From the IMG/VR virus record IMGVR_UViG_3300028654_000001, positions 124,001-188,000 of that record: a DNA stretch of 64,000 nt; one strand, given 5' to 3'. The notes under the pieces were generated by a model that ran no database searches, was not told where the DNA came from, and worked only from the letters and a program-made list of their open reading frames with translations. Source of the stretch: a virus. This document shows, piece after piece, positions 1 through 64,000 of the stretch (positions are counted from its first letter, which is position 1; each line of letters opens with the position of its first letter). The position numbers and the translations under genes were made by a program.

Positions 1-33
1 GTCGTATAATAAGTAGGATGTTGACCCACACCA

Positions 34-207
34 GTGATTTTGGTTGAACTAGACTACCTTACCAGCTACATTCGAATGGATCTGCATCAGTTATGCGAGA
101 GGTTAGGTGCCACTAAAAGTAAGGCAACCTCTCGCATACTAGCTAGGTCTTTGAAAATTGATATTAATCAATTAGCTAGCAGCTACCAATTGCACGAGTT
201 TAACTGA
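34..207 (+). CDS. Small hypothetical protein, weakly SAP/HTH-like
   Basis: A 57-codon open frame (GTG start; internal ATG at 76) ends at TGA 205-207. The translation has a compact helical look (MDLHQLCERLGATKSKATSR) reminiscent of SAP-type DNA-binding motifs, but the match is by eye only. There is no clear Shine-Dalgarno site, and an upstream in-frame stop lies near position 22. It sits just upstream of the CRISPR leader. It may be a genuine small gene or chance. Confidence 0.3.
   Translation: MILVELDYLTSYIRMDLHQLCERLGATKSKATSRILARSLKIDINQLASSYQLHEFN
94..137. repeat. Perfect 12-bp inverted repeat
   Basis: ATGCGAGAGGTT at 94-105 is exactly reversed in AACCTCTCGCAT ending near 137, with about 20 bases between. 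It could form a hairpin in RNA or a protein-binding palindrome. It lies inside the weak ORF 34-207, about 150 bp before the first CRISPR repeat. Confidence 0.5.
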
Positions 208-283
208 GTTACCTGAAGTTCGAAACGTAGTTCTCGAGATCAATCCTGTAACTGGTTGGACTCTCTAGTTCTATAGGTGACTA
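208..283 (+). promoter_or_regulatory. Presumed CRISPR leader
   Basis: This non-coding stretch directly precedes the first perfect repeat. The degenerate repeats are all at the opposite (right) end, which is the usual leader-distal end, and the repeats end in ATTGAAAC, the usual crRNA 5' handle, when read on +. Both signs put the leader here. No definite promoter hexamers are visible. Confidence 0.45.
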
Positions 284-2719
284 CTGGGGATCCTTGATTG
301 GATCCCCGTTCATTGAAACTCTCGATACAATGCTCCCAGAGGAAGCCTCTCGGTCAGCTGGGGATCCTTGATTGGATCCCCGTTCATTGAAACAGCTTCG
401 CCACGATGACCGTTTGCGCCTCCCCGTCTTCTGGGGATCCTTGATTGGATCCCCGTTCATTGAAACCCGTAAAGGCGTCAACGTCATCTCGATTCCCATT
501 CTTGCTGGGGATCCTTGATTGGATCCCCGTTCATTGAAACCTTTCAGTGCCGGTTCTCAGAGATGGGGAGAAGGACCTGGGGATCCTTGATTGGATCCCC
601 GTTCATTGAAACGATTGTGTGCAGAACGTCGTCGAGCGCGGTGCGTCCTGGGGATCCTTGATTGGATCCCCGTTCATTGAAACACGGAAACTTGCGGAAG
701 GTCGAATAAAGGGTGAGAACTGGGGATCCTTGATTGGATCCCCGTTCATTGAAACAATGTTGCTGTTTTCCCATCGCCACTCGCAGCGGTCTGGGGATCC
801 TTGATTGGATCCCCGTTCATTGAAACCATCTCGTTGACCATGGTCCCACCCACTACGAGTGGCTGGGGATCCTTGATTGGATCCCCGTTCATTGAAACCA
901 CGCTCTGAGAGGGGCATTCGTTACAGCAATGATGGCTGGGGATCCTTGATTGGATCCCCGTTCATTGAAACAAACGAGTCACGGCAATTGCACCGCGTAC
1001 TGGCCCGAGGTCTGGGGATCCTTGATTGGATCCCCGTTCATTGAAACAGGAGCTCTGCGTCTTGACGTAGGAGGCCTTCAGGCTGGGGATCCTTGATTGG
1101 ATCCCCGTTCATTGAAACCAAGTCCTCAAGTTCCTGCGATTCGCTCCGATCATTCTCTGGGGATCCTTGATTGGATCCCCGTTCATTGAAACGTCAATAA
1201 CCTAATGATTCGGTTCGCAGGCTCTGGGCCTGGGGATCCTTGATTGGATCCCCGTTCATTGAAACGAAGAGTATCATCGCTCGAAGTTTCACCTGTAGCA
1301 GGCTGGGGATCCTTGATTGGATCCCCGTTCATTGAAACGATCCACTGAAGACCCTGACTCCTCGGACTTAGGGCTGGGGATCCTTGATTGGATCCCCGTT
1401 CATTGAAACGGAGCCCTACCTAGTCTGTTCAAGAGCGAGGGAGAGCTGGGGATCCTTGATTGGATCCCCGTTCATTGAAACTGGAACCTTCTTCTGCTCT
1501 ACCGACAGACCGTTGAGCAGCTGGGGATCCTTGATTGGATCCCCGTTCATTGAAACGGCCCTCTTGGGCTGACACCCGGACCCATAAAGATCTGGGGATC
1601 CTTGATTGGATCCCCGTTCATTGAAACTTGGGTTTGATTTTGACTATCCGCTCTCCATAGCAGCTGGGGATCCTTGATTGGATCCCCGTTCATTGAAACG
1701 AGACCAAGACAAGGATTATTCCTCCTCGTCCAGTCTGGGGATCCTTGATTGGATCCCCGTTCATTGAAACACGTCCATGAGTCGCTTGGTCTGATTGGCG
1801 CAAAGTAGCTGGGGATCCTTGATTGGATCCCCGTTCATTGAAACTGGTTGAGGTGAAATCGGTTCGGGCAGCTCGTTGGCTGGGGATCCTTGATTGGATC
1901 CCCGTTCATTGAAACACTCAGCTCCCGAACTCGTTCGAGTCGCTCACGGACTGGGGATCCTTGATTGGATCCCCGTTCATTGAAACGACAGTAGCAACGC
2001 GTCCGAGGGCGGGAACTCTTGGCTGGGGATCCTTGATTGGATCCCCGTTCATTGAAACCTAATGATCGTGCCGAGCACCACGCTCGCTTGGATCTGGGGA
2101 TCCTTGATTGGATCCCCGTTCATTGAAACAAACGAGTCGGTCAACGATGTAGTACCAGTGACTGGGGATCCTTGATTGGATCCCCGTTCATTGAAACGAG
2201 TACCGCTATGATGCAACCGAGTGCGGCAGCCGACTGGGGATCCTTGATTGGATCCCCGTTCATTGAAACAAACCATCTCGCACCGTGACAACAGCCGAAC
2301 TGAACAACGGCTGGGGATCTCTCTGATGAGGTCCCCGATCATTGAAACAAACTACCCCCGCCTCACCCTTTGCGATTCGCCACAAGGCGCTGGGGACCCA
2401 TGATTGGGTCCCCGATCATTGAAACAAACTGGGATAACTACCTTCAAATTCTTGAAACCTTCAGGTCTGGGGACCCATGATTGGGTCCCCGATCATTGAA
2501 ACCTGCGAGTTCGGAACTCTACGGCTGTGGGTGGCGATCCCTGGGGACCCAATCATGGATCCCCGATCATTGAAATAAAATTGTGAATTCTATTAGGCTT
2601 ATCTCACAAAGTTTTGGGGGTCCCTAATGGGGGTCCCCGATCATTGAAATGATATTGCTCCGACCCTACCACCAGCAGAATTTCTTTGGGATCCATGATT
2701 GGGTCCCGTTCATTTAAAC
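284..2719 (+). CRISPR. CRISPR array, 34 repeats, 33 spacers
   Basis: A 36-bp repeat begins CTGGGGATCC and ends GTTCATTGAAAC, with the palindromic arms GGGGATCC and GGATCCCC around TTGATT. Twenty-eight identical copies start at 284, 358, 431 and so on to 2234; six diverged copies follow from 2311. Spacers are mostly 35-38 bp (range 32-41). The ATTGAAAC end resembles handles of type I and III systems. No cas1, cas2, effector or cas6-like gene is found in the remaining 61 kb of the window, so the array is either phage-borne and dependent on outside Cas proteins, or cas genes lie left of position 1. Confidence 0.98.
2311..2719 (+). repeat. Degenerate trailer repeats of the CRISPR array
   Basis: Six diverged repeats start near 2311, 2390, 2467, 2541, 2615 and 2685. 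The copies at 2390 and 2467 are identical to each other and differ from the main repeat at paired positions: GGGGACCC and GGGTCCCC replace GGGGATCC and GGATCCCC, so the stem is preserved. The last copies lose the final C or change CATTGAAAC to CATTTAAAC. Confidence 0.9.
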
Positions 2720-2742
2720 AACCATAATCAATGGATTACACT

Positions 2743-3057
2743 TCAGTAGTGAAGCTTCTCGTTGAGCTCGTTGATGAGCTCCTGCTCACGAGGTGAGATA
2801 GTTACCCGTAGTCGGATACCAACCCGCCTTGCTGTTTCGAGTATTGCTGCATCAGTCATGGTCATAAAGTTGGTGGCCTGATCTTCAATCAAGGTCCAGT
2901 TAGGGGTGTTGTTGAGGAACCTGAATGCTATCAGCGTACAGTACTCGGCCTTCTCAGTGGTACTGAGGCTACTTTGAGTCTCAGGGATCTCTTTTGTACC
3001 AGGCTCTCGAGAGGGTCTGATCTCATCCCAACACTCTTCAATTGGTTCGTCAGCCAT
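2743..3057 (-). CDS. N-terminally tagged hypothetical protein
   Basis: I choose the internal ATG at 3057 because it is preceded by GAGGTG seven bases upstream and begins with the recurrent N-terminal tag (MADEPIEECWDEIRPSREPG). That gives a 104-residue protein. The same frame is open upstream to 3459, so as sequenced this is also the C-terminal half of a longer ORF. The body (about residues 30-104) looks helical and has no motif I recognise. See the finding on the seven-A run. Confidence 0.65.
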   Translation of the reverse strand: MADEPIEECWDEIRPSREPGTKEIPETQSSLSTTEKAEYCTLIAFRFLNNTPNWTLIEDQATNFMTMTDAAILETARRVGIRLRVTISPREQELINELNEKLHY

Positions 3058-3104
3058 CAGAAAACACCTCGAGTCACTTGAGCTATGGGATCTTTCAACA
3101 GTAG

Positions 3105-3459
3105 TCATTTTTTTGTATCCAGGTCGTGACATTTCTCTTACCAGAGCCTCGTCGGAGTACCTCAGCTTCTGAGTCCTCCACGAGTCCTCAACTACGCGTT
3201 GACCTGCAGGCCTCCACCGAGCAGGTGTGTCAGGGTCACCATGGATGTCTTCAACCTCTGGAGGGATCAGGCACTTGGTGAAGAGCCAGTCCAAACAGAA
3301 CTCACATACACTGAACTTGTACTTAGTACAATCATCAAGGGCACCCGCTCCGTTCCCAGGTGTCGAGTGAAAGCTCCCTTGGACCTCAGCGTCGACAAGT
3401 CCTACTCGTGGAGTGTTCGGTTCTAGTTGTAATGAGTGTCCACATACATTACAGGTCAC
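3105..3459 (-). CDS. Small zinc-ribbon protein reading on into the next gene
   Basis: A GTG start at 3459 overlaps the end of the preceding gene by 11 bases. The product has CNVCG near the N-terminus and CEFCLDW near residue 52, a Cys4 pattern seen in small phage-type zinc proteins, followed by a GDPDTPARWRPAGQRVVEDS segment. As sequenced there is no stop: the frame continues to 2743. If the run of seven A (3108-3114) had six, translation would end in Y-K-K-stop at 3105, giving a normal 117-residue protein separated from the tagged gene. Confidence 0.6.
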
Positions 3460-3826
3460 TTAGTAGCCTTTCAAATCGGGTTGGTCGAGAACCTCTATAA
3501 GTCTCAGGACTCTCGTTTAGATAGGTATCGAGAATATCCAGAGCTAGATCACTCCAGTACTTCCTAGAGTTCAACTTCCTCATGGTCGGATCAGGGTTGG
3601 CCCTGTTGAACTTCACTCCAGTACTCTTGCACCCCCAGATACCAGTGTAGGTGACAATATTCGGGTCAGATTTCATATTGCGAAGATAGGCGACAAACCA
3701 AACTCTCTGAGGGTTTCGACCTAAGTCTACTACGATAGTCACCTTGTACAGCTTGGAGGCCTCAGAATCTCTGACGATAATATCCCGAACTTGTTGAATT
3801 CGTTGGTCTAGAACTTCAAGAGGCAT
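3449..3826 (-). CDS. C-terminally tagged hypothetical protein
   Basis: A 125-residue protein (ATG at 3826; GTG at 3829 possible) starts inside the stop region of the upstream gene, with GACGAG nearby as a ribosome site. The body looks alpha/beta with no recognised motif. It ends in SRPTRFERLLSDL, the recurrent C-terminal tag. The neighbouring gene 3816-4298 ends in the same tag although the bodies are unrelated. Confidence 0.85.
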   Translation of the reverse strand: MPLEVLDQRIQQVRDIIVRDSEASKLYKVTIVVDLGRNPQRVWFVAYLRNMKSDPNIVTYTGIWGCKSTGVKFNRANPDPTMRKLNSRKYWSDLALDILDTYLNESPETYRGSRPTRFERLLSDL

Positions 3827-4298
3827 CACTCTCGTCCTTGATGATCCGCTCGAATCGCGTGGGCCTGGACTCTACAGGTGGACTACCCGTAGCTCTAACT
3901 AAGTGAGCATGACGTAGATCCATATATAGATAGCTTGTTGGTCCACAGTTATCGCAATAACAAGGACCTATGGGTATAATGTAGTTCTCTGCACTCAAGG
4001 GAGTCTCAGTGAGGAATCCCATACCCATAAATGGTTGCAAGTCAGGTGACTCGCTAATCTCGTTCATCATGGTGGTAGACTCCGATTGGATACGCTCGAA
4101 GTCTTCATCAGTATACACTCCCGGATCAGTGGTATCTAATACGTTGGTGGTTACTTGGAAAGGTCCGCAGCGAGTAGTAACCTCCACACGACCCTCTTGA
4201 ACCGTTGAGACTCTTGTAGCCAATTGATTACAGATGCAGCAACGAACGGCGTACTTCTCAAGGAGTTCCTTGGTGGTGAGGATCATCAAGTCAATCAT
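3816..4298 (-). CDS. Cys-rich, C-terminally tagged protein
   Basis: The start ATG at 4298 overlaps the stop of the upstream gene; TTG at 4322 is an alternative. CCIC near the N-terminus and CYCDNC in the C-terminal third suggest a bound zinc. It ends in ESRPTRFERIIKDESDAS. The gene at 5254-5760 is a paralogue: both share a C-x2-C followed by ATR, a Cys-Asp motif before a Tyr-rich stretch, an LVR or MVRRAT stretch, and the tag. Function unknown. Confidence 0.85.
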   Translation of the reverse strand: MIDLMILTTKELLEKYAVRCCICNQLATRVSTVQEGRVEVTTRCGPFQVTTNVLDTTDPGVYTDEDFERIQSESTTMMNEISESPDLQPFMGMGFLTETPLSAENYIIPIGPCYCDNCGPTSYLYMDLRHAHLVRATGSPPVESRPTRFERIIKDESDAS

Positions 4299-4824
4299 CC
4301 GGATATTGGTAGTAGCCGACAATGTTGATCAACTTTTCAATGAACTTGTAGGCACCAACAATAACGTCATCACTTTGGCTCACACTCTCAGGGCCACTTA
4401 TCTGATGGTCATCGGTGAAAGTGGTGATCACCTTCTCAAGGGATCTGAGTTGAGCCAGGGTAAGAGACTTTCGCACTCGAGGAACATTAACCCCGAAGTC
4501 CATGGGTTCTAGATCAGAGTTAACAATCGGAATCCCGAGCTCACGAGCTCGTTTGACCTCCCTCTTGACCCCCGATGAGGATTCCCAGCCCGGGACAAGC
4601 ACTAGGAGGTCACAGGTCTCTAGTAGGTCCAGAGCTGCCTCCAACCAGAACTCGTAGTCCTGAGTGTCAGCAAAGGGGCTCCAGAACACGTTTGGACAGA
4701 CCGGTACCCAGCCCGCCTTAAGTACGTCGGAGATCACCAGTCGAGCCTTGGAGATGTTCTCCTCAATCTCATCAGCAGAGCCACTATAAGCACCGGAGAC
4801 GAAAGCACGTCCTTTTGTCTTCAT
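4291..4824 (-). CDS. DUF4406 / nucleoside 2-deoxyribosyltransferase-like protein
   Basis: The 177-residue product begins with a strand and Gly loop (AFVSGAYSGSADEIEENI), then WLEAALDLLETCDLLVLVPG and WESSSGVKREVKRARELGIP, the conserved signature of the DUF4406 and nucleoside deoxyribosyltransferase-like fold. Such proteins bind or process nucleotides; the actual substrate is unknown. A C-terminal extension of about 60 residues is unassigned. The start ATG at 4824 follows a GGTGAT site. It heads the run of genes leading to 2743. Confidence 0.8.
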   Translation of the reverse strand: MKTKGRAFVSGAYSGSADEIEENISKARLVISDVLKAGWVPVCPNVFWSPFADTQDYEFWLEAALDLLETCDLLVLVPGWESSSGVKREVKRARELGIPIVNSDLEPMDFGVNVPRVRKSLTLAQLRSLEKVITTFTDDHQISGPESVSQSDDVIVGAYKFIEKLINIVGYYQYPDD

Positions 4825-4970
4825 AGATCACCGAGCTCCAATACTCATACATTCAGTCACTGAGACGTGTTCTATGGGCCAAAAGAGAATGACGGTAAGA
4901 GTAGCTCTATCACTCGCATTGTCAACTCCTGAGACGTAGGGGTTCGACTAGCTTAGCAGGGTACCCTACC
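4825..4970. other. Short intergenic region with possible 15-codon leader ORF
   Basis: On the minus strand an AGGAG site precedes an ATG that opens a 15-codon frame (MRVIELLLPSFSFGP). It may be a leader peptide or chance. No terminator or promoter of the recurrent type is seen. Confidence 0.25.
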
Positions 4971-5261
4971 TCAAGAAGCCTTGGCCCCTTCGAAGGGCTT
5001 CATCTCCTGGCACTTGGTAGCGATCGGGGGCAGGTTCGGAAGCTGAGTCTGACATGCTTGATAGAGAGTGTACGCAAGATTAGTGAGTTGAGCTAACGCA
5101 ATGACTTGCCCTTCACTCTCGGTTTTTCTGGATTGCCCTTTGATTAAACTTATGAGGTGTAGATAGTAGTTGATCGCATCATCCCCTCTGATGAAGACCC
5201 CACGCCAATCATCACCAAACCTCATGCCACCGGTCTCTGGTCGTTCCTGTTCATCATTCAT
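4971..5261 (-). CDS. Conserved small phage-type protein (FIRGDDA motif)
   Basis: The start ATG at 5261 overlaps the stop of 5254-5760 and has GAGG nine bases upstream. The 96-residue product contains RFGDDWRGVFIRGDDAINYY followed by two helices. This GVFIRGD pattern is one I associate with short hypothetical proteins of phages and host genomes; no function is known. Confidence 0.8.
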   Translation of the reverse strand: MNDEQERPETGGMRFGDDWRGVFIRGDDAINYYLHLISLIKGQSRKTESEGQVIALAQLTNLAYTLYQACQTQLPNLPPIATKCQEMKPFEGAKAS

Positions 5262-5760
5262 TTTCATCATCCTCGAGTATGCGGTCAAAACGAGTAGGCC
5301 TGACCTGCTCGGTAGCAGAGAGTCCAACGTTGGTAGCCCTGCGAACCATAGGGGCAATCTCAAGCTCTTGGTACTGTAGTGCCTCGTAGACCCCAGTGTG
5401 GGTATCACAGAAGAAGGGACCTTGATCGAAGGACCAGGATTGAACCTCAGCCCCAAAACCCAAGTTTGGGATCTCCTCACCTATGGCGGCCAGCTCACGC
5501 TGAATCCAACTTACAGTACGTCTACCAATATCCTCCATAGTCAAGTGATCACTTCTGAAAATCTCTGAGGAGGTCATTCGCTGACGGCTTAGTGCGGCGG
5601 TCGGTGTCCAAGCAAACTTGGACAGCTCACCCATCTTGATTCGTAAAATCTGGATGTCGGGAGCGAGGTCTCGATACCTCCGAGTAGCCATGGCTCCGCA
5701 AACACTGCAATGAGGAGCTATATCAACGAGTAGGTTGTAGAGTGCAAAGGTGTCAGGCAT
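5254..5760 (-). CDS. Cys-containing, C-terminally tagged protein
   Basis: This 168-residue paralogue of 3816-4298 has HCSVCGAMATRRY near the N-terminus, FFCDTHTG in the last third and ends in VRPTRFDRILEDDENE. A metal-binding fold is likely. The middle region differs strongly from its paralogue while the tag is conserved, so the tag is under separate constraint. Confidence 0.85.
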   Translation of the reverse strand: MPDTFALYNLLVDIAPHCSVCGAMATRRYRDLAPDIQILRIKMGELSKFAWTPTAALSRQRMTSSEIFRSDHLTMEDIGRRTVSWIQRELAAIGEEIPNLGFGAEVQSWSFDQGPFFCDTHTGVYEALQYQELEIAPMVRRATNVGLSATEQVRPTRFDRILEDDENE

Positions 5761-5778
5761 GTTCGAGTCTTGGGTGTA

Positions 5779-5994
5779 CTAGTCTGTTTTCTGACACTTG
5801 GGGCATTGAGGTACCACCCCCTGACCCGAGTAATTATGGAGCTTACACACCCAACTACGCCAGGGAGCCCTCGCATTGACAGAGTTGTTGATGAAGTAGA
5901 CTAGAGCACATGCTTGATCAGAGTGGTTGCAATTGGCAGCTAGTTTTTTGATCTCATCAAGAAGATCCCTATCACTTACTTCTTTGGTTGGCAT
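5779..5994 (-). CDS. Small zinc-finger-like protein
   Basis: The ATG at 5994 (alternatives 6000, 6084) overlaps the 3' end of the upstream gene. The 71-residue product has CNHSDQAC in the middle and ends in CPKCQK, so a four-ligand metal site is plausible. Function unknown. Confidence 0.65.
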   Translation of the reverse strand: MPTKEVSDRDLLDEIKKLAANCNHSDQACALVYFINNSVNARAPWRSWVCKLHNYSGQGVVPQCPKCQKTD

Positions 5995-6280
5995 GATCAT
6001 TCTCGTCGGGTGAGGGGCATTTGTATCCTGGGTAGTTGGCGTTTGGTGGCTCATTGCTGAGCCTGAGTAGGTAGAGGGTCTCACTAACCACTTGCTCGAG
6101 ATCTATGGAATCGAAAGGGAATGCACCAGGCTTGGTTCCCTCTCTGTCGAGTCTAGCACCCCAGTCTGGGGCCATTAGTCCTCGCTCGTCTAGGTCATTG
6201 ATGAGCTGGACACCTAGCAAGCGTAGTTGGGACCTCAGGATGATTCGAGCCGTTTCCAAGTCAATTGGCGGTGCTTCCAC
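5972..6280 (-). CDS. Hypothetical helical protein
   Basis: A 102-residue product with a helical N-terminal half (LETARIILRSQLRLLGVQLI) and a polar C-terminus. It is translationally coupled to 5779-5994. No motif recognised. Confidence 0.7.
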   Translation of the reverse strand: MEAPPIDLETARIILRSQLRLLGVQLINDLDERGLMAPDWGARLDREGTKPGAFPFDSIDLEQVVSETLYLLRLSNEPPNANYPGYKCPSPDENDHANQRSK

Positions 6281-6361
6281 ACGTGTACCTTACCTGGATT
6301 TGGGCGGGAGTTCAACGAGTAAGTACTTGCTGAGTACCAGAACTTCAGATAATCTTCCTTG

Positions 6362-6640
6362 ATGCTCACTGCTTGGCTGGCCAGACGCCGAAAAGAGAAG
6401 GCAGCTAAACTGGAGAAGGACTGGCTCCTCAAGCGAGATGGTTTTATCTGCTACTGTAGAGAGTGCGGAGCTACTTTGAATAATGCCTGTCAGGTCATCG
6501 ACGAGGATCGATGTCAGTTCAGATGCCCGTGCGGGATGACCAGCATATTCGGGTTCCTTAACTATCCGGTCCCCATACTGTTCTCCTGCTCCCCCGACGA
6601 CCAATTCCCACCCAAAGATGTTGCTCCGATTCTCCCGTGA
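6362..6640 (+). CDS. Small zinc-ribbon protein
   Basis: The only rightward gene in this stretch. After a basic N-terminus the product has CYCREC and CQFRCPCG, a zinc-ribbon pattern, then a hydrophobic FGFLNYPVPILF. The antisense ORF over the same bases lacks such features. The start ATG is at 6362; TTG at 6359 is less likely. Confidence 0.6.
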   Translation: MLTAWLARRRKEKAAKLEKDWLLKRDGFICYCRECGATLNNACQVIDEDRCQFRCPCGMTSIFGFLNYPVPILFSCSPDDQFPPKDVAPILP

Positions 6641-6642
6641 GC

Positions 6643-7161
6643 TCACTCATCACTAGGGCCGTACAACCCCTCAATAACCTTCTGGACGTGTATTCCATTC
6701 TCAGTCCTAGGAATGAAGAGTACGATCCGTAACCTATTGAATTTGTATAGAGTATACTGCTCGAGAGTGGTGTCAGCCTTTACAATGTCAGCCTTTGGGT
6801 CAAGGTTCTCCAGGTGATTCACCCGGTCTATGTGGTAGAGTGCCTTGTTTAGGTCAATCACGCTTGCAAATTTGATGATTGTACCCTCGAAGTTACATCG
6901 AACTGGCAACCCAGTAGACGATCCCTTGTAGCACCCAAATAGTTCAGGACTTGTTGGGTAGAATCTCCATTGAGATTCGTGACTCCAAGATTCGAATGCC
7001 CAAGGAGTACCTTCCTGACAGTTGGTAGTTATCCCATTGCTTTGGAGGGTAGTGCAGATGTCCTTAGGTGTGACTTCTATAGTATTAGAGTACCAGCTAA
7101 ATCCTAGGTTGGATAGGCCAATCAGGACGACTGCTAGTAGACTGAGTGCTTTGGTTGCCAT
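6643..7161 (-). CDS. Secreted or membrane-anchored hypothetical protein
   Basis: The start ATG at 7161 is set by the promoter element seven bases upstream. Residues 1-22 (MATKALSLLAVVLIGLSNLG) form a signal peptide or membrane anchor. Four Cys residues in the outer part (CTT, CQE, CYKG, CNF) may form disulphides, consistent with an exported domain. Function unknown. Confidence 0.75.
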   Translation of the reverse strand: MATKALSLLAVVLIGLSNLGFSWYSNTIEVTPKDICTTLQSNGITTNCQEGTPWAFESWSHESQWRFYPTSPELFGCYKGSSTGLPVRCNFEGTIIKFASVIDLNKALYHIDRVNHLENLDPKADIVKADTTLEQYTLYKFNRLRIVLFIPRTENGIHVQKVIEGLYGPSDE

Positions 7162-7168
7162 GTCACTC

Positions 7169-7198
7169 AATACTACATATCGGGGGTTAGGATCTCAC
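7169..7198 (-). promoter_or_regulatory. Fixed-spacing promoter element
   Basis: GAGATC and TAGTATT are separated by 15 bases, 7 bases before the ATG at 7161. Confidence 0.7.
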
Positions 7199-7211
7199 TA
7201 CTTATTCTGGA

Positions 7212-7505
7212 TTAGGCCTCCCCGACAACCGACTTCCCACCAAAGATGTTGTCCCAGTTCTCCCGGTAGGCTCGACTGTTGACCAGGGGAGGTCTACCGA
7301 CGGGCTCCTCTGATATGATCCTGTGAAGAGGACCTTCAACCCTCTCAAGGTGGAGCTTGGCATCAAAAATACCACCAGGGACTGACTCCAAGTCCCGATA
7401 GAGCCTACCTGACTGGACCCCGTTCTCGTCAATATGAAGGGCCTTGCACCCACCCTCAATTTCTGGGCCTAAGACAACATAACCCTTGTCATCGTCATCT
7501 TTCAT
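7212..7505 (-). CDS. Hypothetical acidic-start protein
   Basis: The ATG at 7505 (MKDDDDKG) is chosen over the upstream frame start at 7538. The 97-residue product has a beta-rich first half and no recognised motif. It is about 14 bases upstream of the promoter element for 7161 and does not share that transcript's start. Confidence 0.65.
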   Translation of the reverse strand: MKDDDDKGYVVLGPEIEGGCKALHIDENGVQSGRLYRDLESVPGGIFDAKLHLERVEGPLHRIISEEPVGRPPLVNSRAYRENWDNIFGGKSVVGEA

Positions 7506-7552
7506 TGGGATCCGCCACAACAACCCTACGTGAAACAAACAGAGTTGTCAAA

Positions 7553-7876
7553 TTACTTGACGAGTCGAAGTTTACGAGGTTGCTTGACTTCATTTACCCT
7601 CATCCTTCTCGGTCCCTCGTAGTCAGTGCAAACCTCGGAAGACTTCAGATCCCGTCTGACCCAAAGTTGATCAGCGGTGTTGACAGTAATCGATAAGACA
7701 TCGGTTTTATGAAACTTCCCATAGAAGCACCTCACTATGTGGTCCCTGAAGCACTTGCTAACCCAATGGAGGGCAAATTGCTCCTCATCTGGCGACTTAT
7801 CGATGCTCTTCTTAAGATCTTCACCTATGTTGACTCTATAGGGGTGGGGTCGCCACTTGCAGTCGTTGCAATTCAT
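7553..7876 (-). CDS. Small Cys-containing hypothetical protein
   Basis: The 107-residue product begins MNCNDCKWRPHPYRVNIGED and has two further Cys (CFRDHIVRC), so a metal site is possible. It is in the leftward group running from the radical SAM gene at 9430. Confidence 0.65.
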   Translation of the reverse strand: MNCNDCKWRPHPYRVNIGEDLKKSIDKSPDEEQFALHWVSKCFRDHIVRCFYGKFHKTDVLSITVNTADQLWVRRDLKSSEVCTDYEGPRRMRVNEVKQPRKLRLVK

Positions 7877-7885
7877 TTGGGTGAC

Positions 7886-8122
7886 TCAGGGCTCCTCGAA
7901 GATGTGGAGCTTGCCAACAGGAACGTCCTCACAACGCACCGTAGCCATCGTCTGGAGACTGGTACCCCAACCAGAGGTAGCGAAGCATATAGGTGCCCCA
8001 GGGTACTTCATGAAGGTAATGCTGTTAGGAGTCGGATTCCTTGACCTGTAGCTCAGGTAGGCCACTAGAATGGAAAGTGTCCCAACAATTACCAAACCAA
8101 CTATCAACTTTACTCTGAACAT
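7886..8122 (-). CDS. Small membrane protein
   Basis: The N-terminal segment MFRVKLIVGLVIVGTLSILV is a single membrane helix, followed by about 55 outer residues with two Cys. ATG 8122 is preferred; a GTG at 8131 overlaps the upstream stop as GTGA. It is coupled to the tagged gene 8128-8496. Confidence 0.7.
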   Translation of the reverse strand: MFRVKLIVGLVIVGTLSILVAYLSYRSRNPTPNSITFMKYPGAPICFATSGWGTSLQTMATVRCEDVPVGKLHIFEEP

Positions 8123-8127
8123 ACTGA

Positions 8128-8496
8128 TCACATCCCTAGGTTCTCCAACTCGAGTAAGATCTGGTCAGGCTCATTGGTTAACCTAGTGGCAGTTATACGC
8201 CTACGACTAAGACTCTGAAAGTAACTCCATAACGGACCTGAAGGTGTTTTACTTGCATCCGATCGTTTGATCATGAACAACATACCACAAGAGCACTTGA
8301 ACCATATCTCTTGTTCCACTACGGTGATTTCTCCGTGGCCTTGAAAACTATGGTTAGCAGCTGCACGCAATAAAATAGGAATAGTGGTGAAGGTTGGTAT
8401 CCCAAGATTAGCCTCAGGCACCTTGGGGGATGCTGGTGGGAGTCGACCAGGACGGATCACCATCCACATAGATTCGATGTCATCGTCCTGAGTCAC
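8128..8496 (-). CDS. N-terminally tagged protein with Cys pair
   Basis: The product starts with the recurrent tag (DDDIESMWMVIRPGRLPP) from a GTG start that overlaps the stop of the 54-residue membrane peptide upstream as GTGA. The body includes WFKCSCGMLF, a possible metal or disulphide site. The last residues (LLELENLGM) lack the C-terminal tag. Function unknown. Confidence 0.8.
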   Translation of the reverse strand: MTQDDDIESMWMVIRPGRLPPASPKVPEANLGIPTFTTIPILLRAAANHSFQGHGEITVVEQEIWFKCSCGMLFMIKRSDASKTPSGPLWSYFQSLSRRRITATRLTNEPDQILLELENLGM

Positions 8497-8657
8497 TTAC
8501 CCCCCAAGTACTCGAGTACGCAGCATCTGTAGTGGTGCGGATCATACCCAGCTTGAAAGCTGAACTGCCTATGACAGTAAGTGTCCTGTACAAGATAGAT
8601 CATTAGGCCTATACCTATGCCTAGTATCAAGAATACAAAAGGGTAGTACTTTATCAT
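8493..8657 (-). CDS. 54-residue membrane peptide next to radical SAM gene
   Basis: Read by eye because it is short. The ATG overlaps the radical SAM stop as ATGA and its own stop overlaps the next GTG start. Residues 4-23 (YYPFVFLILGIGIGLMIYLV) form a membrane helix; the tail has Cys, several Tyr/His and a final CC pair. The double coupling argues that it is translated. It could be an accessory membrane anchor or, speculatively, a peptide substrate of the radical SAM enzyme. Confidence 0.7.
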   Translation of the reverse strand: MIKYYPFVFLILGIGIGLMIYLVQDTYCHRQFSFQAGYDPHHYRCCVLEYLGGK

Positions 8658-9430
8658 GGATCAACCCCAATCGCGTGCTTGTGCATCGGAGACAGGTTAT
8701 CTTCCTGCTTGCATCGGTTGCAAGATCCCATTGTGAGAACAGCTTTGGTCAACTCCTCGTTAGAGCTATCGACGGTTCCAATCGGGTAACAGAGTCGACT
8801 CTCACCCGCGACAACTACCCCCTCATGAGTCACTGACGGAGTACAGAACCCTGCTAGCCCAATACATGCTCTAGCCCTCAAGAGCTTGATTGCCATAGGC
8901 ATCGACTTGTACGAACGAGTGAGGGATCTGAGGTTGAAGCTACTGGGGGCCGAGCGAGGACTTAATCCCTTGGGGTCAAACGTGGGTCTTGAGGCTCGAC
9001 CGATGGTGGACAAGACTTGAAGTTTGTCCACGTAGGTTATCTTCGGGTGCTCTAACTTCAGAGGCTTGCGTGGGTAGTACCGATCGTCATTAGTGACTTG
9101 AAAAAGGACATGCTTCCAATCATCTCGAAGGAGAGCATCCCTGAGTTCCTTGTTCTCTAGCCAGAGCCCATGAGTCAGAATACTAAGGATCCAACCTCTC
9201 CTAACTACCTGTGAAGCCATCTCGACGAGAAGTGGGTTATCCGTGCACTCCCCTCCTGATAGCATCATCATCACCGGGATCCCAGCCTTGATAACCTCAC
9301 ACTCTGCTCGTTCGGTGAAATCGAGTGCTCGCATGAACGTGTTCATATCCATGTGCTCTCCGGAAGGGAGAGCATCCTCGAGACAGTGGGTGCAGCCCAT
9401 CGAGCAGGAATTTGTTATTTTGATGATCAT
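8654..9430 (-). CDS. Radical SAM enzyme with extra C-terminal cysteines
   Basis: C9, C13 and C16 form the CxxxCxxC motif that holds the 4Fe-4S cluster; GGE at about 59-61 is the usual SAM-binding motif. The C-terminal region has at least five more Cys (ACIGLAGFC, LCYP, SCNRC), resembling a SPASM or Twitch auxiliary cluster region. Length (258 residues) suits a compact maturase. Reaction and substrate are unknown. It overlaps the membrane peptide gene downstream, and together with the tagged gene they form a coupled set. Confidence 0.88.
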   Translation of the reverse strand: MIIKITNSCSMGCTHCLEDALPSGEHMDMNTFMRALDFTERAECEVIKAGIPVMMMLSGGECTDNPLLVEMASQVVRRGWILSILTHGLWLENKELRDALLRDDWKHVLFQVTNDDRYYPRKPLKLEHPKITYVDKLQVLSTIGRASRPTFDPKGLSPRSAPSSFNLRSLTRSYKSMPMAIKLLRARACIGLAGFCTPSVTHEGVVVAGESRLCYPIGTVDSSNEELTKAVLTMGSCNRCKQEDNLSPMHKHAIGVDP

Positions 9431-9473
9431 TTAGTGGTTTACAGGATAACCCCACCCGTTTCAACAAGCAAGA

Positions 9474-9821
9474 TCATTCGGTTTTAGTGGTTGAACGCCT
9501 CTTAACCATATCGATTCTGGCCTGAAGATTGTCAACAAGGGACTTCAACTCTGGGAAGGGGTCAGCTGTCTGCTCTTCTTCGGGAACCGTGGCCATGAAT
9601 CGATTGTACTCTATCACGTGGCCTTCAGTAATGTAGCCTATATCCCCCCAACTCTTGCTCGTTTCCTCCAAGTAGTCACATGCCAATTTGACCGGATGGA
9701 TCATGCTTGCAGCTATCTTGTTGCGCCCCCTTGAAGTCTTTATATTTGACTTAAGAATCTCTAGTGTACGTGGGTTTTTGTACCTAGATAGAAAGGCCTG
9801 AATCGCGACTTCTTGATTCAT
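9474..9821 (-). CDS. Hypothetical helical protein
   Basis: A 115-residue, mainly helical, charged product (MNQEVAIQAFLSRYKNPRTL start). A possible coiled segment lies at the C-terminus. No motif recognised. It is the next gene downstream of the tagged gene 9846-10370. Confidence 0.7.
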   Translation of the reverse strand: MNQEVAIQAFLSRYKNPRTLEILKSNIKTSRGRNKIAASMIHPVKLACDYLEETSKSWGDIGYITEGHVIEYNRFMATVPEEEQTADPFPELKSLVDNLQARIDMVKRRSTTKTE

Positions 9822-9845
9822 GTTAGGGGTGAGTACACCGATTGA

Positions 9846-10370
9846 TTAGTCGTTCTCGAGTATCCGTTCAAAGCGAGTCGGCCTTGGTCCAGTATACGAT
9901 TCAGAAAGCCTATTCGCCGGCATGTTATCAATCAACCGTCTCAAGTACCCCATCATAAACCCTACGGGTACGGTCATCTCGGATCCATTGAATTGGGGAG
10001 TGAGTTCCATGAGCGAGTAGCTTAGTGAAAGTACCCAAGTCAGGATTAGGTCTCCGGTGGTCGGGTGTTCAACATAGGTTGGCAAGGTGTGTTGCACCAC
10101 ATAGAGGGTGCCGTCCTGAGCTCCTGGGTTGTTAGACCACAGGACTAGATCTGCTAACAGACTCTGAACTTGATCTGCTATCACAAACCTTCTACCCTCG
10201 AAGGTCAGGCGGGGTAGCCGAAGGATATTCCCAATAGCGATCTCATGAGTAGTGGATACAGTTAGGTTTCGATTGATCCAAAGCACCTCATGGACCGTAG
10301 ATTCACGGGTGAAGTCTGCCACTTCCGAGTTCTGGCCACTGAGCACCCATAAACGGAGATTGACGGGCAC
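9846..10370 (-). CDS. C-terminally tagged hypothetical protein
   Basis: A 174-residue protein starts at GTG 10370 directly after the upstream TGA. It has alternating strands and ends in PRPTRFERILEND, one of the cleanest examples of the C-terminal tag. No catalytic motif visible. Confidence 0.82.
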   Translation of the reverse strand: MPVNLRLWVLSGQNSEVADFTRESTVHEVLWINRNLTVSTTHEIAIGNILRLPRLTFEGRRFVIADQVQSLLADLVLWSNNPGAQDGTLYVVQHTLPTYVEHPTTGDLILTWVLSLSYSLMELTPQFNGSEMTVPVGFMMGYLRRLIDNMPANRLSESYTGPRPTRFERILEND

Positions 10371-10808
10371 TCAATTACTCTTCCCACCGTCAATGACTCT
10401 GAAGGTTCGATGACGGATCCATTCCCTCTTACTCCCGAGTGGAGCTCTCCTGAACTCCCCATTACAGACATGACACTTACTGAACCACGACCTGGTCTTC
10501 AGTGATAGGGTATTGGTCAGAACCCCTTTGCATCCAGGCGCCGGACAGGGAGGCCCCACGATCTCAAAGAGAGGGTAAGGAACCTTCTCGGTGAACTCCT
10601 CCCCGTTGATCGCCGTGTCCGTGTAGTAGAACTCTTGTCCGCACTGAATACACGCATCCAACCTAACTAGCTTGAAGCTCTTTGGGTCTCTTCGAACCAA
10701 CAGAAGTCCAGTTTTACACACTGGGCATACCGATCGAAAGGCACTATCCCCATCAGCTCTTTCGAGCTCAGCGTGGACAACTCTGATGTGAGTCTTGGAA
10801 GGGTTCAC
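10371..10808 (-). CDS. Double zinc-ribbon protein
   Basis: The product carries CPVCKTG and CIQCGQEF (first ribbon) and CPAPGC with CHVCNGEF (second ribbon), eight Cys in regular spacing. Two zinc ribbons suggest nucleic-acid or protein binding. GTG start at 10808. Its stop abuts the GTG of the tagged gene downstream. Confidence 0.8.
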   Translation of the reverse strand: MNPSKTHIRVVHAELERADGDSAFRSVCPVCKTGLLLVRRDPKSFKLVRLDACIQCGQEFYYTDTAINGEEFTEKVPYPLFEIVGPPCPAPGCKGVLTNTLSLKTRSWFSKCHVCNGEFRRAPLGSKREWIRHRTFRVIDGGKSN

Positions 10809-10922
10809 TTGAGGGACCTCAGGAACTCGTAGATCTTAGTCAACAAGTCCATCTTGACACGGAAGGGTGGTGTTCGGGTTCTGGATGGGCATTAAAGCCC
10901 ACTACACCGAAACCCAATCGGA
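10809..10922 (-). other. Intergenic region with hairpin and micro-ORF
   Basis: On the minus strand TGGGC-TTTAAT-GCCCA forms a short hairpin, and a 15-codon frame (MDLLTKIYEFLRSLK) overlaps the following GTG start as GTGA. The micro-ORF may couple translation; evidence is weak. Confidence 0.3.
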
Positions 10923-11174
10923 TCAGTTGGGCTTAGCTTCCTCGAATTGAGCGAGGACGGTGGTCAGCTCTCGAAGAGTCCCGTGAGCTTCTTCTGGGGC
11001 CTCTGGGGTTATCCAGTCCTGTAGTGCGGACAGGTGAAGCTTAGCCTTTTCGACTAGGGCTTGCCTGCGGGAACCTTCAGCCTGCGAGGCTTCCATGAGG
11101 AGTTTACTAGCTACATCGGCGTGGACTTCGGCTCTAGCTTGGGCAGGATCAATTGGATTTCTTGTCTGGGTCAT
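10923..11174 (-). CDS. Small helical hypothetical protein
   Basis: An 83-residue, Ala/Glu-rich helical product, probably a coiled coil (SKLLMEASQAEGSRRQALVE). It is co-directional with 11183-11635, eight bases away. Function unknown. Confidence 0.7.
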   Translation of the reverse strand: MTQTRNPIDPAQARAEVHADVASKLLMEASQAEGSRRQALVEKAKLHLSALQDWITPEAPEEAHGTLRELTTVLAQFEEAKPN

Positions 11175-11182
11175 GATCAGGA

Positions 11183-11635
11183 TTACGTAGCAGCTTCAGT
11201 TTCCTCACCATCTTCGTTTGGTTTTGGTAGTTGTTCCGAGGACACCAACTCCTCAGCAAGATCACTCATGACCTCTTCACCAGTGATATAGGGTCTTCCG
11301 GTGATGTGTCCGATCAGTTCGGCCACAACTACGGCATCAGGGGTTCTAAGACCTAGTTTCTCCCCTACATAGGCCCAATGTAAGAGTTGACCGTTGTTCG
11401 TTATCAAAGCCGAGGGGCGTGGTTCTTGATTCAGTGACGTCACCAACCAACACTTCTCCGAAACCCCCATCAAGTCCTTAGCCCCATCACTAAAACTCGT
11501 GAGTTCCGTGAACATCAAGTCATATTTTGTACCATTTCCCGGACAGTAACTAACAAATGTACAAGCCCCACTTACCTCCTTGCGCTTGATTCCAGACTCA
11601 ACAGTAGGCATAGTTCGAACATCTAATAGTGGCAT
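11183..11635 (-). CDS. Hypothetical protein with acidic tail
   Basis: The 150-residue product has a beta-rich centre and an acidic C-terminus (PNEDGEETEAAT). It begins the leftward run and is divergent from 11773. No motif recognised. Confidence 0.7.
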   Translation of the reverse strand: MPLLDVRTMPTVESGIKRKEVSGACTFVSYCPGNGTKYDLMFTELTSFSDGAKDLMGVSEKCWLVTSLNQEPRPSALITNNGQLLHWAYVGEKLGLRTPDAVVVAELIGHITGRPYITGEEVMSDLAEELVSSEQLPKPNEDGEETEAAT

Positions 11636-11772
11636 AACTCAAAAGTTTAGCATAAGTCGGTACTTAACTCAAGATCTCTGTGAGTCTATGGTGTACAAGA
11701 TCAGCGGAAATCTTGTCATCCCATCTGAATCTGCCACAGGTGACATAAACCTTTTATAGAAATACACCGAGT
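11636..11772. promoter_or_regulatory. Divergent intergenic region
   Basis: This 137-bp AT-richer gap separates two divergent transcription units and must hold both promoters. No copy of the GAGATC-N15 element is seen. A TATAGAAAT stretch lies about 20 bases before ATG 11773. Confidence 0.4.
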
Positions 11773-12420
11773 ATGGATGACCTGAGGATCATCAGCCAAG
11801 TGGCCAAGCGAGTGTCAGCTGCGAGCGTGCCACCTGGAAAGGGCTTCTATACGGGCAAGGACAATACCTTCCACGTGTTCCGAAGTTCAACTCACCTGCA
11901 GGTCCGAGATCTGACCCTCGCCGGCAAACGCGGTAAGACCGTGCCGGAGGTTACGATCATCCTGAACGACAACTACTACAAGGGTGACACTGATGAGTGG
12001 TTCGAGACTGTGATGGAGCAACTGGCCAAGTGTGACACTTGGGCTGATGTCAAGAAGGTGGCCGCTGATGCCAAAGAGGCCGCCCCCGATCACGCAGTAG
12101 TCCTTCACGAGCAGAGTATCAAGGCTATTGAAGTGGCCCCCGCAGGTTCTGAAATCAAGTTCAAGACCCTAGCAGGTGAAGAGATCACAGCTAGTCCTGT
12201 TGAGTTCTACGTCCTACATCGATTTTGGTTTGGTCGAGTTGAGGGTGACCCGAAGAAGCCTGGGTTTGCCCAAGACACTGGCTACTGGTCGAACAACAAG
12301 CAGAGTGCAGCCATATTCTACGCCTACCTGAAGGATAATATGTCCAAGGTAATGAAGATGGGCATCCGCGAGTTACGAGAGCTTTGGAGTGAGCTGAAGG
12401 TCAGCTACCGTTACCACTGA
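11773..12420 (+). CDS. Protein with MDDL...RV N-terminal leader
   Basis: The 215-residue product begins MDDLRIISQVAKRVSAAS, matching the leader on 12427-12705 and 45406-45864. The body mixes strands and helices with no recognised motif. In some tailed phages such short amphipathic N-termini direct proteins into the prohead and are then cleaved; that role here is inference. It lies six bases before the next gene. Confidence 0.8.
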   Translation: MDDLRIISQVAKRVSAASVPPGKGFYTGKDNTFHVFRSSTHLQVRDLTLAGKRGKTVPEVTIILNDNYYKGDTDEWFETVMEQLAKCDTWADVKKVAADAKEAAPDHAVVLHEQSIKAIEVAPAGSEIKFKTLAGEEITASPVEFYVLHRFWFGRVEGDPKKPGFAQDTGYWSNNKQSAAIFYAYLKDNMSKVMKMGIRELRELWSELKVSYRYH

Positions 12421-12426
12421 GGCCCC

Positions 12427-12705
12427 ATGAACGATCTAACCCTCATTGCTCGAGTTGTGGAACGTGTGGCGGCCGCCAACATGTGGGGTGTTGATGTCCG
12501 AGCCATCAACACGTGGCTGAAGAAGAATGTCACCTTTCCTGCGAAGGTCCTCCAGAACCGGGCAAACGTGGTCGACATCGGGACCGATGTGAAGAACGAC
12601 CTTGGGCCATACTCGGAGGCTTTCCAGAAGGCTTTCCCGGGAACCAAGGTGACTCAACCTGGGATGAAGAACTACCTACGCGTCGTGTTCCCCGTCAACA
12701 GGTGA
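12427..12705 (+). CDS. Small protein with MNDL...RV N-terminal leader
   Basis: The 92-residue product starts MNDLTLIARVVERVAAAN. The rest is basic and beta/alpha mixed (NTWLKKNVTFPAKVLQN). It is in tandem with 11773-12420, which shares only the leader, so the leader has been reused on a different body. Confidence 0.8.
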   Translation: MNDLTLIARVVERVAAANMWGVDVRAINTWLKKNVTFPAKVLQNRANVVDIGTDVKNDLGPYSEAFQKAFPGTKVTQPGMKNYLRVVFPVNR

Positions 12706-12711
12706 GTCTGA

Positions 12712-13695
12712 TCACTTCCAACCCTTTATGTAGTCATGAAATTGTCTGCATAGAGATTGGTGCCACGTCCAGAAAGTGTAGCGTTTGAAGTGCTCAAAAC
12801 CCAGTGCCTTGAAATGAGGTACCACGACATCCTCAACAAGAGCAATCACGTGCCGTCGCCCGAGTGATTTGTAGTAGTTTGCTGACACCTGAATCAACAA
12901 TGACAAGGCCTCAGGGTCTTCTTGAACCATGAAAACACAGAAGGCATTAGTCAGTTCACTTAGATTCAGACCATGGGATGATACTTCCAGCACTGAGTAC
13001 CCAACCAAAGTACCAGAACGGTAAACCAAAAAGAACTCCTGACGACGTTCAAGGCCAATCTTTTTGTAGTCATCAGAGATACAGTTGAAGTACTCTTTGG
13101 TATCCTTCCCTAATAGGGGTAGGGTTTCAGATGAAGAGTGCCTCACCTCCAGACAAGTAGAGGTTGGGACCTCGAAAGTTGGCCCCGATAGTCTCATGCA
13201 GTTGAAGTACTGAACTATGGACAGCTCTGGACGTGATACACTGGCGGCCAATGCCTCGTACAAGCGAGAAACACGTTTGTTCTCATGCCGGTAGGTTGCT
13301 CGTATCCATTCAATATTTGAACTCTGCTCAAAGTACTCGAGCAAGGCTAAGTTCAGCATCAGTGCATGAGAGACCTTCTCCCTCTTATAGGGTCGACTCG
13401 CCATGTGCTGAACCATCCACACCTTGTCATAGACCCGTACTGCAGAGAGGTGAGCATAAATGGAGGATCCACGAGTTACCACCAAACCCTTGAACACATT
13501 GTTCGTGTTCATCAGCTTCGATAGCGTTTTCTTTGCAGATTCGAAGTCGATCGTCTGACGCTTCTGTGGGTAGATGAACCCGGAATTCTCTAAAAAGCTC
13601 CATAGCTTCTCAACAGACATACCACTTAGGTCTCTTATTACCGGTTGTTCAACCTCATTTAGTTGATCACACACTACAGGTTGGGTATTGGTCAT
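12712..13695 (-). CDS. GNAT-like protein
   Basis: A 327-residue protein. The stretch from about residue 85 (LVVTRGSSIYAHLSAVRVYD) through SHALMLNLALLEYF resembles an acetyltransferase fold of the GNAT class, and the C-terminal half (FFLVYRSGTLVGYSVLEVSS) looks like a second, similar strand set. Active-site residues are not certain. ATG 13695 overlaps the upstream stop. Confidence 0.6.
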   Translation of the reverse strand: MTNTQPVVCDQLNEVEQPVIRDLSGMSVEKLWSFLENSGFIYPQKRQTIDFESAKKTLSKLMNTNNVFKGLVVTRGSSIYAHLSAVRVYDKVWMVQHMASRPYKREKVSHALMLNLALLEYFEQSSNIEWIRATYRHENKRVSRLYEALAASVSRPELSIVQYFNCMRLSGPTFEVPTSTCLEVRHSSSETLPLLGKDTKEYFNCISDDYKKIGLERRQEFFLVYRSGTLVGYSVLEVSSHGLNLSELTNAFCVFMVQEDPEALSLLIQVSANYYKSLGRRHVIALVEDVVVPHFKALGFEHFKRYTFWTWHQSLCRQFHDYIKGWK

Positions 13696-14129
13696 CACAC
13701 TTTACCGCCGTTAGTCAGGTCAACATTTAGACTCTCAACCCTAGTGCGAAGCTCTTCAATGGTCGGAACCACTCGTTGTAGGTGCTTCGGCTTTTCAATT
13801 CCGAGTACGTCTCCTATTCGGAGAAGGATATCAAGATCGGCTTTGCAGCGACCCCTCCAATCGAACTGGTCAAGTACAGCTCTTCGGACTTGTTCTCGAT
13901 AGGCCTCCTCCTCGTACTGTTCGATAGTGTAGAGAAGGGCTGCCGTGGAATAGGCATTGTGTTCTACTCCCGGGATGTTGGTCACATCGAATTGCTTTCC
14001 ACCGTTGATGGTCACATACAATCGACCAACCTTGGTGATGGTTGTCTTGACCACGCGCCCTTTGGGATCGTTGGTGTACGTGTCCGTATAGAGGGCTGGC
14101 ATCCCTACTTTCCAATCAGAGAGGGACAT
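13695..14129 (-). CDS. Beta-barrel plus helical tail hypothetical protein
   Basis: The first 60 residues (WKVGMPALYTDTYT and KTTITKVGRLYVTINGG) look like a small barrel of the kind found in many phage hypotheticals, followed by a helical region. ATG 14129 overlaps the preceding stop as TGATG, implying coupled translation. Confidence 0.72.
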   Translation of the reverse strand: MSLSDWKVGMPALYTDTYTNDPKGRVVKTTITKVGRLYVTINGGKQFDVTNIPGVEHNAYSTAALLYTIEQYEEEAYREQVRRAVLDQFDWRGRCKADLDILLRIGDVLGIEKPKHLQRVVPTIEELRTRVESLNVDLTNGGKV

Positions 14130-14494
14130 CAGTTTTCCTTAGCCTCGAGGGCTGTAACGAGAGTGTTCCGAATCGCATCGAAATCCTTGAGTGGGTGAAC
14201 CTTCATGTGTGATTCGAGGATCATTTCGAACGGGGCGTGGTTTGGATCATTCACCCATTTGACGACTGCACTCACCTTGTAGTAAGCCGTCTTGTCCCCC
14301 AGCTTCGTGTATAGATCGATGGTGAGAGGCACCTTATCATGAGTGCCAGTAATGTGGACCACTTCTCGTTCGTCAACGGTAATCCAGAAGTTGTTCAGAA
14401 GTGGTTTGAAGCACTCTCTGGCGGCAATAAGGGTCACGTTAAGAAAGTAGTTCTTAACTATATCTAACAGTGGGAGAGAGTAATCAAGCGGCAT
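14129..14494 (-). CDS. Hypothetical protein
   Basis: A 121-residue product, hydrophobic at the start and beta-rich in the middle (REVVHITGTHDKVPLTIDLY). Start is ATG 14494 or 14500. Coupled to the genes on both sides. No motif recognised. Confidence 0.7.
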   Translation of the reverse strand: MPLDYSLPLLDIVKNYFLNVTLIAARECFKPLLNNFWITVDEREVVHITGTHDKVPLTIDLYTKLGDKTAYYKVSAVVKWVNDPNHAPFEMILESHMKVHPLKDFDAIRNTLVTALEAKEN

Positions 14495-14508
14495 TGCCAT
14501 AGTAAGTC

Positions 14509-14907
14509 TCAGGGGTTTGGGTTAGTAGTGAGGAGGGCTCGGACATGACGGGCTCGTGTTTCCCAGGCTTCTTCACTCACCCACCTGTGGTGAATGACAG
14601 AAGCCCCAGAGGAAGGCCCGTGCTTGATCTTAGGAGCATCGGCTACTCGCGCTTGTTGCTCCTTTGCATACTTCCTCCACTTGGCCTCAAATAGGGCTAA
14701 GGTAACTTCAACGTCCTTACCCCGAGCTATGCAGGCGTAGGTATCGGCTAGCATACCGTGAATGGGGGCTTCGGCTACATCCGTTCCCGACCATGACTTG
14801 TAAGCAGCGGTCTCAGCATCCCGTTCATAACGAGCAACTTGTAGGAGATACTCAGCATTCGCGGGTGGGGTAACCTCAGGTAGTGCCTCATATTCAGCTT
14901 GATTCAT
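14509..14907 (-). CDS. Helical hypothetical protein
   Basis: A 132-residue, helical, Ala/Glu-rich product with an AAGGAG-type ribosome site (CAAGGAGCTATC) before ATG 14907. A long structured leader lies upstream. Function unknown. Confidence 0.72.
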   Translation of the reverse strand: MNQAEYEALPEVTPPANAEYLLQVARYERDAETAAYKSWSGTDVAEAPIHGMLADTYACIARGKDVEVTLALFEAKWRKYAKEQQARVADAPKIKHGPSSGASVIHHRWVSEEAWETRARHVRALLTTNPNP

Positions 14908-15039
14908 GATAGCTCCTTGAGATTACAACCAGGTAATAAGTTCAGTAAGGAAGTTATGGGTTTTTGACCGCTTCGGTACCGGTCATTCCATCGAGGGAGA
15001 GCCTCGATTCCCAGCTGTCTTTCCAGCCCGTCACGCCTT
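14908..15039 (-). ncRNA. Structured 5' leader candidate
   Basis: Downstream of the promoter element at 15040-15070 the minus-strand RNA can form ATCGAGG-CTCTC-CCTCGAT and TGACCGG-TACCGAA-GCGGTCA hairpins before the ribosome site of 14907. Most genes behind this promoter have no leader, so this one is exceptional and may be regulatory. Confidence 0.45.
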
Positions 15040-15070
15040 AATATTACGGATGAGAGCTCTGAGTCTCAGC
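15040..15070 (-). promoter_or_regulatory. Fixed-spacing promoter element
   Basis: GAGACT-N15-TAATATT on the minus strand. It is about 130 bases before the next ATG, unlike the usual four. Confidence 0.6.
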
Positions 15071-15139
15071 ACTTATTTTGAGAATTAATTACTCTTTCCC
15101 GTCAGGTACTAAATTCAAGTGAGAGTATAAGGATGAGCC

Positions 15140-15415
15140 TCACGCCTCCGGATTTTCGTACAGTTTAGCTTCACCCCACCTGTAATAGCAACGGACTTTT
15201 TTTCCGTCGGAGCCAGCCGAGCACTGAGTTATCTCAGATACCCCAGCTCGTACCTTCTTGACATCACACGGCCCGAACACTTCTCCAGCTATGAACTGAA
15301 TCAAACTTGGGTCAGCCCAAATCGATGCTACACGCATTATCAGGTGCTGGTGCCTTTCACGAAAGGTTGCCATCTCCTTGTGTGTGGGTTTCCTGTACTC
15401 CTCTTCATTTGGCAT
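15140..15415 (-). CDS. Hypothetical protein with Cys residues
   Basis: A 91-residue product, helical first half with three Cys in the second half (CDVKK, CSAG, CYYRW). Function unknown. Confidence 0.68.
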   Translation of the reverse strand: MPNEEEYRKPTHKEMATFRERHQHLIMRVASIWADPSLIQFIAGEVFGPCDVKKVRAGVSEITQCSAGSDGKKVRCYYRWGEAKLYENPEA

Positions 15416-15446
15416 AGATTGTCTCCTAAGTTCAGATACTTGGGTC

Positions 15447-15776
15447 TCACCAACAAGAACTTGATAGTGCGTCCCCTTTCCACCATATCGGGCTCTGGTG
15501 ACGACGGTTGAATAGAATGCTGTCTTGCACTTTACCGTCGATCACTGTCGAATTCGGCCAGTACTCCTTGAGCACCGCTTCAGCCTCCTCAAGGGTGGTG
15601 TTCTGCAAGGGAATGTAGGCTACCACCGAGACGTGCCCCAACCCGTGAGCCTCCTCCCACCAAGGTCCAAGGGGTGGAGTCTTGACCGGACGGGAATCAT
15701 AACCCTTCACTTCAAGTTCGAAGCACACCCAGTTACGCCCAGGAATGCAACTCTCAGCAGTACTGCAGATGTTCAT
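15447..15776 (-). CDS. Hypothetical protein
   Basis: A 109-residue product with Cys near both ends and a strand-rich centre (GLGHVSVVAYIPLQNTTLEE). Its start overlaps the end of the upstream gene by four bases. Confidence 0.68.
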   Translation of the reverse strand: MNICSTAESCIPGRNWVCFELEVKGYDSRPVKTPPLGPWWEEAHGLGHVSVVAYIPLQNTTLEEAEAVLKEYWPNSTVIDGKVQDSILFNRRHQSPIWWKGDALSSSCW

Positions 15777-16228
15777 TGTACCTCAAGTTTCTTACCTCGA
15801 AACCATAGATCATCGACCACTCGTTCTGAGTGCGGGTGCCTGCCAGAGATCAGCTTCAAGTGGTAGTAGAGCTCTTCACCCATGGTAGTGATGTCGACAA
15901 GCTCCCAGACTCGAGGTCCATCCTTCCACCGGGACTTCAGCTCAGGTTCAGGTATCGGTTGGACTTCCTCAACCCCTTGGATGAGAGGGGCCACTACCTT
16001 AAGTCGATGCTCCAGAGTCCTTTGGAGGTCTTGGAACGCTTTGGACTTCAGCTCTTGGTAGAGTTCACTGGCGGTGAAGGCCTCCTCACTCTCAAAGGCC
16101 TCCTCACTCTTGGTGTACCAGTTTGCGAAACCCGTCTCGCCATTCCAGTAAACTGCAACAGCAACCTCTGACTTACCAACGAATTGAGAGAAGGAGACCT
16201 CCTCGAGTCGAAGTTGGCGGAGGTTCAT
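15773..16228 (-). CDS. Hypothetical protein
   Basis: A 151-residue alpha/beta product with repeated Ser-Glu-Glu-Ala-Phe (SEEAFESEEAF). ATGA overlaps join it to both neighbours. Function unknown. Confidence 0.7.
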   Translation of the reverse strand: MNLRQLRLEEVSFSQFVGKSEVAVAVYWNGETGFANWYTKSEEAFESEEAFTASELYQELKSKAFQDLQRTLEHRLKVVAPLIQGVEEVQPIPEPELKSRWKDGPRVWELVDITTMGEELYYHLKLISGRHPHSERVVDDLWFRGKKLEVQ

Positions 16229-16611
16229 GAGGCCACCGCCTTATCTGAAGAATCATACCACTCCTCTTCTTCATCCTCCCATTTGGTGAGTAGATCGTTT
16301 GGATCTTTCATCCAACCCAGTAGCTCAGCAATCTGTTTGAGAGTCTGAGGACCTGACTTGAAGTTCCCTCTGCGTGTGATTCCTTTCGTGAACCACCGGC
16401 CGATGAACTGATCTAGGGAGGATGCATTCTCCACTTCGTACAGAATGAAGTGAGCATAAGATCCATCCTCGAGCCGCCAACTGAGTGCTGACCGGGGAAG
16501 GGGTAACTTTGAGTAGAACTTACTCGCAGCTTCCTCGATAGTCTCGGCCTGTACTTCAACCCATGGGGAAGCACTCGGCTTGATACTGCGACATTTGAAT
16601 ACTTCAGACAT
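16225..16611 (-). CDS. Hypothetical protein
   Basis: A 128-residue alpha/beta product whose stop overlaps the next start as ATGA. The pattern of strand, helix (ETIEEAASKFYSKL) and strand is typical of small phage proteins; no motif recognised. Confidence 0.7.
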   Translation of the reverse strand: MSEVFKCRSIKPSASPWVEVQAETIEEAASKFYSKLPLPRSALSWRLEDGSYAHFILYEVENASSLDQFIGRWFTKGITRRGNFKSGPQTLKQIAELLGWMKDPNDLLTKWEDEEEEWYDSSDKAVAS

Positions 16612-16618
16612 GAGGTTT

Positions 16619-16936
16619 CTATTGAACGACAGCGGGTGCCTTCAAGAACTCGATTTCGATGTTCTCGGTGGGGTCCCCATTGTGAAAGCGAGTGAATGGA
16701 TCTGACAGCCGATTGATATGCCGAGCATTGAGGGAAAAGGTGTACTGACCGTAGAATCCACGACCTACCCGAACCTTGAAGGATACCCGAACCTGATGGC
16801 TGTAGTCGGCGCCTAGCGGCCTGACCTCGGTTACCTCAAGAGTGGTACCCTTGGTGATCCCAAAGGCCTTGCACCCCTTGCGGACGTAGACAATGCAACC
16901 AGGGATAATCGTAGGGGAGGTGGTTGAAGTGGTCAT
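16619..16936 (-). CDS. Hypothetical beta-rich protein
   Basis: The ATG at 16936 is fixed by the promoter element four bases upstream; TTG 16942 would lie within the promoter. The 105-residue product looks like a small beta barrel (GCIVYVRKGCKAFGITKGTT). First gene of the operon 16.9-15.1 kb. Confidence 0.75.
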   Translation of the reverse strand: MTTSTTSPTIIPGCIVYVRKGCKAFGITKGTTLEVTEVRPLGADYSHQVRVSFKVRVGRGFYGQYTFSLNARHINRLSDPFTRFHNGDPTENIEIEFLKAPAVVQ

Positions 16937-16940
16937 GCTC

Positions 16941-16971
16941 AATACTACGTGTGAGAGGTTAGGATCTCACC
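16941..16971 (-). promoter_or_regulatory. Fixed-spacing promoter element
   Basis: GAGATC-N15-TAGTATT then GAGC and ATG. With a normal start about six bases after the -10, the first transcribed base would be in or next to the start codon. Confidence 0.8.
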
Positions 16972-16987
16972 AATTTATTGATTAACG

Positions 16988-17350
16988 TTAGTGGATGTTG
17001 TACTTTCTGTTGTTTTCACGCCATTCTACCCAATCTCCGTAGGTGGTGACATAGAACTTGTTGGCCGGTATATCATAGATTACCGTGGAAACATAGGGAT
17101 CTCCCATGTTGACGTAGTAGGCAACAGCTTCCCGGTGCTCCCCACCGTTGATCGTCTCTACCCCATGTCCCATGAGCCGGTTGTTGGCGAGCTGCATGGT
17201 CTCATCAGCGGCCAGGTCCGTGTGAAGGTTTATAGCCTTCTGGAAAGCTTCAGCCAATCCTTCAAGGGTCACTCGATCATCATGCCGAATTGCTTCAGCA
17301 AAAGCAGTTTGAAGGTTCTTCCGGTTGGCTATTGGAGATGGGCTAGGCAT
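16988..17350 (-). CDS. Hypothetical protein
   Basis: A 120-residue product: helical first half (NLQTAFAEAIRHDDRVTLEG), beta second half. An equally long plus-strand ORF mirrors it, but operon direction and composition favour this strand. Function unknown. Confidence 0.7.
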   Translation of the reverse strand: MPSPSPIANRKNLQTAFAEAIRHDDRVTLEGLAEAFQKAINLHTDLAADETMQLANNRLMGHGVETINGGEHREAVAYYVNMGDPYVSTVIYDIPANKFYVTTYGDWVEWRENNRKYNIH

Positions 17351-17385
17351 TAGGTGCTTCCTTTGTCAGTGCTCAACAACTTCTG

Positions 17386-17751
17386 TTACCCGTCCCGATC
17401 CATGTCCTCAGCGAGGGACTCTACCCGCTGTGCTTGCAGATTTGACTCGAGGGTGACCAGCTTCTCATCGTCGACGGTGTGCCATCGGAAGTACTTGTGC
17501 TGCTCAGGGTCGAGGGTGACATTCTCGAGCCCACAGATCGGAGTGAGACGGTCACCGTGCTTCTTGAAGATACCCCCGCGGCCCCAGCTCTCCACCAATC
17601 GGTCACCTTGATTCATTCGCTCAACAACCCACAACCGTGCCCTAAAGGACGTCGGGAATGGGCCGACCATGGTGTACTGCTCCTCATCAGGTTGGGGAAC
17701 CTTCGAGATGAAGTACTTGTTGTCGATGGTGAATCCAAGGTAGTTGTTCAT
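17386..17751 (-). CDS. Hypothetical protein
   Basis: The ATG at 17751 overlaps the upstream stop as ATGA. The 121-residue product is mixed alpha/beta (LGFTIDNKYFISKVPQPDEE). No motif recognised. Confidence 0.72.
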   Translation of the reverse strand: MNNYLGFTIDNKYFISKVPQPDEEQYTMVGPFPTSFRARLWVVERMNQGDRLVESWGRGGIFKKHGDRLTPICGLENVTLDPEQHKYFRWHTVDDEKLVTLESNLQAQRVESLAEDMDRDG

Positions 17752-18056
17752 GACTGCAGACACTTCCGCTGGTACTCCTCAAAGAGGGGCTTCAGAGCTT
17801 CATTGGTTTGATTGATGGCTTCGATTCGATCTCGGTTTCGGTCCTCTGGGTAGCAGTTGACTAAGAACCACTCTGGATCGGCCCAGAACTTCCCACCCTC
17901 ACCAAGCAAACCCATGAACCTGAACTCAGTCGAGTTCCACTTCCGGTCACTCCTCGCCACTTGAGTGAAGTATTCGATGAAGTCCTCACGTCTACCAGGG
18001 GGAGCTTCCGCGAGCTTCTCTAGGACGTCGTAGACACGAGCAAAGAGGTCTTTCAT
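17748..18056 (-). CDS. Helical hypothetical protein
   Basis: A 102-residue helical product containing a WNSTEFRFMGLLGEGGKFWA segment. Linked by ATGA overlaps to both neighbours. Confidence 0.72.
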   Translation of the reverse strand: MKDLFARVYDVLEKLAEAPPGRREDFIEYFTQVARSDRKWNSTEFRFMGLLGEGGKFWADPEWFLVNCYPEDRNRDRIEAINQTNEALKPLFEEYQRKCLQS

Positions 18057-18367
18057 TGATTACCCTCAGCAGTAACTTTCTTGGGTTTGGCAAACCGATC
18101 AAAGGAATCGACTACGTTGCCATCAGAACCAGTTATCGAGTATCGGCTAAGTCTCGAGTGGGTTTTGAGGCCGTGCTCATCCATCCAAGAGGTTAGTTCT
18201 TCAACGGTGGACCCTCGAGCAATTATCTCTTCGGTGCCACCATAAATTCCGATCCACCCAATGGTCATGAACTCTGGTGCTCTCAGCACCATCTCGAGTT
18301 TGAAGGGGAGACTAGGATCATCCTCGTGATCACTTTCACCTGTGTGCTTGATGAGTTTTACGGTCAT
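18053..18367 (-). CDS. Hypothetical protein
   Basis: A 104-residue alpha/beta product; the centre contains a strand-turn-helix (STVEELTSWMDEHGLKTHSR). Couples to 17748-18056 by ATGA. Confidence 0.72.
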   Translation of the reverse strand: MTVKLIKHTGESDHEDDPSLPFKLEMVLRAPEFMTIGWIGIYGGTEEIIARGSTVEELTSWMDEHGLKTHSRLSRYSITGSDGNVVDSFDRFAKPKKVTAEGNQ

Positions 18368-18369
18368 GA

Positions 18370-18627
18370 CTACAACGCCTCTTCCAGGTAGCCGTCCCCA
18401 GCATCAAACATCTTGGTGATGCGTCTTCCAGAGCCATCGGTTAGGTATATGGTCTCTCCTCGTTCCATGGCCTTCTCAGCATCTTCACATCGTTTGGAGA
18501 ACTCGGATCCATCAAGGACAATTCCCTTGCCCTTTTTGAAGTCGAGAAGGATCCCTTCGGTCCAAGCCATGAAGTATTCTCGGTTGAGCTCAAAAACTTC
18601 TGGTTCTTTGGTTTTGGTTTTAGGCAT
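18370..18627 (-). CDS. Small basic-start hypothetical protein
   Basis: ATG 18627 (MPKTKTKEPEVF) lies just after the upstream stop at 18632 and is preferred to the longer frame starting at 18744. The 85-residue product has a helix and a C-terminal beta hairpin. Function unknown. Confidence 0.7.
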   Translation of the reverse strand: MPKTKTKEPEVFELNREYFMAWTEGILLDFKKGKGIVLDGSEFSKRCEDAEKAMERGETIYLTDGSGRRITKMFDAGDGYLEEAL

Positions 18628-18631
18628 GGTT

Positions 18632-18889
18632 CTACCAAGTTTTTGCTCGTACAACCCAGCTCTTGGAGTCGAGCCAGGCTCGAAGCGTGTCCCAGGAGCA
18701 ATTATCAGACTTTGGATTCTCTCTGAAGTAGAGAGCATAGACATCGTCGAAGGTCATGTCCTTATCTCTGACCTTGAGCGGTGGTTGGGGATCGGATAGA
18801 TCAAGGATGCCCTCGGGGGTACGCTTCTCCAGGATGACTTTCTGGTTACCGGTGAAGGGTTGGGCACCTAGGTTTGGGTTTAATGTCAT
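18632..18889 (-). CDS. Small hypothetical protein
   Basis: An 85-residue product with a C-terminal helix-turn-helix-like stretch (DDVYALYFRENPKSDNCSWD). Its ATG overlaps the upstream stop as ATGA. Confidence 0.7.
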   Translation of the reverse strand: MTLNPNLGAQPFTGNQKVILEKRTPEGILDLSDPQPPLKVRDKDMTFDDVYALYFRENPKSDNCSWDTLRAWLDSKSWVVRAKTW

Positions 18890-19203
18890 ATAGAATCTAG
18901 CTCAAGGGATAGTAGTGTCATCCGACTTCTGGATGACAGCGGTTGGGGGTCAAACATTGGATCGGCAAGGACTATTGAAGCCTCAGAGGTTGTGCTCCAC
19001 TGGTCCTCAAGTTCACGGGCAACTTGAAGGTAAAGGTGAGCTTCTTGGGGTGCTTGAAGAGCATTATCATAGGCTGCCAAGCATTGTCGGCGAGCCTCGA
19101 TGACTGGATCCTGATCCTCAAAGGGTGTTGCCTCTACGTTCAAATCCCAAGCTTCGGAGCTAAGGCTACGAGCTCGGATGATTAGTTGACTTAGCGACCT
19201 CAT
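18886..19203 (-). CDS. Helical protein with basic amphipathic N-terminus
   Basis: The 105-residue product starts MRSLSQLIIRARSLSSEA, loosely like the MNDL...RV leader on other genes. The start is fixed by the promoter element four bases upstream. First gene of the 19.2-17.4 kb operon. Confidence 0.72.
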   Translation of the reverse strand: MRSLSQLIIRARSLSSEAWDLNVEATPFEDQDPVIEARRQCLAAYDNALQAPQEAHLYLQVARELEDQWSTTSEASIVLADPMFDPQPLSSRSRMTLLSLELDSI

Positions 19204-19207
19204 AACC

Positions 19208-19238
19208 AGTACTACAAGTGATAGGGTTGGATCTCACC
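19208..19238 (-). promoter_or_regulatory. Fixed-spacing promoter element
   Basis: GAGATC-N15-TAGTACT, then GGTT and ATG 19203. Confidence 0.8.
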
Positions 19239-19249
19239 AAAAACCTTGA

Positions 19250-19852
19250 TTATTTGGTCCTAGTAACTTCTACCACCTTGGAGGGGCTTACGGTGACAGT
19301 GAACTTCTTAGGTTTATAGGTTCCGAGGTGAATAGTGTAGCTACCGGGCACGAACTTGTCCGAGAACGTCTCATCGCATATGGACCGATTGGTATTGACG
19401 CGCATACCCTTCCCATGGGCCAGAACGAAGTCGACTGCTACACTCTCTTGAGCCCTCTTCTCACGGTCCTCAACCGTATCCCACAAGTGATAGACCTTCT
19501 TGTCCTGATGGGCAGTCTTGAACTGAGCAGCCGCCTCACAGCAGGCAAGAATGAACTTAATTCGGTTGGTTACTAGATCTAGGTCATCGGATGCTTGACT
19601 CTGGTGACTAACTGTCACCCTTAGGGTGGATTGAAGAAACTCATTCCCAGCCGCATCCTTGATTAGTACCTTCCCAGCACCAAAGGTGACCGTCCACTCA
19701 GCGGTGATAGTGCAATCGGTACCAAACTTTTTGAGAGTAATGTAGGTTGGATAGTCTCGAATCTTCTCAGCTCCATCGATCACTAGTGTTTGGAGTGAGG
19801 TGGCAAGATCAACGTTCGCTTTGGCGAGGTTGTCGAGTTCGAGGTGGGTCAT
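19250..19852 (-). CDS. Hypothetical protein with C-terminal beta domain
   Basis: The ATG at 19852 (MTHLELDNL) follows the promoter element by four bases and is preferred to 19870. The 200-residue product has a central beta region and a helix with CC, ending in a strand-rich segment (FVPGSYTIHLGTYKPKKFTV). Function unknown. Confidence 0.75.
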   Translation of the reverse strand: MTHLELDNLAKANVDLATSLQTLVIDGAEKIRDYPTYITLKKFGTDCTITAEWTVTFGAGKVLIKDAAGNEFLQSTLRVTVSHQSQASDDLDLVTNRIKFILACCEAAAQFKTAHQDKKVYHLWDTVEDREKRAQESVAVDFVLAHGKGMRVNTNRSICDETFSDKFVPGSYTIHLGTYKPKKFTVTVSPSKVVEVTRTK

Positions 19853-19856
19853 GTCC

Positions 19857-19887
19857 TGTATTACGTGCAAGTAAGGTTGATCTCATC
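19857..19887 (-). promoter_or_regulatory. Fixed-spacing promoter element
   Basis: GAGATC-N15-TAATACA, then GGAC and ATG 19852. Confidence 0.75.
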
Positions 19888-19972
19888 AAGTTACCCAATA
19901 AATTAGAACTCCAAAGAAAGTATGTTACGTTTTGGTTATAAGCTGTCACTTTTTACGCGTCAACTCAAGCCC

Positions 19973-20007
19973 TGTCATGGGGTGCTGAGGGGTGTCATGG
20001 GGTGCTG
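19973..20007. repeat. Tandem direct repeat, 20-bp period
   Basis: TGTCATGGGGTGCTG occurs at 19973-19987 and again at 19993-20007, separated by five bases. Short tandem repeats in a non-coding region can be protein-binding iterons; only two copies are present. Confidence 0.6.
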
Positions 20008-20183
20008 TGAGGCCTGCACGAAATAATACTTTCGGCCTGATTTACTTGGCAACCAGATTTCTTAGGGGTCCTAAAAATCAATGTGCCAAGGTGTGCCGAC
20101 AGGTGCCTGAAATTACTAGGCACTCTCGATAGCGGGCAACACACCCTAAACCTCTGTATTAACCTTCAACCAATGTAACGAAA

Positions 20184-20271
20184 CGGCCGGCCCTGGGTTA
20201 CAGTCAACGGGAAATCCAAGTACGGATCCTTGGGTACAATAACGAGAACCGCAGATACCCAGGACAGGCCG
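20184..20271 (-). ncRNA. Structured RNA candidate, copy 1
   Basis: Outer arms CGGCC(ggc)CCTGGGT and ACCCAGG(aca)GGCCG enclose a core whose minus strand reads ACCCAAGGATC, CG, TACTTGGAT, T, TCCC. The core matches the 34-kb element in 22 of about 25 positions, while the outer stems differ in sequence. No function is assigned. Confidence 0.45.
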
Positions 20272-20377
20272 CTCATCCTTTTGGCAAAGATCGTCCACCG
20301 ACGTTTGTTTCAATTCACGCCTGTTAGGCGACTATGATCCTATACCCTAAGTAGCCGCAGAGGTCATCATTAAAAGA

Positions 20378-20424
20378 GAACGACCCCTAAGTTCGTGGAT
20401 TTTACCCTGACTTAGAGGTCGTTC
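20378..20424 (-). terminator. Hairpin terminator of the GAACGACC family
   Basis: GAACGACCCCTAAG and CTTAGAGGTCGTTC pair over 14 bases with one mismatch. On the minus strand the stem is followed by TCTCTTTT. Two sister copies occur at 20924 and 39238. Confidence 0.75.
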
Positions 20425-20506
20425 AACCTTGCGCTGGGAGCCCTCCCTAACAAGGTATGCTCTCTAACTACAAGAAATCCACAAGAATGGCAAGCGAATA
20501 TTTCTT

Positions 20507-20537
20507 GTTGAGATCCCTCCACTTGAAACGTAGTATT
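20507..20537 (+). promoter_or_regulatory. Fixed-spacing promoter element
   Basis: GAGATC-N15-TAGTATT on the plus strand, then GGAC and ATG 20542. Confidence 0.8.
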
Positions 20538-20541
20538 GGAC

Positions 20542-20874
20542 ATGAAAATCAAACGAAAGCCACGACAGGTTCTGAGCCCTAAAGAAGGCGACCTTCGGGT
20601 GTGGTGGTGGGTGCCTCAGGTACCTACTAAGTCTTTCACTGTACCTGTTGATTCCATCGAGATGGGTGTATGGATAATGGATATCCTCGCCCAGTATGAT
20701 CTCTTTCAGTACGAGAATCGAATCAAGCCTGACTACAGCAATGCCGGCGGTATTCAACAGTGGTCATTGGACACTGATGGAGAAGGTACCCCAGGATGGG
20801 AAGAGTGGGCAGATCCCGAGACAGGTGAGGATGATCCTCGTAAGTACCTGGAAGATAAGAAAAAGACCAAATAA
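20542..20874 (+). CDS. Hypothetical protein, Trp-rich
   Basis: The start ATG at 20542 is set by the promoter element. The 110-residue product begins basic (MKIKRKPRQVLSPKEGDLRV), is Trp-rich (VWWWVPQ) and ends in an acidic then Lys-rich tail. An isolated single-gene unit bounded by terminators on both sides. Confidence 0.75.
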   Translation: MKIKRKPRQVLSPKEGDLRVWWWVPQVPTKSFTVPVDSIEMGVWIMDILAQYDLFQYENRIKPDYSNAGGIQQWSLDTDGEGTPGWEEWADPETGEDDPRKYLEDKKKTK

Positions 20875-20923
20875 CGAAAGGCCTCCTCGGTGTGCGCTGG
20901 CTGCGCGTCAAGGCCACAAAAGG

Positions 20924-20961
20924 GAACGACCCCCGGAGAAAGGAAAATCCGGAGGTCGCTC
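20924..20961 (-). terminator. Hairpin terminator of the GAACGACC family
   Basis: GAACGACCCCCGGA and TCCGGAGGTCGCTC pair; on the minus strand the stem is followed by CCCTTTTG. It lies just past the end of the leftward operon 22.8-21.0 kb. Confidence 0.8.
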
Positions 20962-21014
20962 GACCTATGCCCAAACAACTAACTAACCGATCTTTTGGAG
21001 ATCCGAGTCCCAAC

Positions 21015-21506
21015 CTACTTCAAGTTCAACTGTAAGTCAAGTTCTATTGAGGGGATTGTTACGGGTGGTGGCTCGCCCCAACCAGCATCCACGAAGTCCT
21101 GAACAAAGCTTGAGTCTGGAATGATAGGCTTACCTTTCGTGTTCATGTAGTACTCGCCAGTAACAATTCGGGCTATCGATAACTTGACTGCCTCTTTCAG
21201 GTGTTCGGTAGTCTGTAGTGTAACCCATAAACCCCCGCCCCAAGGCTTCACAAGGCTTCTATGTTGATCAGGAGGATCATAGTCCCCTCGTAAGTCCCAC
21301 TTGGCAAAGTACAACTCGAGGGTTGGTAGATAGACAACCGTGAACATCAAGTACACAGGCTTGGTCTCCACCTTCCCGAACTTAGAGGGCTCTAGTAAGT
21401 CACACAACTTGATCTCACTCGCCAAGCATACCCGGCAGGGTATGTTCTCATCAAGTTTGATCCCTCCTGATCCGATCCCACTCATATGTAAGTCTGCTGT
21501 GTTCAT
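21015..21506 (-). CDS. Hypothetical protein with CRVC and LCD motif
   Basis: A 163-residue product with PCRVCLASEIKLCDLLEPSK near the N-terminus, possibly metal-binding, then an alpha/beta region. Last gene before the terminator at 20961. Function unknown. Confidence 0.72.
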   Translation of the reverse strand: MNTADLHMSGIGSGGIKLDENIPCRVCLASEIKLCDLLEPSKFGKVETKPVYLMFTVVYLPTLELYFAKWDLRGDYDPPDQHRSLVKPWGGGLWVTLQTTEHLKEAVKLSIARIVTGEYYMNTKGKPIIPDSSFVQDFVDAGWGEPPPVTIPSIELDLQLNLK

Positions 21507-21799
21507 TTTCTACCCTTCTGTGCTTCTTGGAATAAATCGAGTAGGAAGCGCCTGAATCTAGCCCCTTCTTCGTCTGAGATCTCCTCTTGCTCTTGATAGG
21601 AGTCGATTAGTCTGATGAGGCCGGCAAGCAACGGCTCATTCTTCAGAGCTGCCCGCTTGATACTTACGGCTTCCTGAACCCATTGAATGTTGTGTACGGC
21701 AAGAACATTACCGTTTTCATGGGCTTTTAGGCCACGTTCCCAGTCATCAACAGCAACTTCAGCGGCCTTCACAATTTCAGCATCATGGTTGTGTAACAT
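21503..21799 (-). CDS. Helical hypothetical protein
   Basis: A 98-residue helical product (KAAEVAVDDWERGLKAHENG). ATGA overlap with 21015-21506. Function unknown. Confidence 0.72.
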   Translation of the reverse strand: MLHNHDAEIVKAAEVAVDDWERGLKAHENGNVLAVHNIQWVQEAVSIKRAALKNEPLLAGLIRLIDSYQEQEEISDEEGARFRRFLLDLFQEAQKGRK

Positions 21800-22055
21800 T
21801 TAAAGTCTCCACGAAAGGGATCTCTGGGAAGTAGTAGATCGTGTCACGCCCCAAAGAATCCTCTTTGACGCCTCTAACAGCCTCACAGATGTCTTCTGAG
21901 TTGAGTTCTGTCGTACAGGCCACAGCGGCCATCAACTCACCTAGCGGGGCTACTACGGCCAAGCAAGCCTTACCATACATGTTGCGGCCAGAGTAGGATC
22001 GACACTGAAGACCATCGGCCTCGAGGAGTTGTTGGAGTAGATGTTTTTCACCCAT
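21783..22055 (-). CDS. Small conserved-looking hypothetical protein
   Basis: A 90-residue alpha/beta product with LLEADGLQCRSYSGRNMYGK, a pattern I associate with short hypothetical proteins that recur in phages. Overlaps the next gene by 17 bases. Confidence 0.75.
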   Translation of the reverse strand: MGEKHLLQQLLEADGLQCRSYSGRNMYGKACLAVVAPLGELMAAVACTTELNSEDICEAVRGVKEDSLGRDTIYYFPEIPFVETLNVTQP

Positions 22056-22582
22056 TAGGTTCTCCGCTTGTTGGTTTGTTCAAGTTCCCTAGTATCCCCC
22101 TCAAGATCTGGATCTTCCTGCTGGCTTAGTACGGCCTCCCGAGTACCCAAAGACCAAAGAGCTACAATCCCACTCAAGTACCACTCAACTTGATCCCTTG
22201 AATCGTCAAGAATGTCCCCGCAACCGCTTAGAAGGGGTCCTACATAGACACTGGAACAATATGAGGGTACTCTTCTACAGATCTCTTGAAGTTTATCTTC
22301 AAACCCAGCACTTACTTTCTCAGAGGTTAGTACTGTTATACGGCCCTCTCGTTCTCCAATGAATAGGACATTGTGTAGTAATAGTCTAACATATAACTGC
22401 TCGATAATCCAAATGATTTTCTGGTCGTGGTCCTTAGTCCAGATAACAGCGAAGTCATGAAAACTCATCAACGGAACCCAGACAAAAGCTCGAAGAATAG
22501 AGTAGTGAGCCCCACTAGCCAGACCCTCAACTGATGAACTCTCATCATACAGGGTGTTGAAAAACTCAGAGTACTTATGCAT
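22055..22582 (-). CDS. Hypothetical protein
   Basis: ATG 22582 has AAGG upstream; TTG 22603, directly after the preceding stop, is an alternative. The 175-residue product is mixed with a hydrophobic central segment (IIWIIEQLYVRLLLHNVLFI), perhaps a buried helix or membrane-associated region. Confidence 0.65.
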   Translation of the reverse strand: MHKYSEFFNTLYDESSSVEGLASGAHYSILRAFVWVPLMSFHDFAVIWTKDHDQKIIWIIEQLYVRLLLHNVLFIGEREGRITVLTSEKVSAGFEDKLQEICRRVPSYCSSVYVGPLLSGCGDILDDSRDQVEWYLSGIVALWSLGTREAVLSQQEDPDLEGDTRELEQTNKRRT

Positions 22583-22603
22583 GTAGGTAGCGACCTTATA
22601 CAA

Positions 22604-22825
22604 TCAGGTCTCTGCTCGTGGGATTGACCAACTCACCTGTAATTGCCCTTCTTCGGGCTCCCAAACTGTGAGGGTCAGGTTCACACTATCCGCACTCTTC
22701 ACTTGGTAGGCCCCACCGGGGCTGAGCTCAATCTTCGGTGCAAAACCTTGAACGATGAGTCTCTTGGCCGCGGCCGTTGCCTTTTCTTGAGCTTTTTGAG
22801 CCATAACTAGACTGCTGTATGCCAT
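22604..22825 (-). CDS. Small hypothetical protein
   Basis: A 73-residue product: N-terminal helix (VMAQKAQEKATAAAKRLIVQ) and C-terminal beta hairpins. Lies two bases from the next gene. Confidence 0.68.
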   Translation of the reverse strand: MAYSSLVMAQKAQEKATAAAKRLIVQGFAPKIELSPGGAYQVKSADSVNLTLTVWEPEEGQLQVSWSIPRAET

Positions 22826-22827
22826 GA

Positions 22828-23139
22828 TTACCCTCTACCTGTAAGCTTCTTGTACTCAGCAACGCAGTGTGTACAGCAGTGGTCTAGGTGTTGGTTTGTG
22901 ATCTTAACGTTGACATCCCAGCCGCCAGTGGCCTTTCGTTCTGTTCCAAACGGCTTGACGCTTCCACAAAGGCTTGCAGTGTCAATCCCACCTGACCTAA
23001 ACAACTTGGTAGCGACCTTTCGGATGTGCCACCGAGCGTTAGCCCCAGCAACTGTACTCTCACAGAAGCTGTACTCCGGAGTTTCATCTGGAGCATAAGT
23101 TCCTGGTTGAATTCGCGGGTTTTTGGTGAACTTGAACAT
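22828..23139 (-). CDS. Small protein with C-terminal CCTHC motif
   Basis: A 103-residue product ending in HLDHCCTHCVAEYKKL, with further Cys at CEST and LCG; a zinc site is likely. First gene of the 23.1-21.0 kb operon; the promoter element sits seven bases before its ATG. Confidence 0.75.
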   Translation of the reverse strand: MFKFTKNPRIQPGTYAPDETPEYSFCESTVAGANARWHIRKVATKLFRSGGIDTASLCGSVKPFGTERKATGGWDVNVKITNQHLDHCCTHCVAEYKKLTGRG

Positions 23140-23146
23140 GATGCTT

Positions 23147-23176
23147 AGTACTACACTTGAGAGTGCTAGATCTCAC
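23147..23176 (-). promoter_or_regulatory. Fixed-spacing promoter element
   Basis: GAGATC-N15-TAGTACT, seven bases before ATG 23139. It overlaps the stop of the upstream gene. Confidence 0.75.
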
Positions 23177-23397
23177 TACTTTGATCTAACCAAGAATACA
23201 CCCCAGAATACACGGCATCCGGAGTCCTCGAGGGCCTTTCCGACCACTTCGGCCGCCCGCTGCCTACGTGATAGCGTGGGGACGTAGGGATCCTCCTTAC
23301 GAGTACACTTCTCCTTGAGCTCTTCGTACGAGTTGAAGGAGGTACAAGCCTTGGTGCACCGGTCTAACTCAGCGATGGGTGGTAGGTCGACTGCCAT
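23176..23397 (-). CDS. Small Cys-containing hypothetical protein
   Basis: A 73-residue product with C..C in LDRCTKACTS and two further Cys. Its stop codon lies on the edge of the promoter element for the next gene. Confidence 0.68.
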   Translation of the reverse strand: MAVDLPPIAELDRCTKACTSFNSYEELKEKCTRKEDPYVPTLSRRQRAAEVVGKALEDSGCRVFWGVFLVRSK

Positions 23398-23405
23398 GTT
23401 AGTTC

Positions 23406-23675
23406 CTAGGGTAGTAGGGTTCGGGTCTCGTTCTTTAGTCTTACAAGTTGAGCTCTTCGAAGAACTTTCGGGGTGGCCGGATAAAAGCGAACTCGGTCAG
23501 CTAGTTTTCCGGGTCGGTGCCCAGTTTCCTTGCTGAGAGTAATTCCATTGTTCAAGGTGAGGGTGCGCTGAGTAGTTGAAACTACAGTGAACTCCCATAC
23601 CAAGCCGGGCTCGAATCGAAAGAAAATATCCCTAATCTTGACATTTTTGAAGGCGTATACTTGATCTGGTGTCAT
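23406..23675 (-). CDS. Small beta-rich hypothetical protein
   Basis: ATG 23675 overlaps the upstream stop as ATGA and is preferred to 23708. The 89-residue product is beta-rich (VWEFTVVSTTQRTLTLNNGI) with a basic C-terminus. Confidence 0.7.
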   Translation of the reverse strand: MTPDQVYAFKNVKIRDIFFRFEPGLVWEFTVVSTTQRTLTLNNGITLSKETGHRPGKLADRVRFYPATPKVLRRAQLVRLKNETRTLLP

Positions 23676-23875
23676 TCTGCTATCGTCTTGGGGTTTACAC
23701 TCAGGCAACCATTGTTCGGCAACTTTGACTCAAAGCTGGGACCAATGTGCTCATGGGTCTCATAAATGCGGAGTCTAGCCTCTTCAGGTGATTCCGCCTC
23801 AACCTCAACCTCATGATCTGAGCCTACCCCAATAGCACCAATCGGACGCCCATGGAATCTTAGAATGAACTTCAT
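23672..23875 (-). CDS. Small hypothetical protein
   Basis: A 67-residue alpha/beta product (MKFILRFHGRPIGAIGVGSD). ATGA overlaps on both sides. Confidence 0.7.
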   Translation of the reverse strand: MKFILRFHGRPIGAIGVGSDHEVEVEAESPEEARLRIYETHEHIGPSFESKLPNNGCLSVNPKTIAE

Positions 23876-24138
23876 GGTTTCATCTTCGCTGGTATCGAGG
23901 GAAGGGTCTTCCTAGTCTGCTGCTGATGTCGTCGGTGCTCCGACAGCCACCCGCGGGCAAATGCCTTATCGGGCTCTCGGAGGACTTCAGTAGTACTAGC
24001 CAACTTGACCATGGCGTCTAGGCTACCTGCTCGCTGCTGCTCGGACATATCCCAGAATCGCTCTCGGCCAAGAGCTTCGTGGTCGTAAGGACCCGTTGCT
24101 TTAAGAAGGGGTCCACATTGGACTGATGAACGTGCCAT
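23872..24138 (-). CDS. Small basic helical protein
   Basis: An 88-residue helical product with a basic tail (RRHQQQTRKTLPSIPAKMKP). First gene of a small operon; the promoter element is four bases upstream. Confidence 0.72.
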   Translation of the reverse strand: MARSSVQCGPLLKATGPYDHEALGRERFWDMSEQQRAGSLDAMVKLASTTEVLREPDKAFARGWLSEHRRHQQQTRKTLPSIPAKMKP

Positions 24139-24142
24139 GACC

Positions 24143-24173
24143 TAGACTACACATGAGGTAGGTAGATCTCACC
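24143..24173 (-). promoter_or_regulatory. Fixed-spacing promoter element
   Basis: GAGATC-N15-TAGTCTA, then GGTC and ATG 24138. Confidence 0.75.
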
Positions 24174-24180
24174 AAAAAAA

Positions 24181-24321
24181 TCAACAACCATCTCCCTCCT
24201 CTAGTTCTGGTTGCTCCATGATGTTTGGCGAGTACTCCGAATCATCTGGCTCTAAGACCAAACCCACCGTCGTGGTTAGGATGAGGGATACGGCCAACGG
24301 GAAGAATACATCAATCAGCAT
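24181..24321 (-). CDS. 46-residue membrane peptide
   Basis: Read by eye. MLIDVFFPLAVSLILTTTVG begins a hydrophobic helix, followed by an acidic tail ending in EEGDGC. Hydrophobic-then-acidic organisation suggests a small single-span membrane protein; no strong ribosome site. It reads into the promoter of 24138. Confidence 0.5.
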   Translation of the reverse strand: MLIDVFFPLAVSLILTTTVGLVLEPDDSEYSPNIMEQPELEEGDGC

Positions 24322-24376
24322 TTCAGTGGCTTTCTGTCGAGTTCCTGGTTAGAGTCGTTCAACTCGAGAGACCCTA

Positions 24377-24946
24377 ATGACTATCGTCTACAATAACACC
24401 GTCTCGGATTACCCAACCCACTTCTTGTCGGCAGTCCCCCTCATTGTAGAAGCTCGAGAGAAGTTTATAGTCCCCTCAGAGAACTATACATACCCCACCG
24501 ATTACCGCTTGGGTAGCCCAACCGACTTCTACTATGCTGAGGTGTGGGTCGACGGGATGAACTGGCAACAGAGCTTTTGGGTGATTGAGAGTGCTTCATT
24601 CAATACCCCGCAAGTCTTCCCCCTCGTAGTCTTCGAGGATGACAGTGTTCGAATCAATTACCAAGATCTAAGACATTTGATGCTAGCCCTCATCACGTAC
24701 CGCCGGAGCGTTCTGTGGACTCACCAGGATGACCAGAGTCGGTATAGGGACATCATATGGCCCTACCTAAAGACACTTGGGATCGCCCCTACCGGAGAAT
24801 GGGGCCAACTCTGTGAGTTCGAACACGGATCTCAACCACTGGTTAAGTTCTTAGCAAACAAGGAGTTCCTTCCACCCCATAAGATGCAACCAGTGCTCGA
24901 GTATCACGGAAAAGGCTTCATGAAGCTAAGTGGAGCCGCCACTTAG
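24377..24946 (+). CDS. Hypothetical protein
   Basis: An isolated rightward gene of 189 residues. Beta-rich N-terminal half with many aromatic residues, helical centre (LRHLMLALITYRRSVLWTHQ). No motif recognised. The 3' end is part of a strong hairpin. Confidence 0.72.
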   Translation: MTIVYNNTVSDYPTHFLSAVPLIVEAREKFIVPSENYTYPTDYRLGSPTDFYYAEVWVDGMNWQQSFWVIESASFNTPQVFPLVVFEDDSVRINYQDLRHLMLALITYRRSVLWTHQDDQSRYRDIIWPYLKTLGIAPTGEWGQLCEFEHGSQPLVKFLANKEFLPPHKMQPVLEYHGKGFMKLSGAAT

Positions 24947-24953
24947 CTTCACG
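24919..24953. terminator. Bidirectional hairpin between convergent genes
   Basis: TGAAGCTAAGTGG and CCACTTAGCTTCA form a perfect 13-bp stem around a five-base loop. It spans the stop codon of 24946 and precedes the end of 24957. No strong T run follows, so it may block or slow transcription in both directions. Confidence 0.6.
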
Positions 24954-24956
24954 TGA

Positions 24957-25178
24957 CTAGCCGTCAGAGCCTCCTGAGGCGATGATGAGGAAGTAGGGAG
25001 TTCCTTCTTTCATCCCACAGAATTGCTCCAGTGCCCCATCGACTAACCTACGCTTGACACTCACGATGGGTCTGAAGTCAGTATCTGGATGATTCTCGAC
25101 AAGGACTTCAAGGTTCCCATGTCTACCTCGTATCTTGGTGAGATGGGAGATCAGATCATCAATTTTGTCGAGCTTCAC
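24957..25178 (-). CDS. Small hypothetical protein
   Basis: GTG 25178 is preferred: it has AGGAG upstream and overlaps the preceding stop as GTGA. The 73-residue product (KIDDLISHLTKIRGRHGNLE) is alpha/beta with a C-terminal strand and Gly tail. A longer frame from 25229 is less likely. Confidence 0.68.
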   Translation of the reverse strand: MKLDKIDDLISHLTKIRGRHGNLEVLVENHPDTDFRPIVSVKRRLVDGALEQFCGMKEGTPYFLIIASGGSDG

Positions 25179-25717
25179 TTTCCTGCTCCTGCGGCCTGGA
25201 GGAGGACCAAAACTTCCATATGGTTCCATCTGCTCCCTGGGTCGAGTATCGAAACATAATCATGTTCCGTGACACTGATCACCGGGGGTCTCTTGTTGAG
25301 CATGTACTTGACGAGTTCGGTACATCCATTCTCACAAGCTTGGATCATGGCTAGAGGGTAGTCAGCATCGGATCGATGTTCTAGGTCCTGGAACATCTGG
25401 TACTGACCGTCTCGAGCAGCCATCTCGAGTGGAGAAAGAGGAGTACCTTTCCCTCCACCAAATACTGGAACAAAACCTCCCATGCGAGAGACCAAGAGAA
25501 TCTCTTCAGGGGTCCTGATAGCAGGGGCATCCTTGAGACGGGTGACGAGGATCGGGAACCCACGGCTGATAGCCCAGGCTAAGAAGATCCCTTCAGCGTT
25601 CGGGTGCTTCAAAGCCCCCTGAACAGCTTTCTTCGTACCCTTTTTCTCCTTTTCCACGTAGGAGGCGACGATCTCTTGCCAGGTAAGGTCCCTCCAGTCC
25701 TTAGGGCCAGGGGTCAT
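25175..25717 (-). CDS. Ankyrin-repeat-like protein
   Basis: In the second half TPLSPLEMAARDGQYQMFQD and YPLAMIQACENGCTELVKYM fit the helix-turn-helix pattern of ankyrin repeats, and a last weaker unit ends in LLQAAGAG. The N-terminal 100 residues are less regular. Likely a protein-interaction module; partner unknown. ATGA overlap with the tagged gene upstream. Confidence 0.6.
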   Translation of the reverse strand: MTPGPKDWRDLTWQEIVASYVEKEKKGTKKAVQGALKHPNAEGIFLAWAISRGFPILVTRLKDAPAIRTPEEILLVSRMGGFVPVFGGGKGTPLSPLEMAARDGQYQMFQDLEHRSDADYPLAMIQACENGCTELVKYMLNKRPPVISVTEHDYVSILDPGSRWNHMEVLVLLQAAGAGK

Positions 25718-26562
25718 AGAGCGATCTCAGGCCTGAGTTGAAGCTGTCCCTTTTTCACCACTTCGAAGAAGACGTAAGGCTCCTTCTTTGCGTAAGGCCG
25801 AGACCTCTCCTCTTCGAGCTCTCCAAGGAAGGCATAGAGCACTTCGCGATCGGTGGTAACCCAATGCTCGAACGAGTCATAGTTCTCAGTATGCTCAGGG
25901 TAACCGTGCCCAGGTGCCTCCCTAGAACGTTGGTCTCCTGGCACAAGTATGCTGTTCCTTGAGTAGATGAGCACTGCGTAGTGATGTCCCTCAGGGACAT
26001 CACCTGGACCTTTCACCCGAATCATCCCTTCAGAAGGTGTAGACCTAAGGTTGTTTGTGATTGCTCTATCAATGGCTGGACTAAAGTGATAGTAGTCCAT
26101 GTTGATGTCCCAAGGATTCTCGTAAAGAACTGGAGCTGGTCCATCCGGATCATCAATTACCCAGGCACGACTTATGATTCCTGGTCTGCTGACTCTGAAA
26201 CTGAGTTGGTACCCCTGAGTGTGACTGACGATGATCGGCCCACCAAAGTCCATGCTGGCTACAGGGGTGTCATCCTCCGGATGTATGAATAGACTTAGTC
26301 CATCAACTGTTACTGATTCCTTAGGCAGGTAACACCCTCTGAAGACAACAAACTTACGAGTCCAGATGCTGTACTCACCTCGTAGGTTGCGCTCCCTGCA
26401 ACTGATAGGCTCTGGCACTTTGATGCAGAGCCTATCATGGGATTCTCCAGCAAAAGTCAACCCAGCCCAAACGTAGGACTTGGGTGGATCTGGGTCTCGT
26501 CGGGAGCTTCGGTCAGGCCTGACATCACTCCAATACTCTTCGATGGGATCTTCATTGCTCAT
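25714..26562 (-). CDS. N-terminally tagged protein, paralogue A
   Basis: The 282-residue protein starts MSNEDPIEEYWSDVRPDR, the recurrent tag, after which YVWAGLTFAGESHDRLCIKV opens a beta-rich domain shared with the next gene 26578-27045 (FAWVGFISRRKTVGTRIMIP). The C-terminal half is absent from the paralogue. No enzyme motif seen. Confidence 0.82.
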   Translation of the reverse strand: MSNEDPIEEYWSDVRPDRSSRRDPDPPKSYVWAGLTFAGESHDRLCIKVPEPISCRERNLRGEYSIWTRKFVVFRGCYLPKESVTVDGLSLFIHPEDDTPVASMDFGGPIIVSHTQGYQLSFRVSRPGIISRAWVIDDPDGPAPVLYENPWDINMDYYHFSPAIDRAITNNLRSTPSEGMIRVKGPGDVPEGHHYAVLIYSRNSILVPGDQRSREAPGHGYPEHTENYDSFEHWVTTDREVLYAFLGELEEERSRPYAKKEPYVFFEVVKKGQLQLRPEIAL

Positions 26563-26577
26563 ATGGGGCCACCCAGG

Positions 26578-27045
26578 TCAGGGATCTCTCGCTCCAAAGC
26601 TCTCTCTATCGTGCACTAGAGTTGGTATTGATTCTGAAGTCTTGGTAAGCCAACATGCATTGAGGTATCCAAAACCCGTGATACGAAACCAAAGGTTGAG
26701 AGGTTCGTGTTTGGAAACCGTTCTCCTATAGAGGATTAGTCTAGCTATCGGCTCGTTTCCAACTTCTGATAGGTACAGGTGGAGGGCTTCAACCTCGTGC
26801 GACTCATTAGGTGCATAGTTGAGCTGGAAGACTTGGATCTCTTGTTCCCTTTCAGTCTCCTCAATGATAACTCTCATCGGGGCAGGGATCGGGATCATGA
26901 TGCGAGTCCCAACAGTCTTCCTCCTGGATATGAACCCTACCCAAGCGAAACCCCTTCCCTCTTGTTCGACCTTGGCGATCTCCTCTGCTGAGCGCCGGTT
27001 GGGTCTTATTAGCCCCCAATCAGATTCAATGCTGTCGTCGACCAT
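26578..27045 (-). CDS. N-terminally tagged protein, paralogue B
   Basis: A 155-residue protein beginning MVDDSIESDWGLIRPNRR, paralogous to the N-terminal half of 25714-26562. It overlaps the upstream gene by 20 bases. The pair arose by duplication and the tag was kept in both. Confidence 0.82.
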   Translation of the reverse strand: MVDDSIESDWGLIRPNRRSAEEIAKVEQEGRGFAWVGFISRRKTVGTRIMIPIPAPMRVIIEETEREQEIQVFQLNYAPNESHEVEALHLYLSEVGNEPIARLILYRRTVSKHEPLNLWFRITGFGYLNACWLTKTSESIPTLVHDRESFGARDP

Positions 27046-27298
27046 GGATGTAGTCTTTCGGATCCCCTACGAAACCAGGTCCATCTATTGCCTGGAACTT
27101 CCCGTGCTCATCATTTACCCCAATGAATAGCTGACCGTGTGGGAGGTGGGTTGAAGAGAAAGCCTCGAGAGCCGGATTTGGCTCATCTAGATCCCTATCA
27201 ATCTCAAAGGACAACTGACACTTGTAACATCTGAGAATAGGCGTCTTACCAGGCTCAACTTGGATAAAAGTAACTGAATCTGCATCTTTTTTCGTCAA
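27026..27298 (-). CDS. Small protein with CYKC motif
   Basis: A 90-residue product; LRCYKCQLSFEIDRD suggests a metal-binding knuckle. Start is TTG 27298, supported by GAGAGG nine bases upstream. First gene of the leftward group 27.3-25.0 kb. Confidence 0.65.
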   Translation of the reverse strand: MTKKDADSVTFIQVEPGKTPILRCYKCQLSFEIDRDLDEPNPALEAFSSTHLPHGQLFIGVNDEHGKFQAIDGPGFVGDPKDYIHGRRQH

Positions 27299-27443
27299 AT
27301 TATAAAACCTCTCAGATATTCAGTGGTTTTTACCATGTAACTTGGACTTTATACCACTTCTCAATTAGTTTGGAAGACATTTTGATGTACCTTGAGTGAC
27401 AACCTGGGTTTGTTAGCTGTTATTTGGCTGGAATTACTTGAGT

Positions 27444-27659
27444 ATGGCCTCCAAAGAGGAACTCCTGAGAAGGATGAAAGTCAACCGTTGCGGCTCCTGC
27501 ACCCACTACCTAGGGCACCTTGACTCCGAACAACACTGCTATCTCGAGAAGGACACTTGGCAGTACATCACAACATGGCAATCGGATGCCCCTCGATGCC
27601 CCAAGTGGGAACACGTCGGGGGAGTCCTAACTCGCTTAGAGAAAGTTAGCAGACGATAA
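27444..27659 (+). CDS. Small zinc-binding protein
   Basis: A 71-residue product with NRCGSCTHYLGH, HCYLEKD and RCPKWEH: four Cys plus His in a typical zinc arrangement. ATG 27444 preferred to TTG 27438. It precedes the paralogue array. Confidence 0.72.
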   Translation: MASKEELLRRMKVNRCGSCTHYLGHLDSEQHCYLEKDTWQYITTWQSDAPRCPKWEHVGGVLTRLEKVSRR

Positions 27660-27700
27660 TCTAGGTTTTCCTTGACCGATCATTAGGACTCTGATTAGAT
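27657..27700 (+). promoter_or_regulatory. Sigma70-like promoter, twin 1
   Basis: AATCTAGGTTTTCC precedes TTGACC (27672-27677), a 17-base spacer and TTAGAT (27695-27700), about 50 bases before ATG 27749. The same arrangement with the same upstream 19 bases occurs at 28993-29035. Confidence 0.75.
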
Positions 27701-27748
27701 ACTCATGAATTGCTGGAGTTCTAATGAATACAAAATGAAGGACATTTA

Positions 27749-28153
27749 ATGACGAGTAAAAACGCAACTACTCTCACGGTAAACATGACTAGGGAGCCTG
27801 GTGAGAGGGGGTACGTCAAGGAATTGATTGAAAAGACGTGGGATTGGTCTATCAGCGATACAATTGCCTTTGCAAAGTCTCAGGGGAAGACCTTGAAAAG
27901 AGGACATGTCTACAATATCCGAACCCTAGTGAAGCATAAAGGTAAACCCACTAAACCAGCCCGCCTGGTTAGCTCAAAACCTCTCCTCACAGAAGATGGT
28001 TCCAGGTTGATTCCTGGGTACTCAACCGAACTCTACATCAAACCAACTGCCAACCCTGAGCAGGCAATGATCAATATCGTAGTTGAACTCGGTGCGTTGG
28101 GGGCCATGCAACTACTATACAAGACCCTTAGCAAAACCCGAAGACTGGGTTAA
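27749..28153 (+). CDS. Helical repeat-domain protein, paralogue 1
   Basis: The 134-residue product has one domain of the family ERGYVKELIEKTWDWSISDT-IAFAKSQG-VYNIRTL and a C-terminal helix INIVVELGALGAMQLLYKTL. The same two-part plan is seen in 29088, 29519 and, in triplicate, in 28169. I associate this domain with hypothetical proteins of Myxococcota, where it is thought possibly to bind nucleic acid. Basic composition fits. Confidence 0.72.
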   Translation: MTSKNATTLTVNMTREPGERGYVKELIEKTWDWSISDTIAFAKSQGKTLKRGHVYNIRTLVKHKGKPTKPARLVSSKPLLTEDGSRLIPGYSTELYIKPTANPEQAMINIVVELGALGAMQLLYKTLSKTRRLG

Positions 28154-28168
28154 GAGATTGAGAACTCT

Positions 28169-28975
28169 ATGAGTAAGATGACAGGAAAACCTCTGGTTAA
28201 CTTGCATGAAGCTGGATTCAAGAGCCAACTAGCAGCGGACTACTTCCACGAAAGCATCCCCAAAACTGTACGGCTATATAGAAGTCGGGGAATCAAGGAT
28301 GCTGATAAGAAAATGGTGGTTAGGGGTAAGTATCTTATCCGAAAGTACCTAGAGATCATCCAGAATAAGGCCCGTCGCGGCGTCGGGGTGAGCCCGTGGC
28401 AGTTCAGTTACGATACTTTGGATCTGTCTGAAGAAGAAGCTCTGACCAGATCTTCTAGGTTGGGGGTAAGTATTAGCAACCCCTCATTAGTACATCACCG
28501 GAAGTTCATCATTAGGATGAGTAACCTCCCAGCAAGTATGCTGAGATCTCTCCGGAATAAACCAGAGAAAATCCGGAATGGTAAGCCCAAGCCTCAGACC
28601 TCTGTGAATACCTCTTCTCAGATCCAACCCTGCAATCTCGAAAGTTACCCCATCCTCACATCGGAGGACAAGAAGCGGTTCGCTCGTGAAACCCTTGGTA
28701 TGAATAAAGAAGAGGCCTTTCAACTAGCCCTGGCTCGAGGGTGGAACACTACCAGAAGGTACTTCTCCAAGCGGCGATTAATAGCCAGTAAAGAAGAAAT
28801 AGGGTTACGGTTTGTACCTGCAAGGCACACTTCACCAGTGGCTGTTGCGCCAAACTCACAGAATCCGTTGAGTATTCTCAGAGACTTGTACCGGAACTAC
28901 GGAGTTCCTCAACTCAAGGCTTGGGTTGATGACCTGATCCACGAGGCGGATAACGAACTAAACATCTTGTCATGA
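28169..28975 (+). CDS. Three-domain helical repeat protein, paralogue 2
   Basis: In 268 residues there are three diverged copies of the family domain (around KSQLAADYFHESIPKTVRLY, SPWQFSYDTLDLSEEEALTR and KRFARETLGMNKEEAFQLAL) and one C-terminal LRDLYRNYGVPQLKAWVDDL helix. Basic overall. It looks like an internally triplicated relative of its neighbours; nucleic-acid binding is an inference. Confidence 0.7.
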   Translation: MSKMTGKPLVNLHEAGFKSQLAADYFHESIPKTVRLYRSRGIKDADKKMVVRGKYLIRKYLEIIQNKARRGVGVSPWQFSYDTLDLSEEEALTRSSRLGVSISNPSLVHHRKFIIRMSNLPASMLRSLRNKPEKIRNGKPKPQTSVNTSSQIQPCNLESYPILTSEDKKRFARETLGMNKEEAFQLALARGWNTTRRYFSKRRLIASKEEIGLRFVPARHTSPVAVAPNSQNPLSILRDLYRNYGVPQLKAWVDDLIHEADNELNILS

Positions 28976-28992
28976 ACGGATCAATGGTCAAC

Positions 28993-29035
28993 AATCTAGG
29001 TTTTCCTTGACTTCTAATGAACCGTCTGATTGAAT
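28993..29035 (+). promoter_or_regulatory. Sigma70-like promoter, twin 2
   Basis: AATCTAGGTTTTCC, TTGACT (29007-29012), 17 bases, TTGAAT (29030-29035). Duplicate of the promoter at 27657. Confidence 0.75.
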
Positions 29036-29087
29036 CCTTGGTGATCCCCGTTGGTTACGGGTACTAACCGATTGAAAAGGAAGTCAA

Positions 29088-29513
29088 ATGGCAAAGAAGA
29101 TTCAAGTTCAGATGACCAACAAGCCCACGGAATCGGGCTATCGAAAGGAGTTGATCCGGAAGACCACTGCTTACCCTATTGAGGACGTCATCGCCTATGC
29201 CAAGGAGCTCGGCATCGAGTTGACGAAGAAGTACGTCTATACGACCCGTTGGTCACTCAAACACCCAAAGAAGTCGAAGAGAGCTTCGACGAAACGAGCT
29301 TTGAAGAAGGCTCCCGTTGTAGCCATCATAAAGGCAGAATCTACATCGGAATTCAAGAAGTCAGGTCGACAAGCGATACCCCCTCAAGGTGGGACTAACC
29401 ACCTGGTCTCTGAAAGGGCTATGGCCAAACTCATCCTCCAGTTGGGCACCCTCAGAGCTCGAGAGTTGATCGATCGAACAGAAGAGACCTTTCATAAAAA
29501 CCTAGGGATCTGA
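29088..29513 (+). CDS. Helical repeat-domain protein, paralogue 3
   Basis: A 141-residue product: ESGYRKELIRKTTAYPIEDV domain, a basic Lys/Arg linker, and C-terminal AKLILQLGTLRARELIDRTE. Same architecture as 27749 and 29519. Confidence 0.75.
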   Translation: MAKKIQVQMTNKPTESGYRKELIRKTTAYPIEDVIAYAKELGIELTKKYVYTTRWSLKHPKKSKRASTKRALKKAPVVAIIKAESTSEFKKSGRQAIPPQGGTNHLVSERAMAKLILQLGTLRARELIDRTEETFHKNLGI

Positions 29514-29518
29514 GTCTC

Positions 29519-29923
29519 ATGCCCAAGAGAAAAGTTCAGATCGACATCCAAATGACTCGAAGACCCGGGGAATCTGGGTACAAGACCGAATTCATTCGGA
29601 AAACCTATCACTTGCCTGTGAAGGATATCCTAATCTTCGCCAGAGCGAGACATATAAAAGTCACCCCGGCAGAGATCTATACTACTCGATCCAACGATAG
29701 GAAAAAGGCTGCAGAGGGAAGGAGTCCTCAGCTCTTACCACCTTCAGCTCTGAAGTTACTCCCTGCAAAGGGTGCTCCGAAGACGGTTGTGAGGTTTGAC
29801 GCTTTTGAGAGCCCTCAACCTGAACGTGACTTCTTAAAACTTGTGCTTAGACTTGGAATCGTTCGATCCAAGGAAATAACTGACAACGCTCGAGAGCTCA
29901 TTCGAAAAGAGTTTGGGATCTGA
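29519..29923 (+). CDS. Helical repeat-domain protein, paralogue 4
   Basis: A 134-residue product: ESGYKTEFIRKTYHLPVKDI domain, Lys/Arg-rich linker and C-terminal LKLVLRLGIVRSKEITDNAR. Five bases after the previous gene, so probably co-transcribed from the promoter at 29035. Confidence 0.75.
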   Translation: MPKRKVQIDIQMTRRPGESGYKTEFIRKTYHLPVKDILIFARARHIKVTPAEIYTTRSNDRKKAAEGRSPQLLPPSALKLLPAKGAPKTVVRFDAFESPQPERDFLKLVLRLGIVRSKEITDNARELIRKEFGI

Positions 29924-29944
29924 TACCCACTTGAGGCCCAAGCT

Positions 29945-30169
29945 CTAGGTTTGAGCCTTCTGAGCTTCCCGATTCCCGGCGGCGACCCCTTTATGACAGC
30001 GGGTCCCGTCGGGCTTGTTGTGGTCATAAATGGGTTTGGGGCTCGTGTGGACTGATGGCTCCCACTATCCCATCTTCCTACAGTTACAGTAAGGGCACGC
30101 CCACCGGCTACGTGAGGGCGGCCTGAGATCGATGTGGTAGGTCGAATCAATAAGTTGGAAGCTCATCAT
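29945..30169 (-). pseudogene. Zinc-finger ORF interrupted by an amber codon
   Basis: ATG 30169 opens a frame with WACPYCNCRKMG, then TAG at 30065-30067, then in the same frame PIYDHNKPDGTRCHKGVAAG to a TAG at 29945. Together the two halves supply Cys, Cys, His and Cys as in a small zinc protein. Either the gene is dead, or the stop is read through. TAG is a normal stop in neighbouring genes, so general recoding is unlikely. Confidence 0.45.
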
Positions 30170-30172
30170 GAT

Positions 30173-30424
30173 TCAGAATTTTCTCACGGTTCTCGGAAGA
30201 GACTTTTTGTACTCCTCAACGCGTGACTGTCCCTTTGAGGTCACCGAAAGCAGCCCTTCTTGGCAATCAATGCAACCAGTCAAGGCCAAGCCAAGAAGAG
30301 CGCTGTCAAGCTCCTCACCAGTGTAGTTGTCGAAGGCCCTATCAATGTCTGACCGCACGGTGTTCTCACCCATTGCAATGAAGTACAGCACCTCATTGTT
30401 GATCTCTGCTTGTCGTTCGCTCAT
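30173..30424 (-). CDS. Small winged-helix-like protein
   Basis: An 83-residue product with a helical N-terminus and GLALTGCIDCQEGLLSVTSK, which resembles the wing of a winged helix. Its start overlaps the upstream stop. Role unknown. Confidence 0.6.
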   Translation of the reverse strand: MSERQAEINNEVLYFIAMGENTVRSDIDRAFDNYTGEELDSALLGLALTGCIDCQEGLLSVTSKGQSRVEEYKKSLPRTVRKF

Positions 30425-30717
30425 GGGTTGTTCAATATCCTGTCAGCTTTGCCCGAGATGTAGAGGCTCTTTATCGCGATCCTGAGAGCATCAGGGCTGA
30501 GTACCTGCTGGGTTCGCTTACTGAACTCTGTCATCTTGGAGAAGTCAACGTCTGGCCACGAAGTGCCTATTTGATTGAGGTGAGGGAAGTCATTCAGGAT
30601 CGGAACTCCCATGTGGAAGAGAGCCACAGCAACCTGCTCTGACACTCGAGCCTTCTCGGTGTTGTTCACCAGGCACCAGGTTCCTTCACGGTCATAGGGT
30701 TGAGTCACGAAGAGCAT
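30421..30717 (-). CDS. Hypothetical protein
   Basis: ATG 30717 overlaps the upstream stop as TAATG, so I reject the longer frame from 30879. The 98-residue product starts MLFVTQPYDREGTWCLVNNT and is helical at its end. Function unknown. Confidence 0.68.
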   Translation of the reverse strand: MLFVTQPYDREGTWCLVNNTEKARVSEQVAVALFHMGVPILNDFPHLNQIGTSWPDVDFSKMTEFSKRTQQVLSPDALRIAIKSLYISGKADRILNNP

Positions 30718-31238
30718 TAGGCGGCCTTCTTTCGGCGAGTATTCTTCGCTGGCTTCCGTAGGTATTCTATTTCCTTGATCCGAGCAGACACTGACGTTAG
30801 CCATGCCCGCTGAGAGATGGACGTCTTCATTCGATTCGACTTGGCGTACCTCAAAGCTCTCCTGACGGCCTCGAGCCAATCAGGTTGGATGTCACCTGGT
30901 AGGTTGCAGATGTTGCTGCTGCTACCAAACATAGTGTCCATCCTTCTTCCAATGTGACCGGATCTCATCGGAAAGTAGACACACCCATAACCCGTGTACT
31001 TCGAGCACGACTCTCGGTCTTCCCTAAGTTCAAGGCGGGTTTTCCATGGATCTGCTCGCCTCTCCTCGAGCCCAGGACTCGGAGGATAGTTAAGATCAAT
31101 ATCAACCAACTGGCCATTTTTCCATTCATACCCGCAACCAACCGTGAAGAACATCTGGTCTAAGACATCGTCTTCATTCAGGTAAAGGCTTGGCCACTCT
31201 ATGAGGGATTGGACTAGGGTGTCTCGATAGGTTGCCAT
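30717..31238 (-). CDS. Hypothetical protein with basic tail
   Basis: A 173-residue alpha/beta product with a C-terminal basic stretch (RKPAKNTRRKKAA). First gene of the operon; promoter element four bases upstream. Two Cys in CSKYTGYGC. Confidence 0.72.
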   Translation of the reverse strand: MATYRDTLVQSLIEWPSLYLNEDDVLDQMFFTVGCGYEWKNGQLVDIDLNYPPSPGLEERRADPWKTRLELREDRESCSKYTGYGCVYFPMRSGHIGRRMDTMFGSSSNICNLPGDIQPDWLEAVRRALRYAKSNRMKTSISQRAWLTSVSARIKEIEYLRKPAKNTRRKKAA

Positions 31239-31242
31239 GATT

Positions 31243-31273
31243 AGTACTACGTGTGAAAGGTCCGGATCTCACC
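31243..31273 (-). promoter_or_regulatory. Fixed-spacing promoter element
   Basis: GAGATC-N15-TAGTACT, then AATC and ATG 31238. Confidence 0.8.
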
Positions 31274-31281
31274 TTAGATAG

Positions 31282-32226
31282 TTAGCTTCGAGCCTTATCT
31301 ACGATGTACTGATAGAGACTTGATCCATAACAGCCGTAGTTCTTGGCCAACCAGGTTTGGGCTTCTTCGAGGGTGACCGGATTCTCCGCTAGTCTCTGTT
31401 CGTACAGGACGTTTAGAGCTTCGTCCGTTCCCCAAATGTAATCCCGTTGGTCATCGTACATCGAGATCATTTCAGGGTAAACAACCAATCCGCTCTCGAG
31501 TTCGATCTTGGTGATGTACACCATGTGACCAAAGCCGTTCTTGTAGGATCCAACCTGAGTGCGAGTTCCTTTGGGTGCCGAGAGGCTGTCACTCTTGGTC
31601 AGACCTTCCAAAGGGGCGCGTGCTGTATTCATTGCCGCTTCAAGAGCTTGCTTGGCTGCTTGAGCCGCGTTGTCCTTGGCTGCCTTCTTGGTCTCTTCTT
31701 CCGTTGCCAGATCTTTAGCTTCTTGCTCGGTGGCATCTCGGTACCACATCTGAGTGTAGTACCCTTCATCCATCGGCAGACCAAATGAAAGTCCGTCTTC
31801 TTTGCAGTAATCGGTTTCCCAGCCTACAACTACCACTGGGATTCGCTTGCCTTGACTCTTGAGGTAACAGACCCGACCAACCGTGTCACCCTCATCACCT
31901 TCACGAGAGGAGCAGTACTTGCCTTCTTTGACACCCTCATGTTTAGGCTCCCGTCGACTCCGCCGACGGCCGCCGCTACCGGAAGATGATCTGCGAGTGG
32001 TGTTGGTTGGAGTTGATTGGCTTGAACTCGAACGAGGAGCACCCGTAGTTACTATGGAAGCATAGCAAAGACCATTGGATCCACGCCACACGATAGCAGC
32101 TACAGTCTCACTCTTGGTCTCCCCAGACCTCTTCGTTACGGTAACGGTTTGGCCAACCGTAAGGTTGCGCCCTGAGATACCCCAACTAGCATCACTCAGC
32201 TTCTTGTATGAGATTTCGTCGGCCAT
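31282..32226 (-). CDS. Modular protein with basic Ser/Arg linker
   Basis: ATG 32226 is set by the promoter. A small beta domain at residues 1-60 (LTVGQTVTVTKRSGETKSET) is of a type appended to many phage proteins. A Ser/Arg-rich linker (RRSSSGSGGRRRSRREP) and a Cys-containing centre follow, then a helical Ala/Glu region and an alpha/beta end. Possibly nucleic-acid binding through the linker. Confidence 0.72.
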   Translation of the reverse strand: MADEISYKKLSDASWGISGRNLTVGQTVTVTKRSGETKSETVAAIVWRGSNGLCYASIVTTGAPRSSSSQSTPTNTTRRSSSGSGGRRRSRREPKHEGVKEGKYCSSREGDEGDTVGRVCYLKSQGKRIPVVVVGWETDYCKEDGLSFGLPMDEGYYTQMWYRDATEQEAKDLATEEETKKAAKDNAAQAAKQALEAAMNTARAPLEGLTKSDSLSAPKGTRTQVGSYKNGFGHMVYITKIELESGLVVYPEMISMYDDQRDYIWGTDEALNVLYEQRLAENPVTLEEAQTWLAKNYGCYGSSLYQYIVDKARS

Positions 32227-32230
32227 GCTC

Positions 32231-32261
32231 AATATTACGCGTGAGGGGTTAGAATCTCAAC
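32231..32261 (-). promoter_or_regulatory. Fixed-spacing promoter element
   Basis: GAGATT-N15-TAATATT, then GAGC and ATG 32226. Confidence 0.78.
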
Positions 32262-32314
32262 TTTTTCTTCAAAATATATGACTAGGCCATCAAGTCGGTG
32301 TACCCCTAGGTATC

Positions 32315-32590
32315 ATGGATGACCTAGACGATGATGACGATGACGACTTGGATGAAGACGACTTGGATGAAGACGATGACGAGGAAGACGATGAGGTCGA
32401 AGACTATGAACAGGACGTCCTTACCTTGCAGAGTAAGTGCCGAGAGTGCGCTCCTAACTACCCAGAGTGGCTCAAGAGGGATGTAGTCAAGTACATTAAT
32501 TCCTCCAGGTCAGACCTCAATAGACTATCGGAATTCCTTGGGGTTCATATGGGGGACCTTGTTGTTTGGAAGCGGAAGTTCGGGGTTTGA
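32315..32590 (+). CDS. Hyperacidic N-terminus plus HTH-like domain
   Basis: Residues 2-35 are almost all Asp and Glu in a repeated DDLDEDD pattern; the rest has CRECAPNYPEWLKRDVVKYI and a helical end (LNRLSEFLGVHMGDLVVWKR) like a helix-turn-helix. An acidic tail can mimic DNA or compete for binding surfaces. The tail's codons are repetitive and may expand by slippage. Confidence 0.7.
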   Translation: MDDLDDDDDDDLDEDDLDEDDDEEDDEVEDYEQDVLTLQSKCRECAPNYPEWLKRDVVKYINSSRSDLNRLSEFLGVHMGDLVVWKRKFGV

Positions 32591-32602
32591 CCTCAACCGT
32601 TG

Positions 32603-33235
32603 CTACTCAGGCTTCACTAGCCGGAGAATAGGAGGCCCACTGATCCGCGCTGGTTGCTTGAAACACGCTGAAAAGCAACCAGCATTCCTATCGTTGGCTA
32701 GTACCCCACGAGACAGGTCGTTCAATCTCTTCAGGTTGACTCGGTACACCTTGTTGTCAGGATCAAGGCGGGAGGCCTCTTCCCAGGCCTCCTTGGCTCT
32801 CAGAGGTTCGTCTCTGTACAGGGTTAGACCTAGCTCGAACAACTCCAAAGCCCTGCCTGTATCCAGCTGAGGGGTCCCTATCAACACCGGTCGTAAGGAG
32901 GCTACCTTGAGAGGCCGGATTGATCGCTTTATGGTCGGACTGAACCGTTTCCAGATGCCTGGGACCTCACTAATCCTCTTTCCATGCTGGGCATTAGCAA
33001 CTTTGGCGATAAGCTCTCGAATGTTTGGTTTACTCTCAACGTCAGCATAACTACGCTCTACTCGGTCAATGACCTGACCTTCGTAGAGAACACAGGTAAC
33101 AATCAGCTTCTTGGGCTTCACTTCTTCCGTCTGAACGTGGACCCTAACATCAGCTATGCTAACGTTAGTATTCAGAACTACTATGTCCACTCCTTGATCG
33201 CTCGGAATCTGTACAAGGTTACCTGGGTTTGACAT
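32603..33235 (-). CDS. TPR-containing protein
   Basis: The 210-residue product has a beta-rich N-terminal region (KKLIVTCVLYEGQVIDRVER) and a tetratricopeptide-like pair of helices (ALELFELGLTLYRDEPLRAK and AWEEASRLDPDNKVYRVNLK). Protein interaction is likely. GAAGG precedes ATG 33235 by five bases, and the promoter is further off than usual. Confidence 0.7.
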   Translation of the reverse strand: MSNPGNLVQIPSDQGVDIVVLNTNVSIADVRVHVQTEEVKPKKLIVTCVLYEGQVIDRVERSYADVESKPNIRELIAKVANAQHGKRISEVPGIWKRFSPTIKRSIRPLKVASLRPVLIGTPQLDTGRALELFELGLTLYRDEPLRAKEAWEEASRLDPDNKVYRVNLKRLNDLSRGVLANDRNAGCFSACFKQPARISGPPILRLVKPE

Positions 33236-33252
33236 AGTCCCTTCTTCAATGT

Positions 33253-33283
33253 AGTATTACGTATGAAGGGTACAATTCTCAAC
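33253..33283 (-). promoter_or_regulatory. Fixed-spacing promoter element
   Basis: GAGAAT-N15-TAATACT, here 17 bases before the ATG and followed by a normal ribosome site. Confidence 0.7.
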
Positions 33284-33416
33284 TAAATACTTCAGAATTC
33301 TGGTTTTTGGTGAGAGCTCAGAGCCAATTGGTGTACATTGTGAAGTTTCTGGGTAATGCACAAGCTCTAAGGCTTACCTCAAGCAGGCGGAGATCATCGA
33401 GGGTCAGATCGAGGTT

Positions 33417-33506
33417 ATGAAGAACACCCTCTACGCTCTTTTCGACCGAACTGTAATTAACTCAATGCTTCAGGAAAATGGTGAGATCCAAACGGCTCAA
33501 GCGTAG
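33417..33506 (+). CDS. Remnant or micro-ORF before promoter
   Basis: A 29-codon frame (MKNTLYALFDRTVINSMLQE) ends within the promoter element. The same frame is open upstream to 33356 without a start (KAYLKQAEIIEGQIEV), so it reads like a gene missing its 5' end. Confidence 0.35.
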   Translation: MKNTLYALFDRTVINSMLQENGEIQTAQA

Positions 33507-33510
33507 TACT
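33480..33510 (+). promoter_or_regulatory. Fixed-spacing promoter element
   Basis: GAGATC-N15-TAGTACT, then GATC and ATG 33515. Confidence 0.8.
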
Positions 33511-33514
33511 GATC

Positions 33515-33682
33515 ATGAGTGGTTCATTGGTTACCCCAGATCAGAGGTCAGTGACGGAACAACTCAAGGACTTGATTGTCCTGGCTAATCAACATGGCCT
33601 GTATGACGCCGCTGATTGGGTTAAAACCCAATTGGAATCCGTGAGCCAAGTAGTAGAAAGTAGAACCAAGAGCCTAACATGA
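33515..33682 (+). CDS. 55-residue helical protein
   Basis: Read by eye. ATG 33515 is four bases after the promoter. The product (VTEQLKDLIVLANQHGLYDA) is helical. Its stop overlaps the next ATG as ATGA. Function unknown. Confidence 0.7.
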   Translation: MSGSLVTPDQRSVTEQLKDLIVLANQHGLYDAADWVKTQLESVSQVVESRTKSLT

Positions 33683-33933
33683 ACTCCAAACAAGTAGCCC
33701 TCAAAGCCGCCAAACATCTCATGGATCTGGCAAGTATCCAAGATCAGGTAGCCAGGATATCTATAGGCTCTGATGGAAGGATTGATTCCAAGCGGTACGA
33801 TCGGAACAAGTTGGAGCTCACCGAGGTCTTCACCGAGGTCATCTTAGGTGTTCTGGACTCCAAAACAAGGTCCGCCGCCCTAGAGGCTTCAAAGAAAAAG
33901 TCCAATGGCACTACGCGCAAAAGTAAAGACTGA
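33679..33933 (+). CDS. Small basic helical protein
   Basis: An 84-residue helical product with a Lys-rich tail (ALEASKKKSNGTTRKSKD). Second gene of a three-gene rightward operon. Confidence 0.7.
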   Translation: MNSKQVALKAAKHLMDLASIQDQVARISIGSDGRIDSKRYDRNKLELTEVFTEVILGVLDSKTRSAALEASKKKSNGTTRKSKD

Positions 33934-33934
33934 G

Positions 33935-34066
33935 ATGAAAGGCAAAACATCCCGCTGGGTTACCCGCGAGGAGGCAAAGGTCGGCTCCAAGAAGGCTCGC
34001 CGACTTAACAGCAAGATTGAGGTCAAGGAGCGGTTGAAGGAAACTGACAAGAAGTCACAGACCTAG
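33935..34066 (+). CDS. 43-residue basic protein
   Basis: Read by eye. MKGKTSRWVTREEAKVGSKK begins a highly basic helical protein. It starts one base after the upstream stop; its 3' end is the left arm of the 34-kb structured element. Confidence 0.6.
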   Translation: MKGKTSRWVTREEAKVGSKKARRLNSKIEVKERLKETDKKSQT

Positions 34067-34195
34067 CTGAGGTAACTGGTTTCCATATCACTAATCCTAG
34101 ATGACAAGTTTCAACGACCCAAGGATCTCTACTTGGATGTCCCACGTAGGTAGTTCGAATCTACCGGCTAGTTACCTCAGCTAAGTCTGTGACTT
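34052..34195 (+). ncRNA. Structured RNA candidate, copy 2, with tRNA-like T arm
   Basis: Left arm 34052-34079 and right arm 34168-34195 are 28-base inverted repeats with two differences. Inside are CCAAG-GATCTCTA-CTTGG (shared with 20184-20271) and GGTAG-TTCGAAT-CTACC at 34149-34165, which has exactly the form of a tRNA T arm. I could not fit a standard D arm and anticodon arm, so I do not call a tRNA. Confidence 0.55.
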
Positions 34196-34289
34196 GAAGG
34201 CAACAAGATGTGGGAAACTCCACTCGAGAGCCCTCTGAGCCCTCCTCTGTGGGGTTACCTTGGGCCTATTGACTTGGTACGTGAAACTT

Positions 34290-34320
34290 GGTGAGATCTA
34301 AACACCTCAAACGTAGTACT
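34290..34320 (+). promoter_or_regulatory. Fixed-spacing promoter element
   Basis: GAGATC-N15-TAGTACT, then GTGC and ATG 34325. Confidence 0.8.
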
Positions 34321-34324
34321 GTGC

Positions 34325-34585
34325 ATGAAGGCCAACCACACCCCTGTCAAGTACCGCCTCCGGCAACGAATCGGCAAGCTGCAAGGCAGGTTGGACGGGT
34401 GCTTCATTCGTAAGAGGGGCCGATTCTACGAGTTCTGCCGTGAATGTGAGAGAACCAACATTGAAGTCAACATGCACGACGGTCGGCACCGGCAGGGATG
34501 CTCCTTTGATGGACTCGAAGCTCAGATCGCCTACTACACGAGGCTCCTGAACGAGGTCACCGGCGGTCACCCCTGGAACGATTGA
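34325..34585 (+). CDS. Basic protein with C-x2-C
   Basis: An 86-residue basic product (YRLRQRIGKLQGRLDGCFIR) with FCRECERTN and a later Cys/His pair. Promoter four bases upstream. Possibly nucleic-acid binding. Confidence 0.72.
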   Translation: MKANHTPVKYRLRQRIGKLQGRLDGCFIRKRGRFYEFCRECERTNIEVNMHDGRHRQGCSFDGLEAQIAYYTRLLNEVTGGHPWND

Positions 34586-34607
34586 ACCGCTTGTGCGAAG
34601 GTCAGGT

Positions 34608-34823
34608 ATGCCGAACAAGCAAGTTGACTTCCGTGATGCTCACTACCAATGTGTCTCTTGCAACTTCCGGTGGACCGGAAGTCCAGGGGCCGTTACGTGC
34701 ATCAAATGCAACCACCTCTATGTAGATTGGTTAAATTACAAGACTTGTGCAGAAGCTTACCCAGCATTATGCCATGGGCCTATTGAGATGAATGCTTTTG
34801 GAGGATCAGCAGACCTCGCTTAG
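34608..34823 (+). CDS. Zinc-ribbon protein
   Basis: A 71-residue product: CVSCNFRWTG and CIKCNHLYVDWLNY form a clear zinc ribbon. ATG 34608 preferred to 34593. The C-terminal 25 residues are unrelated to the ribbon. Confidence 0.75.
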   Translation: MPNKQVDFRDAHYQCVSCNFRWTGSPGAVTCIKCNHLYVDWLNYKTCAEAYPALCHGPIEMNAFGGSADLA

Positions 34824-34870
34824 GGCAGATAGACACGGCCCCATAGAATGGCAAAAAACTACAGGGTCGT

Positions 34871-34899
34871 GTCCACCCCCCTATTACGATCAAGTAGGG
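34871..34899 (+). terminator. Hairpin terminator
   Basis: CCCCCTA-N10-TAGGGG followed by TTTTGG, downstream of the rightward genes 34325-34823. A second hairpin, GACACGGCCC with GGGTCGTGTC, lies just before it. Confidence 0.65.
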
Positions 34900-34951
34900 G
34901 TTTTGGTCAAGCTGTCGCACATATGGCCCGGTTTTTGCTGTTAAACTGAAC

Positions 34952-35302
34952 ATGCCGTCAAAGTCCCAGTTAGTGCGACGTAGCAATTCCAGCCTGACTA
35001 CCTCGAAGAGACTCAATCCACTCTATGTGGTCCCAGTCCCGAGGCTCTCTCCAGTCCTCCGTATCTGGGTGAACCCGGAGAACACAAGTGACATCCTAAC
35101 CTTCTCCATTATCTTCGGAGAGGGTAATGTAATCCTTTTACCGTATCCCAGTAAGGGAGTCATCGCATTGGAGTCAGGATGTGAGTACCGATTAAACCCT
35201 CGTATTCCGGTAGGTTATGTGTACGTCTCGAGCTCAGACGCCGGTGATGAAGATCTAGAACCGGGGTTTATACCCCCTGAAGGAGACTTATTTAGTCTGT
35301 AG
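34952..35302 (+). CDS. Hypothetical protein with acidic end
   Basis: A 116-residue product: basic Ser-rich start, a beta-rich centre (DILTFSIIFGEGNVILLPYP) and an acidic C-terminus. No motif recognised. Confidence 0.6.
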   Translation: MPSKSQLVRRSNSSLTTSKRLNPLYVVPVPRLSPVLRIWVNPENTSDILTFSIIFGEGNVILLPYPSKGVIALESGCEYRLNPRIPVGYVYVSSSDAGDEDLEPGFIPPEGDLFSL

Positions 35303-35323
35303 CTTGAATACAGACTTCCTATT

Positions 35324-35369
35324 TTGGATCAGTTGACTCACGACAAATAACTCGTAGCAACTGATCCAA
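35324..35369. terminator. Strong hairpin after 35302
   Basis: TTGGATCAGTTG pairs perfectly with CAACTGATCCAA, and ACGA with TCGT inside. No T run on plus; AAAATAGG on the opposite strand. Possibly a transcript end or a stable RNA. Confidence 0.55.
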
Positions 35370-35726
35370 TACCCACTCTGTTTCTCTGATATCTCGCTTT
35401 CAATCCGGTGTGGCCGGGGGCGAGGCACTACTATTCTTCTTGGCTAAGTCAGGAAACCCCTTGAACTTTGTTTCAGTTCGGTGTATACATAATGACAAGA
35501 CTTTCTCAAAATGCCAAAAGTTGGTGAGGTGGACAGGCCTTGTGATAGGTAGATCTCTGGCAGAGTTCTGTTGAAGATTCAACTCTTCAACCTTCCTATC
35601 ACAGGCCCGTCCCCTCGTTTTGGGTTGGCCAACCCTGGACAGGCCATTTACACCAACCGTGCTTGTGTGTCAAGGATTAAGCAGGTTGCCCTAAAAATGC
35701 TACATTGTGGCATTTCCCTACAGTGC
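35370..35726. other. Non-coding region with structured elements
   Basis: No convincing gene in about 350 bp. It holds the paired element 35531-35612, the palindrome GGGTTGGCCAACCC at 35622-35635 and an AAATGC/GCATTT hairpin near 35694. A 60-codon minus ORF at 35400-35582 has no start signals. Confidence 0.5.
35531..35612. ncRNA. Long-stem RNA candidate
   Basis: GGACAGGCCTTGTGATAGG pairs with CCTATCACAGGCCCGTCC except for one mismatch and one bulge. Inside, CTCT-GGC-AGAG and GTTGAAG-N8-CTTCAAC can form two further hairpins, giving a three-way junction. Confidence 0.45.
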
Positions 35727-36042
35727 TTAGGCCCTAGCTAGGATACCCCGAACGTAAGCTTCACAAGACTTTTTGGCTTCCTCGAGTTCGTTGGTTGGAG
35801 TCTTGTAGGTGTTGGTTAGGGGGATCGGCGGGATAGACTTGTCATCTGAGGCAAGGCTCCCGTAGACCGCAGTCCAGTACCACCCATTGTACTCATTCCA
35901 TCCAGATGAGTTTGCGTACACCCGTCCAACATCAAAGCCATTGACCTTGAGAATAGCACCTCGAGGGGATTGGGTAATGCGTGCCCAACCCTTGCTCATT
36001 GGGCTGCTTTCTCCAAGTGAGCCGGTACTTCTTCTTTGCCAT
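35727..36042 (-). pseudogene. Frameshifted paralogue of 36549-37103
   Basis: The promoter element points to ATG 36042 (MAKKKYRLTWRKQPNEQG). That frame then runs out; the domain continues in another frame (ARITQSPRGAILKVNGF). Removing one G from the GGG at 35984-35986 restores QGLARITQSPRGA, which matches EGLARVIEPPRGA in the paralogue. The fragment starting at ATG 35999 would still give a 90-residue protein. Confidence 0.7.
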
Positions 36043-36046
36043 GCTA

Positions 36047-36077
36047 GATAGTACGCGTAAGTGGCTCTGATCTCATA
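36047..36077 (-). promoter_or_regulatory. Fixed-spacing promoter element
   Basis: GAGATC-N15-TACTATC, then TAGC and ATG 36042. Confidence 0.75.
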
Positions 36078-36164
36078 AACTTTTTGTACCCCTGGGGTAT
36101 TTTGACTACAATACCCACGAATCTTGCTTGACAGGGTGGGTTTTATTCTGGTAACTTCGGCGGC

Positions 36165-36299
36165 ATGAGAGACCCTCAGTCCTGCAACTGCTTACTCAGA
36201 AGCGGGATGGTCTGTGTTTCTCAATCCATACCGAAGGATCTTGACTGCAGGTACCCGTGGCAGTTAAGCGGTAGTAAGACTCGGTCTGGAAATCCGTAG
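36165..36299 (+). CDS. 44-residue Cys-rich peptide
   Basis: Read by eye. MRDPQSCNCLLRSGMVCVSQ with another Cys further on (DLDCRYPW). A TTGACA-like box lies about 35 bases before it. No clear ribosome site. Could be a small metal-binding protein. Confidence 0.4.
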   Translation: MRDPQSCNCLLRSGMVCVSQSIPKDLDCRYPWQLSGSKTRSGNP

Positions 36300-36331
36300 A
36301 GGTGATCGCTCAATGGCGATTCGGTAGGCTG

Positions 36332-36357
36332 GAGTTGTCATGAGCTCCAGCCCCCAC
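36332..36357 (+). terminator. Hairpin between small genes
   Basis: GGCTGGAG and CTCCAGCC form an eight-base stem. It lies between the small ORFs 36165-36299 and 36385-36552. Confidence 0.45.
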
Positions 36358-36384
36358 CTCCTATTTTGTCCGAAAGGATCTACT

Positions 36385-36552
36385 ATGAGAGGTGATTGCC
36401 CGCATTGTGGAGGATCTGGAATTGAACCACACCCAGAAGATCCCAACTACGTCCGACCCAACCCATCTCACGAGTGGGACCCTCAACAGCCGGCTTGCCG
36501 TATCTGTGAAGGTCATGGGGAGGAACCGGACCCGTGCGAGTGGGACCCTTAG
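36385..36552 (+). CDS. DnaJ-type zinc-finger peptide
   Basis: The 55-residue product has CPHCGGSG and CRICEGHG, two CxxCxGxG repeats as in the DnaJ Cys-rich domain, but no J domain. AAGGAT precedes ATG 36385. Probably one zinc per pair of repeats; binding partner unknown. Confidence 0.72.
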   Translation: MRGDCPHCGGSGIEPHPEDPNYVRPNPSHEWDPQQPACRICEGHGEEPDPCEWDP

Positions 36553-37103
36553 ACTTCTGAGGTCTGACTCGTTGATGTAGCAGCGAGGGCAGGTTTCTGA
36601 ACTGAAGCTGCCCTCGCTTCTTCGAGCTTCTTCTTGACCCAAGCCTTGCACTTAGCCTTGGCAACCTCGAGGTCATCGACCGGGTTTCTACAGGTGTTTG
36701 CTCTGGGGATCCTGAAGGGGAGCTTCTCCGATGGTTCGTTGCCAGCACTCCAGACCCAACCCTTATACTGCGGTGGCTCATCGGCGCCAGACGGGGGCAA
36801 TCGGTAGGAGATGATATTGGCAACCTCCACGCCGTTGGCGAATAGGTTAGCCCCTCGAGGAGGTTCAATGACTCGGGCCAGCCCTTCTTCGTGTCTCTCG
36901 GGTCTCCAAACCAGGAGGATCTTGACGAAGGTAGGAGCCCCTACTCCCCGCTTGCAAGTCCCGCATAGGTCAGGGTCATCCAAGTCGACCTCATCCTTAC
37001 TCACGGGGTGCTCTACATTAACGAGTAATCTCCCACAGAAGGTTCGATTGGCTGTTCGTGGGACGTGCTTCAAGTTCGGGTTGAGGGTCTTCGGCTGGGT
37101 CAT
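36549..37103 (-). CDS. Zinc-knuckle plus conserved beta dom. protein
   Basis: In 184 residues: an N-terminal part with FCGRLL and DLCGTCKRG (likely zinc), a domain beginning LLVWRPERHEEGLARVIEPP that is shared with 35727-36042, a helical region and a Ser/Thr tail. The shared domain has the order strand, PPRGA/SPRGA loop, GW.W strand and C-terminal helix. Confidence 0.72.
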   Translation of the reverse strand: MTQPKTLNPNLKHVPRTANRTFCGRLLVNVEHPVSKDEVDLDDPDLCGTCKRGVGAPTFVKILLVWRPERHEEGLARVIEPPRGANLFANGVEVANIISYRLPPSGADEPPQYKGWVWSAGNEPSEKLPFRIPRANTCRNPVDDLEVAKAKCKAWVKKKLEEARAASVQKPALAATSTSQTSEV

Positions 37104-37456
37104 GGATCACTCGAGAGGTTCAAGCCTTGGGCAATAAGCAGGGGGCTTATCGTCGCATCAAGACCAAAGGCATGTCGGTAGGGGACTCCACTAGGGTCCG
37201 ATCTCAGATTCGACCCTAGTTGTTCTTGAATCGTTGCCCGAAGTGCCACAAAAGGACGCTGAATACTCCAGCTCTCGCGTCCCTTATTTTTAACCATCTC
37301 GACAAAAGCTAGAACGGCTTCGTTTACAGTCGGTCTCCACGGACCATGCATGTTGTACAGCTTACCAGCATCATTGAGTATTCCTGACTTTACGCTATAG
37401 ATGTTCTTTGACCTTGGTCCGAGGTGACGCTGGGGCATAACTTGACGAGGATCCAT
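37100..37456 (-). CDS. Hypothetical protein
   Basis: ATG 37456 is four bases after the promoter element. The 118-residue product is mixed (NEAVLAFVEMVKNKGRESWS). ATGA overlap with the next gene. Confidence 0.7.
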   Translation of the reverse strand: MDPRQVMPQRHLGPRSKNIYSVKSGILNDAGKLYNMHGPWRPTVNEAVLAFVEMVKNKGRESWSIQRPFVALRATIQEQLGSNLRSDPSGVPYRHAFGLDATISPLLIAQGLNLSSDP

Positions 37457-37460
37457 ACTT

Positions 37461-37491
37461 AGTACTACCAATGAGACCCTCTAATATCACC
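37461..37491 (-). promoter_or_regulatory. Fixed-spacing promoter element
   Basis: GATATT-N15-TAGTACT, then AAGT and ATG 37456. Confidence 0.72.
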
Positions 37492-37574
37492 ATAGTATAT
37501 GCGGATTGTCAAGTATCTTACAGGCAAAACCAAGGTTGATCTCTCGTTGTCCTACCTGGTAGTACACAGAGGTA

Positions 37575-37907
37575 TCAGCTATCAGATAACTGCTCTTTCT
37601 TACTTTGACGATATGCTCTCTTGTACGCCCTAGATCTAGTGTTTGAGTCAACTGAGCATCTCCAATTACCATTATCCCTCGAAGTTATCTTTACCACACC
37701 ACAGTTAGTACAAGTGGCAGTTCTAGCTTCAGTGTCTATGTTTGATAAACGATGCTTCCACCGCTTGGTTTGAGATCCAGACTTTAGAGTACCTCGGCGA
37801 AGATATCTATAGTAGCAAGCTACACAAAACCCTCGAGCTCGGACGATCTTACCACACCCTGGGGTTTGGCACACTTCACTGGTTAGTTCAGTTGGTTCTG
37901 ATGGCAC
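37575..37907 (-). CDS. Zinc-containing, possible truncated HNH relative
   Basis: The 110-residue product has CQTPGCGKIVRARGFCVACY and ATCTNCGVVKI, two zinc knuckles like those before the catalytic part of phage HNH endonucleases, but no HNH core follows. GTG start directly after the stop of the AT-hook pseudogene. Confidence 0.62.
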   Translation of the reverse strand: MPSEPTELTSEVCQTPGCGKIVRARGFCVACYYRYLRRGTLKSGSQTKRWKHRLSNIDTEARTATCTNCGVVKITSRDNGNWRCSVDSNTRSRAYKRAYRQSKKEQLSDS

Positions 37908-38037
37908 TCAGTCTTCTTCCTCGAAGTCAAACTTCGATCGGGGTGAGGACTTGAGCTCTTCGTTCTTCGTCCGCCCCTCTTCTTAGCCCTTCGTCTGGGC
38001 TCCCCCATCTCTGGTTCAGGTTCAAAGCTAGTGGGGC
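37908..38037 (-). pseudogene. Frameshifted copy of the AT-hook gene
   Basis: PTSFEPEPEMGEPRRRAKKR matches the intact gene at 39016-39195, then the frame is lost in a G run and the end ELKSSPRSKFDFEEED is in another frame. The start region is replaced and contains an in-frame TAG. Confidence 0.75.
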
Positions 38038-38118
38038 CCTGGACGGCCTATATAAACATCATAGGCTGATCGCTTGCAGTGGACAACAAAGGTGAGCACT
38101 AGAGTAGATACATCAAGG

Positions 38119-38787
38119 TCATAACGGAAAGTCTAGTGGTTCGTCAAGCATCCCAATTGTTGGGGTCTCTGGTGTCACCTGGGTGTTTTGGATTACCTCA
38201 GCGTTACCAGAGACTTGAACCCAATTGATTGTACCATTAAAGTCCAGGTTATTTGATATAGCTTGTAGTCCGACTACCAGGAACATTGGCAGGAATAAAC
38301 CGGACTCAACTCCAGGGGAGATCGCCCAAGGTTGAGCTACCGAATCTCCGACTTGAAGAGCAGCGGTCAGAGCACCTTGAATAGGGCTCTTCAAATTGTA
38401 CGAAAGTCTGATCTTGAGTTGAGTTCCTTGTAGGTTAGCTGGTCCGGAGGGGAGACCCTCTCCAAGTACAGTCCCAGCCCCATCAACGGATAGGTAACCG
38501 AAAGGTCTGTTGATATCATCAAGTGCAATCCCAACAAACTTTGTAGGGTTTGGCCAACAATCCACTAGGAAAGCTACAGAACGGTTTGATCCTGTAGCCC
38601 CTAGAGTGAGTAGGACCTCGAGAGTACCGATGTCAGACAGGGCTAGAGACTGAATAGAGTTAGCTTCAAACACCCCACTGATGAGGAGTCCTGGATTAAC
38701 CAGTGGTCGTACTAGATCCATACTCGACCTAGCATAGTTTATTATGGATACCAGACCAGTTGGATAGTAAATCTTGAATTCAGTCAT
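38119..38787 (-). CDS. Putative tail or receptor-binding accessory protein
   Basis: A 222-residue beta-rich product beginning MTEFKIYYPTGLVSIINYAR. A broken copy of its first 20 residues lies at 39539-39634. Location between tail-fibre copies and composition (Gly, Ser, Leu, few Lys) suggest a virion protein. Confidence 0.6.
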   Translation of the reverse strand: MTEFKIYYPTGLVSIINYARSSMDLVRPLVNPGLLISGVFEANSIQSLALSDIGTLEVLLTLGATGSNRSVAFLVDCWPNPTKFVGIALDDINRPFGYLSVDGAGTVLGEGLPSGPANLQGTQLKIRLSYNLKSPIQGALTAALQVGDSVAQPWAISPGVESGLFLPMFLVVGLQAISNNLDFNGTINWVQVSGNAEVIQNTQVTPETPTIGMLDEPLDFPL

Positions 38788-38808
38788 GGGTTACTCCTGC
38801 ACCAAACA

Positions 38809-38931
38809 TTAATCACCAACTGGTTGAGTCGGAAAGTTGGTGACACTCTGAACCTAGATGCTAGAATCACCTAACCCAACTGGGGAAGCTAGGGTTGTTG
38901 AAGCTTGATTTGAAAACCGCTCCGTAGTCAT
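38809..38931 (-). pseudogene. Remnant of the tail-fibre N-terminus
   Basis: MTTERFSNQASTTLA continues as GLGDSSI, a TAG and then VQSVTNFPTQP, matching the first 36 residues of 40453-41979 (MTTERFSNQASTTLATSVGS). The rest of the fibre is missing. Confidence 0.85.
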
Positions 38932-38977
38932 ACTTGGAACGGTTCAATAAGAGATTCACCAGGAACTAAGTTGAAGG

Positions 38978-39022
38978 GGACTGATTTTTTTAGTACTCAC
39001 CTGGGAATCAAAAAATCAGTCC
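38978..39022. terminator. Bidirectional terminator
   Basis: GGACTGATTTTTT and AAAAAATCAGTCC form a 13-bp stem, overlapping the end of the AT-hook gene. A and T runs on both arms allow function in either direction. Confidence 0.75.
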
Positions 39023-39195
39023 TCTTCTTCGAAGTCTTCGAAGTCAAGCTTTGATCGGATGGATGACTTGAGCTCCCCATCCTCCGTCTCACCCTTTTTC
39101 GGCCGCCCTCGCTTCCTTGCCCTTCGTCTGGGCTCTCCAGTCTCGGGTTCAGGTTCAAAGCTAGTAGGGCACTCTGAAGAAAAGGTGATGCTCAT
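39016..39195 (-). CDS. AT-hook protein
   Basis: Read by eye (59 codons). A strong AGGAG-type site precedes ATG 39195. RRRARKRGRPKKG is an AT-hook (core RGRP), which binds the minor groove of AT-rich DNA; the rest is acidic and ends in DFEDFEEED. A frameshifted duplicate lies at 37908. Confidence 0.82.
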   Translation of the reverse strand: MSITFSSECPTSFEPEPETGEPRRRARKRGRPKKGETEDGELKSSIRSKLDFEDFEEED

Positions 39196-39237
39196 AAGAG
39201 CCTCCTTCTCCTATCTACACCTCATAAAACAAAAAGG

Positions 39238-39274
39238 GAACGACCCCGGGTAATGCCAAAACCCAGGGTCGTTC
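39238..39274 (-). terminator. Hairpin terminator of the GAACGACC family
   Basis: GAACGACCCCGGGT and ACCCAGGGTCGTTC pair; on the minus strand the stem is followed by CCCTTTTTG. It insulates the AT-hook gene from the tail genes to the right. Confidence 0.8.
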
Positions 39275-39341
39275 AACCTACTTAGAACAGTCCGCAAGAA
39301 ATGTGACGAAATGACTAACAATCACCAAACAAGACTGTAGC

Positions 39342-39557
39342 CTACACCACCCTCCAAATCGTGTCAACAGTCAAATTGGATGGTTGACTACCCATGGGTT
39401 CCTCTGTAACTTTATGATCACTCTTTCTTACTTTTTGGATGAGTTCGACTGCAGAGAAGCCCGCCGGTAGTAGTTCCCTGGTGGGCTTCGCCTATTAGGG
39501 CTTTGCACTCCAGAAGCGAAGTAGGTTCTTCACCTCTGTCAGATCTGTTGGGGACAT
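39342..39557 (-). pseudogene. ORF broken by tandem stops TAA TAG
   Basis: MSPTDLTEVKNLLRFWSAKP is followed by TAA TAG and then, in the same frame, AKPTRELLPAGFSAVELIQK up to DTIWRVV and a stop. The 9 bases on each side of the stops are near-identical (GCAAAGCCC, GCGAAGCCC), as if a short duplication created the stops. The two halves together look like one 70-residue protein. Confidence 0.5.
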
Positions 39558-39634
39558 GTCGTTGACCAGCAGCTAGTCCAGTAGCTAACCATTGATATCA
39601 GACCCGTAGGGTAGTAGATTTTTAGTTCTGTCAT
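39539..39634 (-). pseudogene. Truncated copy of the 38119-38787 N-terminus
   Basis: MTELKIYYPTGLISMVSY parallels MTEFKIYYPTGLVSIINY and then diverges to a stop. It lies directly downstream of the SGNH gene, the position expected if the 38-kb gene has been deleted from this module. Confidence 0.8.
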
Positions 39635-39707
39635 GATCACCCTATAGTTTTTGAAAGAAAATTGCGGCCTAGAACAGAGTCTGTGGCTCGGGTGATTGGT
39701 TGTGCTC

Positions 39708-40448
39708 TCACAAACTCACAACACGTGACTTAATGTCAGACGCCACCAACCGAGCCTGTCTATCGAGATCATACTGGCTTAGGTGTATATTACTTGTTAC
39801 TGTGGTGACGTCTAGAGATCCACCGACAATCGATGCATGGGCATCAGCGGCAACCATAGATGCTTGTGCTGCCCGTGCAGCTGGTAGGTAGGTTACATCC
39901 GGTCCAGGTGTATAGCTGTTGCAGAGCTGAATCACAGTCAGATGCAGTGAGGGTATCCCAAGTGCAGATCTGATCGTGGCAACACTGGTAGCAGTATCCG
40001 CCTGCCAAGTACTGGGTGTCCCCTCGTAGAGCATCGCCTCCCCTTGTGACCACACTAGGGTTATACTGCGAGGAGAAATCATGGCCGTCATCCGAGCCGA
40101 GATATATGCTGCCCAGGTGCTTACGACTTCTGCACGAAGATCAGCTGCGTTTATCCCGGGTCGACTGATGGTGCAAATGGACGGCCGAAGCCCAGTATAT
40201 CTCATTTGCGCCGCCAATGACGTAGCCAAATAACCACAAGGGAGCCCGGCTCCAGAAAGTCCCGGTGGGTACTCTTGCCCAGTATGCCACGAGTCGTCTA
40301 TTGAGTAGTTTTGTTGTGACCAGTTCCTATCGTGCTGCTCTCGACTCGGCCACTTCGTTAGCAAATCCCCATAAGGTCCGCAGTTAGACTGACCCACAAC
40401 AAAAACAACGTCACGGTAGTGGTATAGCTCTGAAGCTAGTGCAGTCAT
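39708..40448 (-). CDS. SGNH-hydrolase (sialate O-acetylesterase-like)
   Basis: The 246-residue product has FVVGQSNCGPYGD (nucleophile Ser about 21), a Gly and Asn region, WSQGEAMLYEG and NIHLSQYDLDRQ near the end carrying the catalytic His. This order matches carbohydrate O-acetylesterases. On a phage tail it would trim acetyl groups from surface sugars. It begins five bases past the fibre's stop. Confidence 0.8.
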   Translation of the reverse strand: MTALASELYHYRDVVFVVGQSNCGPYGDLLTKWPSREQHDRNWSQQNYSIDDSWHTGQEYPPGLSGAGLPCGYLATSLAAQMRYTGLRPSICTISRPGINAADLRAEVVSTWAAYISARMTAMISPRSITLVWSQGEAMLYEGTPSTWQADTATSVATIRSALGIPSLHLTVIQLCNSYTPGPDVTYLPAARAAQASMVAADAHASIVGGSLDVTTVTSNIHLSQYDLDRQARLVASDIKSRVVSL

Positions 40449-40452
40449 CAAA

Positions 40453-41979
40453 TCACCAAGCTATCCCTGACATTGTTAGCCAGTGCTGCATTTGTGTGTC
40501 ATCTCCAACTGAGGCCTGAACGCACCATCCGTGCAACACACAGTTGAGATAGTAGCTACCGAACCCAATACCCCACGGATTAGTCAAGATAGCTTGCGCT
40601 ACTCCAGTCACCAAGGACCCAGCCACACCATCGACATAAAGAATCACAGTTGAATTTGTACGACTGACGCGCAGCTCATAATTATGCTTTCCAACGACGC
40701 ATAAACCAACGGGACCCCCGCCAGGTGCAGCCTGCGAGTAACCAACGTTACTCCCGGCTGAGTTGAATCCTGTGGCACAATGAATGCCTACATATTGATT
40801 GGTCCCTGGGCATAAGAACAATAGCTCCCCGGCACCACTAGCCGAAGAAAGTGTCATTGTCCAACGCAAGGTGAAATCTGAAGTAGCTCCCGCTGCTCCC
40901 GCTGCCACACCAGTTACAGCTAAAGCTGTAGTACACGTAACACCTTTCAAAGCGGATGAGTAGGTCCCCTGATGACCAGCAGCAAAAGATAAGTTACGAC
41001 TAGCACCAGATGCATCAGGCCACGTCGGAACCAGGGCACCATCTGCCAGCCCCAGAGTGTCAGCGTAATACAGCTGTTCAGGGCTATCTGCTAGTATAGC
41101 AGCTCTAGCCACAAGCAGCCCGTCCGGTGTCTGGTCATCTGCGGACACGTCTGTCGTGTAAATACGAACATGACCTCGCACATTGAACTTGTATAGTGGG
41201 TCACCACTAATCTGTAGCTCAAGTGAGTTACCATTGGCGACCCATATAGGGTTCCACGTAATGTCCGTGACTTCAAGGGGTATGCCAAGAGATTGCGAGG
41301 TCACAATGAGAGAAGCAGACCCGATTCGATGAGCTGTACAAACCAGTGTGCCAGTCAAGAATTTTTGACCGGCGGCCGAGCACATAAGGTCCACCTCAGC
41401 TCTCACCACTGTGGACGGAGGCACCGGAAACGGAAGACCAGGATTTGACCCAACAACTGTTGTTATAGATACAGGGCCAGATCCGGCGGCGATAAAGGTC
41501 GTGGCCAATGACGCCCCTGAGGGGGTCTCCCAATCAGCAGCAGTCCCACTCGTAGCAGTCAGGACCTGTCCAGGGGTTGGAGCTGCTGCTGAAGAGACTG
41601 AGACTACTGTAGTGGCCGTTCTAATTCCAGAGGCTGTTCGATCATTGGAGAGACGAGAGTCACTGGTCTGAACCGTGTTCTGAGGGATCTCAGCTTCGAT
41701 CTCGGTCCTCAACTCATCGATACCACCTGCGGTCAGCACCCCAATTACTACCGATCCTGCCGCATGAGAGGAATCTGTTGTTCCCTCTACCCCTCTAAGC
41801 ACAGTCCAAGTTGTTCCTGAGATCCCAGTCACCAGCATTAGTTCCTGACCTATTCTGATCCGAAACTCTGGTTGATTAGGGAAATGAGTTGTGACTTGAA
41901 CCGAGATGCTCAAGTCACCAGATCCAACTGAGGTAGCTAATGTGGTTGAGGCTTGATTGGAGAATCTCTCAGTCGTCAT
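40453..41979 (-). CDS. Tail fibre with lectin-like C-terminus
   Basis: A 508-residue protein. Residues 1-110 (MTTERFSNQASTTLATSVGS, then LRGVEGTTDSSHAAGSVV) resemble an attachment region; the middle is Ala/Gly/Ser-rich; residues from about 290 (YYADTLGLADGALVPTWPDA) to the end fit a concanavalin-like lectin fold. Together with the esterase downstream it forms a receptor-recognition module. A broken duplicate of the first 36 residues lies at 38809-38931. Confidence 0.82.
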   Translation of the reverse strand: MTTERFSNQASTTLATSVGSGDLSISVQVTTHFPNQPEFRIRIGQELMLVTGISGTTWTVLRGVEGTTDSSHAAGSVVIGVLTAGGIDELRTEIEAEIPQNTVQTSDSRLSNDRTASGIRTATTVVSVSSAAAPTPGQVLTATSGTAADWETPSGASLATTFIAAGSGPVSITTVVGSNPGLPFPVPPSTVVRAEVDLMCSAAGQKFLTGTLVCTAHRIGSASLIVTSQSLGIPLEVTDITWNPIWVANGNSLELQISGDPLYKFNVRGHVRIYTTDVSADDQTPDGLLVARAAILADSPEQLYYADTLGLADGALVPTWPDASGASRNLSFAAGHQGTYSSALKGVTCTTALAVTGVAAGAAGATSDFTLRWTMTLSSASGAGELLFLCPGTNQYVGIHCATGFNSAGSNVGYSQAAPGGGPVGLCVVGKHNYELRVSRTNSTVILYVDGVAGSLVTGVAQAILTNPWGIGFGSYYLNCVLHGWCVQASVGDDTQMQHWLTMSGIAW

Positions 41980-42061
41980 GCTGAAGATTCTTTCATAGGA
42001 ACATTATTAGTACTCATCCCTGTGTAAACCACTTCAGTAGTGGTCCGGTGTAGTAGCTTGA

Positions 42062-42316
42062 GTGTCACACTTAGAAGACTACCGCCGAGAGATGCTTGAG
42101 CTCCACCTGGCTCGTGTAGAAGCTGGTGGGACCCTCACTCAAGATAAAGAGTCCGAGTTCGTTGAACGATTGGATCATCATTGGATGGCCATGTCCGAAG
42201 AGGACCAGAGTACAATCGAAGAGGCATTGGCGGGGTTGAAGGTATCGGGAGAACCTAAACTATTAGATCGGGAAGTTTTCATTGGGAGTCAGACAACTCC
42301 ACGAACCTCCCTTTGA
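42062..42316 (+). CDS. Small helical hypothetical protein
   Basis: An 84-residue helical, acidic product (LHLARVEAGGTLTQDKESEF). Start is GTG 42062 or ATG 42092; no good ribosome site. First of three rightward genes. Confidence 0.62.
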   Translation: MSHLEDYRREMLELHLARVEAGGTLTQDKESEFVERLDHHWMAMSEEDQSTIEEALAGLKVSGEPKLLDREVFIGSQTTPRTSL

Positions 42317-42323
42317 GGACCCT

Positions 42324-42584
42324 ATGGAACCGAAGAGAGACTTCCCAGACACTGATGAATACGGGAACCGAAAGGCCGTCTGCAAGCGGTGCCATGTCCC
42401 AATGCCGGACTGTGAGCCGATGTCAAGACGTGGTGAGTTCTATCATCCACGGGAAGACAAGGAGGGGAAGCCTCACTGGTGTCGAAACTCTGGCAAGACA
42501 TTCACCATGGATGACATGGAAGTTGAGCCCTTCCAACGAAAGGGTAGACGTAGGGCACAAAAGAGGCTAGGGATCAGAGCGTGA
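42324..42584 (+). CDS. Small zinc-binding protein
   Basis: GAGG precedes ATG 42324. The 86-residue product has VCKRCHVPMPDC and WCRNSGK with a basic tail (RKGRRRAQKRLGIRA), so it may bind zinc and nucleic acid. Confidence 0.7.
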   Translation: MEPKRDFPDTDEYGNRKAVCKRCHVPMPDCEPMSRRGEFYHPREDKEGKPHWCRNSGKTFTMDDMEVEPFQRKGRRRAQKRLGIRA

Positions 42585-42904
42585 TCCGATTAGAACTGAA
42601 GGTTGATACCTCAACACACTACTTCCAACCTACTTGGGTTAGACACGGGATATTCCTGAAGCTCAAGGGGGCCGAACAGGAACCCTACCCGAGACTTTGG
42701 GTTCAATGCCTCAAGATGTATGGATCGGCTGAGACAACCAAGGTACGGCTCATTCAGGTTCCTCGAGGTCCGGCAATCGTCATGAGCATGGCTGAGCTAG
42801 AAGAGAAGTATGAGTCCGCTGGATCTCGTACTATCTATGATCCAATCCCTGAAGTAGAAGATACTTCAGTCTTCAATGCGACTGAGTTCTATCAAGGTAA
42901 GTAA
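42581..42904 (+). CDS. Hypothetical beta-rich protein
   Basis: A 107-residue product whose GTG overlaps the upstream TGA as GTGA. Beta-rich (KVDTSTHYFQPTWVRHGIFL), acidic end. Function unknown. Confidence 0.7.
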   Translation: MIRLELKVDTSTHYFQPTWVRHGIFLKLKGAEQEPYPRLWVQCLKMYGSAETTKVRLIQVPRGPAIVMSMAELEEKYESAGSRTIYDPIPEVEDTSVFNATEFYQGK

Positions 42905-42907
42905 GTT

Positions 42908-42934
42908 CAGGTGATTTGAATCACCTGACTTTTG
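42908..42934 (+). terminator. Intrinsic terminator
   Basis: TCAGGTGAT-TTGA-ATCACCTGA is a perfect nine-base stem followed by CTTTTG. Confidence 0.8.
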
Positions 42935-43029
42935 AGTGCATGAGTTGTGGAGCAAGCCAATCAGATAGCTGGACTCGAGTTTGCAGATTAGTAGGACCAG
43001 GGGCCTGTTGTTAGTTTATGAATTATTTA

Positions 43030-43060
43030 GGTGAGAATCAGAGGTCCCACCCGTAGTATC
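43030..43060 (+). promoter_or_regulatory. Fixed-spacing promoter element
   Basis: GAGAAT-N15-TAGTATC on plus. A short leader (with AGGTGTTC...ACCTGA pairing) separates it from ATG 43119. Confidence 0.65.
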
Positions 43061-43118
43061 AGGTGTTCAGAATGCTAAAAACCTGATATAGGATGGATTT
43101 ATGCAGAGGACCCACTAA

Positions 43119-43688
43119 ATGGAACTACCAAAAGGCTACTCAGAAGAGTCCATTGCGCATCGAGCTCATGATGCTATCGCCCTGATACAGGCCAAGCTCA
43201 CCGGAATGGGCATTGAATCGAGCGTGAGTATCAACTGGTACTGGTACACGCTGATGATCAGCACCCCAGAGACCTACAGGGCAATTGAGGTTCGTGAGCA
43301 GGCAGAACCCGGTCTGACCCCGTCGAAGTTGCTCTACATCTTTGAGACCATTCGCGTCAACCGAGATGGGGAGATACTCTACCGTGGCCCAACCATTGAG
43401 GAAGATCTCCCAAACTTGGAAGAAGAGCTCATAGTCGAAGTCGAGAGGCAACACGATTGGGTAAAGAGTTCCATCCAGAGAAGAGAGGCTCTCAAAGAAG
43501 AAGAGGACACTCGGCGCCAGACACTCGAAAAACTCAACGAGGACTTCCCAAGATACCGGAAAGGGATCAGCTGCTACAACAAGATTGGTAAGGGAACTCG
43601 CTTCGCGGTGACCATTCAAGATCTTACTGAGGAGCAACTTCGAATAGTCCTCCAGATGTTCCCAGGAGAATCTAGTGAAGAAGTCTAA
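43119..43688 (+). CDS. Hypothetical protein with coiled region
   Basis: A 189-residue product: alpha/beta start, then a charged helical stretch (SSIQRREALKEEEDTRRQTL) and a C-terminal alpha/beta segment. Function unknown. Confidence 0.72.
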   Translation: MELPKGYSEESIAHRAHDAIALIQAKLTGMGIESSVSINWYWYTLMISTPETYRAIEVREQAEPGLTPSKLLYIFETIRVNRDGEILYRGPTIEEDLPNLEEELIVEVERQHDWVKSSIQRREALKEEEDTRRQTLEKLNEDFPRYRKGISCYNKIGKGTRFAVTIQDLTEEQLRIVLQMFPGESSEEV

Positions 43689-44019
43689 AAAACATAGGGC
43701 AGCAATCAACCCCATCAACTACTTCAAGGAAGCTCTCGAGTCCCTCACCGGCAAGAAGCTCCCCATGCGGGTTCCTCGCTTCAAGGCTAGCCGTATGAGT
43801 GATGAGAACCAGTACAAGCTTCAGGAGTGGTGCGTCGATAATGCCCAACCCCCTTGGGCTACTGGTCTCTCAATGATTGAAGCGGCCGAACTCATTGTCC
43901 AGGGTGCCATCGAGAACGGTAATATCGAAGGACCACCACGTAATGCTAAGTTCAGCGGTGGTGGGGTCCTAAGTGAGAGGGAAGATGGGACCTTCACGAA
44001 CTACAGCAAGAATCTATAG
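43675..44019 (+). CDS. Hypothetical basic-start protein
   Basis: GTG 43675 (MKKSKKHRAAINPINYFKEA) overlaps the upstream gene by 14 bases. The 114-residue product has no recognised motif. Confidence 0.65.
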   Translation: MKKSKKHRAAINPINYFKEALESLTGKKLPMRVPRFKASRMSDENQYKLQEWCVDNAQPPWATGLSMIEAAELIVQGAIENGNIEGPPRNAKFSGGGVLSEREDGTFTNYSKNL

Positions 44020-44066
44020 TACTTAACTAACTTAACTTGTAACTGTAAAACCAACAGGAAGAGAAA

Positions 44067-44924
44067 ATGATATCTAAATTGGTAGCAATTCTGGCACTAT
44101 TAGCAATTTCATGCGGAGCAACACACTCAGAATCTGAAGGAACTTCAGAAAACCAAAGCCTGGGCGAAGTTAGGGCAAGTATACAACTTTCGCCTGGAAT
44201 AACCATCACCCAAATTTCCTATGCACTATCGTGCACTCCAATACCGGTGCCAAGTCAAGTAGCCACTGGTGTTTGGCAAGTAACTGCAGATTCCACTGGT
44301 CAAGCAAAAGTAGATGGATCTATTGGCGGGCTTGACCCAAGTGATACTTGTACTCTTGTACTTACAGCACAGGATTCATGGGGCGCAGCCAATGGCAACA
44401 TTCAAAATTGCCGGGTTAAAGCCGACGGGTTGCCAGTCGGTGGGGGTAAGGTTCAAGTTAACCTAGTGTGTACCGATAATGATGTAGTCGGTTCAAACTC
44501 AGGGAACATTACGGCGGCTGTCACAGTAACCCAAGGGGCGCCTTACCAATGTAGTAGGGTTGCATGGTATTCGAGTTCAGAGTATATGTCGCCAATTCAG
44601 TACGTGGGTGATGCATTTGCTTTGGACATGGCAGTTACTGTTCCAACATCGCCGCAGACTGTCACCTGGACCAGCAACGATGGTGCCGCCTATTGGTACC
44701 AAGGGGCTATATACTCGAACGTCTTTACGCTAACCGGGAATCCTGCAACGGACCCAGCCACCTCTGGAAATCCAGGGAGCCCAGCTCAGGTGATGTACTG
44801 CTACACAAGTGGCAACTTCACCCTCACCCTAACAGTTCAAGATACAACTCCAGGGCTGCTAATTAATGGTCAGCCTGGTTTTTGTCCGGCTTTCAGCAAT
44901 ACCTTCCAGATTACCTGTAATTAG
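44067..44924 (+). CDS. Secreted lipoprotein
   Basis: A signal peptide (MISKLVAILALLAISCG) ends in a lipobox with Cys17, so the mature 269 residues would be lipid-anchored. The outer part is beta-rich with paired Cys and Thr/Ser/Gly-rich loops. Codon and base use are less biased than in neighbours (more A and T in the third position), AGGAAGAG precedes the ATG and a strong terminator follows. This looks like a recently acquired cargo gene. Confidence 0.8.
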   Translation: MISKLVAILALLAISCGATHSESEGTSENQSLGEVRASIQLSPGITITQISYALSCTPIPVPSQVATGVWQVTADSTGQAKVDGSIGGLDPSDTCTLVLTAQDSWGAANGNIQNCRVKADGLPVGGGKVQVNLVCTDNDVVGSNSGNITAAVTVTQGAPYQCSRVAWYSSSEYMSPIQYVGDAFALDMAVTVPTSPQTVTWTSNDGAAYWYQGAIYSNVFTLTGNPATDPATSGNPGSPAQVMYCYTSGNFTLTLTVQDTTPGLLINGQPGFCPAFSNTFQITCN

Positions 44925-44938
44925 TCAATCTCCGGAAC

Positions 44939-44984
44939 GAAAACGATGTTGGGTAATGAAGAGTTATCCAACATCGTTTTTGCG
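44939..44984 (+). terminator. Intrinsic terminator of the lipoprotein gene
   Basis: AAAACGATGTTGG-N14-CCAACATCGTTTTTGCG: long stem with T run. Confidence 0.88.
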
Positions 44985-45060
44985 TTTCAATAATCTGATT
45001 CATACTCAAGTTAACTGTGCTACGAAGCCATAGTTAATCTTCTTTTGACCCTGCTTCTAT

Positions 45061-45399
45061 ATGAAGCTTTCGTCAGATCCGGCTCAAAGAGTAGTCCGAA
45101 GGGTACTCAATGCCAACAAGAGCCCCATGGTGTCTGTTCTCTACGGAACCATGGGGCTCAAAAATAGTTATCAGGGTCCATTCTCTGAGACTACTAAGTG
45201 TGTGAAGTGTGGTAAGACTGCCCGCATTGCGATGGTAGTCATGGAAGAGGGGACTGGTCAGGATGAGGGTCCCTATGTAGCGGACGTTCACCAAAACGAG
45301 CTAGGAAAGTTTTGGGTTCATGATGTGATATCCGCCGCCACTTACCTGTGTACTGACGGGGACTGTGCAACGGCCACGACGCTCTGGAACCAGAGTTAG
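45061..45399 (+). CDS. Zinc-binding protein with RVVRRV N-terminus
   Basis: A 112-residue product starting MKLSSDPAQRVVRRVLNANK, partly like the MNDL...RV leader. It then has CVKCGKTARI and CTDGDCATA, a likely zinc site. Faces gene 45406 tail to tail. Confidence 0.72.
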   Translation: MKLSSDPAQRVVRRVLNANKSPMVSVLYGTMGLKNSYQGPFSETTKCVKCGKTARIAMVVMEEGTGQDEGPYVADVHQNELGKFWVHDVISAATYLCTDGDCATATTLWNQS

Positions 45400-45405
45400 C
45401 TAGCA

Positions 45406-45864
45406 TTACCACTTGACATCTTCAAGTGCTGCTTCTGCCCAATACCCTCCTGGGCCTGCCCAAATAACCTTAGGTGGGTCTGGGCGGTGAAAAATAGAAC
45501 TACCCATAGCTTTCCAAGCTGTAGATCCTTCGTTAACGTGGTGAGCTATCACCTTGTAAGTCTTTCCAGCTGGTTTCTCAGGTTTACCAACCACCTTAAC
45601 GAGGGTTCCCTTAGGGATAAGGATCTCTTTCCCCTTAAGATTAGGGATAGGCTCTCCAACTCCATACTTAGGTGGTTTTACACCACGACGTCGATCTTCA
45701 TCCCCTACTAACCAACCTTCATTATAGTCAGAATCAACCCACTCAGATAACTTTGGGTCTGGATCTTTTCCTTGAAGGCCATCCATATACCCCTCGTGAG
45801 TCCAATTACTAGTTCTAGATACTACCCTTCGAACTACTCTGGTTATGATTCCTAGATCGTTCAT
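45406..45864 (-). CDS. Protein with detachable N-terminal leader, paralogue A
   Basis: The 152-residue product begins MNDLGIITRVVRRVVSRT, then GYMDGLQGKDPDPKLSEWVD and ends in GPGGYWAEAALEDVKW. The paralogue 59738-60172 has the same body (GYMDAFYGKDQDP to GAGGYWAEADLNDI) but starts without the leader. Upstream TAGTATCGAGT-ATG resembles the promoter's -10 end. Confidence 0.82.
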   Translation of the reverse strand: MNDLGIITRVVRRVVSRTSNWTHEGYMDGLQGKDPDPKLSEWVDSDYNEGWLVGDEDRRRGVKPPKYGVGEPIPNLKGKEILIPKGTLVKVVGKPEKPAGKTYKVIAHHVNEGSTAWKAMGSSIFHRPDPPKVIWAGPGGYWAEAALEDVKW

Positions 45865-45964
45865 ACTCGATACTAGTTCATAAGTAAGTTATACCCCTGA
45901 TTGTTTCATTGGAAAGGTACTACCATTCAGGGGTACTCCAAACCGAGACGCTCTGAAACCAGAG

Positions 45965-46687
45965 TTAGATCTTAGTATCCATCCAAACACAAGTCTTCCC
46001 AGGTACCATCCCCTGCTTGGTGAAGAACTGGACTGCTCCACTTGTAGGGCATGCCCAAGCATAGAGGTAGGTCACACCCTGCTTCTTGAGTTCGTCAACA
46101 ACGCCTCGATACAATCTGACTGCTAGACTCGAACCCCGCCACTTCTCAGCTACAGCAATGTACACAAGACAGGCTTGAGTTGGATCATCACAGTGATCAG
46201 GATCTCCAGTTTGACCCAAGCAGAAGCCTTGAATCTCACCTTCCTTATCACACGCCAAGAAAACAACAGCACAGGGATTCTCAAGTGTAACCCTGAGTTC
46301 ATCTTCGCTCATGAATTCCACTTGGGAGCTTACTTTTATCTCAGGGATAGTAATCCCAAAAGAGTGGATACTCTCAGCATCTTTCGCGGTTGCTCGATGA
46401 ATTGTAAGGTCGAAGTCGTCTTCTGATCTGATCCTAGTATTCTGAGCTAACCTGTCTTTTACTGTGCCCTTAGACCGATTCTTGTTATACTCGAGGATAT
46501 CCTCGTAGACCTCTCGTGGCATCATTAGGTGCACGACACCATTATCATCCGTGAGTGCTACAGCACCGTCAGGATCGTTCTCATCCATGAGTCGGGCCTG
46601 AATGCACTTACCCGAAAAGGCAAACGGGATGCGGTCGAGTTCCTCAAAGGCAGCCTTGACGGCGGCTAGGTCAATATCATCAGCCAT
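45965..46687 (-). CDS. GNAT N-acetyltransferase
   Basis: In a 240-residue protein the C-terminal 150 residues are a GNAT domain: HRATAKDAESIHSFG start, VVFLACDKEGEIQGFCLGQT strand pair, and EKWRGSSLAVRLYRGVVDEL with the acetyl-CoA loop and helix. An N-terminal 90-residue part is unassigned. The substrate is unknown. The start has a degenerate promoter end (TAGCTTA, GCTC, ATG). Confidence 0.82.
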   Translation of the reverse strand: MADDIDLAAVKAAFEELDRIPFAFSGKCIQARLMDENDPDGAVALTDDNGVVHLMMPREVYEDILEYNKNRSKGTVKDRLAQNTRIRSEDDFDLTIHRATAKDAESIHSFGITIPEIKVSSQVEFMSEDELRVTLENPCAVVFLACDKEGEIQGFCLGQTGDPDHCDDPTQACLVYIAVAEKWRGSSLAVRLYRGVVDELKKQGVTYLYAWACPTSGAVQFFTKQGMVPGKTCVWMDTKI

Positions 46688-46709
46688 GAGCTAAGCTACA
46701 CCGGAGACG

Positions 46710-47192
46710 TCAGATCACTTCTTCTCGGTGAAACCTATCTGGGGGCCATTGCTTGGACTTGGTGTGGTCCTCCTCGCACTCCTCAAGAAGTAGATCCCTT
46801 ATGCGTGAATCAGCAAAGTACAGACTAGTATCCCAGGGTGGTGTTCCTTCCAGGTAATTAGTCCACTGAGATTTCGAGACTGGATCGAACTTTCCCTCAA
46901 TCCAATACTCCACCTCGTCCCCTTCGAAGCTGGTATGCTCCACCACCTGTCCAGTCCAGATATAGAGCCCGTCAGAGGGGATCTGAACCTCCATATCTTC
47001 TTCGAAGTGGTCCTGCATGTACCCATCTTCATAAAGGAAGTCGAGCCCTGGTCCGATATACAACAAAACCTTGGGCATCCCAAATACGATCACAACAAGG
47101 GCCTTCTCAGGAGGCAAATCTCTCCTACCCTTGTAAACCAAACCTCTCACCGAGATGAAAGGCTCTGTTTCATCAGAGGGGTAGAAACTCAA
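46710..47192 (-). CDS. Protein with variant C-terminal tag
   Basis: A 160-residue alpha/beta protein that ends PPDRFHREEVI, close to PPTRFEREDVI at 56177. The tag's Arg-Phe-x-Arg-Glu core is kept with Thr to Asp and Glu to His changes. Function unknown. Confidence 0.72.
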   Translation of the reverse strand: MSFYPSDETEPFISVRGLVYKGRRDLPPEKALVVIVFGMPKVLLYIGPGLDFLYEDGYMQDHFEEDMEVQIPSDGLYIWTGQVVEHTSFEGDEVEYWIEGKFDPVSKSQWTNYLEGTPPWDTSLYFADSRIRDLLLEECEEDHTKSKQWPPDRFHREEVI

Positions 47193-47631
47193 TGGGTACG
47201 CTCAAATCCCTTCCGTGAGTAGTGAGCTCCACGCCCATGAAACCCATCTCGTGGATGGTCGCCAAAGGCAGCAATTTCTTCAAGTTGTCAAGGCTTTTTT
47301 GGATTGAGGTCCTAGTACTCTCTGTGAGTCCTTCAACCAAAGGGCTGATAATAGAGAACTCCATTATTGGAAAGGGGTGGTCATTGTCAGCTTCAACCCG
47401 AATCTTGTTCAAGACACCAATCTGATCACCCCCAACGAATACCCTAGCCTTGGGGACACATCGAGCAGGCTTACCCGAGGGTGTGTCAGTCAGTAAGCTT
47501 CCCTGTTGAACAAATACCAACAGGTCATCTTCGGATACCTCTACTACCTGTTGAAACACTTTTGATAACTGAGCTTCTGTACGTCGTACAACGAACACTT
47601 TATCAAACTCTCCGACTTCGATTGTTGGCAT
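47173..47631 (-). CDS. Hypothetical protein
   Basis: A 152-residue product (VGEFDKVFVVRRTEAQLSKV) with a mixed fold. AAGGAG precedes ATG 47631. Overlaps the next gene by 20 bases. No tag. Confidence 0.72.
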   Translation of the reverse strand: MPTIEVGEFDKVFVVRRTEAQLSKVFQQVVEVSEDDLLVFVQQGSLLTDTPSGKPARCVPKARVFVGGDQIGVLNKIRVEADNDHPFPIMEFSIISPLVEGLTESTRTSIQKSLDNLKKLLPLATIHEMGFMGVELTTHGRDLSVPIEFLPL

Positions 47632-47659
47632 GGGTCTCCTTGAGGGTAGCTACACCAAA

Positions 47660-47953
47660 TCAGCTAGGTCGATCCATAATGGTTGCAATGTTTTCTGGCC
47701 CGAACTCTACAAGCTCTCCGCACTCAGGAGCCCCTACGAAGAATGAAACGTTATCCAGGGTACCTTTGAATCGAGGTCCTGGTAGAACTTCCATAACCTT
47801 AACCCACATCCGGTCACAGCTCCCCGATGGGTAGTGGAAGTGAAGCTTGACGTAATCCCCTACTTGTAGTGCCTCCCGTTCAGTACGCTGAACAATATGG
47901 AAGGTTGTAGGATACTTCTGATTCATCTCTTCAACATTGGCTAGCGTGTACAT
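47660..47953 (-). CDS. DUF2314-like protein
   Basis: The 97-residue product has LQVGDYVKLHFHYPSGSCDR, MWVKVMEVLPGPRFKGTLDN and VEFGPENIATI, the order of conserved positions of DUF2314-type domains. Function of that family is not known. Confidence 0.7.
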   Translation of the reverse strand: MYTLANVEEMNQKYPTTFHIVQRTEREALQVGDYVKLHFHYPSGSCDRMWVKVMEVLPGPRFKGTLDNVSFFVGAPECGELVEFGPENIATIMDRPS

Positions 47954-48393
47954 TAGATCACTGGCTCCCTCTCGAATCGAGTTGGGTGGGTGATGTCAAG
48001 AGACTTCAAATTGACTGGAGATACGAGCTTGTATCTCGGGTTGAACTCTGGAAGGTTCATCTCCACGTGGTGTCCACGGAAGTAGATGGTAACGTGCCAT
48101 ATCAAATGAGAGTGGAGGTCATCACCCAGGATGATCTGAACATTATCCTCGAAGGGGAATTCCAATACCCAGGAAGTGGCCATCCGATTCCTTTTTGGAA
48201 TTAGACGGTACAGCCCTGGCTCTAACCGATCTACTCGGCGTCCCTCAATATACTCTTCCTTAATGTGGCACTTGACAACTGCGTAGTTTGGGACATCAAT
48301 GACCAGAGCCTCTTGGTACTTAAGAGGGTTGAACTCTAGCTTGAACTTCATGCATGTGATGTCCTTGCCAGTCCGGTTGAACTTGATGATCAT
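47953..48393 (-). CDS. C-terminally tagged hypothetical protein
   Basis: ATG 48393 preferred to TTG 48399. A 146-residue beta-rich protein ending THPTRFEREPVI. The same ending closes 51298-51660 on the other strand although the bodies are unrelated. Confidence 0.82.
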   Translation of the reverse strand: MIIKFNRTGKDITCMKFKLEFNPLKYQEALVIDVPNYAVVKCHIKEEYIEGRRVDRLEPGLYRLIPKRNRMATSWVLEFPFEDNVQIILGDDLHSHLIWHVTIYFRGHHVEMNLPEFNPRYKLVSPVNLKSLDITHPTRFEREPVI

Positions 48394-48496
48394 CCACAAG
48401 AACCATAAACCACGGTAATCTAGCTGTCAACGAATAACCAGGTTGTATCGGCCGTATAGCCTATTGTGAACTCCTCAAGATACGTTGGGTAACCAT

Positions 48497-48847
48497 TCAG
48501 TCAAGCCATCCTCGCTTTCGGCGGTAGGCCTTCTGAACGCTTCCGTATACCACCGTAAAGGTCCACTCATATGAAGAGAAAATACCCCCTGTGATGAACA
48601 GCCACCAGACCCAGCGGTGCAGCTTGTACCACCTGGGTCTGAACACAACACAGGTCTCTCCCTCGTAGTCAGATGCAGAAGCTCCGTCGACTGGTTCCTC
48701 GAGCAAGTACAAGGCCTCTTCAGAGATAGAGTAACCTTCGATCTTGGTCGGATTGATGTGGTCACATACACCGCCCTTGGGTGGCTCCTTCCCTGGTTTA
48801 CGCGGCGGGCGGAGACCTTCCCAGTAGGACTCGATGTCATCAGTCAT
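48497..48847 (-). CDS. N-terminally tagged membrane-region protein
   Basis: ATG 48847 overlaps the upstream stop as TGATG. The product begins MTDDIESYWEGLRPPRKPGK. Near residue 80, LHRWVWWLFITGGIFSSYEW is a hydrophobic stretch that could span a membrane. Function unknown. Confidence 0.8.
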   Translation of the reverse strand: MTDDIESYWEGLRPPRKPGKEPPKGGVCDHINPTKIEGYSISEEALYLLEEPVDGASASDYEGETCVVFRPRWYKLHRWVWWLFITGGIFSSYEWTFTVVYGSVQKAYRRKRGWLD

Positions 48848-49182
48848 CAAAGCACATCCGGCCACATACGGGAAATTTCGTCAAGACGATTGAGCACCTC
48901 CTTGTTTTCATGAGGTTTATCGAAGTCATAATCAGTCAAGATTCCCTGAAAGTGCTCTCTGATTGTCCCGAAGCTGACTTCAACTCCAAAAGTGTTAAAT
49001 ACCGTAGAGATGTACTCCCGGATCTTCAAGTCAGCCGCAAAGGTGGGTACCAAAACCCTTCGGCTAATCCTAATCAAAGCCTTCAGCAAGACCATGGAAT
49101 TGATAGACTTTTCGACTATCAACTGAGGACGAACCACCTCCCAATAGGACTCGATGCTATCAGTCCTTGATCCTGTAGCCAT
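48847..49182 (-). CDS. N-terminally tagged helical protein
   Basis: A 111-residue product beginning with a short prefix and TDSIESYWEVVRPQL. The body (KALIRISRRVLVPTFAADLK and REYISTVFNTFGVEV) is helical. Its first codons overlap the micro-ORF with the same tag. Confidence 0.8.
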   Translation of the reverse strand: MATGSRTDSIESYWEVVRPQLIVEKSINSMVLLKALIRISRRVLVPTFAADLKIREYISTVFNTFGVEVSFGTIREHFQGILTDYDFDKPHENKEVLNRLDEISRMWPDVL

Positions 49183-49258
49183 CTAACCAACCTAAATCTT
49201 TGTAATTAGGGCGAACCACTTCCCAATAGGACTCGATGCTGTCTTCAGGTTTAGTCAC
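49160..49258 (-). CDS. Micro-ORF consisting mostly of the N-terminal tag
   Basis: Read by eye. GTG 49258 starts a 32-residue frame: VTKPEDSIESYWEVVRPNYK and a short tail. It sits between two tagged genes and its stop lies inside the next gene. The tag DNA is nearly the same as in 49182, so this is a duplicated tag with little body, either a remnant or a free tag peptide. Confidence 0.5.
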   Translation of the reverse strand: MTKPEDSIESYWEVVRPNYKDLGWLDGYRIKD

Positions 49259-49259
49259 T

Positions 49260-50735
49260 CTAGGCTGGATCCTCTAAAGAGAAGTCATCCTCAGAAGGCT
49301 CCTGGTTCCTACCCTCTATTGAATCCCTCGGAGGCTGGTAGGCACGTCTCTCGGTTGGGTAGAGCTCCTCTGGGCGAGGGAACGTGCCTGGGGCACTCAT
49401 AGGTAGGAACTCCACTCGGAAGTTAAGTAGTACTCTCCTACGCCAGTCATCCTCCCCATAGTGGTTGAAGGTTCTCCTTCCTAACTCATCAAGAGAGGTC
49501 TGTAGATTAGTGAGAACCCGCCTGTTGAGGGGTTCTGCCATGTTATCGGATGTCTCAATGATTCCATTGAGCAGTAGGGCAACTCGCCTGAGGTTGATAC
49601 GGGTGTCATACTCCCGCTCATCATCGGAACGTCTCTCAGGTAACTCTAGGTCTGCTGTATTATGGCCTAGAAACATGGTACCAGCAGCAGCCATTCGTCT
49701 CTCATGTTGGGGTACCTCGTTCCTATTGATCTCCGACAATCTTGTTAGAGCATGACCATCATTCTCGCTTGTGAAGTATCTGCGAATCTCATCCTGAGTT
49801 GGTAGGTGTCCTACCATCCCCATGTACTGCTCAGTGTACGCTAGGATCCTACGATCTGCAGCAGTACTGTCATGGGCATGAGTCCCCTGTCGATGAACAC
49901 TCCCTCGACGAATATGGTAGGTCACCTCAAAGGTGTTGAGGGTATCTTGCCACCAATTAGTACGCATGTTGTGGGCAGCACCTTGAGCTTCAACCCAAGT
50001 GAACAACTCGGTGATGATCGAATCAATGTGCTCATCGTCCCCAACCCTGTCGACGAGTTCTTGAAGGTTGCTCAGTAGTAGGGCCAATCTTCGCATATCA
50101 AGAATGGATTGGCTTTGGGACTCGCCCACTTCCTGAGGGGCTGCTACTTCTTGGGGTAAACTTGGAGACTGGATATCATCATCGAGACCCCCTACACGAA
50201 CAATCAAGTCTAGGATTCGTTCCTGAACCCTCATGCTCGAGATGAAGTGCCCACGCATAATGGATATCGGTGGGTATGAGCGGTTCTCCTTGCAGTACTC
50301 TAGAACGTAGTCACTGATCTGCTTATCTATCTCAGAAATGTTTTGAGTAGGAGTGTTTTGGTGCAGCCTTCTCAAGTACGCCCAGAGCTCACCCCCAGTC
50401 AGTGTTCGACTGTACAACTGACCCTGCACCACTCGGTCTAGCAGACTAACACACCCAGGTTTTGACCACTCTTCGAAGGTTATACGAATATCCTCGTAGT
50501 CAGGGTACTCATCCGTATTCCGGTGTTGCCGATTCAAATGAGTAATGATCTGGTTAGCATTCTCAGTCTGGGAAATGTACTCAGGGGGCGGATTTGCAAA
50601 CACTCGAGTCAGAATGTTGAGTATCTGTTGCCCACTAGGGTTCCATTGGTCCCGAGCCTCTTGGGGTACCCCTGGGGAGGATCGCAGTCCCTGTCGATGA
50701 TCCCAGTAGGATTCAACTTCATTATCGTCTGGCAT
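49260..50735 (-). CDS. Long N-terminally tagged helical protein
   Basis: ATG 50735 has GAGG six bases upstream. The 491-residue product starts MPDDNEVESYWDHRQGLR and is helical and polar throughout, with three comparable segments (for example ISDYVLEYCKENRSYPPISI and LAYTEQYMGMVGHLPTQDEI) suggesting internal repeats. Largest tagged protein here. No enzyme motif. Confidence 0.78.
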   Translation of the reverse strand: MPDDNEVESYWDHRQGLRSSPGVPQEARDQWNPSGQQILNILTRVFANPPPEYISQTENANQIITHLNRQHRNTDEYPDYEDIRITFEEWSKPGCVSLLDRVVQGQLYSRTLTGGELWAYLRRLHQNTPTQNISEIDKQISDYVLEYCKENRSYPPISIMRGHFISSMRVQERILDLIVRVGGLDDDIQSPSLPQEVAAPQEVGESQSQSILDMRRLALLLSNLQELVDRVGDDEHIDSIITELFTWVEAQGAAHNMRTNWWQDTLNTFEVTYHIRRGSVHRQGTHAHDSTAADRRILAYTEQYMGMVGHLPTQDEIRRYFTSENDGHALTRLSEINRNEVPQHERRMAAAGTMFLGHNTADLELPERRSDDEREYDTRINLRRVALLLNGIIETSDNMAEPLNRRVLTNLQTSLDELGRRTFNHYGEDDWRRRVLLNFRVEFLPMSAPGTFPRPEELYPTERRAYQPPRDSIEGRNQEPSEDDFSLEDPA

Positions 50736-51213
50736 GATCATCCTCAGAATTAGACAAGAGATCACTCATCTCTTGAAAGTAACTCAAGCGTGGATCTTCA
50801 GGCCCAATGTTGAGGTCTTGGACTCTACTATCAATCACGTCTATCAACCTGGTGAAGTTGTAGCGGATCCCAGCTGAGTTCAAGAGATTACGTAATCGAA
50901 CCGTTGTATATACAAGCTCTCGAAAGAGAGACCCGTTTGATCTCTCTGTCCCGCTTAAGTGGTGCGAGTAGGGTGGGTCTGTAACGACGGAAGTGAAGGT
51001 TACGTTTGATTCTTCAACTTCAACAGGGGAGTCATCACCATAATCAATGGTGTAACGAGTCACGTAGGGGGTTGACTCCTCATCGGACTCAACTGGGTCT
51101 TCTAAAGCAACCACGTCGACAATAGGCACATTGGTTAGGGTACTCAGATCCCGCTGGGGTCGAAGTCCTTCCCAAAAGGACTCGATGTCATCAGTGTCAG
51201 TTGAGGTACCCAT
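50722..51213 (-). CDS. N-terminally tagged protein
   Basis: A 163-residue product beginning MGTSTDTDDIESFWEGLRPQ. Beta-rich middle, helical end. Its start lies inside the end of the small ORF 51144-51278. Confidence 0.78.
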   Translation of the reverse strand: MGTSTDTDDIESFWEGLRPQRDLSTLTNVPIVDVVALEDPVESDEESTPYVTRYTIDYGDDSPVEVEESNVTFTSVVTDPPYSHHLSGTERSNGSLFRELVYTTVRLRNLLNSAGIRYNFTRLIDVIDSRVQDLNIGPEDPRLSYFQEMSDLLSNSEDDHARR

Positions 51214-51278
51214 GCCTTCTTCTTGGCCGGCTTCGGGCCTACTGCATAGTACACCGGAAGATTGACTTTACAAGCCAT
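51144..51278 (-). CDS. Small basic protein overlapping a tagged gene
   Basis: A 44-residue frame (MACKVNLPVYYAVGPKPAKK) whose second half is read in another frame from the tag-coding DNA of 51213. The N-terminal half looks natural; the end is probably a product of the overlap. Confidence 0.4.
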   Translation of the reverse strand: MACKVNLPVYYAVGPKPAKKKAWVPQLTLMTSSPFGKDFDPSGI

Positions 51279-51297
51279 TTTGGTGTAACTAAGGCCT

Positions 51298-51660
51298 ATG
51301 CCAACCGAGGAAAAGAATCTTGAGCTGACACTCTTAGGAATCAAGGTGGCTCGAAGGCCATTTGATCAGTCACGACCCGGGCTCTATTGGTACACAACCC
51401 GTGGCGGCTACAACATGAATATTTTCAAGAATCTGGCTAATATTGACAACCAGAAACCCTATGAGTGGTATTGCAGTACCGTTGGTTGCTCCTTCACAGC
51501 TAGTGGTAAAGAGTCATCGTTAGATGAAGCTATTAAAGAAGCTCATGTGCGTCTTGCTAACCACATTCTAGAGAAGTCCAATGTGGAGCAGACTGCCATA
51601 AACTTTCTCCCGAATAGTACCTCACGACCAACTCGATTTGAACGAGAACCGGTACTGTAG
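51298..51660 (+). CDS. C-terminally tagged hypothetical protein
   Basis: A 120-residue rightward gene with CSTVGCSFTASGKESSLDEA and an end in SRPTRFEREPVL. It is one of two tagged genes on the plus strand with this ending, so the tag is not tied to one operon or strand. Confidence 0.82.
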   Translation: MPTEEKNLELTLLGIKVARRPFDQSRPGLYWYTTRGGYNMNIFKNLANIDNQKPYEWYCSTVGCSFTASGKESSLDEAIKEAHVRLANHILEKSNVEQTAINFLPNSTSRPTRFEREPVL

Positions 51661-51778
51661 TAGGCCCTACCTAGAAGTTCAGCTTATTGCAGTTGCAAGA
51701 TGACCCCTTAACAATCACCCCACTCCGTTGACCTCATCAACCTTTTTCTGAAGTTTCTTCAGTTTATTAACGGTTGAA
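51661..51778. other. Intergenic region between convergent genes
   Basis: 118 bp with no gene. A run TTTTTCTGAAGTTTCTTCAG could form a weak hairpin; no clear terminator. Confidence 0.3.
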
Positions 51779-52309
51779 CTAAAGGTACCGGATCATCTTC
51801 GTGAGAAGATCGAAGATCATCGGAGACTCAAAGGAAACCAGGATCACGTCATCCAAAGTTTCGTCCGTTTTCAGGAAAGCCTTGCACTCTCTTACTGCTA
51901 TCTCACAGGCTTTGTCTATTGGGTAACCGTAAGCTCCAGCACTGATGCTTGGGAAAGCAATCGAAGTACCGTACTGAGCTGCAAGCTTCAAACACTCTCG
52001 GTAACAAGAGGCTAAAAGATCAGCCTCTTGGTTAAACCCGCCCTTCCAGATGGGACCAACGGTATGAATCACGTGCCTGCAAGGCAGGCTGAAGGCTGGG
52101 GTGATGCGTGCTTCTCCGGTTGGGCACCTTACCCCAGGCTTCACTGGTATGACCGCCTTGCAAGCTTCTAGGAGCCTTGGACCTGCTGCAGCATGGATTG
52201 CATGGTCTACTCCACCACCTCCAAGCATTGCCTCATTGGCAGCATTGACAATAGTATCGACGTTAAGTTTTGTGATGTCAGCTTCGAGAGCCCTGAGTAT
52301 ACTAGGCAT
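51779..52309 (-). CDS. Macro-domain protein (ADP-ribose binding)
   Basis: The 176-residue product is a stand-alone macro domain: Asp11, IVNAANEAMLGGGGVDHAI with Asn22 and Asn25 and the Gly loop, IHTVGPIW, and ISAGAYGYP. Such domains bind ADP-ribose and can remove it or O-acetyl groups from substrates. In a phage it could counter NAD- or ADP-ribose-based defence; that is inference. Confidence 0.9.
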   Translation of the reverse strand: MPSILRALEADITKLNVDTIVNAANEAMLGGGGVDHAIHAAAGPRLLEACKAVIPVKPGVRCPTGEARITPAFSLPCRHVIHTVGPIWKGGFNQEADLLASCYRECLKLAAQYGTSIAFPSISAGAYGYPIDKACEIAVRECKAFLKTDETLDDVILVSFESPMIFDLLTKMIRYL

Positions 52310-52345
52310 TGAAACCTTCTAGGCATACTACCTAATGAAAGTCAA

Positions 52346-53242
52346 CTAGACCTTCTTCCATCTCGTTCCAGATGGGAAGAAAGACGGGTTTTTTGGATCA
52401 TTATCTGATTCAGTTAACTTGGTCTCGGATACAGGAGGGGGCTCCTCAACGACCTCATCCGTAGCTCTCCTCAGTACGTCAAAGATGTCCTCCTCTTCAG
52501 GTTCAGTGGTTTCAACTTCCACTACAGGAGGGGGCTCCTCAATCATCATCTCACTGATAATGTCGTCAACCTCTAGCTCTGTCGGCTCTGGTTGACGTAT
52601 AGAGACTACTTTGGAAAGTCGGTCGTAGGTAAACCTGCCAGATTGGGTCAGGAGTGACCTTAGTAGAGGCTTGGGGTCTTTGCCGCCTGGTACTTGATCT
52701 CGTACTCTAAGTATGGAGAACAACTCATCAAGACTCTTAGGCCCGGAAGTTAGGACCTTTTCAGCTTCTGTAATGATGCGAACGTGTTTTGACTCGTACT
52801 TGGCTCTTTCCTTTTTGGCAGCCTTCAGCCCAGGCTTAGCCGTTGGGTCGATCTTCGTGTAGACCCGAGTCCTTCGAGGTCTTTTAGCTTCATTCTTTGA
52901 ACCCTTTGGGCAATTTGCCAAGAACTCAAAGACAACAGCTTCGAATCGTAGTGGGTAGGTCAGGTCACGTCTGGTGGCATCGTTGACGCAGCACCCAGGT
53001 ACTAACTCCTGAAGGTCCTTTAACCTAGCAAGTTGACGTGTTGTGATGTGGAGTCTTACTCTGGTTTCCTCAATAACTTCTACGATACCAACAGCTAGAG
53101 CTGGGTGAAGACGTAGCTGCTCAGCTAAGAAGCCTCTAGCTAATCGTTCAGTTAGTTGTGTACGAGTTAGCCGTAAGTCTGCAGCTAAAACACTGAATTG
53201 TCTATGTTCTTGATCGCTTAGATTACCGCGGATGGTAGGCAT
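52346..53242 (-). CDS. Putative DNA-binding protein with HARE-HTH-like domain
   Basis: 298 residues: N-terminal 45 residues look like a ribbon-helix-helix or helical repressor (LSDQEHRQFSVLAADLRLTR), a basic centre (RPRRTRVYTKIDP), then IITEAEKVLTSGPKSLDELF followed by LLRSLLTQSGRFTYDRLSKV, a winged-helix pattern like HARE-HTH. The acidic C-terminus has repeated EEPPPVVEV. The start has a degenerate promoter end (TAGTTAC, CCCT, ATG). Confidence 0.62.
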   Translation of the reverse strand: MPTIRGNLSDQEHRQFSVLAADLRLTRTQLTERLARGFLAEQLRLHPALAVGIVEVIEETRVRLHITTRQLARLKDLQELVPGCCVNDATRRDLTYPLRFEAVVFEFLANCPKGSKNEAKRPRRTRVYTKIDPTAKPGLKAAKKERAKYESKHVRIITEAEKVLTSGPKSLDELFSILRVRDQVPGGKDPKPLLRSLLTQSGRFTYDRLSKVVSIRQPEPTELEVDDIISEMMIEEPPPVVEVETTEPEEEDIFDVLRRATDEVVEEPPPVSETKLTESDNDPKNPSFFPSGTRWKKV

Positions 53243-53269
53243 AGGGGTAACTACACCAGCGCAATGACG

Positions 53270-53863
53270 CTACCCATACAAAACTCTACCACCGTGTTTT
53301 CCACGAAGGATTCTGTTGGTTAGCGTACTTGACGGGATGCCAAGTTTCCGCCCCCACCTTGCCGCTGTCATTCGGACCCCTTGGAAAGTAATCAAGCATG
53401 ACTTGCGACGGTTATTTGCGCTCTCTTCCATTGTTACCCATAAGGTATTTTTCTTAGTATACCCCTTAGTGACATTCTTGCGTCCCAGTCGCTTACCTTC
53501 GGGCCTTTTTCCCATGTCTTCGATGAAATTTTCGAATTGGTACCACCTCCTGCAGACAGTGATTCCAACCCCACCGTACCGAGGCCAGTTAGCATCGTTC
53601 TGGTTTCTGCACCGTGATAGCATCGAAGACCAGACTTTGTACTCAGGCGCCCTTTTACGTCGGGAGTACCCATGGCGTACTGGTCTACCTCTACCTTCTT
53701 TTAAAAGGCATCCGCATGACCGGCTACGGTTAGACTTGATCGAAGATTCCTGAACGTAACGGACAGTACCGCATTGGCACCGGCACCGAACAAACTTACG
53801 ATTCCGACCGCTCAGTGACTTGACACAAGTTGGCCCAATGACTTTCCAACGAGATATCGTCAT
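53270..53863 (-). CDS. Degenerate HNH/AP2-type homing endonuclease-like protein
   Basis: The N-terminal CRCQCG with SCGC zinc part and YKVWSSMLSRCRN, YGGVGITVCRRW and FENFIEDMGKRPEGK match the phage AP2/HNH family. The usual catalytic LDRIDN...NCRWA region reads LGRKNVTKGYTKKNTLWVT, so the Asp and Asn/Cys residues are gone. Probably not a nuclease now. It overlaps the previous gene's end (ATG 53863). Confidence 0.72.
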   Translation of the reverse strand: MTISRWKVIGPTCVKSLSGRNRKFVRCRCQCGTVRYVQESSIKSNRSRSCGCLLKEGRGRPVRHGYSRRKRAPEYKVWSSMLSRCRNQNDANWPRYGGVGITVCRRWYQFENFIEDMGKRPEGKRLGRKNVTKGYTKKNTLWVTMEESANNRRKSCLITFQGVRMTAARWGRKLGIPSSTLTNRILRGKHGGRVLYG

Positions 53864-54936
53864 TCCTCTTCTTTGTGGCAAGCTTGGTAAGCCAAGATAT
53901 TGAGCTTGTTAGTGACATTCTTCAGGTTAGTCTCAGCCTTTTTCCTGGCTAAGTGGCGCTTAGTAGCCTCCCCAACGAAGATCATATCCATCTCAGCAAA
54001 ATAGATCTTACAGGTCCAGGTGTCATCTTTTTGCTGTTCAGTCAGCCGTATGCCAACACCATCGAAGGTAGCCTTGTCGGCAACCGTCTGAACCATTTGG
54101 TAACCCAACCAGCTCAGGTAGATGGGTTTGATCACCAAAGGCTTCACCTTGACTGGTTTCTTAGCCTTGACTGGTTTCTTAGCCTTGACTGGCTTAATCT
54201 TGGCACTGCTTGGTTGGACCACCGCCGATGCGGGATTCTTCTTGGCTTTCTTCTTCTTTTCCTGCACAGGCTTCCAGGCTTGACCAAAGTACGGACTGTC
54301 CTCAGTCAAACTAACACTATCTCGGGTAGGTCTCTCAAACAACGGGCGGTGCTGAGATAGCTGAAACCTGATGTAGTGAACCTCATCATCGGATGCTGGC
54401 ATCAACCCAGCCTCCTTCAGTCTCGTATGGACCTCCACCAGTGACAGAGTTTCATTTCCGATCACTCGCTGAATATTCCGTATGAAGTTCGACGGACTTG
54501 CCGGATTGCCTCCAATGCTCTCCTCAGGTTTAGTAACAGGCAGCTCGGGTTCAATGTCCAGTACCCTAGGGTTATCCTCAACCTCTATGGTTACGGTGTC
54601 TTGTGGAGCAGAAACCAAAACAAGAGTTGGAGTCTGAGCTTGAAGCTCTTCTGTTTCGGGGTTTGAGTCCATTGAGTTGATCATCTGTTGAATCTCTTTC
54701 CGTCTTTTACGCTTGGCTTCGGCATCCTCGATCCGAAGCCGCTCAGCTTCCAAGCTAGCAGTTTCATGGTCTTCAAATAGGACATCTCTACTAGCAACGA
54801 AACAATAGCGCTCTTTGACCAACTCTACAACTACTGGATTACGTGGGACAACTTTCAGCTCTTCCCCATCCGTACCATCCCGGAGGATGTTCACCTGGTC
54901 GACTGTCCCTGGTCCCGCGAGGTAACAAGATTGCAT
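53860..54936 (-). CDS. Lys-rich protein with HTH-like and dsRBD-like parts
   Basis: 358 residues. Residues about 170-230 (NFIRNIQRVIGNETLSLVEV with EVHYIRFQLSQHRPLF) look like a HARE-type winged helix. A KPVKAKKPVKAKKPVKVK linker follows. The end (TWTCKIYFAEMDMIFVGEAT and KRHLARKKAETNLKN) fits a double-stranded-RNA-binding fold by pattern. Promoter element five bases upstream. A nucleic-acid-binding regulator is likely. Confidence 0.65.
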   Translation of the reverse strand: MQSCYLAGPGTVDQVNILRDGTDGEELKVVPRNPVVVELVKERYCFVASRDVLFEDHETASLEAERLRIEDAEAKRKRRKEIQQMINSMDSNPETEELQAQTPTLVLVSAPQDTVTIEVEDNPRVLDIEPELPVTKPEESIGGNPASPSNFIRNIQRVIGNETLSLVEVHTRLKEAGLMPASDDEVHYIRFQLSQHRPLFERPTRDSVSLTEDSPYFGQAWKPVQEKKKKAKKNPASAVVQPSSAKIKPVKAKKPVKAKKPVKVKPLVIKPIYLSWLGYQMVQTVADKATFDGVGIRLTEQQKDDTWTCKIYFAEMDMIFVGEATKRHLARKKAETNLKNVTNKLNILAYQACHKEEE

Positions 54937-54941
54937 GATGC

Positions 54942-54972
54942 AGTACTACGCATGGGAGCAGCAAAACTCAAC
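54942..54972 (-). promoter_or_regulatory. Fixed-spacing promoter element
   Basis: GAGTTT-N15-TAGTACT, then GCATC and ATG 54936. Confidence 0.7.
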
Positions 54973-55153
54973 TATTTTGTTGAAATAGTTTGTGGCCCCA
55001 ACCTACCTACAAGGGTTGAATTATACCCAGTTTTCTCAACATTGGGTACCCAAAATCGAACAAGTGGCCTACTAGGGTTATTCCAATCTTGTGGTGAAAA
55101 TTGAAATAAGGATCTATCAGGAAAGGTGTTGCTACAACGCCCTGAAATAAGAC

Positions 55154-55465
55154 CTACCGACCTGGTGGCCTGAGTCTTTTTGGACCCAAGGTACCAAGAA
55201 ACCCCTTGAGGTCTTCTCGCTCTGCTTCGGTTACCCTGAGTTGACCCGAACTGACTAGATTCGCCGCTCCAGGATCTAACCCTAGTCGTTTGTGGGTCCA
55301 CTCAGCCCAATCACGCTGCCTCTTCGTCAGCTTCTGGAACTTTCCTGCAAGGAGATCCCCCAACATCCGGGAGAAAGCTGCCTCTTCTTCCCCCTCAAGC
55401 TTTTCGCTCTCAACAAGGTCCTCCAACAGTTTCAAGTCCGGAAGGGTGACTTTGAACTCTAACAT
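55154..55465 (-). CDS. Small helical hypothetical protein
   Basis: ATG 55465 (MLEFKVTLPDLKLLEDLVES). The 103-residue product has SRMLGDLLAGKFQKLTKRQR with WAEWTHKRLGLD, a pattern seen in short phage hypotheticals of this size. Function unknown. Confidence 0.72.
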   Translation of the reverse strand: MLEFKVTLPDLKLLEDLVESEKLEGEEEAAFSRMLGDLLAGKFQKLTKRQRDWAEWTHKRLGLDPGAANLVSSGQLRVTEAEREDLKGFLGTLGPKRLRPPGR

Positions 55466-55555
55466 CTGAAAGTAATACACCCCAACTCAAGTCTGGAATT
55501 CAATACTTAGTAGATTTTGGCAGGTTGTCCAACCATCCCCGGTGTACTGAGAGTC

Positions 55556-55756
55556 ATGCCATCAGATACCAAGAAAAACAAGCACGAGCATACGTTCAAA
55601 GATGGAGCAACCTTGAATTTAACTGCTAGTTCCAAGGGTCTGAAGATTGGTTGGCAGGAAGTTGGTAAGAGTAAGCATCCTGCAGTTACCTTGACTTGGA
55701 AGACAGTGAATCGTCTGAGTCGTCACCGCATGAAGCCAAAGACCGTTGTGGGGTGA
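55556..55756 (+). CDS. Small basic protein
   Basis: ATG 55556 preferred to 55517. The 66-residue product is Lys-rich with beta strands (HTFKDGATLNLTASSKGLKI). Followed directly by a tagged gene. Confidence 0.65.
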   Translation: MPSDTKKNKHEHTFKDGATLNLTASSKGLKIGWQEVGKSKHPAVTLTWKTVNRLSRHRMKPKTVVG

Positions 55757-55757
55757 T

Positions 55758-56177
55758 ATGTCCGATATCATCTGGATGCCCGTCACCAGAATTCTATCAA
55801 CAGACCTTATGGTGTTGGGGGTAAAGTATCTCTTCGATTGGGATCGAAGGGTCTGGGTAGAGCATCAAGATGGTTGCTATGATGGTATACAATGGCACAC
55901 CATGTTCCTCTGTCGCGAAGTCGACGGTAAGAGTCAGTTCTGGCTTGAGGTTGTCCCAGCTACCGCCAAGTTACTGAGTGACTGTGGTCTTCGTGATGAG
56001 CATCTACTCAGAGCTATTGAACCAATACCACCTTGGCCGTCCAAGGTGGTGATGTTCTACATGGAGACCCAAGTAGCCGCTGCTCTGGTTGAATACCAAC
56101 CCGTGAAGAGTGTCTCGCCCTCTTGGTGGTTCAAGGATCTCCCTCCAACTCGGTTCGAGCGCGAAGATGTTATCTAG
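55758..56177 (+). CDS. C-terminally tagged hypothetical protein
   Basis: ATG 55758 lies one base past the upstream stop, with GGGGTGAT as ribosome site. The 139-residue beta-rich product ends LPPTRFEREDVI. The leftward gene that follows overlaps its end by four bases. Confidence 0.8.
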   Translation: MSDIIWMPVTRILSTDLMVLGVKYLFDWDRRVWVEHQDGCYDGIQWHTMFLCREVDGKSQFWLEVVPATAKLLSDCGLRDEHLLRAIEPIPPWPSKVVMFYMETQVAAALVEYQPVKSVSPSWWFKDLPPTRFEREDVI

Positions 56178-56785
56178 GCAGCAGTGGGGGGTGAGAACTC
56201 AGCCTTCCACCGAGTGAGTAACCTACTGCAGGCCTCACGATCTTCAGGGTCAGGCTTCTTGAAGAACTTGGTACTTGAGGTTACAGGCCACTCTTCAAGC
56301 TCGCAGCTGTCACTCAAGCGATATAGGAGGAGCTCACCTTTCCAGAACAGACCCTCATTTGATACATAGTAGCTACCATCACGAAGTGACAGACCCTCGT
56401 CAAGTGCAAAGGTCTCGTACCAACTTCGACTCAGCCTTCTGCAGATATCTGAATCTTCTTTCATCTCACGAACTTCTTGGAGTCGTTCGAACCCGAACGG
56501 GCCTTTATCCTTATCAACGAAGGCGATCTCTAGATTACCTCTAAAGATGACCCCACCCCTGGTAACGCTGTACCCCGAATCATACAGTCGATTTATAGCA
56601 CCAGTCCCGAATTTCTCCCTTGGTGGTAGGTCCTCGGGATCTTTGATGGTTTCCTTCTCCTTGGGTGGAGACGAGGGCTTATTGAAGGCCTCACTGAGCT
56701 CAATTCCCTTCTTATGACCAAGCCGGTAGACAAGGAGGTAAGATGCTAGTAGGAGTAACCCAACAGTAACTGATAGTGGAAACAT
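56174..56785 (-). CDS. Membrane-anchored hypothetical protein
   Basis: The N-terminus (MFPLSVTVGLLLLASYLLVY) is a membrane helix; a 40-residue polar linker and an alpha/beta domain with two similar halves (GYSVTRGGVIFRGNLEIAFV and GSYYVSNEGLFWKGELLLYR) follow. Function unknown. Confidence 0.72.
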   Translation of the reverse strand: MFPLSVTVGLLLLASYLLVYRLGHKKGIELSEAFNKPSSPPKEKETIKDPEDLPPREKFGTGAINRLYDSGYSVTRGGVIFRGNLEIAFVDKDKGPFGFERLQEVREMKEDSDICRRLSRSWYETFALDEGLSLRDGSYYVSNEGLFWKGELLLYRLSDSCELEEWPVTSSTKFFKKPDPEDREACSRLLTRWKAEFSPPTAA

Positions 56786-56787
56786 AA

Positions 56788-57579
56788 TCACTCCGGTAGT
56801 TCAAGCATCCAACTCTCCCAACCTGGGAGCGATAGGAACAAGTGGAGACCCAACAGCTCTTCGGCTGCTGGTACCTCCCAATCATGCACGCAAATGGGTT
56901 GGTTACGATCGAGATCGAACAGGGTTCGATTGCTCTTTGGGGACCTCTCCACCTTCGTTCGAGAGGTCAACAAGTAGCGACGGCCAGTGTCCTGGCCCAC
57001 GGTGACAAATTGGTTTGTCCTTCTAAAGTCTTCCAGCTGCCCCGGGTTCAAGAAGGTCTCTAGAACCTTCGTAGCTCGAATCTCAGCCTTGACGAATTCA
57101 GGGACGGGACAACCTCTATCAGGGACGGCTACGGTCGTAGCGGCTACAGCAAGGGCTGGCAACCTGATGGCATCCCAGTACTCTTCGATGCTCGCGGGTG
57201 AGGCACTAGGAGCCCTCGCGGGTAGTGGGTTGATCTTGTATTCTTGGAGGGTCCCGTTGGATAGCTTCACTACCGATACTTGATTTCTACCGGGCTTCAG
57301 TCTGGAAGTAAGGTGCTTAGCCACCTTGGTGATAGGTGCTTGCAGTTGGACAGTCACCCCCCTCTCTGTCCTACAGATTGACTCTAGAATCTGTGGGAAA
57401 GATTCAGGTGTTGCCCATGGTTTGAAGATCATCCCGCCCCTCAGAGCTCTTTTCCGGAAGGATTCCATAACCCTCAGCTCCTCGTTTGACAGGCTGTACA
57501 TGCGAAGGGAGGTCTCCGTTTGACTTACTGCTTCCAGTTGCAGATCTCCGTGAAAACTCGGAATGTACCACATCACCAT
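56788..57579 (-). CDS. Protein with internal tag motif
   Basis: 263 residues. AGAGGAAAG precedes ATG 57579. At about residue 130 is PASIEEYWDAIRLPAL, the N-terminal tag seen elsewhere only at protein starts. No start codon lies just before it. This looks like an upstream domain fused to a formerly tagged gene. The second half has an alpha/beta fold. Confidence 0.7.
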   Translation of the reverse strand: MVMWYIPSFHGDLQLEAVSQTETSLRMYSLSNEELRVMESFRKRALRGGMIFKPWATPESFPQILESICRTERGVTVQLQAPITKVAKHLTSRLKPGRNQVSVVKLSNGTLQEYKINPLPARAPSASPASIEEYWDAIRLPALAVAATTVAVPDRGCPVPEFVKAEIRATKVLETFLNPGQLEDFRRTNQFVTVGQDTGRRYLLTSRTKVERSPKSNRTLFDLDRNQPICVHDWEVPAAEELLGLHLFLSLPGWESWMLELPE

Positions 57580-58087
57580 CTTGATTTCTTTCCTCTAGGT
57601 TGCAAAATAACTTATCCACGCGGGCCTTGAGTATACCCTTTCTTTCAGGGAACTCAGTCAAATCCTGCAAAGCTATCAGGTCTTTCAGCTCCTGGGCTTC
57701 TGCTGCAGCTAACTGGGATCGTTGGGCTTCAAGGTGGATCTGGGATAGGGTGCTCATCTGAACATCCATATTCCGTTTTTGTTGTCTTGGATCTTGATAC
57801 TGGGTGACCCCGTTAAAGGTGATATCTCCAACAAACTCAACACCCCCATCATCACCCTCTTCAAAGCGAGCTCGCTTGATATCGTCCCTCGGAACACGCG
57901 GGGAGGCCTCGGCTCTCATAAGGGACTTTGCCACTTCACATAGACTGGCTACTGAAGCGAATCGAGTCCGCTTATCTGAGTTCAGCTTCTCAATCATCAG
58001 TTGACGGAGAGCATCGAGTGCGGTCTTCAAGTAACCACTTTCCTCAACTTCCATGAAGTCCAGCTCAGAATCAGCTTTTTTGTACAC
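57404..58087 (-). CDS. Helical hypothetical protein overlapping the next gene
   Basis: A 227-residue, charged helical product (LDALRQLMIEKLNSDKRTRF). Its last 58 codons overlap the start of 56788-57579 in another frame, an unusually long overlap, so the functional end may be earlier or a frameshift may be involved. Confidence 0.6.
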   Translation of the reverse strand: MYKKADSELDFMEVEESGYLKTALDALRQLMIEKLNSDKRTRFASVASLCEVAKSLMRAEASPRVPRDDIKRARFEEGDDGGVEFVGDITFNGVTQYQDPRQQKRNMDVQMSTLSQIHLEAQRSQLAAAEAQELKDLIALQDLTEFPERKGILKARVDKLFCNLEERNQDGDVVHSEFSRRSATGSSKSNGDLPSHVQPVKRGAEGYGILPEKSSEGRDDLQTMGNT

Positions 58088-58160
58088 CGGTTACCCATTA
58101 CACCGAATGCCCCAAGAACGCAAGATATTGGGCTTCGGTGTAAACAGCCTGCTGTAAACA

Positions 58161-58751
58161 ATGGAGGACGACTTCGAAGAGTACTGGGCGGCTATCAGGC
58201 CTGAACGAAAACCGTCTATGAAGGATCTCCGGGACGAGCTCCTCAAGATTGCCAAACTTCGTGAAGAAGAGTGGGACTTGATGACCCATAGGAACTACCC
58301 TTCACCTCCCGAGAGCTTGTTCGAGGAGTCGCGTGAGGAACCCTTCTTCAATGGTCCAGGCGAGAGTATTCCGGCAGATTTACCACTGGTTGTCAATATT
58401 GGGAACCCTGATCTGGGAGATGTAGCAACCAGAGAGTACATCGAGTCTATTCTCCACACTTACTCTGAGGTGCATCAATTTCATATAGATGGAGGCGGAT
58501 CTGTTCGAGTTGACTACCCTCCATCAATTATTGGCGACGGTCCGATCTCTGGGGGTGGATCGCTTCTCATCACTACAGGTGAGGGTTTACAAGCTTCTAG
58601 CTGGGGTAGTACCAATGAGCTCAGGCTTGAACTACAGAATAACTCAGAATTCAGAGTTTTACAGGATCGAGTTACCAGACTCGAACAAGAAAATCGAGAA
58701 CTGCGATCTCGTGTGAATACCCTAGCATTAGCCATAAGGAATCGACGATGA
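58161..58751 (+). CDS. N-terminally tagged coiled-coil protein
   Basis: The 196-residue rightward gene starts MEDDFEEYWAAIRPERKPSM, the tag at the exact N-terminus. The middle is Gly-rich and beta; the end (LQDRVTRLEQENRELRSRVN) is a coiled coil. Coupled to the next gene by ATGA. Confidence 0.82.
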   Translation: MEDDFEEYWAAIRPERKPSMKDLRDELLKIAKLREEEWDLMTHRNYPSPPESLFEESREEPFFNGPGESIPADLPLVVNIGNPDLGDVATREYIESILHTYSEVHQFHIDGGGSVRVDYPPSIIGDGPISGGGSLLITTGEGLQASSWGSTNELRLELQNNSEFRVLQDRVTRLEQENRELRSRVNTLALAIRNRR

Positions 58752-58966
58752 CCAAACAAGTACTGTGGCCTGCTAAGCAGGATTTTGAATCACCCTACGG
58801 GTGCGACCTTCCTGAACGAGATGAACCGGGAGGCCTACGAAGAACCGGAGCTACGGTGTGCAAGCACGGAGTTTACCCGTGTGGTACCTGCGGAACTACC
58901 ACGCATCTGGATACCGTCCACACGACTGTCAAGGGGGAAGGGATAGTCGGAAGCATTCCCCGATAG
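58748..58966 (+). CDS. Small zinc-binding protein
   Basis: A 72-residue product with CKHGVYPCGTCGTTTH, likely zinc-binding. It overlaps the tagged gene by four bases. Confidence 0.65.
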   Translation: MTKQVLWPAKQDFESPYGCDLPERDEPGGLRRTGATVCKHGVYPCGTCGTTTHLDTVHTTVKGEGIVGSIPR

Positions 58967-59021
58967 ACCACCTCGATCTATCTCCAGCAGAAACCATCAG
59001 GGTGGTGGGCAACTGGTGGCA

Positions 59022-59741
59022 TCACATTCCCCAGAAGTTGATGTCCATGATTCCGCCACGTTTGCTGAGCTTAATGCCAAATGGCCTCTCACAAATGATG
59101 ATATTCTTGCTGTTCACCACGTAGAGAGCATAGGCTGACTTCAGGAACTTGACAGCTGCCGCTAGGATCTCCGAGTCGTGCTCGCTGTACTTGACCCCTT
59201 CGAGACCCTGGCAGAAGTGGTAGTGGGCAATGAAGGGCAGTGAGGACATCGCTGACAGGATGGACACCTTTGCTGAGTCACATAGCGGTCGGCACATCTC
59301 AAATGGCATGTCCGAGATCAGCAGAGGAGACATCCAATTAACCATTCTGCTCATGACCATTTGATGATTGGCAGCCCCAATTGCCTGAATGATTGCAGGT
59401 TCGACACTGATGGATAGCTTATTAGCTATGGTATCCGGAGTCCCCTGCACACTCTGATCTTTCATGGCTTCGTAAGCACTAAGTGGATTGGACTTCCAAG
59501 TGATCTGATACCCAGAGTCCAGAATGTCCCTCATGAGAACAACAGCCGCTTCCTCTGCTAGCTGGATGTCTTCGGTATCAAGAACCTCAGAGGTGGCGTA
59601 ACCCATGAACTCGGCTCTGACTACCTCCAAGCGTGCTTCCTCCGAAGCAGGTAGGTTGGGTCGGTAGTCTCCAATGACGTTTGGGTACTGCTGAGAGTAA
59701 GGGAGATTGTAGGGTTTCACTTTAATAGTAACGTTTTTCAT
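59022..59741 (-). CDS. Hypothetical protein
   Basis: A 239-residue product with a helical centre (ASEEARLEVVRAEFMGYATS) and Met-rich stretch. No motif recognised. ATGA overlap with the upstream gene. Confidence 0.72.
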   Translation of the reverse strand: MKNVTIKVKPYNLPYSQQYPNVIGDYRPNLPASEEARLEVVRAEFMGYATSEVLDTEDIQLAEEAAVVLMRDILDSGYQITWKSNPLSAYEAMKDQSVQGTPDTIANKLSISVEPAIIQAIGAANHQMVMSRMVNWMSPLLISDMPFEMCRPLCDSAKVSILSAMSSLPFIAHYHFCQGLEGVKYSEHDSEILAAAVKFLKSAYALYVVNSKNIIICERPFGIKLSKRGGIMDINFWGM

Positions 59742-60172
59742 GAGTTTGCCTTCAGGATATCATTCAAGTCGGCTTCTGCCCAGTAGCCACCAGCACCTGG
59801 CCACACAACCTTCGGAGATGTGGGTCGGACGTAATCCTTCCGAAATGCACTCCCTTGAGTATAGAAGGTGCTTCCAGCGTTAACGTGATCTACCGTAATA
59901 CTGTAAGTCCTACCAGCGGGCTTCGGGTCTTTCCCTACCACCTTGACAATGGTCCCCTTGGGAATGACAATGGTCTGCCCCTTCTTGATTGGAAGGTCCT
60001 CTTCCCGGTAGTACCCTAGGAACTGAGGGGGCCGCGTGCCAACTTTGAGCTCGTCTCTGTCATACAAGCCTACGAGGTAACCCTCTTCATACTCAGGGCT
60101 GGTCTGCTCTGGGTCTTGATCTTTCCCGTAGAAGGCATCCATGTAACCTTGGTGAATTGGGCTTGTGTACAT
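59738..60172 (-). CDS. Paralogue B of 45406-45864, without the leader
   Basis: The 144-residue product starts MYTSPIHQGYMDAFYGKD, entering the shared body directly; 45406-45864 has an additional MNDL...RV leader. Shared motifs include KGTIVKVVGKDPKPAGRTYS and VWPGAGGYWAEADLND. The promoter element is four bases upstream, confirming this start. Confidence 0.82.
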   Translation of the reverse strand: MYTSPIHQGYMDAFYGKDQDPEQTSPEYEEGYLVGLYDRDELKVGTRPPQFLGYYREEDLPIKKGQTIVIPKGTIVKVVGKDPKPAGRTYSITVDHVNAGSTFYTQGSAFRKDYVRPTSPKVVWPGAGGYWAEADLNDILKANS

Positions 60173-60176
60173 GCCT

Positions 60177-60207
60177 AGTATTACGCACCAGAGTCCTGAT
60201 TCTCACT
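60177..60207 (-). promoter_or_regulatory. Fixed-spacing promoter element
   Basis: GAGAAT-N15-TAATACT, then AGGC and ATG 60172. Confidence 0.75.
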
Positions 60208-60386
60208 TAACTCATGAGTTTTCCTATCAATAACTCTCCAAAACTCTCCAAAATGATACCCGAGCCGGTAGGTTGGACTAGCATCCGGAGGGCATGGGAA
60301 GCCCATAGTGCTCCGATCTCGGCCCAGGCGGTAGATCGAGATAGCCCAGTTGGATTCAGGACACCCTGGGGAATGACTGTCTTCAT
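60207..60386 (-). CDS. 59-residue hypothetical protein
   Basis: ATG 60386 overlaps the upstream stop as ATGA. MKTVIPQGVLNPTGLSRSTA begins a partly hydrophobic product. The plus-strand ORF over the same bases (60214-60462) lacks start signals. Confidence 0.55.
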   Translation of the reverse strand: MKTVIPQGVLNPTGLSRSTAWAEIGALWASHALRMLVQPTGSGIILESFGELLIGKLMS

Positions 60387-60568
60387 GGTGACCAGGCCCG
60401 AATGTATTCGCGTTGACTCTGAGCTTCCAGCTCCTCTAGTTTTAACCGATGAGGGCATGTGAGTCTCTCTCCTTCGGTACAGTTCGTCTTTCTGCAGTCG
60501 AACTCGCAGTACCGTATATCTTCAGGTACCTCTTGGGTCGTGAACCACCTTTTGAACCATTGGAACAT
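60383..60568 (-). CDS. Small Cys-rich protein
   Basis: ATG 60568 has GGAGAT upstream. The 61-residue product has YCEFDCRKTNCTEGERLTCP, four Cys likely binding zinc. Overlaps the end of 60442-61155 in another frame. Confidence 0.7.
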   Translation of the reverse strand: MFQWFKRWFTTQEVPEDIRYCEFDCRKTNCTEGERLTCPHRLKLEELEAQSQREYIRAWSP

Positions 60569-61155
60569 AATGATCTCCAATCTCGGGTGAGGTAACGTTC
60601 GAGACCCTCTACCCTACCAGGGTGGTTTTCATAAACACCCTCTTCACCGGCTAACTTATACCGGAAGAACACTTCATAACGAGAGTTCAAGATCCCTACC
60701 AACCAATGGGGAACGGGTTTCCAGGTGGGCTCTGGACCTAGCTCGAGAAGATAAAGTTGAGTCTCTTTCCGAACTCGGTTCCGAGACTTATCCGATAATC
60801 CAGAGGGGTTGAGAAGCCGATCAACTGCACCCCTGTGAGCTAGGTCATGGGATTCTTTTGTGAGCCGCATTTTCCACGTAAGGGGTGTTGGCTGCACTCC
60901 TGGAACCCCACACCATCTCCATACTGATGGGATTATAGGTAGGATTTCGTAGTCCAAACCCAAGTTTCTATCAGTCTGGTGCGGAACCTTGTAGAAGTGC
61001 CGATAGTACATCATTCCGGTGGTGAAGTCGACCAACCATCGCTCGAGACCCTCGTTTACGATGAACACAGCTGACCGACGGCTGGTATCAATCCTGTGCT
61101 TCCAGACCCTAAGTCCAGCAAGCAGCACCCCACCGAGGATGCAGGCAGTGATCAT
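60442..61155 (-). CDS. Membrane-anchored hypothetical protein
   Basis: ATG 61155 overlaps the upstream stop as ATGA. An N-terminal helix (MITACILGGVLLAGLRVW) anchors a 215-residue domain with no recognised motif. Its last 40 codons overlap the small Cys-rich gene; the native end may be earlier. Confidence 0.68.
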   Translation of the reverse strand: MITACILGGVLLAGLRVWKHRIDTSRRSAVFIVNEGLERWLVDFTTGMMYYRHFYKVPHQTDRNLGLDYEILPIIPSVWRWCGVPGVQPTPLTWKMRLTKESHDLAHRGAVDRLLNPSGLSDKSRNRVRKETQLYLLELGPEPTWKPVPHWLVGILNSRYEVFFRYKLAGEEGVYENHPGRVEGLERYLTRDWRSLCSNGSKGGSRPKRYLKIYGTASSTAERRTVPKERDSHALIG

Positions 61156-61421
61156 GCGGCGACCGTTCCCGGATGATCCTTGAGCCACTCATTGGCTTCA
61201 CCCTCGTCACAGAAGTTGGCGTAGGCAAACCCGCTCTGGTCACCAAAGACACAGAAAGTCTCGTATCCTTCGTCCCACTCCACATACCGGCCCTCGCCGG
61301 CAATGGGCTTCAAGTCCTTCAGCTTCGATTCCTCACGAAGTTCTTGGATGCTCTCCCCGGCCTTTTTGTAGGAACGCCCTCTCCAAGCTCTCTTTTCAGG
61401 GTTGTGGGTTCTACTTGCCAT
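61152..61421 (-). CDS. Hypothetical protein
   Basis: An 89-residue product with AAGGAA upstream. A basic N-terminus precedes an alpha/beta part (GYETFCVFGDQSGFAYANFC). Function unknown. Confidence 0.7.
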   Translation of the reverse strand: MASRTHNPEKRAWRGRSYKKAGESIQELREESKLKDLKPIAGEGRYVEWDEGYETFCVFGDQSGFAYANFCDEGEANEWLKDHPGTVAA

Positions 61422-61761
61422 GATGATTCCTTGACACTTTCTTGTAATTTGCTACTAAACGAAGATGAAGTCTAGTCATCCTATCCCCGTTGCTACAGCC
61501 AAACCGCTTGGCCGTATACTGAGCGGCGATACTTGAAGGACACCCGCTAGCAGAGATCAGGTGGCACTCGCACCCTGACGTCCAAGCTATCGGGGTCGGG
61601 ATTTCACACTTGGGGTCTCCGTCAAAGACAACCCCACTGAAAGCCAGACCAGGCCTTCCGTCGTCCAGTATCCACTGTTTTCCAGTCCAACGCTCAACTC
61701 GTTGCGCATTAGCTGGGGGGCGGCCGATCCAGTGACTTTGATTGATTTTCAGTGCGTGCAT
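61411..61761 (-). CDS. Hypothetical protein with Cys residues
   Basis: ATG 61761 preferred to 61779. The 116-residue product has GCECHLISASGCPSS in the centre. It is followed within 10 bases of overlap by 61152-61421. Function unknown. Confidence 0.65.
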   Translation of the reverse strand: MHALKINQSHWIGRPPANAQRVERWTGKQWILDDGRPGLAFSGVVFDGDPKCEIPTPIAWTSGCECHLISASGCPSSIAAQYTAKRFGCSNGDRMTRLHLRLVANYKKVSRNHHGK

Positions 61762-61907
61762 GGATCCTCTAGAGGTCAAACTTATGAGGTTCTGTTAGGT
61801 ATTACAAGCCACTCACACGAAACTCACCAAAGTATTTAGGATCACAAACCAGAGTCAATCCTACTGAAGTTACTTGTAAGAATTGTATTACTTAGAAGGT
61901 GTTTATC

Positions 61908-62327
61908 ATGCCTCAAGGAAGATCTTCCTATAAAAGGCGGGGGCGGTCAGTCCCCCTTAGAGCTCGAGTTATCGACTTAGATCCAGCCGGCTGTGGTGAG
62001 GTTCAGGTGGGTAGTGTGGTGATCCATCAGGATAATCGGGGGGAGCATATCGCGATCCTACTCGACCTGGATGCTCAGTACGCGATGGCACTATTCTTCA
62101 GCTCAGTGGCCTATGGGCTTTGCTCCCGTGAGGCCGCTCTTGAAGAATTAGCTTTAGCCGGATTCGTTTATACCAAGCAGACCTTCTTGTGCTTGGTTCA
62201 CCGCCAGGCCAATGAGTTCTACCCTCACCAGGGGCTTGAGTTCCCAGCTCATAGAGTTCAAGCTCTCCGAAAGGAATTCGGGATTGACCGAGAGGCAATC
62301 AGTGGGGTTAGGCCTCTTCAGCCTTGA
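61908..62327 (+). CDS. Hypothetical protein, distant PemK/MazF-like possibility
   Basis: GAAGG precedes ATG 61908. The 139-residue product has VQVGSVVIHQDNRGEHIAIL and FVYTKQTFLCLVHRQ, a strand order that loosely recalls PemK or MazF-type barrels; no catalytic Arg is certain. Basic N-terminus. Confidence 0.6.
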   Translation: MPQGRSSYKRRGRSVPLRARVIDLDPAGCGEVQVGSVVIHQDNRGEHIAILLDLDAQYAMALFFSSVAYGLCSREAALEELALAGFVYTKQTFLCLVHRQANEFYPHQGLEFPAHRVQALRKEFGIDREAISGVRPLQP

Positions 62328-62841
62328 TGCGTGCTAAGTAGGCCGCGGCATTCTCAGGGGGTTCAGCTTCGTGGCTCTCGGAGATTACCTTCTTAGCCAT
62401 AATGAGGGCCTCATTTTGGGTATCATATGGGATATCATCCCATAATGAGGTTCCGTCAATCTCATCAACGGTCTGAATGTAGATCTTACCTTGGTCATCG
62501 TGGACAAGCCGTACTTCAACGTCAATGGCCGCTGGGTGTCCCTGATCTATCTGTTCTTGGTTGCAAGCATAAACGTAAGACCCAACTGTCGACCATTCAC
62601 TCTCGATGATGACGGGTTCAGAGCCCTCTTCCTCAATAGTCTCCTCTTGGTACTCTAGGCTGGACTCTGGGACGAACAGACCCCGTTGCGGGCCGTTGTC
62701 GGTCTCTATGGTTTCCTCCAGTTCAACAACATAGAACCAGAGGGGTACCAGGAACTGGATACCGAGAACGGTTCCAGGAAATAGTTGCCCTCCGTTGATA
62801 ACATTCACGGGCTCATCAATTTCAAACTTTGGGTCGGCCAT
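62308..62841 (-). CDS. Beta-rich hypothetical protein
   Basis: ATG 62841 follows the promoter element. The 177-residue acidic product starts MADPKFEIDEPVNVINGGQL and ends in helices. The longer frame to 62913 would pass through the promoter. Confidence 0.72.
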   Translation of the reverse strand: MADPKFEIDEPVNVINGGQLFPGTVLGIQFLVPLWFYVVELEETIETDNGPQRGLFVPESSLEYQEETIEEEGSEPVIIESEWSTVGSYVYACNQEQIDQGHPAAIDVEVRLVHDDQGKIYIQTVDEIDGTSLWDDIPYDTQNEALIMAKKVISESHEAEPPENAAAYLARIKAEEA

Positions 62842-62847
62842 TAAATC

Positions 62848-62878
62848 CATATTACGAATGAGGAGGAAGCATCTCAAC
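62848..62878 (-). promoter_or_regulatory. Fixed-spacing promoter element
   Basis: GAGATG-N15-TAATATG, then GATTTA and ATG 62841. Confidence 0.7.
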
Positions 62879-63077
62879 CACTTTTTGATCTTTGATCGCG
62901 TTTTCGTCTCCAAGGACTAATGTCAATGAAGGGCCAAAGTGGTATGGCCCCCTCTTCAATACCAACCCTCTCCGCGAATATGCAAGCATTCTCAGAGTAT
63001 ACTTCGTTCACAACCCTTGAAAACTTAGTGTTATCACTGCGTTGGAAGTTAATCTTGAAGGTTCTTATCCTCAACAT
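62874..63077 (-). CDS. Small basic protein
   Basis: A 67-residue product (MLRIRTFKINFQRSDNTKFS) with basic ends. Overlaps the upstream gene by seven bases. Confidence 0.62.
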   Translation of the reverse strand: MLRIRTFKINFQRSDNTKFSRVVNEVYSENACIFAERVGIEEGAIPLWPFIDISPWRRKRDQRSKSG

Positions 63078-63292
63078 TTGACAATCCTAGAGAATACAAA
63101 TCCGTCGGTTGATTCTGACAGTAGGAGCTTTTGACCAACAACCAGCTCAGGGTACTTCCGAACATCATCCTCAGTTATGGTGAAACTATATACATTATCC
63201 TCTTGGTTATCGGCTAAGCCCTGAAGGGCTCTGTCCCAAAATTCTGGGACATACCCTGGCTCACCTTCGAACTTACCTGACTCGCTACTCAT
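63071..63292 (-). CDS. Small acidic hypothetical protein
   Basis: A 73-residue product (YSFTITEDDVRKYPELVVGQ). A GGAG site and the promoter element lie upstream. Function unknown. Confidence 0.68.
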   Translation of the reverse strand: MSSESGKFEGEPGYVPEFWDRALQGLADNQEDNVYSFTITEDDVRKYPELVVGQKLLLSESTDGFVFSRIVKC

Positions 63293-63308
63293 TTCTAGCT
63301 CCTACCCA

Positions 63309-63339
63309 AGTATTACGTGTAGAAGATACTTTTCTCAAC
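63309..63339 (-). promoter_or_regulatory. Fixed-spacing promoter element
   Basis: GAGAAA-N15-TAATACT, 16 bases before ATG 63292 with a ribosome site between. Confidence 0.65.
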
Positions 63340-63372
63340 ATTTTTCTCAACTTACCGGTGTTATGAGACACC

Positions 63373-63603
63373 ATGGCTGACCTAGACGATGACGAAGATG
63401 TGGTACTCAAGGTTGGTGATCGGGTAAACCTCAACACAGAGGAGGGTCCCGATATGGTGGTCTCCAAAATAGAGATTGTTAATGGAGTATCAGCAGTATC
63501 CTGTATTTGGTTTGAAGATCATAGACCTGGCGGGAATGAGAGCCCAATCTGGGTTCTAAAAAAAGAAGTCTTCCCTCTTGAGGTATTGAGTATCCTAGAT
63601 TAG
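63373..63603 (+). CDS. YodC/DUF2158-like small protein
   Basis: The 76-residue product has LKVGDRVNLNTEEGPDMVVS and VSCIWFEDHR, the order of conserved positions in YodC-type (DUF2158) proteins, whose function is unknown. Acidic N-terminus. Tail to tail with 63604. Confidence 0.72.
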   Translation: MADLDDDEDVVLKVGDRVNLNTEEGPDMVVSKIEIVNGVSAVSCIWFEDHRPGGNESPIWVLKKEVFPLEVLSILD

Positions 63604-63945
63604 TTAGGGTTTCCATCCTTTCGGCGGTTTCCACCCGGCGGCGAGCGCTGTCTTAGCTACAGCCTTGATCCTTGTGAGAGCTGTTCGAGCCCCTGATTGA
63701 CTCTCCCACCAGAAACCGGTAGAATCATGGCCTTGAGTGTCCTGATCTCCTTCTTTGATGACCTGGAAACCGGCCTTCTCATAGGCCCAGTATTCACGGG
63801 AGTCTTGATCCTTCGGGACCTTATTAGAGGGCTCCCTCTTTGATTGACCAAGAAAACCTCCTGTATCAAATATATCATCATCCAATTGCCATTGGATTCG
63901 GAACTCTGCCTGTCGGTCCTCAACAACAACTAACTTATCAGCCAT
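63604..63945 (-). CDS. Hypothetical protein
   Basis: A 113-residue product with a C-terminal helix and Trp/Pro-rich end (GWKPPKGWKP). Promoter element four bases upstream of ATG 63945. Confidence 0.72.
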   Translation of the reverse strand: MADKLVVVEDRQAEFRIQWQLDDDIFDTGGFLGQSKREPSNKVPKDQDSREYWAYEKAGFQVIKEGDQDTQGHDSTGFWWESQSGARTALTRIKAVAKTALAAGWKPPKGWKP

Positions 63946-63949
63946 AACC

Positions 63950-63980
63950 AGTATTACACGCTAGAAGCACGATCCCCACC
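63950..63980 (-). promoter_or_regulatory. Fixed-spacing promoter element
   Basis: A weaker copy (GGGGAT, 15 bases, TAATACT), then GGTT and ATG 63945. Confidence 0.6.
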
Positions 63981-64000
63981 AAAGTTTGCCAATAAAGTGT

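Follow-up and report, generated by a model that had tools for sequence, protein, structure and literature searches.

Unrelated proteins are addressed to peroxisomes by a C-terminal tag (PTS1) and an N-terminal tag (PTS2), a system that differs from the phage case described here in its eukaryotic import machinery. Encapsulins, which are HK97-fold shells, are loaded with diverse cargo by N- or C-terminal peptides, and these cargo peptides are approximately 10 residues long, C-terminal (also N-terminal) and carried by unrelated proteins, according to the excerpts of PMC7355545. In the excerpts of PMC9024508, terminal peptides are described as bringing cargo into the heads of phages P1 (DarB) and T4 (IPIII), the N-terminal 30 residues of DarB suffice to package a reporter, and no consensus signal was found for the Dar proteins of P1. 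The T4 capsid targeting sequence (CTS) is cleaved, as an excerpt of PMC5694885 has it. In the Chimalliviridae, many phage proteins are selectively gathered in one place by nuclear import (PicA), which proceeds through a recognition surface and not a terminal signal in the excerpts of PMC11087766.

We analyzed a window of 64,000 nucleotides (the whole stretch of DNA at its full length) together with the 512,571-b tailed-phage record that contains it (G000), in which a C-terminal peptide with the core T-R-F-E-R, here called the RFER tag, recurs on many proteins. As in encapsulins, a terminal peptide is common to unrelated proteins, but encapsulins have few cargos per shell and another peptide sequence. 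The tag also resembles the T4 CTS (internal proteins, Alt) and the DarB signal, which are short terminal peptides on unrelated accessory proteins of one phage, several of them acting in counter-defence (excerpts of PMC9024508). The T4 and P1 signals are N-terminal and occur on a handful of proteins, whereas the RFER tag is mostly C-terminal or internal, occurs on 50–68 proteins and has one clear core; only its companion tag is N-terminal. No published account of such a tag turned up among the papers inspected from the open-access PMC literature.

The RFER tag in the window and in the record

A sequence-only reading of the window had listed eight tagged proteins, and an ORF check bore out the places, strands and C-termini of all eight (Table 1). 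The longest start is given for 3816–4322, for which the reading had used an alternative start at 4298. The window regex returned nine rows, the uncounted ninth being a 56-aa ORF (9297–9467) that overlaps the ORF at 8654–9430. The observation is thus confirmed, and it is larger than first described.

Table 1. Tagged proteins and related features (window positions), and candidate receptor genes (record positions).
Positions	Strand	Feature	Length (aa)	Tag or remark
3449–3829	-	C-tagged protein	126	SRPTRFERLLSDL at 3452–3490
3816–4322	-	C-tagged protein	168	SRPTRFERIIKDESDAS at 3819–3869
5254–5760	-	C-tagged protein	168	VRPTRFDRILEDDENE at 5257–5304; family of 3816–4322
9846–10370	-	C-tagged protein	174	PRPTRFERILEND at 9849–9887
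46710–47192	-	C-tagged protein	160	PPDRFHREEVI at 46713–46745, most divergent tag
47953–48399	-	C-tagged protein	148	HPTRFEREPVI at 47956–47988
51298–51660	+	C-tagged protein	120	RPTRFEREPVL at 51625–51657
55746–56177	+	C-tagged protein	143	PPTRFEREDVI at 56142–56174
47173–47631	-	Untagged paralogue of tagged G000 45748–46257(-)		37% over 141 aa
48497–48865	-	N-terminal tag		DDIESYWEGLRPPR
8128–8496	-	N-terminal tag
25714–26562	-	N-terminal tag
26578–27045	-	N-terminal tag
48847–49182	-	N-terminal tag
50722–51213	-	N-terminal tag
58161–58751	+	N-terminal tag
49260–50765	-	Degenerate N-terminal tag
56788–57579	-	Internal copy of N-terminal tag
412766–413269		Candidate receptor gene		head module
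356502–357950		Candidate receptor gene
371961–373385		Candidate receptor gene
428972–429631		Candidate receptor gene
445466–445768		Candidate receptor gene
267388–267675		Candidate receptor gene
286996–287352		Candidate receptor gene
500429–500968		Candidate receptor gene
495833–497542		Candidate receptor gene

The tag was found at the C-terminus of 57 of the 1742 ORFs (≥60 aa) of the record, with 7 internal matches. Eleven ORFs with PSSM matches of at least 10 bits outside this core set were added, giving a tagged set of 68 (the 57 C-terminal ORFs plus variants and linker-internal copies) among 741 called genes. Doubtful PSSM matches (133297, 168866, 176346, 223751, 229246, 405239, 430739 and 468284) were left out, and the second tag of 243801 lies in an ORF counted already. 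The pattern [TSDN]RF[EDH][RKH] gave 58 matches within 20 aa of the C-terminus and 9 elsewhere, compared with a single C-terminal match when the proteins were written backward; a DNA-level pattern gave 45 matches against 4 with the reversed pattern. TRF.R was also the top 4-residue C-terminal pattern in an unsupervised count (45 of 735 genes, 3 internal). The 46 TRFER copies are encoded by 38 distinct 15-mers, and this codon variety indicates that the peptide and not the DNA is the thing kept, which rules out the tag as a DNA recombination site.

The tag is not strictly C-terminal, as some conserved copies sit in internal linkers, and such copies are also kept in G003. The two sub-types that had been proposed from the tag ends were borne out: one ends in an acidic helix-like stretch (R-I-L-x-D-D) and the other in [DE]-x-V-[IL]-COOH, and all 14 ortholog pairs of G000 and the related contig G002 agree in sub-type, although intermediate ends (ILDDDIL, ILWDEVI) occur. 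PTRFEREDVI and RPTRFERILEDD are among the tag peptides.

In regards to the bodies, the statement that they are unrelated holds within the window except for 3816/5254, which belong to one five-member Cys-containing family with the tag on 5/5; it does not hold genome-wide, where the 57 tagged bodies form 44 BLAST clusters. A CxxC..C pattern is present in 23 of the 68 tagged proteins, and 19 of them look by eye like one small four-Cys type. The AlphaFold2 model of the 3816–4322 family (low confidence, mean pLDDT 55) places the tag in a predicted helix after a low-confidence linker. The protein at 3449–3829 has a tagged paralogue at 107402–107788(+), ending in EEVI, while the paralogue of 46710–47192, at 95346–96230(-), is without the tag. 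In the pair 47173–47631 (untagged) and 45748–46257 (tagged), the same body exists with and without the tag.

Nearly all tagged genes (67/68) lie below 290 kb, and above it the tag occurs in 1 of 233 genes. The head, tail and replication block is without it, which indicates that the core virion genes are untagged. By eye, a few tagged proteins (198805, 199554 and 210444) appear membrane-anchored. A GGTGTA promoter-like motif was found upstream of 6/17 C-tagged, 4/9 N-tagged and 40/261 other genes, and of 5/55 structural-block and 5/35 replication-block genes; a second motif, CGTARTAC, lies upstream of 10 genes overall and of no tagged gene. These counts are not decisive as to whether the tag marks an expression class.

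The companion N-terminal tag was taken as DDIESYWEGLRPxR, since the earlier finding gave no spelling, and it is present on 22 of the 741 genes. The claim that no protein has both tags agrees with an observed overlap of 0, but zero is expected by chance with a probability of 0.12 and is therefore no evidence that the tags exclude each other. N-tagged genes tend to lie near C-tagged genes (14/22 have one no more than two genes away, where chance predicts 9.05; p 0.027). A second, separate receptor may serve the N-terminal tag. The candidate 468284 was dropped as a hybrid of both tags, as its motif lies in an apparently folded region.

Conservation of the tag and its occurrence in other phages

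Over the 14 ortholog pairs of G000 and G002, the identity of the tag was 91/112 (81%), compared with 127/306 (42%) for the linker before it and 1084/2453 (44%) for the body. The G002 orthologs of 51298–51660 (3188–3553) and 55746–56177 (7137–7568) are both tagged, the latter with the final 8 tag residues identical.

We surveyed relatives among 538 IMG/VR contigs that bear the major capsid protein (MCP), of which 80 were kept and 28 of these examined by pattern. A loose pattern gave some match in 20 of the 28 records, and only G018 (25 vs 0) and G007 (11 vs 0) held up. G018 is a different megaphage (435 kb, GC 65%, capsid protein 94% identical) with 50 tagged ORFs whose bodies form 47 clusters. 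The third phage with the tag, G007 (286 kb), has 7 strict tagged matches, at least one of which, 153495(+), looks like chance. Distant homologs share the tag between phages: G000 17533 with G018 7651/7995/8409, G000 10102 with G007 265963, and G000 502547 with G018 334088 and G007 243360. Other phages sharing the capsid protein have the tag at chance level or not at all, four of this capsid lineage (one covered in part) having 0 or 1 tagged ORFs. G016 was rejected as tagged, for the part covered: it gave 7 DNA matches vs 1 in the control, but C-terminal ORFs were 1 vs 1 reversed. The match in G005, another phage, was internal, and those in five bacterial or archaeal contigs were attributed to chance by estimate. 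The N-terminal tag was absent from G018 and G007 by the regex used in G000. Tblastn of the tagged proteins 199554 and 232348 against GenBank phages gave no match, and a search for loci related to 220848 found none.

The tag is kept while linker and body drift, on many bodies and in different phages, and these results indicate a portable, selected linear motif. No single domain contains it as a conserved internal stretch (44 body clusters, 57 terminal vs 7 internal matches, untagged paralogues), and it occurs elsewhere in the genome as well as in some relatives; neither of the two outcomes that the sequence-only reading had named against itself was found. Of the readings considered, its proposal that the peptide serves as an address or for docking fits best, in view of the unrelated bodies, flexible linker, conserved tag, distant relatives and untagged paralogues, and we regard a docking motif as highly probable; the tag may have a receptor of its own, distinct from that of the N-terminal tag.

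The head and other possible destinations

By analogy with the T4, P1 and encapsulin peptides, a docking peptide that loads tagged proteins into the head is our preferred, tentative model, which as a whole we place somewhat short of an even chance. The portable motif, of approximately 8–13 residues and mostly at the extreme C-terminus on a flexible linker, would recruit many small, fast-changing accessory proteins to one common partner. A phage-encoded receptor would bind the tag, most likely at the assembling head; tagged proteins would be built into the capsid or packed inside it, and could then reach the next host along with the DNA. The first candidates for the receptor are untagged G000 genes that have homologs in both G018 and G007 but in none of LR745208, G025 and Tunturi_5 (Table 1).

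The proposed link to the head, the best lead to a destination, comes from pieces of the HK97-type phage MCP, which is present in G000. Among the non-MCP proteins of G000 and G018, segments of the MCP (E≤0.01) occur in 7/118 tagged vs 3/1107 untagged proteins (Fisher p 6e-6), a count that overstates independence since there is some relatedness among the proteins with MCP segments. Four of the 68 tagged G000 proteins have such segments at E≤0.01, and 61 have none at E≤1. A single tagged protein of G018, 42960, carries MCP residues 10–137, and the pieces matching it are split over two G000 proteins, 220848 and 222714 (AlphaFold2 mean pLDDT 34 for the latter), both tagged. The PHROG "major head protein" is the sole family with more than one tagged match (G000 2/57, G018 2/50). 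An MCP-piece protein occurs in untagged phages too, one each in Tunturi_5 and G025. The MCP of G025, a phage without the tag system, is 93% identical, so that the MCP itself is no obvious receptor. The N-arm of the 101154/102437/103716/112474 family had looked MCP-like by eye and received no support from hhalign. One tagged protein has a sub-threshold Tad2-like match. In T4 the CTS is removed by the prohead protease, and in G000 406716–408386(-) encodes a protein homologous to the head maturation protease of Tunturi_5. The lack of the tag on the core virion genes speaks against head loading, and the membrane-anchored look of some tagged proteins is odd for capsid cargo.

Docking to an infection-time structure (a compartment, condensate or cytoplasmic hub) with no virion role, the C- and N-terminal tags being two forms of address in the manner of PTS1 and PTS2, is rather unlikely but the strongest alternative. 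It would account for two tags at opposite termini on 68 and 22 of 741 genes, never together and often neighbouring, and the internal copies and some apparently membrane-anchored carriers suit such a hub no less than a capsid. Chimallin, PhuZ and gp55 of phiKZ (gp54, gp39 and gp55 queries) gave no match by phmmer, a single-sequence method that distant homologs may escape, and the nuclear import reported so far uses a surface. Replication proteins would be natural clients, yet they are untagged except for the RecA/UvsX-like ATPase 288766, and the enrichment of MCP pieces would be left unexplained.

A turnover or chaperone signal, by which an AAA+ machine of the phage or its host (the phage-encoded ClpX, for instance) would read the tags as degrons or recognition peptides, is improbable. 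A ClpX-like protein with an intein is encoded in G000, the tags are terminal, and a C-terminal I/L/V/F/M is found in 40/50 tagged ORFs of G018 vs 132/492 genes. ClpX homologs are also present in untagged G025, for which reason ClpX was rejected as the tag reader; moreover, internal copies are conserved, 30 of the 57 G000 tags have a hydrophobic end and the other 27 do not, and the TRFER core is conserved rather than the end. A PDZ-type receptor was likewise rejected, as PDZ_2 (PF13180, the sole PDZ model searched) had no match in G000 and matches 14/14 control genomes.

Still less probable is a pairing of C-tagged with N-tagged proteins via complementary helices, analogous to the docking peptides of modular synthases. 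Both peptides look short, charged and amphipathic, with the acidic end towards the terminus, never occur on one protein and are modestly neighbouring, but by the regex used G018 and G007 have the C-terminal tag only, promiscuous partners numbering 68 vs 22 would give no specificity, and the lack of overlap is within chance. A functionless by-product of descent, as a relic of an expanding gene family or of 3'-end recombination, fits the paralogous families and the clustering of tagged genes (26 adjacent pairs vs 8.7 expected) but is very improbable given the conservation of the tag over linker and body, the varied codons, and the same core on 47 body clusters in the GC-rich G018.

Meaning for megaphage biology

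Most megaphage genes are without a known role, and there is little means to tell where their products act. With a tag on 50–68 proteins of one phage, a whole set of such proteins acquires a shared fate that can be put to the test, and the short peptide is itself a means of finding the receptor. It is possible, though we hold it with slightly less confidence than head loading, that a lineage of megaphages uses its own address code, in which the RFER tag, with the N-terminal tag in some members, sorts about a tenth of the genes to a phage-built structure, most likely the head, and moves between bodies, enlisting new accessory proteins. If the compartment reading were true, the tag would provide a bacterial virus with a simple peptide address, unlike the reported phage-nucleus import. 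If head loading is true, the tag would reveal the way in which many effectors are packed by very large phages, and engineered phages could use it as a C-terminal signal for delivery.

The C-terminal tag in G000

The eight C-termini from which the sequence-only reading had described a tag with the core TRFER on unrelated proteins were all found in the window, exactly as described. The genome-wide count that it had proposed was made on the 512,571-b phage record G000, in which the window occupies bases 124001-188000 and which was read as overlapping stretches from which ORFs of at least 60 aa were taken. The motif lay within 20 residues of the C-terminus in 57 of 1742 ORFs, and seven matches were internal. 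A score matrix brought in the variants TRLER and TRFQR and copies inside linkers (the stretches preceding the tag); at 14 bits it gave 67 matches, whereas the reversed protein sequences yielded 3 and LR745208, an uncultured phage of 485 kb, yielded 2. After weaker matrix matches were discarded, 68 tagged proteins were accepted, although exact totals may shift by a few because the ORFs are mechanical calls. Of the 68 genes, 67 fall within the first 290 kb, which hold 508 called genes, and one is among the 233 genes beyond; 26 adjoining tagged pairs were observed versus 8.7 expected.

The 57 tagged bodies fall into 44 clusters, a CxxC..C pattern is common to 23 of the 68 proteins, and 46 TRFER copies are encoded by 38 distinct 15-mers. 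In 14 ortholog pairs with G002, a related 71-kb IMG/VR contig retrieved by the tag pattern, identity was 91/112 in the tag, 127/306 in the preceding 20-residue linker and 1084/2453 in the body. Each pair retained its own sub-type (acidic or V-I/L-ending), which bears out the earlier division into two. One body occurs with and without the tag in two cases (proteins starting at 45748 vs 171173 and 170710 vs 95346), and proline and glutamate are enriched in the linkers. Two linker-internal tags are conserved in contig G003: one (GPRTRFDHILEDDDD vs GPKTRFDHILEDDDG) in a kinase-like protein (Pkinase match E 9e-5, below the curated cut-off), the other RTRFERILDPEPEDPNID. The conserved unit is the peptide itself: the tag is portable, sits on flexible linkers and is under selection.

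Among other features, G000 has a promoter-like motif, CGGTGTA, some 10 nt ahead of start codons, and GGTGTA occurs in 46 of 301 upstream regions (6.5 expected); a second such motif combines TTGAGA-like and CGTARTACT elements. Two CRISPR-like arrays, a phage ClpX (homologs also in contigs G007, G018 and G025) and two recurrent N-termini are listed in the table.

The tag in related megaphages

G000 is a tailed phage: it has a terminase large subunit, a major capsid protein (MCP) and a homolog of the head maturation protease of Tunturiibacter phage Tunturi_5. Its MCP shares 38.5% identity with its homolog in Bacillus phage G and 48% with the one in Tunturi_5; by terminase, the nearest GenBank record is LR745208 (46%). 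An MCP search of IMG/VR gave 538 relatives, the best 80 of which (L122-L201) are 91-99% identical, yet the GC of the genomes read spans 0.50-0.65. The capsid protein is very strongly conserved among otherwise different megaphages.

When 28 MCP-bearing contigs were screened by the DNA pattern of the tag, G018 gave 25 matches and G007 11, versus 0 each in the control. G018 (435 kb, GC 0.65, MCP 94%; read except 3 kb) has 50 ORFs, in 47 body clusters, ending in P-[ST]-R-F-[DE]-R-x-E-[VP]-[ILV] or in a shorter version of it, versus 1 in reversed proteins. G007 (286 kb, GC 0.57, MCP 98%) has seven versus 1, and three TRLER variants. One tagged ORF each was found in G025 (529 kb, MCP 93%) and in the 231 kb read of contig G016, none in LR745208 or Tunturi_5, and phage G showed no excess of the DNA pattern over its control. 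Bodies that keep the tag across phages are 17533 (three G018 homologs), 502547 (one homolog each in G018 and G007) and 10102 (one in G007). The separate N-terminal tag is present in G000, G001 and G002; it was not found in LR745208 or the parts read of G007, G018 and G025.

Capsid protein segments and the destination of the tag

Profile searches placed few tagged proteins in known families; those in G000 were a RecA/UvsX-like ATPase, a Tad2-like domain (E 1.7e-4, below cut-off) and a tail/head-decoration-like segment in 199554. In PHROGs, 'major head protein' was the sole family with more than one tagged protein (2/57 in G000, 2/50 in G018). An HMM built from seven MCPs (E<=0.01) was searched against the G000 and G018 proteins, MCPs excluded, and found MCP segments in ten: seven of the 118 that are tagged and three of the 1107 that are not (Fisher p 6e-6, from counts that are not independent). 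G018 42960 carries MCP residues 10-137 in one tagged protein; the matching pieces in G000 are split over two, 220848 (MCP 1-62) and 222714 (245-289, then 85-137, a permuted order), both tagged and both with G002 orthologs. In a single hhalign comparison, the family 29554/107999/108598 matched the E-loop region of the MCP (E 2.7e-6).

Coordinates of MCP-related and other features
Feature	Location	Strand	Remark
MCP	G000 403571-404440
MCP-piece protein	G000 220848-221597	+	pieces of the set include N-arm, permuted C-terminus and spine region, A-domain
MCP-piece protein	G000 222714-223754	+	same set
MCP-piece protein	G000 462580-463089	-	same set
MCP-piece protein	G000 16081-16656	-	same set
Untagged 115-aa ORF	window 9474-9821	-	matches MCP 8-43, E 7e-6
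97-aa ORF	Tunturi_5 122430-122723		same permuted order of MCP pieces
CRISPR-like array	window 282-2509		~30 near-identical repeats CTGGGGATCC..CATTGAAAC, 71-76-nt spacing, unique spacers
CRISPR-like array	G000 113694-116300		related repeat
ClpX	G000 277071-279446	-	interrupted by intein (Hint and LAGLIDADG domains)
N-terminus IL.RVAARY..A	G000 414860-415906, 418512-418904, 460734-461924	-	examples; two copies beside terminase
N-terminus TLRSKLIRLAHxNPxLRPxLLPLL	LR745208 398171-398575, 389893-390948	-	examples; one copy between MCP and protease

Against a capsid link, the majority of tagged proteins have no MCP piece, and the untagged phages G025 and Tunturi_5 have one MCP-piece protein each. 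That the tag leads instead to an infection-time hub or compartment is rather improbable in our estimate. Phage-nucleus import, as reported in passages of PMC11087766, uses no terminal signal, and no such tag is mentioned in the portions consulted of two jumbo- and huge-phage surveys (PMC7824862, PMC7162821). If bound for the assembling head, the tag would act in the manner of capsid-targeting and cargo-loading peptides, as parts of PMC9024508, PMC5694885 and PMC7355545 describe them; we do not class it with them because its position differs from theirs and its destination is inferred.

A single receptor may bind the tag, possibly in the helical form to which AlphaFold2 weakly points. G000, G018 and G007 probably have this receptor, and G025 and LR745208 probably lack it or have a different one; 30 G000 genes, two of them tagged, have a homolog in G018 and none in LR745208, G025 or Tunturi_5. 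Taken as a whole, the tag may tentatively be regarded, at somewhat less than an even chance, as a docking peptide that would lead its carriers to the assembling head.

Follow-up and report, generated by a model that had tools for sequence, protein, structure and literature searches.

Three gene families recur in matching order in two adjacent stretches of a phage genome, and we consider it probable that these stretches are two old copies of one cassette, diverged to about 75% DNA identity, from which different members were lost late, with one gene of the left copy, MTEF (protein start MTEFKIYYPTG), kept and now transcribed from the promoter of a dead fibre gene. The window analysed is the whole 64,000-nucleotide stretch at positions 124001-188000 of a 512,571 bp virus record (IMG/VR IMGVR_UViG_3300028654_000001). 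The virus is a huge, uncultivated tailed phage and its hosts are bacteria.

All features of the locus lie on the minus strand (Table 1). The families common to both stretches are the start of a fibre gene, a gene whose product begins MTE(L/F)KIYYPTG, and a short basic gene with an AT-hook-like motif. In the order of transcription, the right stretch comprises the fibre, a putative esterase, the remnant of an MTEL-type gene, a fragment termed X, a terminator hairpin and the basic ORF; the left stretch follows with a second hairpin, the fibre fossil, the MTEF gene and a basic-ORF fossil ending at 37908. The right copy thus has an intact fibre, esterase and basic ORF, and an MTEL gene reduced to 18 recognisable codons, whilst in the left copy the MTEF gene is intact, the fibre is a fossil, and the basic ORF is startless and frameshifted.

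Table 1. Features of the locus in order of transcription (window coordinates)
Feature	Position	Strand	Remarks
Intact fibre-like gene, 508 aa	40453..41979	-	PHROG tail families, E 4e-7
Putative SGNH/SASA carbohydrate esterase, 247 aa	39708..40451	-	PF03629 E 2.6e-4
MTELKIYYPTG remnant, 18 recognisable codons	39581..39634	-	Alignment to MTEF; in 31-codon frame
Fragment X, reads VKNLLRFWSAKP-stop	39496..39554	-	83% identical to 3' end of L020 67-codon ORF
Strong hairpin with T run, terminator between MTEL/X remnants and basic ORF	39238..39274	-	-26.7 kcal/mol, z -4.9
Intact basic ORF, 59 aa	39016..39195	-	One AT-hook-like motif KRGRPKKG; good ribosome-binding site
Symmetrical terminator-like hairpin between basic ORF and fibre stub	38973..39027	-	-21.8 kcal/mol, z -4.0
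CTTATT motif	38946..38951	-	20 nt before stub ATG; possible promoter, function inferred
Fibre fossil, N-terminus only	38820..38934	-	ATG 38931; TAG at codon 26 (38856-38854), then frameshift
Intact MTEFKIYYPTG gene, 222 aa	38119..38787	-	Purifying selection against L020 homologue
Basic (AT-hook-like) ORF fossil	37908..38040	-	Start lost, frameshifted

The left stretch (37.9-39.0 kb) was aligned to the right stretch (39.0-42.06 kb). The DNA similarity consists of exactly three collinear, same-strand islands, with a total alignable length of only ~300 nt. The island at the fibre start (38934-38820 against 41982-41868) spans 116 columns at 74% identity (E 3e-14, self search of the whole window), that of the MTE genes (38787-38734 against 39634-39581) spans 54 nt at 72-74% (E 3.5e-6, search of the two pieces), and that of the basic ORFs (38040-37918 against 39173-39035) spans 139 columns at 75% (E 6e-19, whole-window self search). 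Sensitive alignment of the two stretches gave no fourth island, nothing further scoring below E about 1. Several genes therefore match collinearly and in one orientation, as is characteristic of a tandem segmental duplication. The first-pass annotation had described such a duplication from short shared peptides; the similarity does run past the peptides quoted there, yet by tens of bases only. Its picture of two collinear copies with complementary losses is borne out, the islands being in the same order and each copy being intact where the other is broken, and its figure of 36 codons for the left fibre was fair, as similarity of the fossil to the fibres is lost at about codon 38. Within the 512.6-kb record the MTE and basic-ORF families are confined to this locus. 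Thus, chance repetition of abundant families does not account for the common order, and duplication explains it best.

A search of the whole record found that the N-terminal ~120 aa of the right fibre are common to five further intact genes, at record positions 13138(+), 19699(+), 61132(+), 71355(-) and 511023(-), which are 41-78% identical to the right fibre. The family in the record therefore has at least seven members (six intact genes and one fossil) dispersed over the genome, with lengths from 235 to 992 aa and C-termini that are mostly unalignable. The other five intact fibres are of 822 and 814 aa (beta-helix), 992 aa, 498 aa and 235 aa; the beta-helix family PF13229 was found in the 822-aa fibre and matched the 814-aa fibre weakly, and the C-terminal part of the right fibre has a lectin-like look (by eye only). 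Several genes sharing an N-terminal domain and differing in their C-terminal domains are characteristic of multi-fibre families, and the dispersed genes appear to differ in the receptor-binding or enzymatic parts at their ends. The phage's repertoire for host attachment is a set of paralogues scattered over the genome, at least one of them dead.

AlphaFold was used to model the N-terminal domain from 11 sequences and gave a pLDDT of about 84-95 over residues 11-80. The model was structurally most similar to chains of phage virions and tails and to the N-termini of tailspikes (VP1, GP4 portal-tail, Mystique, AP22 Gp54 and K64-1 S2-4; E 4e-4 and weaker), so a virion-attachment role for the fibre N-terminus is likely. 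At the sequence level, no close match to the N-terminal family was found in the phage collection, and a scan of viral contigs for close relatives of the right fibre found nothing. Two further observations concern this family. The 13-kb fibre, the paralogue closest to the right fibre, resembles it in being followed by a possible enzyme gene, here a possible hydrolase at L013:6572-7708 (record 14571-15707), with a GHSGG motif by eye and no family match. A diverged fibre N-terminus (E 4.5e-19) was seen at L046:9743-10255 (G002), within a 170-codon ORF in which it is apparently joined to a cysteine-rich segment.

The differences between the copies, pooled over the three islands, number 9, 6 and 29 at codon positions 1, 2 and 3, respectively (p 2e-5; the basic-ORF differences were counted by hand on the alignment). 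This third-position bias indicates that both copies were under coding constraint while most of the divergence built up, and that the stops, frameshifts and truncations came late. Both copies thus appear to have been functional for most of their separation and to have decayed late, although the dating is weak with so little alignable DNA. A tree of the fibre N-termini placed the right fibre with the 13-kb one (support 92/95) and, without support, the stub with the one at 61 kb. As to whether the two copies are each other's closest relatives, forcing the stub and the right fibre to be sisters was marginally disfavoured (p-AU 0.065), and the MTE genes could be compared over 54 nt only. Since the stub and right fibre are not favoured as sisters, replacement or conversion may have affected the fibre portion of one copy.

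The events would then have begun with an old duplication of a host-attachment cassette made up of a fibre N-terminus, an MTE-type protein and a small basic ORF. Both copies would have remained functional until they had drifted to about three-quarters DNA identity, and each would then have lost different members. The stub would be the fossil of one gene of the dispersed fibre family. MTEF probably survives because its protein, presumably a virion component, is still in use, and its transcription probably now starts at what would be the promoter of the dead fibre.

An MTE gene was found in only one contig of the viral collection, IMGVR_UViG_3300031712_000006 (L020). This contig has an intact MTEL gene (225 aa), with a decayed fibre N-terminus within 50 nt downstream and a 67-codon X-type ORF just upstream, whereas in the window X stands after the MTEL remnant. 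Both phages therefore have an intact MTE gene beside a dead fibre, but the arrangements differ. Fragment X and L020 have 24 identical nt that are unique to these two records. MTEF and its L020 homologue are 60% identical in amino acid sequence, with dN 0.34 and dS 2.3. The unduplicated ancestor to be expected among relatives under the first-pass proposal was not found: L020 has a single MTE gene, its own decayed fibre and a different order. Over the same 54 nt, the two window copies are 72% identical, and the L020 gene is 76-78% identical to them. Because the window copies are no closer to one another than to L020, the MTE duplication may be older than this phage lineage, or the two may have been acquired separately. 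MTEF gave no family match and a structure model from two sequences with a pLDDT of 37; no MTE match was found in the phage collection, and neither a close-relative scan of viral contigs with MTEF nor a search of genome contigs with the MTE pair found anything.

Separate arrival would make the locus a hot spot where fibre or attachment cassettes land repeatedly, the shared order being partly coincidence or a result of insertion at conserved gene starts. Such a history would suit the dispersal of fibre N-termini over the genome, a stub that is no more distant from the 61-kb fibre than from the right fibre, the presence in L020 of X, MTE and a fibre fossil in another order, and the X neighbour that the right MTEL remnant shares with L020. 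However, the MTE and basic ORF occur here only and twice in the same order, which separate insertions would have to repeat, and we regard this history as rather unlikely. The original proposal, if taken as a recent tandem duplication of the module with reciprocal loss, by which one complete working set is split over two half-copies, accounts for the common order and strand, the complementary intact members and the similar identities of the islands (72-75%). The 25% divergence with its third-position bias, however, speaks of a long life as functional genes before a late decay; the right fibre clusters with that at 13 kb, the fibre, with its five intact paralogues, is not a two-copy gene, and no trace of the SGNH gene was found in the left copy. 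A young tandem duplication is thus unlikely, and the idea that the two halves now form one set is not supported; an old duplication with later fibre replacement or conversion would fit. That stubs are kept as recombination landing sites for swapping fibre ends, also suggested in the first pass, is highly improbable, for although a role as temporary docking sites for new receptor-binding proteins has been proposed for truncated ones in Klebsiella phages (PMC6872550) and exact runs of up to 33 nt shared by intact fibres hint at past exchange among those genes, the longest exact run of the stub is 8 nt with the right fibre and 14 nt with any fibre, making it a poor site, and it is diverging, with both a stop and a frameshift in its sequence.

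Under the preferred reading of an old duplication with late losses, the 5' end of the fossil can be given another role. A CTTAT, CTATG or CTATA sequence is found 18-23 nt before the start in 6/6 intact fibres (2.7% expected per slot), and the fossil has retained a motif of this type. MTEF has a ribosome-binding site, GCAGGAG (by eye), and its own upstream 90 nt are without a CTTAT-type motif; the hairpins on either side of the basic ORF leave the stub and MTEF as a unit of their own. On the simplest reading, transcription of MTEF would start at the promoter of the dead fibre and run through the stub. We suggest, tentatively, that the 5' end of the dead fibre may have been kept because its promoter and leader now drive MTEF, fibre turnover handing signals on to new genes. 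If the motif really is the MTEF promoter, the persistence of the stub is explained without recombination. A sigma-70 promoter scan gave chance-level results only, and an Rfam search found no RNA element. The fibre motif resembles the TATG late promoter of phiKZ-like phages (PMC4666361); no link is claimed, because a phage RNA polymerase beta-type gene (PF00562) was searched for and not found. Stop-codon recoding was rejected for the stub, as TAG ends 19/105 long ORFs and the stub is also frameshifted.

Shortened receptor-binding genes have been described in several phage groups. In Klebsiella KP32/KP34 phages, one of two receptor-binding proteins may be cut to a short conserved N-terminus while its partner is intact; the truncated protein of KpV767 has 69 aa, and either member may be lost (PMC6872550). 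The present locus is similar in having one receptor-binding gene shortened to its N-terminus beside an intact partner. However, those phages are small podoviruses with two such proteins. The present record, of 512 kb, has six or more intact fibres; its stub contains a stop and is a non-coding fossil, and the gene left intact beside it encodes an MTE protein that looks unrelated. The branched tail-spike complexes of Ackermannviridae (CBA120, S117) have conserved N-termini and variable ends and are thought to have originated by duplication; in S117, tsp4 was seen truncated to its N-terminal domains and tsp3 lost (PMC11414711). Several genes with conserved N-termini, variable ends and a truncated member are likewise seen here, but the Ackermannviridae spikes carry gp10-like XD domains, and sequence profiles detected no such Pfam family in 6/6 fibres, which sets them apart from that type. 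Ackermannviridae spike genes are also clustered, in contrast to the dispersed fibre genes here. The Alcyoneusvirus jumbo phages RaK2 and phiK64-1 have many fibre proteins on conserved N-terminal domains (PMC10253068). They resemble this phage in being very large and in building fibres on conserved N-termini, and our model weakly matches a K64-1 depolymerase, but their N-terminal family is a different one. The locus is a further example of the known truncation and turnover of receptor-binding proteins, in a different N-terminal family; it reflects ordinary gain and loss of attachment genes and not a new kind of system, and it shows an intermediate stage of fibre turnover in a huge uncultivated phage.

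The remaining genes of the locus were characterized by their motifs and family matches. The 247-aa protein matches Pfam SASA (PF03629) at 21.1 bits, below the gathering cut-off of 24.8. It has GQSN and SQGE motifs (by eye) and a PHROG tail protein match (E 1e-3), which point weakly to the putative SGNH label; no match to it was found in the phage collection. Its ATG start is probably one codon inside a TTG start. The AT-hook label of the basic ORF comes from its single KRGRPKKG motif alone, which has the RGRP core and basic flanks of an AT-hook; no Pfam or other family matched the protein, no relative was found outside the locus, and a close-relative scan of viral contigs found nothing. In the left basic ORF, similarity is absent before codon 9 of the right copy, and the frameshift is of 1 base. 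A small zinc-finger ORF (37575-37907) begins right where this fossil ends; it has weak HNH endonuclease PHROG matches (E 1.8e-4), and the HNH core seems absent.

Several other observations were made in the record. A CRISPR-like array at window 263-2738 has about 33 units of ~72 bp with the 36-nt repeat CTGGGGATCCTTGATTGGATCCCCGTTCATTGAAAC. The motif (D/E)IE(E/S)(Y/F)WxxIRPxR occurs in 13/291 sampled, otherwise different ORFs, mostly at or near the N-terminus (window 25714-26562, 26578-27045, 50722-51213, 58161-58751 and others; L013, L014, L015, L017 and L018), and could be a targeting or docking peptide. RPTRF(E/D)RI(L/I) forms the C-terminal end of six different ORFs (window 3816-4322 and 9846-10370; L014, L017 and L018); neither motif was found in shuffled sequences. 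An N-terminal tag, MxDxxIxxRVAxR(V/Y/F)xxA, possibly a sorting signal, is common to different proteins, also in the relative G002 (window 11773-12420, 12427-12705 and 45406-45864; L013:14319-15596, L014:5327-6664, L046 and L047). Lastly, window 45415-45799 and 59756-60155 have 62% DNA similarity and are probably a paralogous pair.
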